Assembly (NCBI GenBank): GCA_022826515.1
Contig: JAJDUT010000018.1
Span: 1 to 37,415, forward strand
Direction of reading: 5' to 3'
Source: Candidatus Latescibacterota bacterium
GTDB taxonomy: Bacteria > Latescibacterota > UBA2968 > UBA8231
Length of the DNA stretch: 37,415 nt
Under the pieces are notes generated by a model. It was not told the DNA's origin. It saw only the letters and a list, made by a program, of their open reading frames with translations, and searched no databases. Positions 1 through 37,415 of the stretch are shown piece by piece. The stretch's first letter is position 1. Each line of letters begins with the position of its first letter. A program made the translations under genes and the position numbers.

Positions 1-566
1 GCCCCAATGTCATGCGCGGATATTTGCACGACACCGATCATACCGATCAGGGGCTAGTGGATGAGGACGGCCAGATCTGGAATCGGACCGGCGAATTGTA
101 CAGTATGGACCACGATTGCTTACTTTCGTTCCACGGACGAGTTGGCCGACAGTTCAAGCTGCGCAACGGCGAGTTTGTCAATCCCGAAGCCCTAGAGCGG
201 ATTTTTGCCCGAGTGCCCCTAGTCGAGCATGTGATCGTGTACGGCGACCAGCAGCGAGACTACCCGCTGCCGTTGGTGACGGTGGATGTGGAGGAGGCAA
301 AAAACAGCGGCATTGACGGATTGCCGCTAGAGGACGAGGACGCCCTGCGCACACATCCGAGCTTGGGCGAGCGAATCCGCGAAGGATTCCTCGCCGAAGC
401 CACGGCCGCCGGCCTGCCGAGCTACCAGCGGCCGCAGCGCGTCGCGCTCTTGTCCGAACCGCTGAGCGAGGACGCCGGGACTTTGACCAAGGGTCTGAAG
501 AAGATCGTGCCCAAGGCGATCGTCGAGCGGTATCGCACGGTCGTCGAACAGACCTATGCATCCTAG
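1..566 (+). CDS. Acyl-CoA synthetase / AMP-binding enzyme, C-terminal part (5' truncated)
   Basis: The reading frame is open to the left edge, so the gene starts outside the window and only about 187 C-terminal residues are present. What remains matches the end of the ANL adenylate-forming superfamily: a TGEL motif (A7-like) near residues 26-29 counted from the Met at position 12, then a GR...FKLRNGEFVNPE hinge (A8-like), and near the end GTLTKGLKKIVPK, which places lysines where the catalytic A10 lysine sits. The family activates a carboxylic acid with ATP and passes it to CoA; long-chain fatty acids are a likely but unproven substrate. Its TAG stop (564-566) overlaps the stop of the convergent kinase gene. 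Sure of the superfamily, not of the substrate. Confidence 0.85.
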   Translation, partial: PNVMRGYLHDTDHTDQGLVDEDGQIWNRTGELYSMDHDCLLSFHGRVGRQFKLRNGEFVNPEALERIFARVPLVEHVIVYGDQQRDYPLPLVTVDVEEAKNSGIDGLPLEDEDALRTHPSLGERIREGFLAEATAAGLPSYQRPQRVALLSEPLSEDAGTLTKGLKKIVPKAIVERYRTVVEQTYAS

Positions 567-1609
567 CTGCGCCGCAACTGGTGCAAGCGGCGGCTTAGTT
601 CGGTTGGCGAGGCCGTGCCGGTCGTGCCAATCTGCTGAGCGGTTATTGACGCAGCCAAGCAGGCTACCGCCGCCGCTTCTGTCAGTCCGGCACCTGCCGC
701 CAAGGCTGCGCTGAGGGCAGCCGCACAAGTGTCTCCGGTGCCGACCGGGTCAACGGGTGTGGTGAGACACACGGCCGGCACGTGCTCGACTGTGCTGCCG
801 TCGGCTACGAGGATCCCCCTATTGCCAAGCGTTAGAAATACCGGGTGACCAGTCTGGTTACTGAGTACGTGGGCGTGGTGGCGTGCTGACTTGAGCGACA
901 AGCTTCCTTGGCCGCCGAGCGCGGCCCAAGCCTCGCGCTGGTTGGGTTTGAGAATGGTGCGCGTAAAGAGCCCTATGCGCGTGCGCGAATCGGCGAGCAC
1001 CACGAGCTTGGGTTGGGAGCCGAGCGCGGCGGCAATGGCGCGGCGCACGCGCGTGGTGAGGACGCCGCAATCGGCTTCGGCGACTTGGTCGATGAGCACG
1101 AGTCCATCCCACTGGCTTAGGCGCTGGCGGACATGGGCGATGAGCGTGCGCTGTAAGTTGGTAGGGGTCGGACGGCGGTTTTTGATATCGAACCGCTCTA
1201 GTTCCTCAAGGACGGGCCGACCGCGCTGGTTGCTAGTGATGTAGCAGGGCTTGCCATAGGTCGGAGTCAAGCGGCCTGGAGCGGTGAGAAATCCCGTCAA
1301 GTCTAGGTCTAGCCGGCGCATGGCCCGCCGCAGTTCGTAGCCTTCGCCGTCGTCGCCGCAATAGCCCACGGCCTCAACCGCACCCACGCCGAGGGCGCGC
1401 AAGTTGGCGGCGACATTGCCAGCGGCCCCAGGTTGGCGGCGGTATCCGAGCACTTGATAGCAGGTCTTGCCGGTCTCTAGCGACTTTTCGTCGAGGGCCG
1501 GGTCGCATTCGAGGTAGGAGTCGAGGAAAAAGTCGCCGACTACGCCGATGCGCAGCGCGGGAAACGCTTCTAAGAGGGCGCACAGGCGAGTTGGGGCCAA
1601 GTCGAACAT
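563..1609 (-). CDS. PfkB-family carbohydrate kinase, RfaE/HldE kinase-domain type
   Basis: A 348-residue protein of the ribokinase/PfkB fold. Seen: an N-terminal GVVGDFFLDSY strand as in RfaE (heptose-7-phosphate kinase), GAAGNVAANL at residues 61-70 (PfkB signature 1 region), KPNQREA at 221-227, and the signature 2 DPVGTGDTCAAAL at 287-299 with the presumed catalytic base Asp293. Length fits a stand-alone kinase domain without the HldE nucleotidyltransferase half. It probably phosphorylates a sugar or sugar phosphate in the cytoplasm using ATP. The galU gene next door is transcribed divergently, which fits nucleotide-sugar or lipopolysaccharide precursor metabolism, but the actual sugar cannot be read from sequence. 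The ATG at 1609 has no obvious Shine-Dalgarno. Confidence 0.85.
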   Translation of the reverse strand: MFDLAPTRLCALLEAFPALRIGVVGDFFLDSYLECDPALDEKSLETGKTCYQVLGYRRQPGAAGNVAANLRALGVGAVEAVGYCGDDGEGYELRRAMRRLDLDLTGFLTAPGRLTPTYGKPCYITSNQRGRPVLEELERFDIKNRRPTPTNLQRTLIAHVRQRLSQWDGLVLIDQVAEADCGVLTTRVRRAIAAALGSQPKLVVLADSRTRIGLFTRTILKPNQREAWAALGGQGSLSLKSARHHAHVLSNQTGHPVFLTLGNRGILVADGSTVEHVPAVCLTTPVDPVGTGDTCAAALSAALAAGAGLTEAAAVACLAASITAQQIGTTGTASPTELSRRLHQLRRS

Positions 1610-1644
1610 GAGATTGGCGGCGCAAAGGGGTAGGTAAGTCGGAC

Positions 1645-1685
1645 TTGATTTAGCACCTATAGCTTCCTATTTTCACTAGGTGCTA
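1645..1685. promoter_or_regulatory. 9-bp perfect inverted repeat over a putative promoter (candidate operator)
   Basis: The arms TAGCACCTA (1651-1659) and TAGGTGCTA (1677-1685) are perfect inverted repeats 17 bases apart, in the 124-bp divergent gap between the sugar kinase and galU. A weak plus-strand promoter can be drawn through it: TTGATT at 1645-1650 and TATTTT at 1668-1673 with a 17-base spacer, so the left arm lies in the spacer. Because both neighbours point away, a terminator makes little sense and an operator or leader hairpin is likelier. The T-run after the right arm leaves a terminator-like reading possible for galU leader attenuation. Confidence 0.4.
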
Positions 1686-1733
1686 TTTTTAGTTATGTCA
1701 TTGATTCTCTTAAACTTAAAATAAAAAGAAAAC

Positions 1734-2603
1734 GTGCCGATTCGCAAAGCCGTATTCCCCGTAGCGGGTTTGGGCACCCGCCTGCTACCGGCGACCAAAT
1801 CCCAACCTAAGGAGATGCTGCCCGTTGGTTGCAAGCCGGTCGTGCAGTACGTGGTCGAGGAGATGATCGAACAGGGGTTGGACAAGTTCCTCTTTGTAAC
1901 GGGCCGCAAGAAGCGCTCGATTGAGGATCACTTCGACGACGATCCCGAGCTCGCGGCGCGCTTGGGCGATAGCGCGATTGGCGAGGTGGACTATGCGGCC
2001 GAGGGCGTTGAATTTTACTATGTGCGGCAGCGGCGTCCTTCCGGCAATGCCGATGCCGTACGTCAGGCGCGGGAATTCGTCGGCGACGAGTCGTTCGTGG
2101 TGGGGTTTGGCGACACGATTATCGCCTCGCCTCGGATGCCAGGCGTGGTCGGCCGGATGATGCAGTCGCATGTCCAACGGGGTGCGGCCGCCACCATTGC
2201 CGTATGGGAAGTGCCGCGCGAAGAGACCTACAAGTACGGGGTCGTCACACCGCAAGGCGCGGCCGACGACGACTTTGCCATCGCCGACATCGTTGAAAAG
2301 CCGGCGGTGGAAGCCGCGCCGAGTTGTCTTGCGGTTGCGGCCCGCTATATTTTTTCACCGGAGATTTTCGCTGCCATTGACGAGATTGAGCCTGGAGTTG
2401 GCGGCGAGTTGTGGTTGACCGATGCCATCCGCGTCCTGATCCAGCGCGGGGCTGAGGTTCGCTGCATACGCCTTGCGAGCGACGAGGTGCGCTACGATAT
2501 AGGAACGCCGCTGACGTACTACCGGGCCTTTGCGGATTTTGCCTTGGCCGACCGGGAGTTCGGCGCGGCGTTTCGCGCGTATCTCAAGGACAAATTGGCC
2601 TAG
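1734..2603 (+). CDS. galU: UTP--glucose-1-phosphate uridylyltransferase
   Basis: A 289-residue protein, usual length for bacterial GalU. The N-terminus holds the nucleotide-binding loop GLGTRLLPATK followed by PKEMLPVGCKP, diagnostic of this family, and the middle keeps VVGFGDTII and the VEKP substrate-site motif. It makes UDP-glucose from UTP and glucose-1-phosphate in the cytoplasm, feeding glycan and envelope synthesis, which fits the acyltransferase and GT39-type glycosyltransferase downstream. The start is a GTG with only a poor purine-rich ribosome site (AAAAAGAAAAC); the signature sequence begins immediately after it, so a later start is unlikely. First gene of a tightly spaced plus-strand operon. 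Confidence 0.93.
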   Translation: MPIRKAVFPVAGLGTRLLPATKSQPKEMLPVGCKPVVQYVVEEMIEQGLDKFLFVTGRKKRSIEDHFDDDPELAARLGDSAIGEVDYAAEGVEFYYVRQRRPSGNADAVRQAREFVGDESFVVGFGDTIIASPRMPGVVGRMMQSHVQRGAAATIAVWEVPREETYKYGVVTPQGAADDDFAIADIVEKPAVEAAPSCLAVAARYIFSPEIFAAIDEIEPGVGGELWLTDAIRVLIQRGAEVRCIRLASDEVRYDIGTPLTYYRAFADFALADREFGAAFRAYLKDKLA

Positions 2604-2612
2604 GCATACGCA

Positions 2613-3887
2613 ATGAAAGTAAAACTCGACTATGGCCGCGACGGTCTCGAAATCGAAGTGCCCGACTCGGCCGCGGTATTGCAGATGGCTCCGAGTGGGG
2701 GGCTCGACCGGATCGAGGAGCGGATTGATCATGCTTTGGCTCGCCCAATAGGGACTCCGGCCTTGCGGCGGCTGGCGCGGGGGCGCAAAAACGCCTGCAT
2801 AGTTATTGCCGATATTACTCGCCCGGTCCCCAACGCCGTCATTTTGCCGCCAATGCTGCGGATTCTCGAAGAGGAAGGCATCGCCCGTGAGGATATTACC
2901 CTGTTGGTCGGCACCGGCCTGCATCGGCCCAACGAGGGTGAGGAATTGGTGCAACTCGTCGGGGGCGACATCGCCCGCAACTATCGCATCGTCAACCACA
3001 CCGCCCGTTGCCGCGAGACCCTGACGTATTTGGGGGAAACCTCGGGCGGCGCTCCGATATGGATCGCCGCGCTCTACATGGAGGCCGACCTGAAAATCGC
3101 CACCTCGCTGATCGAGCCGCACTTGATGGCTGGGTACTCGGGCGGCCGCAAGGCCATTTGCCCGGGCTTGATGGGTATTGAGACGATGCGCGTCCTACAC
3201 GGCCCCGAACTGTTGAGTCATCCTCGGGCTTGCGAAGGCTCCATTGAGGGCAATCCCTTCCACCGCCAAGCCCTTGAAGTGGCGCAGCGCGCTGGCGTTG
3301 ATTTTACATTTAATGTAGCTATGAACGACCAGCGGCAGATCACCGGCCTGTTCTGCGGCGACCTAGAGAAGGCCCATGCCGCAGGGGCCCGCTTCGTCGA
3401 GCAACAGAATGGAGTCTTGGTTGACGAGCCGGTTGACATCGCGGTCACTAGCAGCGCTGGTTGGCCGCTCGATCTGACGTTTTATCAAGCTGTCAAGGGC
3501 CTGACGGCGGTGTTGCCCATCGTCAAAGAGGGTGGGACGATCCTCATTGCTGCCCGCTGCGCCGAGGGTTTGGGCAGTGCGGAATTTGTAGAGATGCTGT
3601 TAGGCGCATCCGGTGCCGCCGAATTCGCGGATCGCCTCGCGGATCCCGATTTCTTTGCCATCGACCAATGGCAGTTGCAAGAGCTGTGCAAGGTACTCGA
3701 CAAGGCGGAGGTTATGTTCTACTCGGAGGGGATTGATCCTCAGCATCGCGACAAGGTGTGGGTCGAGGTCATTCCCTCTGTGGAGCAAGGGCTAGCTGCG
3801 GCGCTAGCGCGGCACGGTATCGGGGCGCGCATAGCGGTCGTGCCCCAAGGCCCTTACGTACTCACGCAAACCAAAGGAGAGCACTGA
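2613..3887 (+). CDS. LarA-type nickel-pincer racemase family protein (DUF2088)
   Basis: A 424-residue LarA homologue. Motifs in order: ADITRP (66-71), GTGLHRP (100-106), EPHLMAGYSGGRKAICPG (168-185) and VLHG (194-197). The residues expected to bind or position the nickel pincer cofactor, His104, His170, Lys180 and His196, have the same mutual spacing (66, 10, 16) as His108, His174, Lys184 and His200 of lactobacillary lactate racemase. So it is probably an active cofactor-dependent enzyme that interconverts 2-hydroxyacid stereoisomers. The substrate is uncertain because the family includes racemases and epimerases other than lactate racemase. The LarB, LarC and LarE maturation genes are not in the window. 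It lies 9 bases after galU and overlaps the next gene by one base. Confidence 0.9.
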   Translation: MKVKLDYGRDGLEIEVPDSAAVLQMAPSGGLDRIEERIDHALARPIGTPALRRLARGRKNACIVIADITRPVPNAVILPPMLRILEEEGIAREDITLLVGTGLHRPNEGEELVQLVGGDIARNYRIVNHTARCRETLTYLGETSGGAPIWIAALYMEADLKIATSLIEPHLMAGYSGGRKAICPGLMGIETMRVLHGPELLSHPRACEGSIEGNPFHRQALEVAQRAGVDFTFNVAMNDQRQITGLFCGDLEKAHAAGARFVEQQNGVLVDEPVDIAVTSSAGWPLDLTFYQAVKGLTAVLPIVKEGGTILIAARCAEGLGSAEFVEMLLGASGAAEFADRLADPDFFAIDQWQLQELCKVLDKAEVMFYSEGIDPQHRDKVWVEVIPSVEQGLAAALARHGIGARIAVVPQGPYVLTQTKGEH

Positions 3888-4972
3888 TGCCCGCTAGACA
3901 CAGGTGGTTTTTGCGGGGGGGATTTGCTTTGCTGGCCGCCCTGTACTGGGGGGCAGACGGAGGGGCGAGTGTGGTGCCGATTATGGGGTTGGGCGATCAA
4001 AATGAAGCGGAGGAAGCGCCAAAGGATTCGGTGGTAAGCGACAGCGCCATCTCAGAGGGTTTGAAGCAGCGGCTGCTCTTCATGCCCTTTCGCGATAAGT
4101 CGAAATACAAGGGCGAGTGGGACATATACTCGGCCATGCCCCGCGGCTTGGCCGATTCGCTGCGCGGCAGTGCTTTTTTCAGCACCGTGTCTATTGATTC
4201 GGCACTCGTGCGGCTGAAAAAGAAAGAATTGCAAGGCAAGCTCGATGTCGAGCGCGCCTTGGCCATTGGCCGCGCGGTAGATGCCGACTACGTCGTCTTG
4301 GGACAAATCGACGAGATGAGCATGAAGCGCTTCCGCGCCACCGTGCCCATCGGCGGCTATCGCAGCTATCAGGGCCTGACCACGGTGCGGCTGTATCCTT
4401 ATAAGGTTATAGACGGGGAAGCAGCCGGCGAGGTGATACGAGAAATAGCTGAGGATAGCAAGCGCTATGGGATTACCAACCCGGCAGCGTACGTGCCGCT
4501 GGAAAAGGAATACTTCCTGCTAGGCCAGATGGAGTGGGGCAGCGAGGAATTCCACAACACCCTGCTAGGCAAGTCGATAGGCCGCTGTCTGGACCACTTG
4601 GTCGCTGGGCTGGACAGCCTTATTCAACCCCCAGCCGCACTCAACAAGGTCTCCGAGCCAAAAATCATAGAAGTGGTGGCTGACACAGTGCAGGCTGATA
4701 CAGGGGAAAACGGCTCATCTGTGCTAGTGCGGTTGAGTGCTTATATTAACGTAGGATTAGCCGATTCAGTGCAGAAAGGCAACAAGTACGGCGTGTGGGA
4801 CAAGGGGCGGGAATTGAAGGACCCGGATACCGGCGAGGTGTTGGGAATGTCCCTACCGCGTCGGGTCGGCGTCGTACAGGTCGAACAGGTACTCAGTCAA
4901 CACCTGTCGCTGGTGAGGATTCTCCAAGGGGAAGACGCCGTGCAAAAGGACTACGGAATTCGCGCCGAATAA
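3887..4972 (+). CDS. Secreted CsgG/FlgT-like envelope protein
   Basis: I place the start at the ATG at 3887, overlapping the larA-type stop (TGATG), because AAAGGAGAG sits just upstream and a signal peptide follows at once (basic MPARHRWFLR, then a hydrophobic stretch to about residue 22); a longer frame from 3758 would lie inside the previous gene. The 361-residue product has a CsgG/TolB-N-like alpha/beta region (LLFMPFRDKSK at 63-73, then ADSLRGSAFFSTVSID and ADYVVLGQI) and a C-terminal region like the FlgT C-terminal domain (YINVGLADSVQKGNKYGVW, then DPDTGEVLG). In the family this type of protein sits in the periplasm or outer membrane and assembles envelope machines. No lipobox cysteine is visible. 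The specific role is unknown. Confidence 0.75.
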   Translation: MPARHRWFLRGGFALLAALYWGADGGASVVPIMGLGDQNEAEEAPKDSVVSDSAISEGLKQRLLFMPFRDKSKYKGEWDIYSAMPRGLADSLRGSAFFSTVSIDSALVRLKKKELQGKLDVERALAIGRAVDADYVVLGQIDEMSMKRFRATVPIGGYRSYQGLTTVRLYPYKVIDGEAAGEVIREIAEDSKRYGITNPAAYVPLEKEYFLLGQMEWGSEEFHNTLLGKSIGRCLDHLVAGLDSLIQPPAALNKVSEPKIIEVVADTVQADTGENGSSVLVRLSAYINVGLADSVQKGNKYGVWDKGRELKDPDTGEVLGMSLPRRVGVVQVEQVLSQHLSLVRILQGEDAVQKDYGIRAE

Positions 4973-4979
4973 GGTAGCT

Positions 4980-5435
4980 ATGAACACACTACGAACGACA
5001 TGGGCCACGGGCTTGGTTCTGCTGCTGGTCACAGCGAGTGAAATTGGCAGCGACGAGATCCAAACTCTGCCGGAGGACAGCCGAGTATTCTACGTCTTCT
5101 CGCCCGATAGAGCTCCACAGCGCCAGCGGGTTTTGCAGCTATGGCAGCAATTTAGCGCGCAAGATGCTGAGCAGCGGTTTATCGCCATTGCCCGCGACGA
5201 GCAAGTGCTAGCGGTGGTCGAGGGCCTGACCCTGTGGTCAGCCGCGCTGGCCGCGCAGTCGCCGGAGGTGCCCGCGTACATCAAAGCGCGGTTGGACGCC
5301 GACGGGGATTATTTTGCAGCCGTAGATTCGGAGGGCTCTTTGTATTTGTCCGGCCTAGGGCAAGACCTGCTGCAACCTTTGTCCACGGAAGTGGATGAAA
5401 GCACTTGGGGCAAGGTAAAGGACTTGTTCAGATAG
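4980..5435 (+). CDS. Small secreted protein of unknown function with C-terminal WGKVK motif
   Basis: A 151-residue protein with a clear signal peptide (MNTLRTTWATGLVLLLVTASE). I do not recognise the mature domain; VFYVFSPDRAPQRQRVL near residues 37-53 has a hint of a thioredoxin-like strand, but no CxxC is present. The last 16 residues, TEVDESTWGKVKDLFR, closely match the C-terminal segments of the two CBM9-like proteins at 10973 and 35277 although the rest is unrelated. The gene starts 8 bases after the preceding stop, with AAGGTAG as a weak ribosome site, and ends 4 bases before the acyltransferase start, so it is certainly within the operon. Confidence 0.7.
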   Translation: MNTLRTTWATGLVLLLVTASEIGSDEIQTLPEDSRVFYVFSPDRAPQRQRVLQLWQQFSAQDAEQRFIAIARDEQVLAVVEGLTLWSAALAAQSPEVPAYIKARLDADGDYFAAVDSEGSLYLSGLGQDLLQPLSTEVDESTWGKVKDLFR

Positions 5436-5439
5436 GACT

Positions 5440-6123
5440 ATGTCCGCAGCGCCTGAGCACAAAGACTTTTCCCTCAAGCGCATCGATGCCTTCGCCTGCG
5501 GCGCTCGCCTGCTCGCGGCAGGTGCCATGCGCTATCACCGCTTGGCAGTCGAAGGTGGTCGCAATCTGCCGCACGAAGGGCCGGCCCTGATTTTGCCCAA
5601 GCATTGCGCGTACCGCGACATTCTGCTCGAAGGAGTCTTGTTGTACAGGTTCACCCGGCGCTATGCCAACTACATTATGAAGGTTGGTCTGTGGGGGGTG
5701 CTAGAGTTGATGGGGGGGGTCAAAGTGGTAAGACCGAAAGACATTAGGCGCATCGCAGACCGGGAGCAACGCCGCGCTGAGATTCGGCGCGCTCGCGCGG
5801 CCAACCAACAGATGCAAGCCTATCTAGATGGGCTATACCAGAGTGGAGAAGTGGTCGTCTCACACCCGGAAGGCATGCGTTATCAGGACAAGTTAGGGCC
5901 GCTGCAAAAGGAAGTAGTCGAACATCTGGTGCAGGCTGAAGAGCGGTTGAGAATGCGCGTGCCGTTGATTCCCATTGGTCTGGAGTACGATAGCTACGCT
6001 CGACCTGGAGCGCGGGTGTACTTTCGGGTTGACGAACCGCTCTACGCGGATTCCTTCGCCAATATCAACGAGTTGATGGATCATCTCAGCAATCGCCTGC
6101 GGGTGCTTAGCGGCTTGGCCTGA
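5440..6123 (+). CDS. 1-acyl-glycerol-3-phosphate acyltransferase-like protein (PlsC family)
   Basis: A 227-residue acyltransferase. Motif I is the catalytic HCAYRD (His55, Asp60, HX4D spacing) and motif III is HPEGMR (142-147) in place of the usual FPEGTR, so the catalytic pair and the glycerol-phosphate-binding Glu-Gly are kept. The family transfers an acyl chain from acyl-ACP or acyl-CoA to a lysophospholipid or similar acceptor at the inner face of the cytoplasmic membrane. Here the place in an envelope operon suggests lipid or lipid-A-like modification, but the acceptor is unknown. An uninterrupted run of eight G at 5712-5719 lies in the gene (codons for Met-Gly-Gly-Val), a possible slippage site. 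Confidence 0.82.
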   Translation: MSAAPEHKDFSLKRIDAFACGARLLAAGAMRYHRLAVEGGRNLPHEGPALILPKHCAYRDILLEGVLLYRFTRRYANYIMKVGLWGVLELMGGVKVVRPKDIRRIADREQRRAEIRRARAANQQMQAYLDGLYQSGEVVVSHPEGMRYQDKLGPLQKEVVEHLVQAEERLRMRVPLIPIGLEYDSYARPGARVYFRVDEPLYADSFANINELMDHLSNRLRVLSGLA

Positions 6124-6159
6124 TGGGCCGGGTGTGCAATAACTCAGTAAGGAGATTAC

Positions 6160-7335
6160 ATGTTCAAGCTATTTGTATTGGTTTTAGCTGTCGCGATCGC
6201 AGGATGCGGCTCGAATCAAGTTAAAATCGAAATCAAGGGCGGAGACGGCCAACTCGTGCGCTTAGACGCCAATGACGTCCAATACAAATTCAACCACTTG
6301 GTCAAAGCCGGAACCTACGTCTTGCCCGAGCCGGATAGCAAAATCGAATTGGGCGGAGGTGCGTACGCCGTCAATGTCGCCGTGGGGGATTATCTGGGTA
6401 ACAAGGTCTTGCAAGTGGAATCGCCGCCGCTATGGGGCGTGCGGACCTACGAGGCAATATTTGACATTCCCGCTAGCAGCAATGCCCCTTTCAAACGCGA
6501 AGGCACAATCCTCTACGCCTCGACTAAGAAAAACGTCCGCAACTGGGACTTGTTTACCATCAAGGCCGATGGCAGCGACCACCAGCAACTAACCCACACT
6601 CCCGAACCCGAGCAGCATCCCTCTTGGTCGCCCGACGGCAAAAAGATCCTCTTCACTCGCGGCGACGTGATGAGCAACATCGACCTCTACGTCATGGATG
6701 CCGACAGCTCTAATGCCGTGCGCCTGACCGAACATCCCGAGCGCGATCAGCGCGGCGTTTTTTCGCCCGACGGCAAGACAATCGCTTTCGTCAGCCAGCG
6801 CGACGGCGATGTGGCCGTCTGGCTCATGGACGCCGATGGGGCCAATCCGCGTAAGTTGGTTCAAGGCGGCCAGCCTTCGTTTTCGCCCGATGGTCGCCGC
6901 ATTGCCTTTACTTCTGCGGCCTTCGACGACAACGCCGAGATCTACCTCATTGATCTCGACGGATCGAATCGGACTCGCCTCACCGAAAATCGGCGCAAGC
7001 TCGACTTGTTCGCGTCGTTTTCTCCAAAAGGCGACCGCTTGGCTTACAACTCGGAGGAGTTTGGTGGTCAAGAGCTGATGCTCATGCGACCCGACGGGCA
7101 AGGGCAGACCCGCATCTCCATTGCCGAGAAGACCTATGAGCAAGAGCCCGTCTGGTCGCCCGATGGCAAAGGACTAGCGTATGCGGGCAGGATGGGCGAC
7201 GACGAATACGACATTTATTTAATCGGCACGGCTGGATTTGACTTGGACGAGATCGCCGAGCCGCCGCTGATGCCCATCAACCTGACCGACAACGACGACC
7301 GCGACGATATGTCGCCGAGCTGGCGTCCCTACTGA
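6160..7335 (+). CDS. TolB-like WD40/PD40 beta-propeller lipoprotein
   Basis: A 391-residue lipoprotein: the signal peptide ends in the lipobox AIAGC (Cys16), so it is lipidated and anchored in the envelope. A beta-strand-rich N-terminal domain (about residues 20-110) is followed by five or six PD40 blades, each with an SWSPDGKKI/FSPDGKTIAF-type core and D-x-DG turns, from about residue 120 to the end (SPSWRPY). This is the TolB C-terminal propeller fold; TolB itself is periplasmic and longer at the N-terminus, and no tolQRA or pal neighbours are present, so this is a relative and not TolB. Probable role is protein-protein interaction. AAGGAG seven bases upstream supports the ATG. Confidence 0.82.
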   Translation: MFKLFVLVLAVAIAGCGSNQVKIEIKGGDGQLVRLDANDVQYKFNHLVKAGTYVLPEPDSKIELGGGAYAVNVAVGDYLGNKVLQVESPPLWGVRTYEAIFDIPASSNAPFKREGTILYASTKKNVRNWDLFTIKADGSDHQQLTHTPEPEQHPSWSPDGKKILFTRGDVMSNIDLYVMDADSSNAVRLTEHPERDQRGVFSPDGKTIAFVSQRDGDVAVWLMDADGANPRKLVQGGQPSFSPDGRRIAFTSAAFDDNAEIYLIDLDGSNRTRLTENRRKLDLFASFSPKGDRLAYNSEEFGGQELMLMRPDGQGQTRISIAEKTYEQEPVWSPDGKGLAYAGRMGDDEYDIYLIGTAGFDLDEIAEPPLMPINLTDNDDRDDMSPSWRPY

Positions 7336-7341
7336 TCCGAC

Positions 7342-8952
7342 ATGCAAACGAAGGGGGCTAAGGGCGCTTTTTATCTCTATATCGTCCTTGCCTTGGGGCT
7401 GGCCCTACGGCTTGTAAACCTGCAAGATCCCTTGATCGACAAGCAGGCTTGGCGTCAGACAGATACAGCCGCCATAGCCCGCAATTTTTACGAAGAAGGA
7501 TATTCGATCTTCTATCCGCGCGTCGATTGGCGCGGTACCACCCCTGGGTATGTGGAGACAAATTTTCCGCTGTACCCCTTCGTCGTTGCCCTGCTTTACG
7601 CTGTTGCCGACGGTTCCTGCGAGTGGCTCGGGCGGCTCGTGGCGGCACTGTGCTCGACGGCGACGGCGGCGCTGATCTATTGGCTGGGCCTGCGATTGGG
7701 CATGGGGCGACTGGGTGCGTTACTAGCGGCGCTGCTCTATTTGCTTTTTCCTATGAGCATCTACTACGGGCGCACCTTTATGCCCGAGGCACTGATGATC
7801 CTTTTGAGCGCGGGGTCGCTTTGGGCTTTCGCGCGGTGGATTGACAGCAGTCGCCGATGGGACTTCGCGCTGGCTGTCCTGTTGGCCGCCCTGTGTTTTC
7901 TCGTCAAAATACCTACCCTCTATCTCGGTTTTCCATTGGTCGGCTTAGCTTGGCTGCGCTGGGGGTGGCGCTTCGCCTTCAAGCCCGTGCTTTGGCTCTA
8001 CCTCGTGCTGGCCGTGGCACCCGCCGTACTTTGGTACTGGCACGCCAGCCTGCTCTTTGAGGAGACCGGCCTGACGTTCGGTATCTGGAATCGCTACGGC
8101 TATGACAAATGGGATCGCAGCCTACTTTTTACGGTTGATTTTTATCTGACGCTGTTAGAGCGCTTCTGGCACAGCGTCTATACGCCTGCGGGGGCGGCCC
8201 TAGTTTTGGCTGGACTCGCCCTAGCGCCCAACCAACGGCGCGAGTGGACGCTCTGGGTGTGGATGGGAGGGCTGGTGCTCTATGTCTTTCTCGTCCCTGA
8301 GGGCAATCGCAGGCTACATTACTATCAACTACCCTTTGCTCCGGTTGGGGCCCTTCTAGCTGGACGGGTGCTCGAAGCCATTATTGGTGCAGATGCCGCA
8401 GCGGCGGGATGGTGTCGATTCGCACGGAACTGGACGCACTACTGGCGCGTCGTGTTAGTATGTACCCTGATCGTTGGGGTCGCCGCCTCCAGCGCTTGGG
8501 CGGTTAGGCCGTATTACGCGCAGCCCAACAATTGGCACAACTACTACCAAAGTTGCCACTTGGTGGGTCGGATACTCGACGCCAAGTTGCCGCAGGATGC
8601 CCTGTTGGTCATCGGCGACGAGGACGAAAACACCGGGGTACCGCACCGGTCGCAAAGTCCAACATTGCTCTACTACTGCCATCGCAAGGGATGGCAAATA
8701 ACCCCGGACGAATTTTCGTCCGATCGGCTCGACAGCCTCGCGGCCGAGGGCGCAGACTATTTCCTCGTAGCGGCTGGTTTTGTTGTGGGGAACGAGTCTT
8801 TTTGGCAAGATCTTTTGCGCCGAGGAGTGACGATTCCTTCGGCGCACCCGCGCCAGTGGCACGACGAAGCAGAGTTTATGCAATTCGTCAGTCGGCAGCC
8901 AAGACAGGATCGGCACTTCATCCTCGTATCGCTAGCGAGTCGCGGCGAGTAG
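7342..8952 (+). CDS. GT39/ArnT-like polytopic glycosyltransferase
   Basis: A 536-residue polytopic membrane protein with about ten hydrophobic segments. The first periplasmic loop after helix 1 carries LRLVNLQDPLIDKQAWRQTDTAAIARNF, with the acidic residue after the first helix where GT39/PMT-type (GT-C fold) enzymes keep their catalytic acid. A hydrophilic C-terminal region of about 120 residues follows the last helix. These enzymes transfer a sugar from a polyprenyl phosphate donor to lipid A, protein or glycan on the periplasmic side. With galU in the same operon, surface glycosylation is the natural inference. Donor and acceptor cannot be predicted. It starts 7 bases after the preceding stop without a clear ribosome site. 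Confidence 0.82.
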   Translation: MQTKGAKGAFYLYIVLALGLALRLVNLQDPLIDKQAWRQTDTAAIARNFYEEGYSIFYPRVDWRGTTPGYVETNFPLYPFVVALLYAVADGSCEWLGRLVAALCSTATAALIYWLGLRLGMGRLGALLAALLYLLFPMSIYYGRTFMPEALMILLSAGSLWAFARWIDSSRRWDFALAVLLAALCFLVKIPTLYLGFPLVGLAWLRWGWRFAFKPVLWLYLVLAVAPAVLWYWHASLLFEETGLTFGIWNRYGYDKWDRSLLFTVDFYLTLLERFWHSVYTPAGAALVLAGLALAPNQRREWTLWVWMGGLVLYVFLVPEGNRRLHYYQLPFAPVGALLAGRVLEAIIGADAAAAGWCRFARNWTHYWRVVLVCTLIVGVAASSAWAVRPYYAQPNNWHNYYQSCHLVGRILDAKLPQDALLVIGDEDENTGVPHRSQSPTLLYYCHRKGWQITPDEFSSDRLDSLAAEGADYFLVAAGFVVGNESFWQDLLRRGVTIPSAHPRQWHDEAEFMQFVSRQPRQDRHFILVSLASRGE

Positions 8953-8981
8953 TTGACAGCGGCCAAGAGTTCATATTTCAT
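8953..8981 (+). promoter_or_regulatory. Possible sigma-70 promoter ahead of the PEGA-like lipoprotein
   Basis: A perfect TTGACA (8953-8958) begins right after the glycosyltransferase stop. With a 17-base spacer the -10 would be TTTCAT (8976-8981, four of six matches); the flanking sequence is AT-rich. The 97-base gap is the longest within this operon, which makes an internal promoter reasonable, but the -10 is poor. Confidence 0.28.
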
Positions 8982-9049
8982 ATTAAATGTTCAAATCTTG
9001 GCTCTTAGGCAGTTGTCCGTTTCCTATAGCTCGTCCCAAGGAGGGAAAG

Positions 9050-9742
9050 ATGGCGTCGAAAATCGAACACACACAGGTGCGAAAGTGGTTTCTGGTCGGT
9101 ATAGCAGTCGTTGTGGCTGGCTGTGCCACCACCGGCGGCGGCGGCGGCGGTTATGGTCTGCCGCCCATTCCCGAGGGCAAGGGGCGGCTCATGTTGGAGA
9201 CGGGCGGGATCAACGAGGTCAACTATTATGTCCTCGACGGAGAGAGTGGCGAGGAAGTTCACTCGGAATCGCCGCGCATGGCTGCGAGTTCGCCCATAGG
9301 ATACGAGACCGGCTACCGCTCTCTGCCGCAATTTGTCGACCTCGACCCTGGTAGCTACACAGTTGTGGTCAATACGGATATTGACGACAGCGTTGAGAAG
9401 GAAGTCGATGTCTTGATGGGACAGGAAATGTACGCACCTATACCCATCGGTCGCTTTCAGGTCATTTTTTCGGATGCACAGGGCCGCAGTCAGGTGCCGT
9501 TCCTAATTTTTGACTACAATTTGCGGACTATGCTGGGCCGAGGCATGACCTCAACAGAGGTGCGCTACTTTATCATGCCCGTGGGCGAATACAAAGTGCG
9601 GATTGAAAATTCTCCCACTGGTTTGGACGAAATCAGGCCCGTACAGATCAGCATGGGACAGACCCAGAACATTCTCATCGGACCGCCTCCCTCGCCGGCA
9701 CAACCGGGCGAAAGCGGGGGCGAAGGGGACGCGCAGCCTTAG
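9050..9742 (+). CDS. Lipoprotein with PEGA-like repeats
   Basis: The start is placed at the ATG at 9050 because AGGAGG (9039-9044) precedes it and a lipoprotein signal follows; an in-frame extension to 8987 lacks a ribosome site and would bury the signal. The 230-residue product has a basic n-region, a hydrophobic core and the lipobox VVAGC, then a polyglycine linker coded by five GGC units and a GGT. The body contains two PEGA-like beta segments (DLDPGSYTVVVNTD and MPVGEYKVRIENS, each followed by a V-x-V-x-x-GQ strand), a fold usually found exposed on surfaces, and ends in a proline/glycine-rich tail. Likely an envelope lipoprotein; no enzyme motif seen. Confidence 0.72.
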   Translation: MASKIEHTQVRKWFLVGIAVVVAGCATTGGGGGGYGLPPIPEGKGRLMLETGGINEVNYYVLDGESGEEVHSESPRMAASSPIGYETGYRSLPQFVDLDPGSYTVVVNTDIDDSVEKEVDVLMGQEMYAPIPIGRFQVIFSDAQGRSQVPFLIFDYNLRTMLGRGMTSTEVRYFIMPVGEYKVRIENSPTGLDEIRPVQISMGQTQNILIGPPPSPAQPGESGGEGDAQP

Positions 9743-9769
9743 GCTGATCGCTTATCGCGGAGTAATACC

Positions 9770-10651
9770 ATGAAGCGCAAAGGACTATGGGGTGGGATTG
9801 CACTCTGCGCCGCGCTATGGATATCGGCCAGTGGCGCGGCCACGTCCCCTCTCAAAGCGACCGTCATCGATCGCTACGGAAATCAGCACCAAGTAGATAA
9901 GTTCACCTTTCAGGGGCGTCAGGATTTGGAAATCTACGTCCAAGGACAGCGTCGGCTAGTGGAACTGGTCAAGGTGGACCGGTTGCGCTTTGAAGGGGAA
10001 CGCAGCGACGAAGAACAGCGCGTCGTGCTTGTGTTCCGCAACGGTGTTCAAGAAGCGGCCTTGATGGTGACGGGTGGCTCTGCTTCGCCTCACCAAGATG
10101 CGGTTGGCGGTGGGAGTAGTGGGCGTCGCTTCTCTGGGGTGACCGAACTGGGGCCGTTTTTCATTCTCGCCAGTGATGTGCAAGAGATTGTCTTGCGCCA
10201 TCCCGTCGGCGAGAAGCCACCCGAGGAAAAAATTCTCAAGGCCACGATCATCACTATGGACGGCAGGCGCTTCGAGGTGGAAAATTTGCGCTATCACGGC
10301 AAGCAGCGGCTCGACTTTTTTAGGGGCCGCAACAAGCGCTTTATTCCCTTAGACAAGGTGGCGCGGATTGACTTTGAAGACGGCGGGACGGGTGACGAGT
10401 TCAGGCCGATAACGGCGACCTATTGGTCGGGAAAAACCGTTATGGGCACGGTCGAGGCGAGCTTAGTGCGCCTTTCGGGCGAGACCGACAAGAGCTATTT
10501 CGAGCGCGTCAACCGGGCCTTTACGGGCGTCGTGGGTTCGAGTCCATTTGCGATTGGTATGCACGATGTGAAGCATATTCGCTTTCGGAAGGATAAGGAC
10601 GAAGAAAGCGCTGAAGACAGTGCTGACGACACTGCCGAAGATTCTCAATAA
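9770..10651 (+). CDS. Secreted protein with an internally duplicated domain
   Basis: A 293-residue protein with a signal peptide (MKRKGLWGGIALCAALWISASGA). It is made of two related copies of about 120 residues: the first begins LKATVIDRYGNQHQVDKF (about 28-45), the second LKATIITMDGRRFEVENL (about 160-177). Both continue with a VDRLRFEGE/VARIDFEDG strand and close with a hydrophobic strand ending in IVLR or IRFR. A serine/aspartate/glutamate-rich acidic tail follows (EESAEDSADDTAEDSQ). I do not recognise the family. GGAG lies eight bases before the ATG and the gene follows the lipoprotein by 27 bases, so it is likely the last gene of this operon. Confidence 0.7.
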   Translation: MKRKGLWGGIALCAALWISASGAATSPLKATVIDRYGNQHQVDKFTFQGRQDLEIYVQGQRRLVELVKVDRLRFEGERSDEEQRVVLVFRNGVQEAALMVTGGSASPHQDAVGGGSSGRRFSGVTELGPFFILASDVQEIVLRHPVGEKPPEEKILKATIITMDGRRFEVENLRYHGKQRLDFFRGRNKRFIPLDKVARIDFEDGGTGDEFRPITATYWSGKTVMGTVEASLVRLSGETDKSYFERVNRAFTGVVGSSPFAIGMHDVKHIRFRKDKDEESAEDSADDTAEDSQ

Positions 10652-10674
10652 GCTCATCTTGCGTAATTCCCGAT

Positions 10675-10693
10675 AATATCCCTTATCGGGAGT
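10675..10693 (+). repeat. Left arm of a 19-bp perfect inverted repeat
   Basis: These 19 bases are the exact reverse complement of 10937-10955. The left arm also takes part in a local 9-bp hairpin (10668-10691, loop of six), which has no T-run after it. Upstream of the promoter at 10731, so present only in read-through transcripts. Confidence 0.85.
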
Positions 10694-10730
10694 ATGCCAA
10701 GGAGGTCGGCCGGTGTAGAACATAAAATAC

Positions 10731-10759
10731 TTGCAGAAAAAAGAAGAGTTTTCTATACT
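10731..10759 (+). promoter_or_regulatory. Sigma-70-like promoter for the CBM9-like gene
   Basis: TTGCAG (10731-10736) and TATACT (10754-10759) stand exactly 17 bases apart in AT-rich sequence, four of six and five of six consensus matches. It would give a leader of about 205 bases before the ATG at 10973. The gene it serves is closed by a strong terminator, making a separate transcript. Confidence 0.5.
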
Positions 10760-10880
10760 ATTTCGACTAAAAGCCCTCTACAGTGATTCCGACTAGTCAG
10801 GAAAGACAAAAAAAGTCGGGTAAATTGCTAGCGGGCATAATTTTTTCAAGGGGCAGACAAACCTATGGAGGCAATAAGTG

Positions 10881-10976
10881 ATGGCCCGTGTTACGACGCA
10901 GGTCAAGAGAAGAGGTCGCTGTCCCCAAACCACCACACTCCCGATAAGGGATATTGGAAGGAGTTGTAGCTTATGA
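10881..10976 (+). CDS. Possible 31-residue leader peptide
   Basis: An ATG with GGAGG nine bases upstream opens a 31-codon frame (MARVTTQVKRRGRCPQ at its start, rich in basic residues) whose TGA overlaps the ATG of the CBM9-like gene as ATGA. The frame runs across the right arm of the 19-bp inverted repeat. Arrangement and ribosome site suggest a translated leader or coupling peptide, but length is close to what chance allows and no homologue is recognised. Confidence 0.25.
   Translation: MARVTTQVKRRGRCPQTTTLPIRDIGRSCSL
10937..10955 (-). repeat. Right arm of the 19-bp perfect inverted repeat
   Basis: Exact reverse complement of 10675-10693. It ends two bases before the AAGGAG ribosome site (10958-10963) of the CBM9-like gene, so pairing of the two arms in a long read-through transcript would place a 19-bp stem next to the translation start. 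Confidence 0.85.
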
Positions 10977-11869
10977 AACGTCTATATAGCCTTTTGGCTA
11001 TGGGCCTGATTGTGGGCCTGACGAGCGGTGCCAGTGCGCATATTGGCGAACAGGTTTACCTGCTCTTTGAGCTCCCTGAAGCTGATCTGGCCGATATCGA
11101 TCTGCGTGACGCCAGCATAGCCGACTGGGAAGATGTAGTTGGTGATGCACAGTTGGTCACCACTGATTTCTTTCAGGACCCGACTGTGGGCGACGGTGCC
11201 CAGTACGATCCGGCGGATCTAGACTATCGCATTTGGCTGGCTTGGAATGGCAATGCTGGTACCATCTGGATGGGCATGGAGCGCATCGACAACATCTACA
11301 TCAACGAGTACGCTGGCGGTGACTTGGGTAGCTTGTGGAGGCAAGATGCCATTGAGTTCATGCTTGATGGCGACCACACTGGTGGCGATTACACTGGTTC
11401 GGCCGATGAGAACTGGACCGACGAAGAGAAGGACCTGAATAACAACCGCACGGCTCAGCAGTACGTGGCTATCGGTGATACTCCTGACGGCCGCCACGTC
11501 GGCTATCTGGGCAAAGGCACCGAGTGGGTCAACGCGCTGCCCTACGCTGATGGCGGCGGCGGTTCGACCGGCGACGGGCCGACGACCACAATCATTGAGT
11601 TCTTCGTCACGCCTTTCGACGACCTAATCTGGAACAGCCCAGACGACAGCGTAGCTTCGCCGCTGTTCGATGGTAAGATCATTGGTTTCCAGATTTCGGC
11701 TCAGGACATGGATGAGGCGCCGAGCGATTACCGCGCTTTTCACACCTTGTCTGGTCAGGCTGCGACTTGGCGCTTTGCCGAGCGCTTCGTCGATGGTCGC
11801 CTAGTCGGTGCCGGTGGCACGGCGGTCGAAGAAGACTCTTGGGGCCGCATCAAGGCCGCGTTTGAGTAA
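10973..11869 (+). CDS. Secreted CBM9-like protein (paralogue A) with C-terminal WGRIK motif
   Basis: A 298-residue protein with a signal peptide (MKRLYSLLAMGLIVGLTSGASA). The body resembles family 9 carbohydrate-binding and related beta-sandwich domains: a variant DGD-W start (DASIADWEDVVGDAQ), a WNGNAGTIWMGMERIDNIY strand pair, and the acidic DAIEFMLDGDHTGGDY segment. It is clearly paralogous to the protein at 35277 (shared DAxEx(2)xDxDHxGG, LSGQ and RFxDRF blocks). The final 16 residues are TAVEEDSWGRIKAAFE. AAGGAG nine bases upstream supports the ATG. Its own promoter and strong terminator suggest a separately regulated, perhaps abundant, secreted protein. The ligand is unknown; a role in binding surface glycans is inference from the fold. 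Confidence 0.75.
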   Translation: MKRLYSLLAMGLIVGLTSGASAHIGEQVYLLFELPEADLADIDLRDASIADWEDVVGDAQLVTTDFFQDPTVGDGAQYDPADLDYRIWLAWNGNAGTIWMGMERIDNIYINEYAGGDLGSLWRQDAIEFMLDGDHTGGDYTGSADENWTDEEKDLNNNRTAQQYVAIGDTPDGRHVGYLGKGTEWVNALPYADGGGGSTGDGPTTTIIEFFVTPFDDLIWNSPDDSVASPLFDGKIIGFQISAQDMDEAPSDYRAFHTLSGQAATWRFAERFVDGRLVGAGGTAVEEDSWGRIKAAFE

Positions 11870-11894
11870 CAGCAACGCCCTGTTGTTTTTCTAA

Positions 11895-11940
11895 ATTTTA
11901 AGGAGAGGGGGAATACGTCCTCCTCTCCTTAAAATCATTT
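11895..11940 (+). terminator. Intrinsic terminator after the CBM9-like gene
   Basis: ATTTTAAGGAGAGG (11895-11908) and CCTCTCCTTAAAAT (11922-11935) form a perfect 14-bp stem with a 13-base loop, 25 bases after the stop codon, followed by CATTTT. The A/T edges make it work in both directions. Confidence 0.75.
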
Positions 11941-11941
11941 T

Positions 11942-11968
11942 GTGGCTATCCATAATTTGGGTAGCCAC
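11942..11968 (+). other. Second hairpin in the 179-bp gap before the secreted-protein operon
   Basis: GTGGCTATCC (11942-11951) pairs with GGGTAGCCAC (11959-11968) through ten pairs, one of them G-U, around a seven-base loop. There is no T-run, so it is not a typical terminator. A weak promoter for the downstream operon (TTGGGT 11957-11962, CATAAT 11980-11985, spacer 17) would overlap its right arm. Confidence 0.45.
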
Positions 11969-12048
11969 CTTCCTCGCGTCATAATACCTCGCTCTTGGTT
12001 TGCCATGCTAAGACCTAGGCAGCGCAAATTCTACCGGGGAGTAACGGA

Positions 12049-14529
12049 ATGAGAATTGGGATTTGTGTCGCCGCGTTGGTTTTGGGCGGTTGGGTAAATG
12101 CTGCTGCGGAGTTGCGGCTGTTCGCTATTCCGGGCAATACAACTTGGATTGATGCCAAGCAGGGACCGCTTTCAGAAAATCGCTTCATTGAAGTAATAGA
12201 CCTTGAAAGCTATGAAAATGGCATTGGGCCTATTACCCCATCGCGTGTAGTTCCCGTTCCCGAAGTTCCTCTCGCATTAACCGCCGCCGAAGTGGATGCA
12301 GCGACCGATTCCAGCCTCTTTGCCTTCTCGCTTAATGTAACCAGAGCCGATGTAGTAGCACCGACTGATATCGAACTCGAAGATGGTACGACCGTAAAGG
12401 CGGGCACGGTCTTGGTTCCTCGTTGGAGTTCCTTCCCGCGTAGCTTAGAGGCCGTCCAGTTATTGCGTCGGGCTGGCATTACCGAGATTGAGGCCATGAT
12501 CAACGTGGCCGAGTCCTTCCCCCGCCCTCCCAGCGGCGACAAGTACAATAAGGGACTCAATCTCACGCCTCTCGGCATTTTTGAAAGGGCTTTGACTGAC
12601 CAGCGACTCCAGGAGGGCTTATGGCACGTTTTCGATGGCGATCCACTGACCCATTTCGAGCGCATTGACCGAGTTGGGCAGGACGTCAAACAGCAATGGA
12701 TTCTCTATATCGACTTAGGACGCTACTTTCCAATCCGCTTGTTTCGCCTCTATCCCAGTCTTGAAGAGCCCTCGCGAGTTTCAGCTTATACCTTCTATAG
12801 GGGCCTGCCTGGGACTGAAAAAGTGATTGCCGGTCTTAGTCTCGACGATCCGAGTGTTGGGCAGTTGGCGTTCCCTAGGTTTACTAAGATAGCCTCGACT
12901 TTTCCGACCTTCGTTCCCGAGGCGAGCGCACCAGTCAATCTGGAAGACACCATTGCCGTCGCCTTTGAGCCGCAAGCTTACATGCGCTATGCTCGCTTTG
13001 ATTTTCAGACTCCGCTGGATTACGATTTAGCTGAAATGGAGTTTTTAGCCGACGGCTTTGTGCCTGAAGCGGTTTATACTTCCAATGCACTACCGTTGCC
13101 TCCAGCGACCTTAGGGAGGATTTTCTGGGACGAGCGAAAAATTGGCGATCCCAACGGGTCGCGCGCTATCGTGCGCGTACAAACAGGCGTCAATCCCGAG
13201 CCAGAGGTGCTTTTTCGCGTCAACAAATTCGAGCGCTCGGTGGAGTGGAAAGAGGAAGGGGCGAGCATCACCGACCAACGGCTTGGCTCCAAGACCTTCG
13301 GCCAGGAAGTGGACCTAAACGATGAGGCTTTCAATCTGGAGGCCCGTGAGATTTTCAGTGCCGCCTTGCCCGAAGACCGAGCGCGAGTTCGCCTAACCCG
13401 CGCTGAGTACAAGTCCCTGCCGGGCAATGAGCGGCGCCACGTCGAGCCCGATCTCGAATTCTGGAGTGGTGTTCAGTTGGCCAACAATGGCCAGTTGATC
13501 AATGCGCCGAGTGGTCGGCCCTTCATTCAGATTGAGGTTGAGTTTTTGAGCGAAGATCCTGCGGCGGCTACGATTATTAGCAATTTGCGTTTTGAATACT
13601 CCGCTCCACAGATCACGGACCAGGTCTTCGGCGAGATTGCTCCGGCTGTGGATGTGATTGCTGGCCGCGATACCTCCTTTGTGCTGGTCCTCAACGCTGG
13701 ACTAGGGGCTGAGAACAATGGGTTCAACCGCTTGCAGGTTTTTACGCCGGCGCGTGCGGAAGCCATTGAAGGGGTGGAAGTGGATCTAGGCGACGGAGAA
13801 TTCCTGAACTTGGAACGAGTGGATGGCGAAGACGAGATAGGCGAGGGACAGTTTCGAGAATTGTACGTCGGCGATGATCAGTTCGTCGTTGGTTTTCCAA
13901 CCATAGGTCCAGCTGAGGAAGGCCAAGTCCGCAACGCATTGGTAAAGGTCCGCTTTCAGGGCCGGGTCATTGACTTCCGCACTAACTTCGCTGCCAATGT
14001 ATTTTTAGACACTTTAGGTGCAGAAGCAGAGCGGCGCTTTACCAGTAGCGGCATTTTGGCGCTTGGGGGTAATGAGAGTGCACTTGATACGCTGGCCATT
14101 TTTTTGCCACAGCGAGTGGAGGACAATGACGTGGTAGATTTCGCAGCGACGGACCAGCTCTCAGATCGCAACTCCCTAGCGGTGATCGCCGATATTTCAG
14201 CGCAGAGCGAGAACCTAGTGACCAATTTCAAGGTCGTGCCCAATCCTTTTACACCCAATGGCGACGACGTCAACGACGAAGTAGTCGTGACTTTTGACGT
14301 CCAGCGACTGCTAACGCCTAAGCCTTTATATCTGGAGATATTCGATTTGAACGGTCGCCGCAGGCGGCTCATTGAGCGCCAGCTATCGTCGGGGGGATAT
14401 TCGCAGCAGTGGGATGGCCGCGACGATGCTGGACAGGTCGTGCCTCCGGGGCTATACCTATTGCGCATTTCGACCGACGCTGATCATGCAGGTGAGGCCC
14501 AGACGCGCATCATTTCTGTAGCGTATTAG
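12049..14529 (+). CDS. Large secreted discoidin-like protein with FlgD/gliding-motility C-terminal domain (SP1)
   Basis: An 826-residue secreted protein. A signal peptide (MRIGICVAALVLGGWVNAAA) is followed by an N-terminal region, a discoidin (F5/8 type C)-like segment starting FDGDPLTHFERID at about residue 195 and ending DLGRYFPIRLFRLYPS, then several beta-rich segments (FIQIEVEFLSEDPAAATI; GFNRLQVFTPA), and a C-terminal domain of about 95 residues from NPFTPNGDDVND (about 732) to the final IISVAY. That last domain combines the FTPNGD motif of gliding-motility C-terminal domains with a FlgD-Ig-like DGRDDAGQVVPPGLYLLRI strand. Such ends often act as cargo signals for the type IX secretion system. 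Paralogous to SP2 and SP3. GGGGAG upstream supports the ATG. Confidence 0.78.
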   Translation: MRIGICVAALVLGGWVNAAAELRLFAIPGNTTWIDAKQGPLSENRFIEVIDLESYENGIGPITPSRVVPVPEVPLALTAAEVDAATDSSLFAFSLNVTRADVVAPTDIELEDGTTVKAGTVLVPRWSSFPRSLEAVQLLRRAGITEIEAMINVAESFPRPPSGDKYNKGLNLTPLGIFERALTDQRLQEGLWHVFDGDPLTHFERIDRVGQDVKQQWILYIDLGRYFPIRLFRLYPSLEEPSRVSAYTFYRGLPGTEKVIAGLSLDDPSVGQLAFPRFTKIASTFPTFVPEASAPVNLEDTIAVAFEPQAYMRYARFDFQTPLDYDLAEMEFLADGFVPEAVYTSNALPLPPATLGRIFWDERKIGDPNGSRAIVRVQTGVNPEPEVLFRVNKFERSVEWKEEGASITDQRLGSKTFGQEVDLNDEAFNLEAREIFSAALPEDRARVRLTRAEYKSLPGNERRHVEPDLEFWSGVQLANNGQLINAPSGRPFIQIEVEFLSEDPAAATIISNLRFEYSAPQITDQVFGEIAPAVDVIAGRDTSFVLVLNAGLGAENNGFNRLQVFTPARAEAIEGVEVDLGDGEFLNLERVDGEDEIGEGQFRELYVGDDQFVVGFPTIGPAEEGQVRNALVKVRFQGRVIDFRTNFAANVFLDTLGAEAERRFTSSGILALGGNESALDTLAIFLPQRVEDNDVVDFAATDQLSDRNSLAVIADISAQSENLVTNFKVVPNPFTPNGDDVNDEVVVTFDVQRLLTPKPLYLEIFDLNGRRRRLIERQLSSGGYSQQWDGRDDAGQVVPPGLYLLRISTDADHAGEAQTRIISVAY

Positions 14530-14564
14530 CTTTAGGCTATAAACGCGGAAAGAAAGGAAATGCT

Positions 14565-17500
14565 ATGAAACGGCTGCTAAAGCGGAAGATGGCTCTCTTC
14601 GTAGTACTATTTCTGCCTAGTTTCTGTCTGGCTCAAACGGATGCCTATCGGCTTTTCGGCAGCTCGATCCGCGTGGATCGGGCCTCGCACTGGGAAAACT
14701 GGATTTATCAGAACGACTTGGTTTCCCAATTGAACGTGCCAATCCGCGATGCGGACATTTTCCGAGTTGATGCCGATGGGCTGCGGCCGACTTTCTTTCG
14801 CCGCAATATCAACGTGGCCCCGACGGCTGTCGATTTTACCTATCCTGATTTGGTCCGCGCTAACGGCGATCTCGTCTCTGGGGGGGCGACAGCCAAATCC
14901 AATAACGCCCTGGCCAATAATATCATCGATGGCGATTTGAGCACCTTTTGGGAACCGGACACGCCGATCAGTTTTGCGAGCCGCCTGACTCGTCCTAGAG
15001 ACTTCCATCTCGACGGTCTGCGCGACTGGGAAATTGAAGTTGATCTGGGGCGGCTGGTCTTTGCCGATAGCCTGACGATTATCTTTCCCGCTGGCCAGTT
15101 CGAGGACGAGTTCCTCGGCGAGCCGGTTAAGGCCTTTGTGCTTTTCGCCTCGATGGGTGAGCGCTTTCCCTTTCCCTTGGGTAACAACCTCAAGTTTTCC
15201 GTCATAGGGCAAGTCTCTACCGGCTTCGTTGCCGGTAAATTGGCCCAGTGTGTACGCGATGAAAGCGCGGGCTACGCTGGCGAAACCCGCTGTGAAGGTG
15301 GGGGAGGAGGTGAGACCGGTGAAGTGATGCTGGTTCCGATGCCTGGGACTGAGGGGCGCTATGTGCAGATGACCTTCCCGCTCTTGCCGCTGGATCGAGC
15401 CGACTGGGACTTGGATGGCCGACCCGATATTAGCGGCGCTTTCATCCATTACGTCCGCATTAAAATTACGGATTCAGACCTCTGGCGCGACGCCTTTTTG
15501 GGAACGGGCGAAGAGGCACGCCTTGCCTATGAAGCATTACCCCAAGAACAGCGCGGTGCGGTTGTCTATCAGCGCCAGACAGCCGGTGGCCTACTCGTGG
15601 AACTCCAAAGCGACGCCAATCTGACGGCCGCAGAAAAGTATCAAACCCTGCCCGAGGAGAAACGCGGTCCGATCCTCTATTATAGCAAGGAGGTTCCCCG
15701 GATTTCTGAGGTTCAGGTCTGGGCTAAGGGTGACAACTACGCACTGCAACCCGAAAAGCGCGGCGGTGCCTCGTTTGAAAACGGCGGTTTGGGTGCGCCC
15801 AATTTGTCCACGGATGGGCTATACGACTCGGAGTGGGTAGCCAATACGTGGTCGCCGGTGTACCTCAAGGGCACGGCTTGGTACGACTTAGGGGCTGTGT
15901 TTTGGGTCGATAATGTTTCGGTGGTCAACAAGCGCATTAACCAGAGCCACCAAGGGGCCTTCTTGGGGCCAGATATCTTGGTCTCCGATGGCACACTGCT
16001 CAAGCCCGTGAGCATGGAAGACCGCGAGGATTTTCCTCAGCTCGAAGAGTCGCTCAAGTGGGACAACATCATTAGCGAGGAACACGTCGATAACCACGGT
16101 CCGGTAGTGCGCATTTTCCGCGAGACTTTCCCTTGGCGCAAGATACGCTTTTTGCAAATCCGCGACATCGACGTCACCGGGAATCAATCCGGTCGCTATG
16201 GTGCGCTGGCGACTTTAGCTGAGATCCAGCTTTACGGTGAGGGGTATCCGGTGAGCGTGTGGGCGTACTCGCCACCGATTACGCTGACCGATTCGCGCGG
16301 CAACTTCATTCGCAAAACCTTGCCGCGTATCGCCTGGGAAGGCGATGTCATCGTCCGCGAGACCGATCCGTTCACCGGTCAAGCTAGCGAACGGATCGAG
16401 CCGCTGGATCTCCACCCCGATGTCCGCTTGCAGGTACAGACCCGCACCTCGGATCAGACGGACACCAACTTCACGTACTATCAGGTCGTTACTGTTGCTG
16501 GCAACGAAGAGCGCGAGGAAGTGACAAAAGAAGCGTACGACGAGATTGCCTTGCAGTGGACGGCTTGGGATATCTGGCAGACCTTGCCCGCTAGCCGGAA
16601 ACATGCCTCGCGTACCGACGATGATGGCGACGGGGTCACCGACGAGGATCCGATTGACCTGATTGACAACGATGGCGACGGTAAAGTGGATGAGGACGGC
16701 AAAAAACTGCGCCGGGCACCGCGCTCCAGCTTTGCCAAAGACGGCGAACTGGCATTTGTCGGCTGGAGCGAATGGAGTGAGAGCTATTTGCCGACCAATG
16801 GCGTCAACGAGGCGACGATCACCTCGCCCAATCCGCGCAAGTTCGTTCAGGTGCGGGTCAATCTCTCTTCAGAGGATCCCTTTAAGACGGTGCGCATCCG
16901 CGAGTTGCGCGTTGAGTTGGCCCCGCCGCTGTCGCTGGAACTGGCCGGCGAGTTGGCACTTCTCACCGACGAGGGAGCAACGCGCGTGCCGACCGACTTG
17001 AGTGTGCAGACCTCAGACTATACGCCGCCGCGCAATATCGATCCGCTCGCGTCGCAGCAGTTTGCTTATTTCATCCGCGCTGCCGAGCCCGACCCGACCG
17101 ATGCGACCGTGCGCGGCGGCTTTAACGAGGTGCTGGTCGTCGCGCCGCGCGATGCGCGCTTGATGGGGGTGCGCTTGGGGCAGGTCGCTATCGCTCAGAC
17201 GTCCTCGCTGCTCAACCCAGAGGAAGTGCTGACCTCGGCGACAACCACGAAGTTTGATCGCGCCTTTGTCCTCGACGACGACGGAGTCTTGCGCGATGCA
17301 GATGGCGAGATATTGGAACGCATGGCGACAGGCGCGGATTCGATCTGGGTGCGGTTCCCCTTTTCGCTCAATGCCGATCTGCCGGCTGGTCAACACGCCC
17401 TCATTGAGGTGCAATTTGAGTCGCAGAGCTTCCGCGAGGGCATTGAATTCGCCTCGTTTGTGCGGTCTTCAGACTCGGAGGAAGGCGTATTTCAACGAGT

Positions 17501-17900
17501 AGATACCGCCGCTAAGGATGCGACCGAGTTGGTGGATTCTTCGACGGCGCAGGTCAGCTTGATGGCGCTGCCGGGGTCTTTGATCCAAGACGTAGTGCTA
17601 TCACCGATCTTTACGCCCAACGGCGATGGGATCAACGATGAACTCTTGGTGCATTTCGTTTTGCTGAAGGTACAGGAGGAGCGTCCGTTAGACGTTGCAT
17701 TTTACGATTTGGGAGGACGCTTGGTAGGTCAAGGTCAAGGCTCGGCGGTTGGTGGCAAGGTAGGGACGCAGGCGTTTGTATGGGATGGGCGAAATATGGA
17801 TGGACAGCTCGTGCCGCCGGGGATCTACCTCTGTCAGATCAAGCTAGAAGCCGATGATCAAGCCAACAAATTGACGCGTCTTGTGCACGTGGCCTATTGA
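14565..17900 (+). CDS. Large secreted discoidin-like protein with calcium-loop pair and FlgD-like C-terminus (SP2)
   Basis: An 1111-residue protein with a signal peptide ending near SFCLAQ. Discoidin-like signature IDGDLSTFWEPD begins near residue 121, followed by DWEIEVDLGRLVFADSLTIIFP. Two aspartate-rich calcium-loop repeats (DDDGDGVTDEDP and DNDGDGKVDEDG) lie at about 684-712, the same unit that occurs eight times in SP3. The stretch KFVQVRVNLSSEDPFKTVRI matches SP1. The C-terminal domain starts at IFTPNGDGINDE (about 1015) and ends LTRLVHVAY. Same operon as SP1, 35 bases apart, with GAAAGGAAA before the ATG. Likely exported across the outer membrane or displayed on the surface. Ligand unknown. 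Confidence 0.78.
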   Translation: MKRLLKRKMALFVVLFLPSFCLAQTDAYRLFGSSIRVDRASHWENWIYQNDLVSQLNVPIRDADIFRVDADGLRPTFFRRNINVAPTAVDFTYPDLVRANGDLVSGGATAKSNNALANNIIDGDLSTFWEPDTPISFASRLTRPRDFHLDGLRDWEIEVDLGRLVFADSLTIIFPAGQFEDEFLGEPVKAFVLFASMGERFPFPLGNNLKFSVIGQVSTGFVAGKLAQCVRDESAGYAGETRCEGGGGGETGEVMLVPMPGTEGRYVQMTFPLLPLDRADWDLDGRPDISGAFIHYVRIKITDSDLWRDAFLGTGEEARLAYEALPQEQRGAVVYQRQTAGGLLVELQSDANLTAAEKYQTLPEEKRGPILYYSKEVPRISEVQVWAKGDNYALQPEKRGGASFENGGLGAPNLSTDGLYDSEWVANTWSPVYLKGTAWYDLGAVFWVDNVSVVNKRINQSHQGAFLGPDILVSDGTLLKPVSMEDREDFPQLEESLKWDNIISEEHVDNHGPVVRIFRETFPWRKIRFLQIRDIDVTGNQSGRYGALATLAEIQLYGEGYPVSVWAYSPPITLTDSRGNFIRKTLPRIAWEGDVIVRETDPFTGQASERIEPLDLHPDVRLQVQTRTSDQTDTNFTYYQVVTVAGNEEREEVTKEAYDEIALQWTAWDIWQTLPASRKHASRTDDDGDGVTDEDPIDLIDNDGDGKVDEDGKKLRRAPRSSFAKDGELAFVGWSEWSESYLPTNGVNEATITSPNPRKFVQVRVNLSSEDPFKTVRIRELRVELAPPLSLELAGELALLTDEGATRVPTDLSVQTSDYTPPRNIDPLASQQFAYFIRAAEPDPTDATVRGGFNEVLVVAPRDARLMGVRLGQVAIAQTSSLLNPEEVLTSATTTKFDRAFVLDDDGVLRDADGEILERMATGADSIWVRFPFSLNADLPAGQHALIEVQFESQSFREGIEFASFVRSSDSEEGVFQRVDTAAKDATELVDSSTAQVSLMALPGSLIQDVVLSPIFTPNGDGINDELLVHFVLLKVQEERPLDVAFYDLGGRLVGQGQGSAVGGKVGTQAFVWDGRNMDGQLVPPGIYLCQIKLEADDQANKLTRLVHVAY

Positions 17901-17945
17901 TAAAGCAGCAGTTCGGACCGGAATTCGACAACAAGGGAGGGATTT

Positions 17946-20696
17946 GTGTATATAGTTAGGAGTTTCCGCACCGGTGCGGTGGCAATCCTGATGTTAGGAG
18001 CGATGGTGGAAAACCTCCCCGCACAGGAAGATTTCGGCTCGCGTTTGGGCGTGCGCCGTGGCGGGGAGGTTTTTTACGATCCTACCGGACCAGGGATACT
18101 TTTCGACGCGCTAGATCCAGCGGTGAAGAAGTGGTACGTGCCGCAGGAACTCTTCAACGAGTACCAATGGCGACAACAGGACTATACCAATTACGCTCGT
18201 CGGCACTATTCGCGCTATGTGAACACCAGCCAAGAAGGCGATTATTTCTACGATATCTACGGAAACTACATCACCCGCGGCGAACTCATTTACGACTGGA
18301 GTATTGCGGCACCGCAGACGTCGGGCAGTAGCCTGTTTAAAACCCCCCGATTCGGTAGCTGGTTCTCAAATTTGGTTGTCGCCTCGGACCAAAAGGGCCA
18401 ATACGCCTATGCCCTGACCATTGGCGACCGCATCCGCACGACGCTGACGCCGATGACCTTCTCCAAGCCGACCTTTGCCGGTATTCAGTTCGACCTAGCC
18501 ACAGATAAATACGAGGCGACCTTTCTCGCCTCGCGTCCTAGTTCTCCTGGTCGCGTCGAAACCTCAGCAACGGCTAGTACCGGTCGTTTCCGCTCGAATG
18601 ACACCAACTTGATCGGCGGCCGTGGCACCATGCAGGTTGGCGACTTTGTCAAGTTAGGTGCAACCTACATCAATGCTTTCAACTCCTCAACCAAGGGGCA
18701 GGCCTTTCAGGGTAATCCCTTCAAGGGCACACTCACCGAAGGCCAGAACAATGCCGACGTTTCGCGTATTGAAGTGCGCTTGAGCGACGATTCGCCCGAG
18801 GACGGTAGGGCGGGCGCGGCCTTCTTTCAGGAGGAGATGATCATTACGACCATCGATGGCGACCGCATCAGCAACCGTCGCCGCATCGGCAATAGTAACA
18901 TCCTTGCCTTCGTTCCATCGGTGCAGGGCGGTTTCCGCCGCGAAGGGTTCCTTGCGGCCGACGGCAACGAGGTCATCACGCTCGTGTACGATCTAGAAGG
19001 CCCCCAGTACCGCAACTCCTTCGGCCCGCAGCCCGAGCAGATCAAGAGCATTGAGTTTTTGTTGCTCTTGGCCAACGACTACCGGATCGACGTTACCTCT
19101 AACCGCCAGCTCAACGCCAACGGCCAGCCGGTCTTGCTCTCCGAGGGCATTCCCGAGCGTACGATGCGCGCTGACGGCAACGTGCAGGATGGCTCGAACC
19201 AGGGATTTGTGAGCGTCAAATACGGGTTGCCGGTGGCCAATGAGATATTCGGCTTTACGCTCGATATTACGGATGTCAGTGGATTTTACTTATCGGGGGA
19301 ATACGACCGCAACCGCCAACACTTTCGCTATCCACGGCGATCGGAAACCGACGTGACCCAGCACACAGCGCACAACACCTCGGCCGACGCATGGTTTGTC
19401 AATGTGTATAAACGCGCTTATCCCTACTACGGCTTCGGCGAAGTCTATAACGTCGATCCCAGCTACAGCACCAGTTCTTTTTTGGCCGGGACCCAAAACG
19501 ATGCAGCGGACATCAACTACGACGACGACCTCCGTTTCGTGTACGAATTTGTCGACGACAACGACGATCAAGACCGCAATCCCGACTGGCAGCGGGCCAA
19601 TTTTTCGCTGGATAGGGAGGTTTTCCCAGGGTTCGATGAAAACAACGACTTCATCAATGACTTTAATCAGAATGACTCCGAATTGCGCTCGAACACAGTG
19701 CCGGACTACGAGGAGCCTTTCTTGCGCTACGCATCCGATCGTCCCGAGTTTCTCTTTGGCGTCGATATGAACAACAACGGCATTATCGATCGCTTTGAAA
19801 ACGATGTGTTGCCCGACTACCTATACAAACGAGACCGGCGTGGGTACAACGTTTACGTGGGGTCCCATTTGGGGCCGGAGGCGCGGCTGACCGTCGGTCG
19901 CCTCGACGAGCGTCAGCTAGCTGACGCTCGCGAGAACGCTACCAATTATACCTTACTGACATTTGACAAAGACTACGCTAGCAAGGGGCGCGTGCAAGTA
20001 TACAACAACTATCGACAGGTCCGCGACGATATCCGCGACAACGTGATAGAGTGGGTTGTGCGCGAGGGGTCGCGCGGTGACTTAGTGCCCTATACCGACC
20101 CGCTGCCCCTGCGCGATGGCTGGGCCAATACCTTGTATCTCGGCTATCAGTACCAAAGCGACCACATCCACTTTAAAAACCGCCTTAAGTGGGAGGTTTT
20201 CAAACAGGTCAATTTCGACGAGCGACCGCTTGATGAACAGGACATCCGCGAGACGGCTTCCTTCTTCGGTGTTCTCAACAAGATTGATTACACGTTCAAC
20301 CTCGGAGTCTTCAAGTTCCAGCCGCGCTGGAAGAGCGAGTTTCAGCGCCAGCGGCCATCGCGTCGCCAAGATACGCAGGTGCGGGTGGCGACCACTGAGT
20401 TGCGCGAGTTGTGGTCGCTGGTTGTGCATGTGCCAATTCTGTCGCGCACCCAATTACAGACCGGTCTAGAATACCTGCTCGTTGAGCAGTTTCGCGAGGA
20501 ATTGGAAACCCACTTACTGCGCTCAGATCGCAACGAGATGGTCTATGCCTTGCAGTTTACCAACAACGCCGAATACCTAGGCTACAACCTGTGGACTCAG
20601 ACTGGATTCCGCGTGTCGCGAATCGATCGCGCTTCAGCCGAAAAGGTGCGCACTGAAACGGCCATATTCGTCACCGTGTACGCCGGTCTTGAGTAG
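17946..20696 (+). CDS. Probable outer-membrane beta-barrel protein with EF-hand-like loops
   Basis: A 916-residue protein starting at a GTG behind GGGAGGG, with a signal peptide ending near MVENLPAQ. The body alternates short aromatic/charged strands typical of outer-membrane barrels (for example AYALTIGDRIRTTLTPMTF and TLYLGYQYQSDHIHFKNRLKWEVF) and ends with strand-like AIFVTVYAGLE. Internal acidic segments include DMNNNGIIDRFE (607-618), a full match to the 12-residue EF-hand loop pattern, and DENNDFINDFNQND near 564. No TonB box or plug domain is visible and I cannot name the family. Position between two FlgD-tailed secreted proteins and a lipoprotein suggests it is their outer-membrane partner or exporter; that is inference. 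Confidence 0.6.
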   Translation: MYIVRSFRTGAVAILMLGAMVENLPAQEDFGSRLGVRRGGEVFYDPTGPGILFDALDPAVKKWYVPQELFNEYQWRQQDYTNYARRHYSRYVNTSQEGDYFYDIYGNYITRGELIYDWSIAAPQTSGSSLFKTPRFGSWFSNLVVASDQKGQYAYALTIGDRIRTTLTPMTFSKPTFAGIQFDLATDKYEATFLASRPSSPGRVETSATASTGRFRSNDTNLIGGRGTMQVGDFVKLGATYINAFNSSTKGQAFQGNPFKGTLTEGQNNADVSRIEVRLSDDSPEDGRAGAAFFQEEMIITTIDGDRISNRRRIGNSNILAFVPSVQGGFRREGFLAADGNEVITLVYDLEGPQYRNSFGPQPEQIKSIEFLLLLANDYRIDVTSNRQLNANGQPVLLSEGIPERTMRADGNVQDGSNQGFVSVKYGLPVANEIFGFTLDITDVSGFYLSGEYDRNRQHFRYPRRSETDVTQHTAHNTSADAWFVNVYKRAYPYYGFGEVYNVDPSYSTSSFLAGTQNDAADINYDDDLRFVYEFVDDNDDQDRNPDWQRANFSLDREVFPGFDENNDFINDFNQNDSELRSNTVPDYEEPFLRYASDRPEFLFGVDMNNNGIIDRFENDVLPDYLYKRDRRGYNVYVGSHLGPEARLTVGRLDERQLADARENATNYTLLTFDKDYASKGRVQVYNNYRQVRDDIRDNVIEWVVREGSRGDLVPYTDPLPLRDGWANTLYLGYQYQSDHIHFKNRLKWEVFKQVNFDERPLDEQDIRETASFFGVLNKIDYTFNLGVFKFQPRWKSEFQRQRPSRRQDTQVRVATTELRELWSLVVHVPILSRTQLQTGLEYLLVEQFREELETHLLRSDRNEMVYALQFTNNAEYLGYNLWTQTGFRVSRIDRASAEKVRTETAIFVTVYAGLE

Positions 20697-20706
20697 GAGG
20701 TCTCCC

Positions 20707-21465
20707 ATGCTAAAATGTTCCACACCACTGCTTTTGGTTGGGCTACTTTTTCTGGGCTGCTCCTATCGCTACTATGCCGAAGACCTCAAGCCAATGAGTG
20801 AGGCCGATCAAGGAGCTAACAAGACGGTGGCCGACGATGGAACCGTGTCCTATACACAGGCTCGTCTTGAGATCAGCCTGCGACCAATGACCGACGAGGA
20901 GTTAAACCGTCAGTTCAGCGCGTACTCCAACGAGGGCCCTAACTCACAGAACCCCTACACGTTTGGCAACTCGACGTACTTCCGCACTGGGGACACCCCA
21001 CAGCGATTCACTGTTTTTCGCATATATGTTTCCAATTACGAATATCCCAAGGTCTATCTCGATCCCAAAAAGGTCTATATAACCACCTCCAACGGGCGTA
21101 AGTACTATGCGCTGCAACGCGAACAGCTCTCAACCTACTATCGTCGCTATGTCGGTAGTGGAAACGGCGGCAATGATCCTGGGATGCCCGGCAATGCCAT
21201 GTTCACTTGGAAAGAGCGCGACGGCATCTTGCGGCGCACTATGTTTCCAGACGAAGAGGTGTTCAGTGCTCAGGAGAGCGAAGGGTACGTCATTTTCAAA
21301 CCGCTGGCCCCCGATGTGGAGGAGTTGACCATCCACATCCCCGATGTGGTGGTGCGTTTCGATTACAAGGGCGATCCTATGGAGGATGTAGATGTGGCAA
21401 TGTACTTTGAGCGCGAGATTGGCCGCATCTATCCCGATGGGCGCAAAGTGGCGACTAGCCAATAG
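20707..21465 (+). CDS. Lipoprotein of a two-member family (paralogue A)
   Basis: The ATG at 20707 is chosen: AGGAGG (20695-20700) lies six bases upstream and overlaps the end of the previous gene, whereas the in-frame TTG at 20689 lacks one. The 252-residue product has a lipoprotein signal (LLFLGCSYRYY) and no known domain that I recognise. It aligns along its length with the protein at 36203: shared MTDEELNRQF, NPYTFGN, QRFTVFR, NYxYPKV, TYYRxY, LRRTM, DEExFSxQExEG and RFD blocks. The repeated motif of a lipid anchor followed by a Tyr-rich start (CSYRYYAEDL, CGYSYYTGPL) is a good family mark. Last gene of locus A before a strong terminator. Confidence 0.75.
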   Translation: MLKCSTPLLLVGLLFLGCSYRYYAEDLKPMSEADQGANKTVADDGTVSYTQARLEISLRPMTDEELNRQFSAYSNEGPNSQNPYTFGNSTYFRTGDTPQRFTVFRIYVSNYEYPKVYLDPKKVYITTSNGRKYYALQREQLSTYYRRYVGSGNGGNDPGMPGNAMFTWKERDGILRRTMFPDEEVFSAQESEGYVIFKPLAPDVEELTIHIPDVVVRFDYKGDPMEDVDVAMYFEREIGRIYPDGRKVATSQ

Positions 21466-21497
21466 CGTAGCGCAAGGTTCACAAGCCAATTTCAACT

Positions 21498-21538
21498 AAC
21501 TGCGCGGTGCCGCTGGGCAAGCGGTACCGCGCAGTTTT
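21498..21538 (+). terminator. Strong intrinsic terminator closing locus A
   Basis: A 17-bp GC-rich stem (21498-21514 with 21520-21536, one G-U pair, five-base loop) ends in TTTTAT. It lies 33 bases after the lipoprotein stop and only 20 bases before the PPIase start codon, so either the PPIase promoter lies within or just after it, or read-through occurs. Confidence 0.82.
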
Positions 21539-21557
21539 ATACATAGGTGAGAAGGTT

Positions 21558-23219
21558 ATGTTTCGACGAATTTTTGTCTGCGGCTTGCTCTTAGCGGTTG
21601 CAGGTTGTGGGCCGGAGAACGAACCGGCCACTGCGGAGACGGTCTTAGCCACGGTGGGTGGCGAGGTGATCACGGCCTTGGACCTCCACCGCTACGAACA
21701 AGCACTGCCCGACTATCTGCGCTCAAAAAAAGAAGGGGTAGCCGCCCGCAGCGAAAACCTACAGACCCTAGTCGACAAAGAACTTATGCTGCGCGAGGCC
21801 TACAAGCGGGGGTTGGACCAGTTGCCTGGGCTTTCCCATACGCTGTCTGACATGGTCAATAAGCGCTTGGCCGAGGAACTATCGCGCGAGTGGATTGACT
21901 CCCGGCTCAAGGTGACCGAGGAGGAACTGCGCGCCGCGTACGAGGAACATTTGCTTGGTTGGGAAATCTGGCCAGCGCACATTCTCTCAGCCACCGAAGA
22001 AGACGCCCGGGCCATCATTCGCCAATTGGAAGCCGGGGCCAACTTCTCCGAATTGGCGCGCCAGCAGTCTCTCGCTGACGACGCTGACAAAGGCGGCAAT
22101 CTCGGTGCCTTCTTCGACCAAACTGGTGCTGTGCCCAGCCTGCGTGATGGTACCTTTCACTTAGAGGAAGGCCAAGTTAGCGAGCCGATCCGCACGATTG
22201 ACGGATACGAGGTCGTCAAGGTCCTCAAAAAGCGACGCATCCCCTTTGAGAAATTGCGCGCTGACATCGCCGAGCAGGTCGGGCAACGCAAGTGGGCCCA
22301 GCGGCGACAGGTGGTGATCGACTCGCTCAAGGAGGTACGCGATTTGCGCTATCATCGCGACCGCATTCACGCCGTGCTTGCCGCGTTGCAGGGTCGTGCG
22401 TTGGACCAGCCCTACGAATCGCTGATTGAATATGAAGGGGGGAAGATAGGTGTCGGCGATGCCGTGCAGAGGCTCCGCTCGCTTAAGAAGGGGGCGCTGC
22501 CGCCCGACAGTGCTACCGCGGTTTTGGCTATTGAACGGTGGATTCTACCAGATTCCCTGTTGGCACTCGAAGCTCGTATGCAGGGGCGACATCAATGGCC
22601 CGCTATGGTTGCTTGGGCCGAGGGTCAGAAGCAGTCGCTACTCGTGTCGCAATTGCGCTCAGACGTAGTAGCAGGGAAGGTTTCAGTAACGGAAGCAGAG
22701 GTTCGGGATTACTACGAGCAACACTTGGAGACCTACCGCTCTCTGCCCGGCGTCATCGAAATGACCGAGGTGCTGGTCGGTACGCGCGCCGAGGCCGAAG
22801 AAATTCTCGCGCGGGCGCGCGGCGGGGAGCGGCTGGCGGAGTTGGCACAGCGCCACTCCGTGCGGCCCAACATGAAGCCGGTGGGCGGCCACACTTTCGC
22901 CGACAGCGGTCGGGTTACTATCGAGTCGCTTTATCAGTCGCCGTACCGCACCTTCTTTGGCGACAGCAATTCCAAAGACGTCGGGATCCTACAAGGGCCG
23001 ATGGAAGTCCAAGAGAAATACAGCGTTTTCCACCTAGATGAGCCTTATGAGATGGTGTTGCTGCCCTTTAAACAGGTGCAGCGACCCATTCGCGTTAAGA
23101 TCCGCAAGCGTCGCGAAGGAGTGCTCTTCGACGCATTTCTCGACTCGCTACGCCGGACGGAGGTCAATCAGGTGCAGATCAGCGAGGAAGTACTCTCCTG
23201 CTACGCGGCTAGGCGTTAA
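21558..23219 (+). CDS. Parvulin-type peptidyl-prolyl isomerase lipoprotein (SurA/PpiC-like, two parvulin regions)
   Basis: The ATG at 21558 starts a lipoprotein signal with lipobox AVAGC (Cys17); an in-frame extension to 21507 would begin inside the terminator hairpin. The 553-residue protein has a SurA-like N-terminal helical region (VNKRLAEELSREW), a parvulin domain at about 138-225 (WPAHILSATEEDARAI, FSELARQQS, GGNLGAFF, SEPIRTIDGYEVVKV), a second helical region and a weaker, second parvulin region at about 395-500 (MTEVLVGTRAEAEEIL, LAELAQRHS, KPVGGHTFADSG). Parvulins of this layout help outer-membrane proteins fold in the periplasm, a fitting partner for the barrel and secreted proteins upstream. 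Confidence 0.85.
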   Translation: MFRRIFVCGLLLAVAGCGPENEPATAETVLATVGGEVITALDLHRYEQALPDYLRSKKEGVAARSENLQTLVDKELMLREAYKRGLDQLPGLSHTLSDMVNKRLAEELSREWIDSRLKVTEEELRAAYEEHLLGWEIWPAHILSATEEDARAIIRQLEAGANFSELARQQSLADDADKGGNLGAFFDQTGAVPSLRDGTFHLEEGQVSEPIRTIDGYEVVKVLKKRRIPFEKLRADIAEQVGQRKWAQRRQVVIDSLKEVRDLRYHRDRIHAVLAALQGRALDQPYESLIEYEGGKIGVGDAVQRLRSLKKGALPPDSATAVLAIERWILPDSLLALEARMQGRHQWPAMVAWAEGQKQSLLVSQLRSDVVAGKVSVTEAEVRDYYEQHLETYRSLPGVIEMTEVLVGTRAEAEEILARARGGERLAELAQRHSVRPNMKPVGGHTFADSGRVTIESLYQSPYRTFFGDSNSKDVGILQGPMEVQEKYSVFHLDEPYEMVLLPFKQVQRPIRVKIRKRREGVLFDAFLDSLRRTEVNQVQISEEVLSCYAARR

Positions 23220-23233
23220 ATCCTCGAATTTCG

Positions 23234-25267
23234 ATGAACTCAGGAGCCATGCGTGGTCGGCTCGCGGCGCTACTGCTCGGCTTGGTCTTAGTCGCGCTCA
23301 TCGAAGGGGGGTTGCGGCTGATTCCGGTGTTGGATCCGCCGGCATTTGCCATCCAATTAGCGCGCGTCGAAGGCCGGGCGCTCCACGCGGTCAACCCAGA
23401 CTACGCTCGTCGATTCTTCGCCGGCATGGCCGAGCCTATCCGGCGCGGCATCCGCATGACCCCGAGGCCCTATATCGAACCCGCACCCGAGGACGCGTTG
23501 CGCGTGCTCTTTGCCGGGGGTTCGACCGTACAGGGCTACCCCCACCCCAAGCGTTTATCGGCCCCGTCTTATCTCCAAGAAATGCTCGGCGACCTCTTTC
23601 CAGAGCGCCAGATTGAGGTCTTTAACGCCGGTATCACTGCTGCTTCGAGCTTTGCCGTGGCCCGCGCCGTAGAAGACGGCACCGCCGCGCTCGGGGCGGA
23701 CTTGGTCGTAGTTTATACCGGACACAACGAGTTATATGGGGTTTATGGAGCGGCCTCATTGGCTCAAGGAGGGCAAGCGGTGTGGATGAAGCGGGTTCAC
23801 TACTCACTAGTGCAGTGGCGGCTGAGACCCTTGGTCGGCAAGTTGATAGGCCCGTTGGGTAGAGAGTCGGCGGATGGTCCTTTAATCGAGGTGATGTCTA
23901 AGGCGGGGGTGATTCCAGTGTCCGATCCGCGGCGGGCGCAGGCTGCGGCCAATTTGGAGACCAATCTTCGCGACGTAGCGGCCTTTTGCCGAGCGCGGCG
24001 CATTCCCTTGGTGCTCTGTACGGTGACCAGTAACGAATGCGGTTTCGCGCCAGCGCGCATTGAGCCGCCTTTGCCGGATGAGGAGCTCGCGCTCTATGTG
24101 GATTTTTTGGCGCAGAGCGATAGGGAGCAAGCGTCGCCGACAGCGCTGGCGGCCTTAGCACAGGCCGAGGCGCTCTATGCGGACGACGCCTATTTGCACT
24201 TCTTACGCGGTTATCACTTAGAGCAGTTGGGCCGTGGCGCTGAGGCGCGAGCGACTTATGTACAGGCACGCGAGTTGGATCCGCGGCCTTGGCGGGCGAC
24301 GGCAACTCTAAACGAGGTCGTGCGCCGAGTCGCGGAGGAAGAAGGAGTGCTGCTAGCCGATGTTGAGGCGCGCTTCCTCGCTCACAGCCCGGAGGCAGGT
24401 GTGGGTTGGGAACTGATGGCCGATCACTTGCATCCGACGACGGCTGGCCAAGTGCTTTTGGCCCGGTCCATTGTCGCTGCACTGGAAGGAGCACCAGTCC
24501 CTTGGAAGGTCGCACTCGGAACTGCGGATCGGTTGGCGGCTGCCGGTGAATACCGTCGCAGGCTCGGCGACTTGCCCGTTGAGCGGCTAGCCGTGCTACG
24601 GGCCATGGCCGTACTCTTGGCTTCACCTCCTTTGGATGAGGGAAACGAGGGGCAGGTACAGACCTTGCGCCGGCAGGCTGAGGCCCTGTGGGACGAACTG
24701 AGTGCTGGAGAGCAGAGCGGAGTTGAGCGATGGCAAACGGGAGCGGGGCCGGAGCTATTGGCGCTGAATGTCGCGGACGCTTGTTACGCCGCTCAGGAGT
24801 ACGAACGTGCGCGAGCCTATTATCTCGCGGCCCGTTTGGAGGAGCCTTATACGATATGGGGCGATTTGTGGAGCACGCTACGCTATGTCCGTTGCGGACA
24901 ACTCGCGGGAGATTCTATTGGACCGGTCGAGCACTCCGCGCTCCACGCCCTGCTAGACCGCTTGCGCTTCTTAAGCGAGGCTCCAGACTTTTCTCTGGGG
25001 TTACAGGACTTTATTCGCGGCTATGCCTACCATTTGCTCGGAGAGCATGGCAAGGCATTGGCAGCGCTAGAGCAGGCTGTGCAAGACGCAAACATCCGCA
25101 AGACGTTCACAACGGACTTACTAGAGCTGATCGTCGCCGAGTTGATGATTGCGGGCCGCTTAGCCGACGTTGAGCGATATGCGGTAGAAATAGCCGCTGA
25201 ACAGGGCCAAGAGGCTTTCGGTCGTGCCCTCGTCGAGCAGATCAGGGCGAGCCAGAAGCCGCGCTGA
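23234..25267 (+). CDS. SGNH/GDSL-type hydrolase with TPR insert and C-terminal helical repeats
   Basis: A 677-residue protein with an N-terminal membrane anchor or signal (about 8-25). SGNH blocks are readable: GGSTVQG with nucleophile Ser97 (block I), NAGI (131-134, block II), GHNE (163-166, block III with Asn165) and DHLHPT with Asp397/His400 (block V). Between blocks III and V a TPR-like unit is inserted at about 305-350 (YLHFLRGYHLEQLGRGAEARA), and the remaining 270 residues are also helical repeat-like. The fold suggests an esterase or acyl-hydrolase acting on the periplasmic side. An ATG at 23249 with AGGAG only two bases away is an alternative start. It overlaps the convergent FG-GAP gene by 26 bases. 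Confidence 0.78.
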   Translation: MNSGAMRGRLAALLLGLVLVALIEGGLRLIPVLDPPAFAIQLARVEGRALHAVNPDYARRFFAGMAEPIRRGIRMTPRPYIEPAPEDALRVLFAGGSTVQGYPHPKRLSAPSYLQEMLGDLFPERQIEVFNAGITAASSFAVARAVEDGTAALGADLVVVYTGHNELYGVYGAASLAQGGQAVWMKRVHYSLVQWRLRPLVGKLIGPLGRESADGPLIEVMSKAGVIPVSDPRRAQAAANLETNLRDVAAFCRARRIPLVLCTVTSNECGFAPARIEPPLPDEELALYVDFLAQSDREQASPTALAALAQAEALYADDAYLHFLRGYHLEQLGRGAEARATYVQARELDPRPWRATATLNEVVRRVAEEEGVLLADVEARFLAHSPEAGVGWELMADHLHPTTAGQVLLARSIVAALEGAPVPWKVALGTADRLAAAGEYRRRLGDLPVERLAVLRAMAVLLASPPLDEGNEGQVQTLRRQAEALWDELSAGEQSGVERWQTGAGPELLALNVADACYAAQEYERARAYYLAARLEEPYTIWGDLWSTLRYVRCGQLAGDSIGPVEHSALHALLDRLRFLSEAPDFSLGLQDFIRGYAYHLLGEHGKALAALEQAVQDANIRKTFTTDLLELIVAELMIAGRLADVERYAVEIAAEQGQEAFGRALVEQIRASQKPR

Positions 25268-26963
25268 TGCCCTCGCCTTCGACGAGCGCGATGGCTTGGT
25301 TGGCTGCAAAGGGGCCGAATTGCTCCACGCGGCCCGAAGGCCAGCGCACTTCTAATGCGTCAAGTTGCGGCCGTTTGCCCAGTCCCAAACAGATGAGGAG
25401 TTGGCTCTGTGATAGGTACGAGCGGCTACCACGCAGTTCCCTAGTCTGGACCAAGTCGCCGCTGGTTGCGGTCAGCCGGGCACCGATGCCGTTTGGATTG
25501 CCGTTGACTCCCGCTAGCTGGATGGTGATCCAGTGGTTGCCGTCGCCGTGGTCGTTGCGCAGCAAGCTGAGCGGTTGACCTGAATTAAAAACTAGTAAAT
25601 CGGGATCGCCGTCGCCGTCGTAGTCGCCGGTGGCACTGCCGCGGCTGACGCGCTCTAGGGAGAAGCCGGGGCCGGCTGTCGCGGAAACCTTGGCGAAGCG
25701 ACCGCCGTCATTGCGGAAGAGCAAATTGCGCTGCCCATAGCTGGTGGATTGGTCGATGTCGCGGACATTGTCGAGGACGTGGCCGTTGGCGGCAAACAGG
25801 TCGAGATCGCCGTCGAGGTCGGGGTCGAAAAACTGGGTGCCAAAACCGAGAAGGGGCAGCGACGGCAAGCCCACTCCGGCGGCAAAGGTCGCAACCGAGA
25901 AGAAGTTGCCTTCGCCTCGATAGAGCGAGTTAGGCTCGGCTTGGAAGTTGGTCACCGTTAAATCGAGCATGCCGTCGCCGTTGTAGTCGCCCCAATCTAC
26001 CCCCATGCCTGCTTCCATCTGCCCGTCTTGGCCATAAGCTACTCCCATCAGTCCGGCTCTTTCGGCAAAGGTCCCGTCTTGGTTGTTGTGGTAGAGGAAA
26101 TTTCGCACGGCGTCGTTAGCCACGTAAATGTCGGGCCAACCGTCGCTGTCGTAGTCGCCAAAAACCACCCCCAGCCCCTTGCCGCTCGCATCGGCGATGC
26201 CGGCCTCTGCCGAGACATCGACAAAGTGCCCCATGCCGTCGTTGCGGTAGAGCAGATCAGCTTGGCCTTGGAAGTTATCTGGATGCGGATAGCCGACAGG
26301 TGCTTGACCGCCATAGCTTGCGTAGCCGGCCATATAAGGCACTTGATCGGCGCGAGCCGCGGCCGGATCGTAGGCCACGTAATTGGCGACATAGAGGTCG
26401 AGATCGCCGTCGCGGTCGTAATCGGCAAAGGCGCAACTCGTGCCCCAGCGCACATCGGCGACGCCTGTCTGTCGTCCGATCTCGGCAAAATGTCCGTCGT
26501 CGTTGCGAAAGAGTGCGTTGGGGCCAAAGTTGGTCAGGTAGAGGTCGAGGTCGCCATCGCTGTCGTAGTCGGCCGCGGCAACCCCCATGCCGACACCTGA
26601 GTGGGCGACCCCGGCTGCGACTGAGACAAAGCGGTGGCCGTCGTTGCGAAAAAGACTATTGACAGGGACCGCATCGCGTGGATCGGCGGCGATAAAAGCG
26701 CCGTTTACGGCGTAAACATCTAAATCGCCATCGCCGTCGTAGTCGAAGAAAGCACCCCCGCCGCCCATAGTTTCGGGAAAGTAGCGCTGAGGGCTGCGGC
26801 CGTTTTCGTGCTGCCATGTTAGGCCGACAGCAGACGCAACTTCGACAAAGTGGAGAGACGAAAATGCGGGTGCGACGTGCTGCAATGGTGTAGGTGGCTC
26901 GGTCTCTTCGGTGGCGCTACAGGCCAGACAGAGCAAGCAGATGAGAAAAACTAGCATGGACAT
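25242..26963 (-). CDS. FG-GAP/VCBS repeat protein with ASPIC/UnbV C-terminal domain (CRTAC1-like lipoprotein)
   Basis: The ATG at 26963 is chosen, three bases after the upstream TPR gene's stop; the longer frame to 27140 would lie inside that gene. The 573-residue protein opens with a lipoprotein-like signal (LICLLCLACSATEE). Seven FG-GAP/VCBS-type calcium-loop repeats follow (DYDGDGDLDVYAVNG, DYDSDGDLDLYLTN and similar), then the ASPIC/UnbV domain (ELRGSRSYLSQSQL, then LEVRWPSGRVEQF) at the end. The repeats form an integrin-like propeller. Function in the family is poorly known; binding of extracellular partners is likely. Last gene of the minus-strand operon. Confidence 0.86.
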   Translation of the reverse strand: MSMLVFLICLLCLACSATEETEPPTPLQHVAPAFSSLHFVEVASAVGLTWQHENGRSPQRYFPETMGGGGAFFDYDGDGDLDVYAVNGAFIAADPRDAVPVNSLFRNDGHRFVSVAAGVAHSGVGMGVAAADYDSDGDLDLYLTNFGPNALFRNDDGHFAEIGRQTGVADVRWGTSCAFADYDRDGDLDLYVANYVAYDPAAARADQVPYMAGYASYGGQAPVGYPHPDNFQGQADLLYRNDGMGHFVDVSAEAGIADASGKGLGVVFGDYDSDGWPDIYVANDAVRNFLYHNNQDGTFAERAGLMGVAYGQDGQMEAGMGVDWGDYNGDGMLDLTVTNFQAEPNSLYRGEGNFFSVATFAAGVGLPSLPLLGFGTQFFDPDLDGDLDLFAANGHVLDNVRDIDQSTSYGQRNLLFRNDGGRFAKVSATAGPGFSLERVSRGSATGDYDGDGDPDLLVFNSGQPLSLLRNDHGDGNHWITIQLAGVNGNPNGIGARLTATSGDLVQTRELRGSRSYLSQSQLLICLGLGKRPQLDALEVRWPSGRVEQFGPFAANQAIALVEGEGISAASGSP

Positions 26964-26964
26964 A

Positions 26965-28467
26965 TCAGGGGCTCGGCAGTTGGGCGAGCCGCTCGCGGGC
27001 TTGACGCAAAAAGTCTGGGTCGCCTTGCCACTTGTCGATAAAGGTTTGGTAGCAACGGCGTGCCTCCGAGATCGCACCTTGGGCTTGGTACACGGTTGCC
27101 AGCGCGTAATAGGTTCGCGCAAAGGTTGAGTCGGCGGCAATGGCTGCCTGATAGGCCCGTTGCGCCCGGTCTAGCTGTCCCTTTTGCAAGAAGAGGCTGC
27201 CGAGATTGTAGTGGGCATCGGCCAAGGTTGAATCGGCGGCAATGGCCGATTCTAGTGCCTGTTGGGCCGCCGCTTCATATCCCAAACTTAGCTGGACATG
27301 AGCGAGGTTATTCCAAGCTGTAGCCGAGGAAGAATCTAGTGCCAGTGCGTGCTCAAAGGCTGTGCGGGCCTCTTGGTACTGGTTGCGCCGCATATATACA
27401 TAGCCACGGGTGAAATGGAGCTTGCTGGTGCGTACATCCTCGGGGTGCTGAGAGATGCCTCGGCGGCATAGTTTGAGCACTTCTTGATCTTCTCCCTGCG
27501 TCAATAAAAGTCCGCTTAGCGAAATTAGGGCCTCTAAGTCGTTCGGGTCAGCTAGCAGTATGGCCCGATAGTGGGTGAGAGCGTCGTCGTCTCGACCCAG
27601 TTGTCGATAGTGGTAGGCTAGTTGCAAGCGAGCCTCACGGTGGTCGGGCTCGGTGTCGAGCTGGCGACGCAGGTGCGCGATTTGAGCAGCGTGGGCAGCG
27701 AGGGTCTCAAAACGTGCCAGCGCTGCCTGCGCTTGGGTTGGTTGCCCCAGTGCCAAAAGCGCCGAAGAAAGATTGTAGTGAGCCTCGATTAAGTGCGGGT
27801 CGAGCGCGAGCGCGCGGCGAAAGGTCGCCAACGCCTCTTGGTAACTCCGCTCGGCTAGGTGCAGCAAGCCCAACAGACGGTGGTTTTCGGCTTGGGTCGA
27901 GTCTTGGGCGAGGGCTAGGTCGAGCTCGGCTCGGGCCTCGTCGTAGCGTCCTTGACGCAGGTAGAGCCGACCGAGTTGGTGCCGCACGTCAATGTCTTCC
28001 CCGCCCATTTCTAGTGCGGTGTGCAATCCTTTTTCGGCTAGGTCATAGCGCCCCTGTTTGGCGTAAAAGAGAGGTAAGGTGCGGAGAGCAGGGACGTAGG
28101 TTGGAATGCGTTTGAGCAACTCGATAGCCAGCGGCAGATTGCCCCGGTCAGCCTCGATTACTGCTAGGTTGTGCCGGGCGCGATGATAGGTGGAGTCGGC
28201 TGCGAGCGCGGCTTTGTAGGCTTGGACGGCCCGCTCCATGTGCCCGAGCCGAGCGTCGAGGTCGCCCAATGCACAGTGCGCTGCGGCGTTGAGCGAGTCT
28301 ATGGCTAACGCTTTTTCAAAAGCACGGCGTGCTTCGACGTAGCGGTGTTCTTCAGCGAATTCTCGCCCGGCCTGCACCAAGTGATCGCCTTCTTCTTGCG
28401 GGCCAGAATCTATCCCGCAACCACTCAAAATCGCCCATAGTGCGGCGAGCAAGACAGCCAAGCTCAT
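26965..28467 (-). CDS. TPR-repeat lipoprotein
   Basis: A 500-residue protein that begins with a lipoprotein signal (MSLAVLLAALWAILSGCG, lipobox LSGC, Cys17) and is otherwise almost wholly made of about a dozen 34-residue TPR units (patterns such as AHCALGDLDARLGHMERAVQAYKAAL and YYALATVYQAQGAISEA), with A-x-D-S-T loops between helices. TPRs act as scaffolds for protein complexes. Its start overlaps the end of the preceding TPR gene by four bases (ATGA), and its stop lies one base before the next gene, so translation is probably coupled. No partner is known. Confidence 0.85.
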   Translation of the reverse strand: MSLAVLLAALWAILSGCGIDSGPQEEGDHLVQAGREFAEEHRYVEARRAFEKALAIDSLNAAAHCALGDLDARLGHMERAVQAYKAALAADSTYHRARHNLAVIEADRGNLPLAIELLKRIPTYVPALRTLPLFYAKQGRYDLAEKGLHTALEMGGEDIDVRHQLGRLYLRQGRYDEARAELDLALAQDSTQAENHRLLGLLHLAERSYQEALATFRRALALDPHLIEAHYNLSSALLALGQPTQAQAALARFETLAAHAAQIAHLRRQLDTEPDHREARLQLAYHYRQLGRDDDALTHYRAILLADPNDLEALISLSGLLLTQGEDQEVLKLCRRGISQHPEDVRTSKLHFTRGYVYMRRNQYQEARTAFEHALALDSSSATAWNNLAHVQLSLGYEAAAQQALESAIAADSTLADAHYNLGSLFLQKGQLDRAQRAYQAAIAADSTFARTYYALATVYQAQGAISEARRCYQTFIDKWQGDPDFLRQARERLAQLPSP

Positions 28468-29798
28468 TGCGGGGCATTCTCTTGCGCGGATAGCTGCCGT
28501 CGGGCCTCGGCGATTTTGGCTTGCAGAGTCTCATTGGTCACCCCACCGGACGGAACGTTTTCCCAAAGCGCAATGGCCCGTGCGAATTCGCCGCGGCGGG
28601 CGTGGATATCGCCGAGCAATATGTGAGCACTATAGAGCTTTGCGTCTATTTCGATAGCCCGCTCGACAGCCGCCTGCGCTTGGTCCAGTTGATCCATTTC
28701 GAGGAACACATTGCCGAGATTGGAGTAGTAAAAACCCGTAGATGGGGCGAACCGCACGGCCCGCTCGTATTGTCTGAGGGCCTTTTCTAGTTGGCCTTGC
28801 TTGTGAAGGATTAGGCCCAGATTATTGTGACTTTCGGCTAAAGTTGAGTCGTGGCTCAATGCTTCGAGGTAATAGCGCACCGCTAAATCGTCCTTGCCTC
28901 GGCGCTGGAGCAGCGTGCCCAATCCTTGGTACCCCAAGCCATAGGTCGAGTCGATGAGTATGGACTGGCGATAGTGCTCGACGGCCAGTTTGAGACGCCC
29001 AAAGCGACTGTAGAGGGCGGCGAGATTGGAGTGGGCTTGGGGTTGGTCAGGGTGCTGGCGCAGCGCATCTTGATGGGGTTTGAGTTGGGCATTTTGTTCG
29101 TCCAAGATGCGCGCGCGCTCAAGGGCGCGTTGCCCCTCTGCGGCGCGGCCCATGCGCAACAGGGCCTGCCCGATTCCGAGGAATGCGGTCGGTTCGTGCG
29201 GACTGAGGTGTGCGACTTGGCGCAGTTGGCGCTCGGCTTCTTGGTAGTTGCCTAACTTTAGGTTCACTTGACCTAGCTGTAGTCGAGCTTGGAGGTGGGT
29301 GGAGTCGGCAGTGACGATGGCGGCGAAAATTTCGCGGGCCTCTTGTAGCTGGCCTTCGCGCTGGTGGATAACGCCTAGTATGTAGCGTGCTTCAACCGCG
29401 TTGGGGGCTAGTTTCAGTGCCTCGGTGAGGAGTTGGCGAGCTTCCTCTACTTTGCCGTGTACATCATAGAACATTTTGCCCAAGGCGATGCGCGGACCAG
29501 CGTAGTCGGGTTTTAGTTCAAGTGCTTTCTCAAACTGAGTCTGCGCTTCGGCAAAACGACTCTGGGCGTGCAATACAACGCCGAGATAGTAATGGTATTG
29601 GGGGTTGTCTGGGGCTTGTTGCAGTGCCTGACGATAGGCATGCTCGGCTTCGGAAAAGAGGCCGCGGGCTTGGAGTGCTCGACCGGTGGCAAAGGTCTGG
29701 GCCGCCGAGTCGGTGGGCGGGGCGGGAGCTTGGGGTGGATCGGGTGTGTCGCGGGTACAGGCGGTACATAAGACCAAAAAAAATAGAACAAAGCGCAT
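28464..29798 (-). CDS. TPR-repeat lipoprotein
   Basis: The ATG at 29798 is preceded by GGAG and gives a proper signal (MRFVLFFLVLCTACTRD, lipobox CTAC); an in-frame TTG at 29906 would lie inside the small gene at 29803 and lacks support. The 444-residue product has a proline-rich linker (DPPQAPAPPTDS) and then about eleven TPR units to near the end, for example AEHAYRQALQQAPDNPQYHYYLG. Related in style to its downstream neighbour, suggesting an internal duplication of a TPR lipoprotein gene. Probably anchored in the envelope as a scaffold. Confidence 0.85.
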   Translation of the reverse strand: MRFVLFFLVLCTACTRDTPDPPQAPAPPTDSAAQTFATGRALQARGLFSEAEHAYRQALQQAPDNPQYHYYLGVVLHAQSRFAEAQTQFEKALELKPDYAGPRIALGKMFYDVHGKVEEARQLLTEALKLAPNAVEARYILGVIHQREGQLQEAREIFAAIVTADSTHLQARLQLGQVNLKLGNYQEAERQLRQVAHLSPHEPTAFLGIGQALLRMGRAAEGQRALERARILDEQNAQLKPHQDALRQHPDQPQAHSNLAALYSRFGRLKLAVEHYRQSILIDSTYGLGYQGLGTLLQRRGKDDLAVRYYLEALSHDSTLAESHNNLGLILHKQGQLEKALRQYERAVRFAPSTGFYYSNLGNVFLEMDQLDQAQAAVERAIEIDAKLYSAHILLGDIHARRGEFARAIALWENVPSGGVTNETLQAKIAEARRQLSAQENAPQ

Positions 29799-29802
29799 AG
29801 TT

Positions 29803-29979
29803 CTACTCCGGTATGAGGCGATTGACGCCTCGGTGAATGACGTAGTGGTGGTCGGCCAGCACGGCGCGAAAAACCTGACACTCGCCACCTGGCCAAGTAA
29901 TTTCAATAAAGAGTGGCTCAGTACTGAAGACGGGTGCCGCGCAAGAAAGAAGTAAAAGAGCTTGGAGGTGGCTAGACAA
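29803..29979 (-). CDS. Small secreted peptide resembling the end of an ASPIC/UnbV domain
   Basis: A 58-residue frame filling the gap between the GT39-TPR gene and the TPR gene. It starts at TTG (29979) with AGGAGG four bases upstream, that site overlapping the previous stop (TAGGAGG), and stops four bases before the next ATG. The N-terminus is signal-like (LQALLLLSCAAPVFS) and the rest, IEITWPGGECQVFRAVLADH, aligns with the C-terminal strand of the ASPIC domain in the protein at 25242 (LEVRWPSGRVEQF). So it looks like an isolated ASPIC tail exported as a mini-protein. The tight spacing on both sides argues that it is really translated. A remnant of a former larger gene is the alternative. Confidence 0.68.
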   Translation of the reverse strand: MSSHLQALLLLSCAAPVFSTEPLFIEITWPGGECQVFRAVLADHHYVIHRGVNRLIPE

Positions 29980-29987
29980 GGAACCTC

Positions 29988-32078
29988 CTATGGCGATTTG
30001 AGGCGGCGATAGGCTTCGTCGAGCAGACGTTGCGCGTGGGCGGAGGGACCTCTCGCTAGCACTTGGCGCAGCCGGTCAATGGCCGCGGCGTGGTTTCCAT
30101 TTTCGAGTTCGATAAGCGCGAGGTTGACGTGGACGTCTGGGTTGTCTGGAGCCAGTTCTAGAGCTTGAAGAAAATGCGTTCGCGCCGCTTGAGTGCGCCC
30201 AGCGAGCAGGTGCAGGGCACCGATGGCGTTTAGGGCCTCGGGCCGTCTTGCGAGAGATAGGGCTTGGTGGTACCGGCCTAGTGCCGCCTCGGCTTGCCCG
30301 GCCTGCTGTAAGGCCCTCCCCAGTTCGTAGTGCAGCCAGAAATCCCGTGGCTGCCAAGCAAGCGCCCTCTGTAAGTGAGTTGCGGCCGTGGCGTATTGTC
30401 CTTGGCGATAGAGCAGGCGGCCGTAGTAGTAGTGGGCCATGCCGGACTCTGGATCGCGTTCGAGGGCGCGGCGCAGATATACTTCGGCCTGCTGTGGCTT
30501 ATTGGTCACTAGGTAAATCCGGCCTAGGAGGACGCGAGTGTCGGTGCGCCGGGGATTTTCCGCTAGAGTCTGGAGGGCCTCGCGTTCGCTTTTCTCATAG
30601 CGCTCTTGGTGAAAGTACGCCACGGCTAGATTGTGGCGGGCGTAATTGTACTCTGGGTCCAATTCCAGTGCTCGGCGCGAGTAACGCGCAGACAGGGCGT
30701 AGTCTTGCTTGCGCAGATGCACCTCGCCGAGGTCGAAGTAGAGCTGAGCGTCTTTTTCAGTTGGCGCGGCTTCGGCAAGATTGCACAGGACCAATAGGCC
30801 CCCGAGGGGTAGGGCAAGCACTGTAGTGCGGATATAGGCTCTGCGGCGCACGCCTAGATAGAACTGAAAAGTGGCAAAAGCAGCAAAAGCGATCAGCACC
30901 GGCACGACTGGCATGCGGTAGCGAGCTACCGGAAAGAAGAGTACGACCGAGGCCATGTATACTAGAGCGTAGAGTCGCAGCAAGGCAATCGGTGGCGTCC
31001 ACTTTCCCCTCATACTCAGCCCCAAGCCAAGTAAACTCAGGGGGCCGATAAGGCCGAAGGGGATCGACACGTGCCAATCCCAGAGCAAGAGACTCAAAAT
31101 CCGCGAGTGTTGGCGGGCGTAGTATATGTCTTGATTGCGCTTGGTCTCTGGGCCGCTCCAAAAGTGGAATACCTTTTTGCCGAGCAGACCGAGATAATCA
31201 AGGGGCTGAGTGGTTATGTAATTGAGGGCTTTGTCTAAGAAAAAGGCCGATTGGGCGGCTGCGGTCTTATGCCCAGAGTTTTCCGCCTCGGCGATCATGG
31301 TTTCCCACTGCATACCCGGACGCAGCGAGACCGTGCGCTCGTAGTCGGCGTTATTGCCGATGTAGAAGTTGATACCAGCATTGGAGGAGATGAAGACGAG
31401 GTCCGACTCAATAGTCCAGTTGCGATAGGTAACGGGCAGGATAACCAAGGCTATGGGAACGATAAAAGAAAACAGGGAACAATAGGCAGATGTACGTCGG
31501 TGCCACAGTACCCAGGCGCAAAAGGCCGCGATAAAGAGCAAGATAGTAGGGCGAGTCAGAGCCGCAAGGCCCGCGATGAGGCCGGCTAGCACCCAGTCGC
31601 GCCCGCGATCGCGTCTCCATGCGATCAACAGGCCGTATAGGAGCAGGAGGTTGAGGAAGACTTCCATTGGCACGGCCAATAGCTCGCCCTCAAAGTAGAG
31701 AAAGGAGCCGCACAAGGCCGCCATGACGCTGGCGATGCGACCGACCTGTTTGCCAAAGGCGTGCCGGGCCAATGCGTACACCAATAGGCAGGAGAGGACG
31801 CCGAGGCCCACGTGTATGAGCCGGATGCCGACGAAGTACGAGGTCGGTAGGAGCCAGCAAACGAACGTCAGCAGGTAGATGTAGAGGGGGGGCTGCCAGT
31901 ACGGTTCGTCTCCTCCCCAGAATGGGTCGCTGGCAAGGGCCTGCTTGAGAAAGGTCTGGGCGTCAACTATGGGCGCGTCGAAGAAGGGGCTGGCGCGATG
32001 TTCCCATAGATAGCCTAGCCGCAGTGCAAGAGCGGCTAGTAGGAGCGCTCCCAAAAAGAAACGGGTGCTGTGCGCCAT
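29988..32078 (-). CDS. GT39-type glycosyltransferase fused to C-terminal TPR domain
   Basis: A 696-residue protein. The N-terminal 430 residues are a polytopic GT-C-fold glycosyltransferase: helix 1 (FFLGALLLAALALRLGYLW) is followed by a loop with DAPIVDAQTF, and the conserved EPYWQPPLYIYLL motif, typical of this group, comes before helix 2; about ten hydrophobic segments follow. From about residue 445 to the end there are seven or so TPR units (AEVYLRRALERDPESGMAHYYYG). The TPR part should face the periplasm and may recruit acceptor proteins, which is inference. No Shine-Dalgarno precedes the ATG; it lies 96 bases after SP3 and could be co-transcribed with it. Confidence 0.85.
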   Translation of the reverse strand: MAHSTRFFLGALLLAALALRLGYLWEHRASPFFDAPIVDAQTFLKQALASDPFWGGDEPYWQPPLYIYLLTFVCWLLPTSYFVGIRLIHVGLGVLSCLLVYALARHAFGKQVGRIASVMAALCGSFLYFEGELLAVPMEVFLNLLLLYGLLIAWRRDRGRDWVLAGLIAGLAALTRPTILLFIAAFCAWVLWHRRTSAYCSLFSFIVPIALVILPVTYRNWTIESDLVFISSNAGINFYIGNNADYERTVSLRPGMQWETMIAEAENSGHKTAAAQSAFFLDKALNYITTQPLDYLGLLGKKVFHFWSGPETKRNQDIYYARQHSRILSLLLWDWHVSIPFGLIGPLSLLGLGLSMRGKWTPPIALLRLYALVYMASVVLFFPVARYRMPVVPVLIAFAAFATFQFYLGVRRRAYIRTTVLALPLGGLLVLCNLAEAAPTEKDAQLYFDLGEVHLRKQDYALSARYSRRALELDPEYNYARHNLAVAYFHQERYEKSEREALQTLAENPRRTDTRVLLGRIYLVTNKPQQAEVYLRRALERDPESGMAHYYYGRLLYRQGQYATAATHLQRALAWQPRDFWLHYELGRALQQAGQAEAALGRYHQALSLARRPEALNAIGALHLLAGRTQAARTHFLQALELAPDNPDVHVNLALIELENGNHAAAIDRLRQVLARGPSAHAQRLLDEAYRRLKSP

Positions 32079-32134
32079 GACGTTAGAATGGTGACGAGGA
32101 AGGGAAATTCTGCAAGCGTTTTACGGCGCGACGC

Positions 32135-32158
32135 TGCCCGTTCCCTCGGAACCGGGCA
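32135..32158 (-). other. Hairpin between SP3 and the GT39-TPR gene
   Basis: GCCCGTTCC and GGAACCGGGC (32136-32157) form a GC-rich stem with one bulged base and a three-base loop, read on the minus strand just after the SP3 stop. No T-run follows, so it is not a clear terminator; it may be a pause or RNA-processing site within the operon. Confidence 0.35.
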
Positions 32159-32174
32159 ACATCGCGGAATTGGT

Positions 32175-34829
32175 TCAATAGACCAGCGATAGGGTGCCCG
32201 AGCGCTCCGTAGAGACGTTGTCCAAGTCGATGGCGAGTCGGTAGAGATAGAGGCCCGGAGGGGCGACTTGGCCTTGGCTGTCGCGGCCATCCCACTTGAT
32301 TTGGAGGCTGCCAGCAGTCGAGTCGTCGGTTTGGATCTGGGCGACGCGGCGACCAGACAGATCGTAGATTTCGAGTTGGACATCGACCTGATTGAGGACG
32401 AGGAAAAGGTCAAAGAAAAAAGTGACCTCGTCGTTAATGCCATCGCCGTTGGGGGTAAAGGGGTTGGGGGCGATGTGGGGCATCCTGACGATTTGGTCGA
32501 TCTCGTCGGCAACTACGAGGAGGGCATTGGTGGCGATGTCGGGGGTGGCGTCCCCGTCCTCGGCCGGTTGTGGAATGGATTCGACATTGGAGCCGCCTTG
32601 GTCGTTCCACACCGAACTGGTGAACTCTTCTGAACCGCGGAAGAGCTTGGAGCGAAAGACGATCTCGATGTTCTGGTCGAATTGGAAGTGCTCAGCCCCC
32701 ATCAAAGGCAGCTTGATGTGCAGTTTGGACGAGCCGGTGCGCGGGTCTGTAACTACGCTTTGGGCAAATTGTCCCAAGCTGTCGGTGCGGCCTTCTGCGG
32801 GGGCGAGGCGGATGGGATGAATCTCGCGCAGCGGATCGGCTCCCGTGCCCGCGGCGATTTCGGTCCAGTCTTGGCCGTCGAAGCGCAAGGTCTCGATGCG
32901 CGTATCCGCGCTGGGGACGGCGATCTCGATCCGGTTGAAGGAGGTGGACTCGCCTGTTTTGAAGAAGGGCCGGACAAAGTAGCGGAACGCTGTTTCCTCG
33001 CCCAAGGTGACGCGGGGAGGGAAAATCTCAGCGACGATCCCCCCCGACACCAGCGGCGCGTCGTAGTCGAACTCGATGAAGTCCAACCGCGCCGCGCTGT
33101 GCTGGGCGGAGTCAAAGAAGATGCGGAACTGGATGTAGCGAGTGCCGCCGGGCAAGGGTAGCTGAACGCCGGTGTTTTGCCATTCGGATTCGGGCAGGCT
33201 CTCGTCGATGAGGGCATCTTTGAGCTTGAACGGGGCCGACCAGAAGCTCCAGCCCAAGAGGCCGTCGTCGCCTAGGTCAACGCCCAGCTCATTGTATTGC
33301 AGTTCGCGCTCGGGGACGCGGCCTTCGGGGATCTTGATCCAGGAAAACAGATCAAGGAGGTTGCCATTTTCGTCTTGGGTATCCGAAAGTCCCGGTCCCA
33401 AGCGGCGGGCGTAGATGTGGGTGTCGGGGGTGTTGCCAACGCGAAATTGGATGCGAACATCGCCATCGAGGCCATCGCGGCTGCCGCGCCAGCGCACCTT
33501 GCCCCAGTTGACCTGCTCACCAGCCACATCGAGGGGAAATTGATTTTCATACGCCTCGCGCTCCGAGCCGGCGAATTGCTCGATCTCGCGGTCGTAGCGA
33601 CGGATACGCGGAGTAGGCGTACCCACGTCGATGATGGCCGAGATGTACTGCCCATCGATGGCGTAGCCGTCGCCGAAATAGCCTGCTTCGGCGGTCTCGA
33701 CATAGGTACCTCTGGGATCCGTCGAGACTATGTCGACGCGGCCAGCCACAAAGGGGGTCGCGAATTGGAAATCCTTGATTACCGGATTGAACTGGCCGTT
33801 GGTAACGGGAACTAGCGTTCTACTCGCTTGGATGGTTTCGGAGCGACTGCTGATCGTGGTGCGATCGCCGTAGCGGATATAGTAATTGGCGATAGTACTA
33901 GCGGGTAAGGTTGGCCGCGGGCGAAAGACGATGCGATTGAGATAGTAGTAACCCATCAGGTTGATGCCAACGCCGCCGCGGTTGTAAATGGCGGAGCCGT
34001 ATCCCGTGCTAAGGTCTCCATCGACGATCAGTTCTGCGTCGACTCGACCGATTACTTGGGCAGTCGCCCAGTGATCGGCCGAGATCGGGTCGGCTATCTC
34101 ACGGCGAAAGCCATGTTCGCTCGGCACCACCATAAAGGGGCGTTGGGGATCCTTGCCGGGGATGATGCCGCCGAACTCGCCGGCCTTGAAGCGCTGGTTG
34201 AGCAAGTAGGCGAGGTTGCGCAGGCTGTCCAGACGCACCGGTCGCAGCCAGGTGGTCACGCCTTGGCCGTGCTCAGGAAGCGACGGGTCTTCGTCGATGA
34301 GTCCGTCGCCATCGTCGTCGATGCCGTTGATGGGGTCTTCGTTGAGTTGGCCGTCCCAATCGTCGTCAAAGAGCGTGTACAACCCGTCCTCATTGAGTCG
34401 GCCATCGCCGTCATTGTCGATCTGAGGATCCGGCCCATCTTCGTCGATGAGCCCGTCGAGATCGTTGTCGATCAGTTCCAACGGGTCTTCGTCAATGAGT
34501 CCGTCGCCATCGTCGTCGATTCTATTGGCTGGGTCTTCGTTGAGTTGACCGTCTCCGTCGTTGTCCACTTGCTCGTCGACAGGATCTTCGTTGATCAGCG
34601 CGTCGTCGTCGTTGTCAATCAGTTCGACCGGGTCTTCGTCGATGCGTCCGTCGCCATCGTCATCGGCGACCAACTCAACAGCCCAGCTACGGCCCAAGTC
34701 GAGGCGACCGGTGACCGGCCGTAGAATCCAGGGATGCACCTCGTCGCCGATCCGCCACCGCTTGATTTCGGCATAGCCATTGCTGAACACAAACGCGACG
34801 CCGAGCACCGCTACCAACAACCTGAGCAT
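32175..34829 (-). CDS. Large secreted discoidin-like protein with eight calcium-loop repeats and FlgD-like C-terminus (SP3)
   Basis: An 884-residue protein with signal peptide MLRLLVAVLGVAFVFSNGYA behind a good GGAGG site. Residues 56-186 hold eight 16-17-residue repeats of the form D-[DN]-D-x-D-G-x-[IL]-[DN]-E-D-P, similar to thrombospondin type 3/dockerin calcium loops. A discoidin-like signature LIVDGDLSTGYG sits at about 268-279. Later segments match SP1 and SP2 (YIQFRIFFDSAQHSAARL; SFNRIEIAVPS). The C-terminal domain runs from NPFTPNGDGINDE (about 789) to GTLSLVY. A surface-displayed adhesin-like or scaffold protein is likely; a type IX-like export route is inference. Faces away from the CBM9-like gene B. 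Confidence 0.78.
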   Translation of the reverse strand: MLRLLVAVLGVAFVFSNGYAEIKRWRIGDEVHPWILRPVTGRLDLGRSWAVELVADDDGDGRIDEDPVELIDNDDDALINEDPVDEQVDNDGDGQLNEDPANRIDDDGDGLIDEDPLELIDNDLDGLIDEDGPDPQIDNDGDGRLNEDGLYTLFDDDWDGQLNEDPINGIDDDGDGLIDEDPSLPEHGQGVTTWLRPVRLDSLRNLAYLLNQRFKAGEFGGIIPGKDPQRPFMVVPSEHGFRREIADPISADHWATAQVIGRVDAELIVDGDLSTGYGSAIYNRGGVGINLMGYYYLNRIVFRPRPTLPASTIANYYIRYGDRTTISSRSETIQASRTLVPVTNGQFNPVIKDFQFATPFVAGRVDIVSTDPRGTYVETAEAGYFGDGYAIDGQYISAIIDVGTPTPRIRRYDREIEQFAGSEREAYENQFPLDVAGEQVNWGKVRWRGSRDGLDGDVRIQFRVGNTPDTHIYARRLGPGLSDTQDENGNLLDLFSWIKIPEGRVPERELQYNELGVDLGDDGLLGWSFWSAPFKLKDALIDESLPESEWQNTGVQLPLPGGTRYIQFRIFFDSAQHSAARLDFIEFDYDAPLVSGGIVAEIFPPRVTLGEETAFRYFVRPFFKTGESTSFNRIEIAVPSADTRIETLRFDGQDWTEIAAGTGADPLREIHPIRLAPAEGRTDSLGQFAQSVVTDPRTGSSKLHIKLPLMGAEHFQFDQNIEIVFRSKLFRGSEEFTSSVWNDQGGSNVESIPQPAEDGDATPDIATNALLVVADEIDQIVRMPHIAPNPFTPNGDGINDEVTFFFDLFLVLNQVDVQLEIYDLSGRRVAQIQTDDSTAGSLQIKWDGRDSQGQVAPPGLYLYRLAIDLDNVSTERSGTLSLVY
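34284..34664 (-). repeat. Eight tandem calcium-loop repeats within SP3
   Basis: About 381 bp of imperfect 48-51-bp tandem repeats coding the DDDGDGxIDEDP units. The same unit occurs twice in SP2 (about 16617-16700). The high similarity of units, for example GATGGCGACGG-type cores, allows copy-number change by recombination or slippage. Confidence 0.8.
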
Positions 34830-34942
34830 CGAATACCTCCGCGCAAAACGGTAAGTCCTTGACTGTCTGCGACGAGTAAGACAAGAGTGCCGATGGCAGT
34901 TGTGTACTTCAACCCAGTTCCATCGACTGGTCTAATTACGTA

Positions 34943-34952
34943 TTTTGGACAT
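34943..34952 (-). promoter_or_regulatory. Shared leader element ATGTCCAAAA, SP3 side
   Basis: On the minus strand the ten bases read ATGTCCAAAA, 11 bases after the -10 of the SP3 promoter, therefore about +5 to +14 of the predicted transcript. The identical sequence appears on the plus strand at 35237-35246 after the opposite promoter. Confidence 0.45.
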
Positions 34953-34963
34953 TTTGTTATTCT

Positions 34964-34992
34964 ATTATACAGTATCTTGGTGGACATCTCAA
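34964..34992 (-). promoter_or_regulatory. Near-consensus sigma-70-like promoter for SP3
   Basis: Read on the minus strand: TTGAGA (34992-34987), 17-base spacer, TATAAT (34969-34964). Five of six and six of six matches. Gives a leader of roughly 130 bases before the SP3 start. Likely drives SP3 and possibly the whole minus-strand operon. Confidence 0.65.
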
Positions 34993-35187
34993 GATAGTCA
35001 GATGGGGCTCGACGAGCGCAAAAAAGAGGGGATTTTGTCGTCAATCGCTAAGATAATCACTAAGTTTGAGGTACAAATGAAGTTATTTGCAACGATTTAT
35101 ACGGGGATTAAATAGCCCTAACTCACTGTTATTTATCAGGCTTACCCGTTATAAACCTATTGTTTCTACGGCTGCCTCTAATATATC

Positions 35188-35216
35188 TTGACACGTCTTA
35201 GGCCATTGATTATCAT
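35188..35216 (+). promoter_or_regulatory. Near-consensus sigma-70-like promoter for CBM9-like gene B
   Basis: TTGACA (35188-35193), 17-base spacer, TATCAT (35211-35216): six of six and five of six matches in AT-rich sequence. Predicted leader of about 55 bases before the GTG at 35277. Confidence 0.65.
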
Positions 35217-35236
35217 ACAGCCCTATATATTGAAAG

Positions 35237-35246
35237 ATGTCCAAAA
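35237..35246 (+). promoter_or_regulatory. Shared leader element ATGTCCAAAA, CBM9-like side
   Basis: Identical in transcript orientation to the element in the SP3 leader (34943-34952), lying 20 bases after the -10. A matching site in both divergent leaders would allow one regulator, or one RNA-level factor, to control both genes. Confidence 0.45.
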
Positions 35247-35276
35247 ACAAATAAAAAGGTTGTTGGTCGAGGTGCT

Positions 35277-36206
35277 GTGGTCGCGTTTGTTTTTTTAGCG
35301 CTAGTGCTACAGATAGCATTAGGCTCGGCTAAGCCGGTTTTGGGTCATTATCCCGAAGGAGTGGCCTATAGAGCCTTTCAATTTCCCGATCATTTAGTTC
35401 CCGTCATTGACGGCGATTTGAAAGATTGGGAAGTTGTAGGAGACTCTTACGTCATATTAACGGGTCAATTTCACGACCTGATTAATCCAGAAGTTGAGGC
35501 GAGCGATTCGGACGATTTTGCCGTTCGTCTCATAGTAGGGTGGAATAAAGCGGAAAACAGGCTCTACATCGCCGCTCAGGTTCGCGATGATATACACCAG
35601 ATTGATCGTCCCCCCGGTAGTACTACGGTACTCTGGGAAGATGATGCGATGGAATTATTTATTGACGCGGATCACTCAGGTGGACAATTCGCCAATTTCA
35701 CTGAGTTGAATCACGAAGAACGGATACAGCGCAATGGAGTTGAAGCCAACCACTTCGTTTTGGCTGGCCCGCCGCCCGACAAGGATTTTTTCGTCAATTT
35801 TTCTGCCGCTGCTTGGTACGCGCTATCCGATGGTCCTTATACCGAGGCGGCGGTCGAGTTTATAGGTGTCTTGGGAGGAGAGGGAATGACAAACTATGAA
35901 GTTATGCTTGTGCCTTTTGACCGCGTCAATATTAATGCGGCCTTTCAAAGCGAAAAGCATATCTTGCGGGAAAATGAAATCCTTGGTTTTAACGTAGAGT
36001 TCAACGATTTTGACGTGCATTCAGTGCTTTTTGATGCTAAGTGGTCGCTTTCGGGCCAACACAATTCGTATCGCTTTTCCGATCGCTTTGCTGACTTGAT
36101 CCTGATGCCGCTAGAGGGTACATTTACGGTCGTGGAGTCGATATCTTGGGGGCGCTTAAAAGCCTCTTTATACACAGAGCGATACCACCGAGGAGTGTCA
36201 GAATGA
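35277..36206 (+). CDS. Secreted CBM9-like protein (paralogue B) with WGRLK motif
   Basis: A 309-residue paralogue of the protein at 10973. Seen: a hydrophobic signal (VAFVFLALVLQIALGSA), the CBM9-type opening VIDGDLKDWEVVGDS, RLYIAAQVRDDIHQID, the acidic DDAMELFIDADHSGGQF segment, and the LSGQ and RFSDRFADL blocks. Near the end it has TVVESISWGRLKASLY, but here 13 residues follow instead of the protein ending there. The GTG start with GAGG four bases away is the only good one, yet the basic n-region expected of a signal peptide lies in frame just upstream (KKVVGR), so a non-standard earlier start cannot be excluded. Overlaps the next gene by four bases. Confidence 0.75.
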   Translation: MVAFVFLALVLQIALGSAKPVLGHYPEGVAYRAFQFPDHLVPVIDGDLKDWEVVGDSYVILTGQFHDLINPEVEASDSDDFAVRLIVGWNKAENRLYIAAQVRDDIHQIDRPPGSTTVLWEDDAMELFIDADHSGGQFANFTELNHEERIQRNGVEANHFVLAGPPPDKDFFVNFSAAAWYALSDGPYTEAAVEFIGVLGGEGMTNYEVMLVPFDRVNINAAFQSEKHILRENEILGFNVEFNDFDVHSVLFDAKWSLSGQHNSYRFSDRFADLILMPLEGTFTVVESISWGRLKASLYTERYHRGVSE

Positions 36207-36949
36207 TGGATTTTACGCGAGTATTATCCTTGGCCTTGATTATCGGCTCGAGTGTGTTGGGCTGTGGGTATAGCTATTACACGGGGCCATTGCAGCCCGG
36301 CCAAGATCAGGCCTCGTCTATCAGTGTGGCAGATGACGGGACGCTGACCTTTGCACAGGATCGCTTTGAAGTGCGGCTCAAGCCGATGACTGACGAGGAG
36401 TTAAACCGCCAGTTTTTCAACAATTCCCAAGCGGGTCCTAAGTCCACAAACCCCTATACCTTTGGCAATACGGTATTTTGGGGGACCGACGAAGAAAAGC
36501 AGCGCTTCACTGTCTTCCGCCTCGGCGTTAAGAATTATGCCTACCCTAAAGTCAAGATTGATCCGAGCAAAATCGTTGTCAAAGCGAGCAATAAGCGCGA
36601 ATATTGGAGCCTCAACTTTGAGCAACTCGACACGTATTATCGCGCCTATGCCATAGGCTATAGGGGCAACGAATATGCTCGCTATCAAGAGCGCCGCGAC
36701 TTGCTGCGGCGGACGATGCTCAAAGACGAGGAGATATTCAGCGGTCAAGAGGCGGAGGGCTTCGTCATTTTTCCCGTGCTCCACCCCGACGTGAGTGATA
36801 TCGAAGTCCAAATACTCGATGTAGTCCTGAGATTTGACTTTCGCAATGAGCCGGTGGAGACCACCAATATTTCCTATAAATTCGTCCGAGATATCGGCAA
36901 GATCTACAAAGACGGTACGGTCGTTCCTAAAGTCGCTAAGGCAAACTAG
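36203..36949 (+). CDS. Lipoprotein of a two-member family (paralogue B)
   Basis: The ATG at 36203 follows AGGAG by seven bases and overlaps the previous stop (ATGA); a TTG at 36146 in frame is unlikely. The 248-residue product has lipobox SVLGC followed by GYSYY and is about half identical by eye to the lipoprotein at 20707, block by block (MTDEELNRQF, NPYTFGN, QRFTVFR, LRRTM, DEEIFSGQEAEGFVIF). The family function is unknown. That both copies sit with a CBM9-like protein and an outer-membrane protein gene suggests a fixed partnership on the outer membrane. Confidence 0.75.
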   Translation: MMDFTRVLSLALIIGSSVLGCGYSYYTGPLQPGQDQASSISVADDGTLTFAQDRFEVRLKPMTDEELNRQFFNNSQAGPKSTNPYTFGNTVFWGTDEEKQRFTVFRLGVKNYAYPKVKIDPSKIVVKASNKREYWSLNFEQLDTYYRAYAIGYRGNEYARYQERRDLLRRTMLKDEEIFSGQEAEGFVIFPVLHPDVSDIEVQILDVVLRFDFRNEPVETTNISYKFVRDIGKIYKDGTVVPKVAKAN

Positions 36950-36983
36950 CCTTTAAGCGAGAACACCAAGGAGGAGTTACATT

Positions 36984-37415
36984 ATGAAATCTCTGAAAAT
37001 GCTTAGTGTTTTAGTAGGCGTGCTGTTCGTCGCCCAATCAAGCGAGGGGGTAGTCAACATTCAGAATGTCGGTTCGGGTGCGCGCGCGCAGGGGTTGGGC
37101 AACAGCTTTGTGGCGGTGGCCGACAACGCCGATGCGGTGTTTGCCAATCCGGCCGGGTTGGGGCAAGTGACCCAGCGTCAGGTGGCCTACACCAATGTGT
37201 CGCTGTTGTATGCAGGCATTGAAGGCGACGATCTGGGGCAGCACGTGGTGTCCTATGCCCAGCCGTTGGGCGATAAGCTGGGTTTGGGTTTGGGCTACGA
37301 GCGGATCGGCTCGTCGCTGATGAGTGAAAATGGGGCGTTTGTATCGCTGTCGTATCAGGTGGAGCGTCGGCTGCAGGTGGGCTTGTCGGCCAAGTATCTG
37401 TTTTGGAGTGTGGGC
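36984..37415 (+). CDS. PorV/PorQ-family outer-membrane protein, N-terminal part (3' truncated)
   Basis: The ATG at 36984 stands behind GGAGGAG and opens a frame that runs off the window after 144 codons. After a signal peptide (MKSLKMLSVLVGVLFVAQSSEG) comes the family mark GSGARAQGLGNSFVAVADNA, then AVFANPAGLG, followed by barrel strands (GLGLGYERIGSS, FVSLSYQVERRLQVGLSAKYLFW). In Bacteroidetes PorV is the outer-membrane shuttle that receives type IX secretion cargo, while related PorQ/UPF0164 proteins have less clear roles. Placed after the lipoprotein in an apparent three-gene operon. Which subtype cannot be told from the N-terminus alone. Confidence 0.85.
   Translation, partial: MKSLKMLSVLVGVLFVAQSSEGVVNIQNVGSGARAQGLGNSFVAVADNADAVFANPAGLGQVTQRQVAYTNVSLLYAGIEGDDLGQHVVSYAQPLGDKLGLGLGYERIGSSLMSENGAFVSLSYQVERRLQVGLSAKYLFWSVG

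Follow-up and report, generated by a model that had tools for sequence, protein, structure and literature searches.

Multi-copy surface-protein cassettes of Latescibacterota with a predicted, unnamed outer-membrane barrel family and a candidate C-terminal sorting tag

The window, by which we mean the whole 37,415-nucleotide stretch of DNA analyzed here, comes from a member of the Latescibacterota. A preliminary description saw in it two copies of one surface module, here called locus A (CBM9-like A through lipoprotein A) and locus B (SP3 through the PorV/PorP-like gene), and all the genes that it named were confirmed as open frames at their positions. The relevant features are as follows.

4980..5435, + strand: secreted protein of 151 aa, unrelated, ending in the same tag as CBM9-like A (DESTWGKVKDLFR)
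10973..11869, + strand: CBM9-like A, with a signal peptide and the C-terminal tag TAVEEDSWGRIKAAF; paralogue of CBM9-like B
12049..14529, + strand: SP1, 826 aa, secreted, with a CHU_C/FlgD-like C-terminal domain; last residue Y
14565..17900, + strand: SP2, 1111 aa, secreted, with a CHU_C-like C-terminal domain; last residue Y; BAR lies directly downstream
17946..20696, + strand: BAR, 916 aa, of a predicted, undescribed outer-membrane beta-barrel family; the "probable barrel" of the preliminary description
20704..21465, + strand: lipoprotein A, lipobox LFLGC, Ig-like fold
21507..23219, + strand: PPIC-type peptidyl-prolyl isomerase (Pfam Rotamase_2, E = 1e-17)
25242..27140, - strand: FG-GAP/ASPIC-UnbV protein, a frequent neighbor (13 of 31 BAR loci)
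26965..28467, - strand: TPR protein, a frequent neighbor type
28464..29906, - strand: TPR protein with homologues in 16 of 31 BAR loci
29988..32078, - strand: PMT_2 glycosyltransferase-like domain plus TPR repeats; PMT domain in 7 of 31 BAR loci
32175..34829, - strand: SP3, 884 aa, secreted, with Asp-rich repeats and a CHU_C/FlgD_ig C-terminal domain
35277..36206, + strand: CBM9-like B, with the tag SISWGRLKAS near its C terminus (PF06452, 26.6 bits)
36206..36949, + strand: lipoprotein B, lipobox SVLGC
36984..37415, + strand: PorV/PorP-like barrel gene, truncated where the window stops; the piece scores 42 bits against PorV_fam

BLASTP within the window agreed with the paralogy proposed earlier: lipoproteins A and B are 50% identical over 240 aa (E = 1e-82), and CBM9-like A and B are 30% identical over 301 aa (E = 2e-30). 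SP1, SP2, and SP3 have a C-terminal domain in common and match one another pairwise, SP1 and SP3 with 29% identity over 374 C-terminal residues (E = 3e-32), SP1 and SP2 with 27% over 409 aa (E = 4e-19), and SP2 and SP3 with 30% over 194 aa (E = 2e-18). Gene order differs between the loci, as had been noted. The part of locus B that lies inside the window contains no barrel of ~900 aa; with its PorV/PorP-like barrel kept and no BAR, this locus looks like a reduced cassette.

CBM9-like B exceeds the Pfam CBM9_1 cutoff (26.6 versus 23.4 bits), whereas CBM9-like A, which has no Pfam family at E ≤ 1, bears the name only by similarity to B. The gene at 36984 had been called PorV-like, and three full-length relatives do match PorV_fam (NF033709), and less so PorP_fam, over most of their length; yet all three are below both cutoffs (76.9 to 84.8 bits for PorV_fam, against 90), which sets them apart from PorV/PorQ and PorP. 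Lipoprotein A matched no Pfam family at E ≤ 1, and the sole Pfam row for lipoprotein B was DUF7952 (E = 0.065). An identification of the two lipoproteins as SusD was rejected, given that Pfam returned no SusD domain and that the model is a small Ig-like sandwich.

In SP3, the C-terminal domain scores above the cutoffs of both CHU_C (35.9 versus 27 bits) and FlgD_ig (42.2 versus 27), and SP1 and SP2 fall just under the CHU_C cutoff (26.7 and 25.7 bits). Against the type B model TIGR04131, the three proteins score 25.4, 16.3, and 15.4 bits, below the cutoff of 35. The "FlgD" tail is better read as a putative type IX sorting domain (CHU_C, type B-like). Judged by eye, the translated N termini of all three proteins are hydrophobic, consistent with Sec signal peptides. 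A PDB profile search with SP2 matched FlgD at the C terminus (best E = 5e-4), with weak lipase rows at E ≥ 0.75; F5/8C (discoidin) domains, suspected from sequence motifs, were not confirmed by this search. In relatives of the window's organism, as distinct from its own assembly, SprA is present in 63 of 64 genomes of the phylum (above cutoff in 61) and PorU is above cutoff in 37 of 64; both occur in the complete genome G050. A search of five genomes for GldM gave no match and was uninformative, as the controls were likewise matchless.

BAR is predicted to be a large outer-membrane beta-barrel, as had been supposed. Its AlphaFold2 model (pLDDT 76, pTM 0.75) is a large barrel, and its structural matches by Foldseek and VIA-align are outer-membrane barrels. 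Many unrelated barrels score similarly in both, so that naming BAR by structure failed and we claim only "barrel" for it. The window protein has no Pfam match at E ≤ 1, no PDB sequence match, and no NCBIfam match at E ≤ 0.1, the last of which places it outside TIGR03519 (PorP/SprF). Kinship with SprA was also rejected, the profile-profile probability against three Latescibacterota SprA proteins being 0.2%, and no phage families were found for BAR, lipoprotein A, or CBM9-like A. A protein search passed 1,075 BAR relatives, and none of the 120 among the matches listed carries a Pfam domain. G050 encodes 47 BAR genes in 31 loci, and a second complete genome, G051, encodes 42. On the strength of the model, BAR is predicted to represent an unnamed and undescribed outer-membrane barrel family of ~900 aa.

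We fetched and counted all 31 BAR loci of G050 and compared them with nine control stretches that the analyst chose at round coordinates. CHU_C-tailed genes occur in 31/31 BAR loci versus 2/9 control regions, CBM9-like genes in 24/31 versus 0/9, and the PPIC isomerase in 23/31 versus 0/9. The constant parts of the cassette are BAR and CHU_C-tailed proteins, followed by the CBM9-like protein and the PPIC isomerase. The last of these (21507..23219 in the window) was missing from the earlier parts list and belongs to the set. For the 47 BAR genes, the immediately preceding gene on the same strand carries a CHU_C tail in 33 cases and is another BAR in 9, and CBM9-like genes lie within 10 kb of a BAR in 29 of 37 and 23 of 32 cases, against 4.7 and 3.8 expected. 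Since at least 150 CHU_C-tailed proteins were scored per genome and 87 are in BAR loci, not all of them can adjoin a BAR. The 101 other genes within 5 kb of a BAR fall into 86 Pfam families, the commonest being TPR, PPIC, FG-GAP/ASPIC, and DUF6784/6785.

The lipoprotein does not belong to the core and is found in only 11 (by gene caller) or 12 (by position) of the 31 BAR loci; the two counts differ because the gene caller dropped one lipoprotein gene overlapped by a neighboring frame (L216). Where the family does occur, its neighbors recur. Of the 15 lipoprotein genes in each genome, 11 in G050 and 8 in G051 have a CBM9-like gene no more than 10 kb away (circular shifts give an expectation of 1.8 and 1.6), and 13 and 9 have a BAR at that range (1.9 and 1.8 expected). 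Among 36 loci found through the lipoprotein, many of them cut by contig ends and not independent, as they include near-identical strains and same-contig pairs, CBM9-like genes occur in 32, CHU_C/FlgD-tailed genes in 33, and BAR in 25, in 22 different gene-order strings. The repeated co-occurrence that had been proposed as a check on the lipoprotein family was thus observed, and the preliminary wording, a conserved association with interchangeable parts, was right. This set is met again in loci at 42 to 64% identity to the window lipoprotein (L041-L043, L045, L047, L056, L057, and L065). BAR and lipoprotein copy numbers correlate over 35 genomes (rho = 0.95), a value that is uncorrected for kinship, enters four family f4 genomes with weak BAR matches (E = 1e-50 to 1e-73) as BAR 0, and takes the number of candidates as copy number where only 14 candidates were scored. 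Judging from sequence, the two loci of the window belong to a large multi-copy set of Latescibacterota cassettes; two such loci are indeed present, but they are two among many.

We tentatively favor, at somewhat below an even chance, a reading in which these are multi-copy surface cassettes and BAR is the dedicated outer-membrane partner of type IX-exported SPs, comparable to PorP/SprF. At the sequence level, each cassette has a BAR gene together with at least one gene for a CHU_C-tailed secreted protein, which usually precedes BAR immediately and in the same orientation. Most cassettes also contain genes for a PPIC isomerase and a CBM9-like protein, and some contain the Ig-like lipoprotein. 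SprA, the type IX translocon, would carry the SPs across the outer membrane; BAR would shuttle them or hold them at the surface, in the manner of PorP/SprF with type B cargo in Bacteroidota. Periplasmic folding of BAR or SP may be assisted by the PPIC isomerase. The lipoprotein and the CBM9-like protein, the latter with a short C-terminal tag instead of a CHU_C domain, would be partners at the surface. In favor of this reading are the BAR-locus counts of G050, the colocalization and copy-number figures, the barrel prediction, the occurrence of SprA and PorU, and the PorP/SprF result given below.

Type B cargo genes of Flavobacterium johnsoniae commonly have a PorP/SprF-type gene directly downstream (PMC12618676), and SprF binds SprB (PMC9143113). 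The cassettes resemble that arrangement in that a CHU_C-tailed cargo gene stands directly upstream of a barrel gene, in genomes with SprA, as with SP2 and BAR in the window. In contrast, BAR is ~900 aa long and shares no sequence with PorP/SprF, whose model has 292 positions; the cassettes also include genes for a CBM9-like protein, a PPIC isomerase, and a lipoprotein and occur in dozens of copies; and no PorP/SprF gene above cutoff was found in five genomes, in a search run without a positive control. The specific idea that BAR recognizes the C-terminal domain of its adjacent cargo was not supported by a covariation test: BAR distances correlate with those of adjacent C-terminal domains at rho = 0.12, a value reached in 76 of 1,000 permutations. 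They correlate with adjacent SP bodies at rho = 0.40 and, unexpectedly, with the C-terminal domains of other SPs of the locus at rho = 0.51 (0 of 1,000 permutations each), both of which whole-locus coinheritance would produce. Further points against the partner reading are that SP1 to SP3 stay below the TIGR04131 cutoff, that the profile comparison shows no kinship of BAR to SprA, and that not all CHU_C-tailed proteins can have a BAR beside them.

In the SusC/SusD systems of Bacteroidota, too, large outer-membrane barrels form an expanded family and are accompanied by a lipoprotein and binding proteins, and BAR, itself an expanded large-barrel family with such neighbors, could be a channel for nutrient uptake. 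The SPs and CBM9-like proteins would then bind glycans or other polymers, the lipoprotein would serve as lid or binder, and the copies would correspond to substrates. We regard this as unlikely. BAR has no Plug or TonB-receptor match in Pfam at E ≤ 1, which led us to reject it as a SusC, and the cassettes have no SusD match at that threshold; no glycoside hydrolase, lyase, or other CAZyme is among the 25 most frequent of the 86 neighbor families (the other 61 have at most 5 genes each); and the lipoprotein is confined to its minority of BAR loci. Less probable still is a surface coat, in which BAR would anchor an S-layer-like array of SPs and CBM9-like proteins and each cassette would provide another coat for a phase or environment. 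Large size and repetitive sequence characterize the SPs, with Asp-rich repeats in SP3, and in Foldseek BAR scores best against the S-layer barrel complex of Deinococcus (8agd, E = 1.6e-7), with 8ae1 and 7zgx also found; yet the TM-scores of these rows are low (0.16 to 0.27), unrelated barrels score alike, and the present data give no sign of regular arrays or switching.

It may also be that the genes have no joint function and that surface-protein genes simply collect in turnover islands, where expanded families meet. Every part is an expanded family, gene order is fluid across the 36 loci, and whole-locus duplication would also raise both the copy-number and the BAR-SP distance correlations. 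We nevertheless consider this scenario very improbable, given the same-strand adjacency of SP and BAR (33/47), the periplasmic PPIC isomerase in 23/31 BAR loci, the spread of the 31 loci over a 6.3-Mb chromosome, and the recurrence of the set at 42 to 64% lipoprotein identity. As for the "undescribed cell-surface assembly" proposed at the outset, we found no description of the association in the literature searched; a physical assembly is a conjecture.

The partner-cargo reading leaves a second feature of the cassettes to be considered. CBM9-like proteins end in TAVExxSWGxIK, and the general form, TAVExx[ST]W[GA]x[ILV]K, ends 3 to 19 residues before the C terminus, leaving a remainder too short for a transmembrane helix or a ~100-aa domain. 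G050 encodes 70 tagged C termini in 19 unrelated clusters, 65 of them with signal sequences as judged by a hydrophobicity rule rather than a trained predictor, and the tag occurs in 0 of 89 CHU_C-tailed proteins of that genome. The 151-aa protein of the window keeps it in 120 of 120 relatives among the matches listed, all of them close relatives. Sites for the tag check were 20 of 29 in G003, 13 of 13 in G008, and 15 of 24 in G039; three sites were flagged in G008, and L178 was dropped because of a stop inside the motif. Although a strictly tagged gene is present in 20 of the 31 BAR loci of G050, an array of tagged genes at 4.656 to 4.669 Mb is separated by over 170 kb from the nearest BAR that was found; the tag is therefore not confined to cassettes, and we rejected a tie to BAR by neighborhood. 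For 31 tagged proteins, no sorting domain appeared among the best 25 of 83 Pfam families or the best 25 of 56 NCBIfam families.

LPXTG and PEP-CTERM are C-terminal sorting signals. Like these and the type IX domains TIGR04183/TIGR04131, the tag is a conserved C-terminal motif on unrelated proteins with signal sequences; unlike them, it has no room for a following helix or domain. On the basis of its sequence distribution, we consider it a candidate sorting tag, resembling an undescribed address label. It is possible, though doubtful, that it marks a second route to the surface beside the type IX domain, in which Sec-exported proteins ending in TAVExx[ST]W[GA]x[ILV]Kxx[FL] would dock at the outer membrane through a C-terminal sorting signal of a new type; the receptor would be encoded in the cassettes, with BAR as the first candidate.

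The predicted barrel would add a highly expanded outer-membrane family that has neither name nor annotation. The type IX system is called exclusive to Bacteroidota in one paper (PMC12618676); with BAR, it would gain an alternative candidate for a cargo partner, outside that phylum. If the tag is a sorting signal, the surface-bound proteins of an uncultured phylum would become readable from sequence.

The preliminary description had claimed paralogies between genes of two loci in the window, and comparison of the window proteins established that these are real. The genes are arranged as follows.

Locus A, all on the + strand: CBM9-like A; the large secreted protein SP1; SP2 (14565-17900); BAR (17946-20696), a predicted outer-membrane beta-barrel of about 900 residues; lipoprotein A; a PPIC isomerase
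Locus B: SP3 (32175-34829, - strand), followed on the + strand by CBM9-like B, lipoprotein B and a PorV-like gene

The window belongs to a Latescibacterota genome: in searches with lipoproteins A and B, the closest named records were MAGs labelled Latescibacterota or Gemmatimonadota, and one of them has a lipoprotein A identical to that of the window. SP3 carries five or more Asp-rich DNDGDGxxDEDP repeats at about residues 50 to 185, and SP2 has one such unit at residues 685 to 712; Asp-rich repeats of this type are of the kind known from calcium-binding repeats.

The association of these genes, proposed from the window alone, turned out to be general when the neighborhood of the lipoprotein family was examined in 36 loci and in G050 and G051, two relatives with single-contig genomes from the genus of the nearest available genome, G001, which were used for the genome-wide counts. 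Among the 36 loci, found only via the lipoprotein, many cut by contig ends and some from near-identical strains, a CBM9-like gene is present in 32, a gene with a CHU_C-type C-terminal domain in 33, BAR in 25, and all three in 21. The lipoprotein lies at most 10 kb from a BAR gene in 13/15 cases in G050 and 9/15 in G051 (1.9 and 1.8 expected from circular shifts), counts reached by 4 and 3 of 2000 shifts, respectively. The same holds for CBM9-like genes, with 29/37 and 23/32 within 10 kb of BAR (expected, 4.7 and 3.8; reached by 1 and 2 of 2000 shifts).

A second survey, independent of the lipoprotein, was centered on all 31 BAR loci of G050 (47 BAR genes) and compared with nine control regions. 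Since CHU_C-tailed proteins are very common, with at least 150 per genome (276 and 234 candidates in two genomes), finding them near BAR means little without a comparison with such controls. They occur in all 31 BAR loci (87/358 genes) versus 2/9 control regions (2/148 genes), and the same-strand gene immediately upstream of BAR is CHU_C-tailed in 33 of 47 cases and another BAR in 9. CBM9-like genes (24/31 loci) and homologs of the window PPIC isomerase (23/31), a TPR protein (16/31), an ASPIC protein (13/31), and a PMT domain (7/31) are absent from all nine controls. The lipoprotein is found in 11/31 BAR loci by gene calling and near 12/31 by position. DUF6784/DUF6785 proteins account for 5/101 genes within 5 kb of BAR (e.g., L209:10371-12308).

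Locus B of the window has a reduced appearance, because in three loci found via the lipoprotein (L050, L051, and L054) the B-type CBM9-like and lipoprotein genes are preceded by two pairs of CHU_C-tailed and BAR genes. The G050 counterpart of locus B is without a BAR of its own, the nearest being that of locus A and another about 32 kb away in the opposite direction. The arrangement in L050, L051, and L054 suggests a loss of BAR genes from locus B of the window.

BAR itself matches nothing in Pfam or NCBIfam and no sequence in the PDB. Its relatives number 1075 at an E value of ≤0.001 among the candidates scored, and the 120 of them listed are without a Pfam domain. An AlphaFold2 model from an alignment of 71 sequences (pLDDT, 76; pTM, 0.75) has long strands whose count would give a barrel of about 22 to 24, with a predicted beta-rich insert at about residues 270 to 420 and an Asp-rich, partly poorly predicted stretch at about 530 to 620. 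Structure searches place BAR among outer-membrane barrels without singling out one family. The lipoprotein is modeled well (pLDDT, 86) as an Ig-like sandwich, with modest structural matches to MPT63, YjhA, and YcdA-type proteins. BAR is present in 39 and the lipoprotein in 38 of 64 genomes of the phylum: both are strong in families f1, f2, f3, f5, and f6, weak in f4, and absent from f7 to f10. SprA is found in 63/64 genomes, including those families without BAR, and full-length PorU matches above the cutoff in 37/64; the distributions of SprA and BAR thus indicate that the type IX core is common to the phylum as a whole, whereas the cassette is not.

The SPs bear CHU_C-type C-terminal domains, and across the G050 BAR loci and control regions the last residue is Y in 84/89 CHU_C-tailed genes. 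Two papers on Flavobacterium johnsoniae and Porphyromonas gingivalis describe PorP/SprF barrels that type B cargo requires or binds, and whose gene is commonly the next one downstream of the cargo gene (PMC12618676, PMC9143113). In Latescibacterota, that place is likewise taken by a barrel gene, BAR. As BAR occupies the PorP/SprF position and no PorP/SprF gene passed the cutoff in five Latescibacterota genomes (a search run without a positive control), we favor BAR as the putative outer-membrane partner of the SPs. A covariation test of this pairing gave a mixed result: BAR distances do not track the C-terminal domains of adjacent SPs (rho, 0.12), track their bodies (0.40), and, unexpectedly, track the C-terminal domains of the remaining SPs at the same locus (0.51). 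These values would be better explained by pairing via the SP body, or by simple coinheritance of the loci, than by recognition of the neighboring tail.

CBM9-like A and B share a C-terminal tail, TAVExx[ST]WGx[ILV]K, with an unrelated protein of the window.

4980-5435: secreted protein of 151 residues
10973-11869: CBM9-like A
35277-36206: CBM9-like B

In an alignment of 18 CBM9 sequences, conservation is higher in the tail than in the remainder (mean column entropy, 1.12 versus 2.01 bits), and its W, G, and K are among ten invariant columns. In G050, a DNA pattern encoding [ST]WGx(hydrophobic)K occurs at 81 sites, compared with 12 for the reversed pattern; 70 of the 81 are no more than 20 residues from the stop codon of a frame spanning 60 codons or more, and 65 of these 70 frames start with a hydrophobic signal sequence. 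Positions left free in the search are also conserved (of the 70, 59 have T at -6, 44 have A at -5, 63 have V at -4, and 46 have E at -3). Stripped of signal sequence and tail, the 65 proteins form 19 clusters that share no detectable similarity (27, 13, and 6 members in the three largest); Pfam, run on 31 of them, found five with PD40 propellers, four with Cache domains, and two with FGE-sulfatase domains. Two of the 31 also hit TIGR03525, the type IX ring lipoprotein GldK (best E value, 3e-25), probably through an FGE-sulfatase domain. Tandem arrays of tagged secreted proteins, probably PD40 propellers, with near-identical ends (NGLGG..PAWQP...SWGRIKSL) lie away from any BAR at G050 positions 4654500-4670500 (L101), 1887000-1891000 (L103), and 4731500-4734500 (L106). 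Across the G050 BAR loci and control regions, the strict tag is carried by 19/25 CBM9-like genes and by none of 89 CHU_C-tailed, 47 BAR, and 11 lipoprotein genes. Of the six remaining CBM9-like genes, five have a near form, in which W is followed by A instead of G or preceded by G instead of S.

Tag sites exceed the control at least threefold in f1, f2, f5, and f6 and slightly in f3, f4, and f10, with no excess in f7 to f9; among the sites examined, 15/20 in G003 (f2), 2/13 in G008 (f4), and 0/15 in G039 (f10) are C terminal. The excess increases with the number of BAR genes (rho, 0.82 over 35 genomes and 0.80 within f1, kinship ignored), and the tag is kept in all 120 listed relatives of the protein at 4980-5435. 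In mostly open-access literature, text searches on several forms of the motif found no paper, nor did a search for Latescibacter together with type IX secretion. The available parts of three papers, which mention porins and TonB receptors (PMC4454575), count eukaryote-like domains and CAZymes (PMC12993501), and report enrichment of signal peptides in Latescibacteria (PMC7081726), describe neither BAR and its cassette nor the tag. We infer that the tag, as seen within this phylum, may be a C-terminal sorting or docking signal that serves as an alternative to the CHU_C domain.
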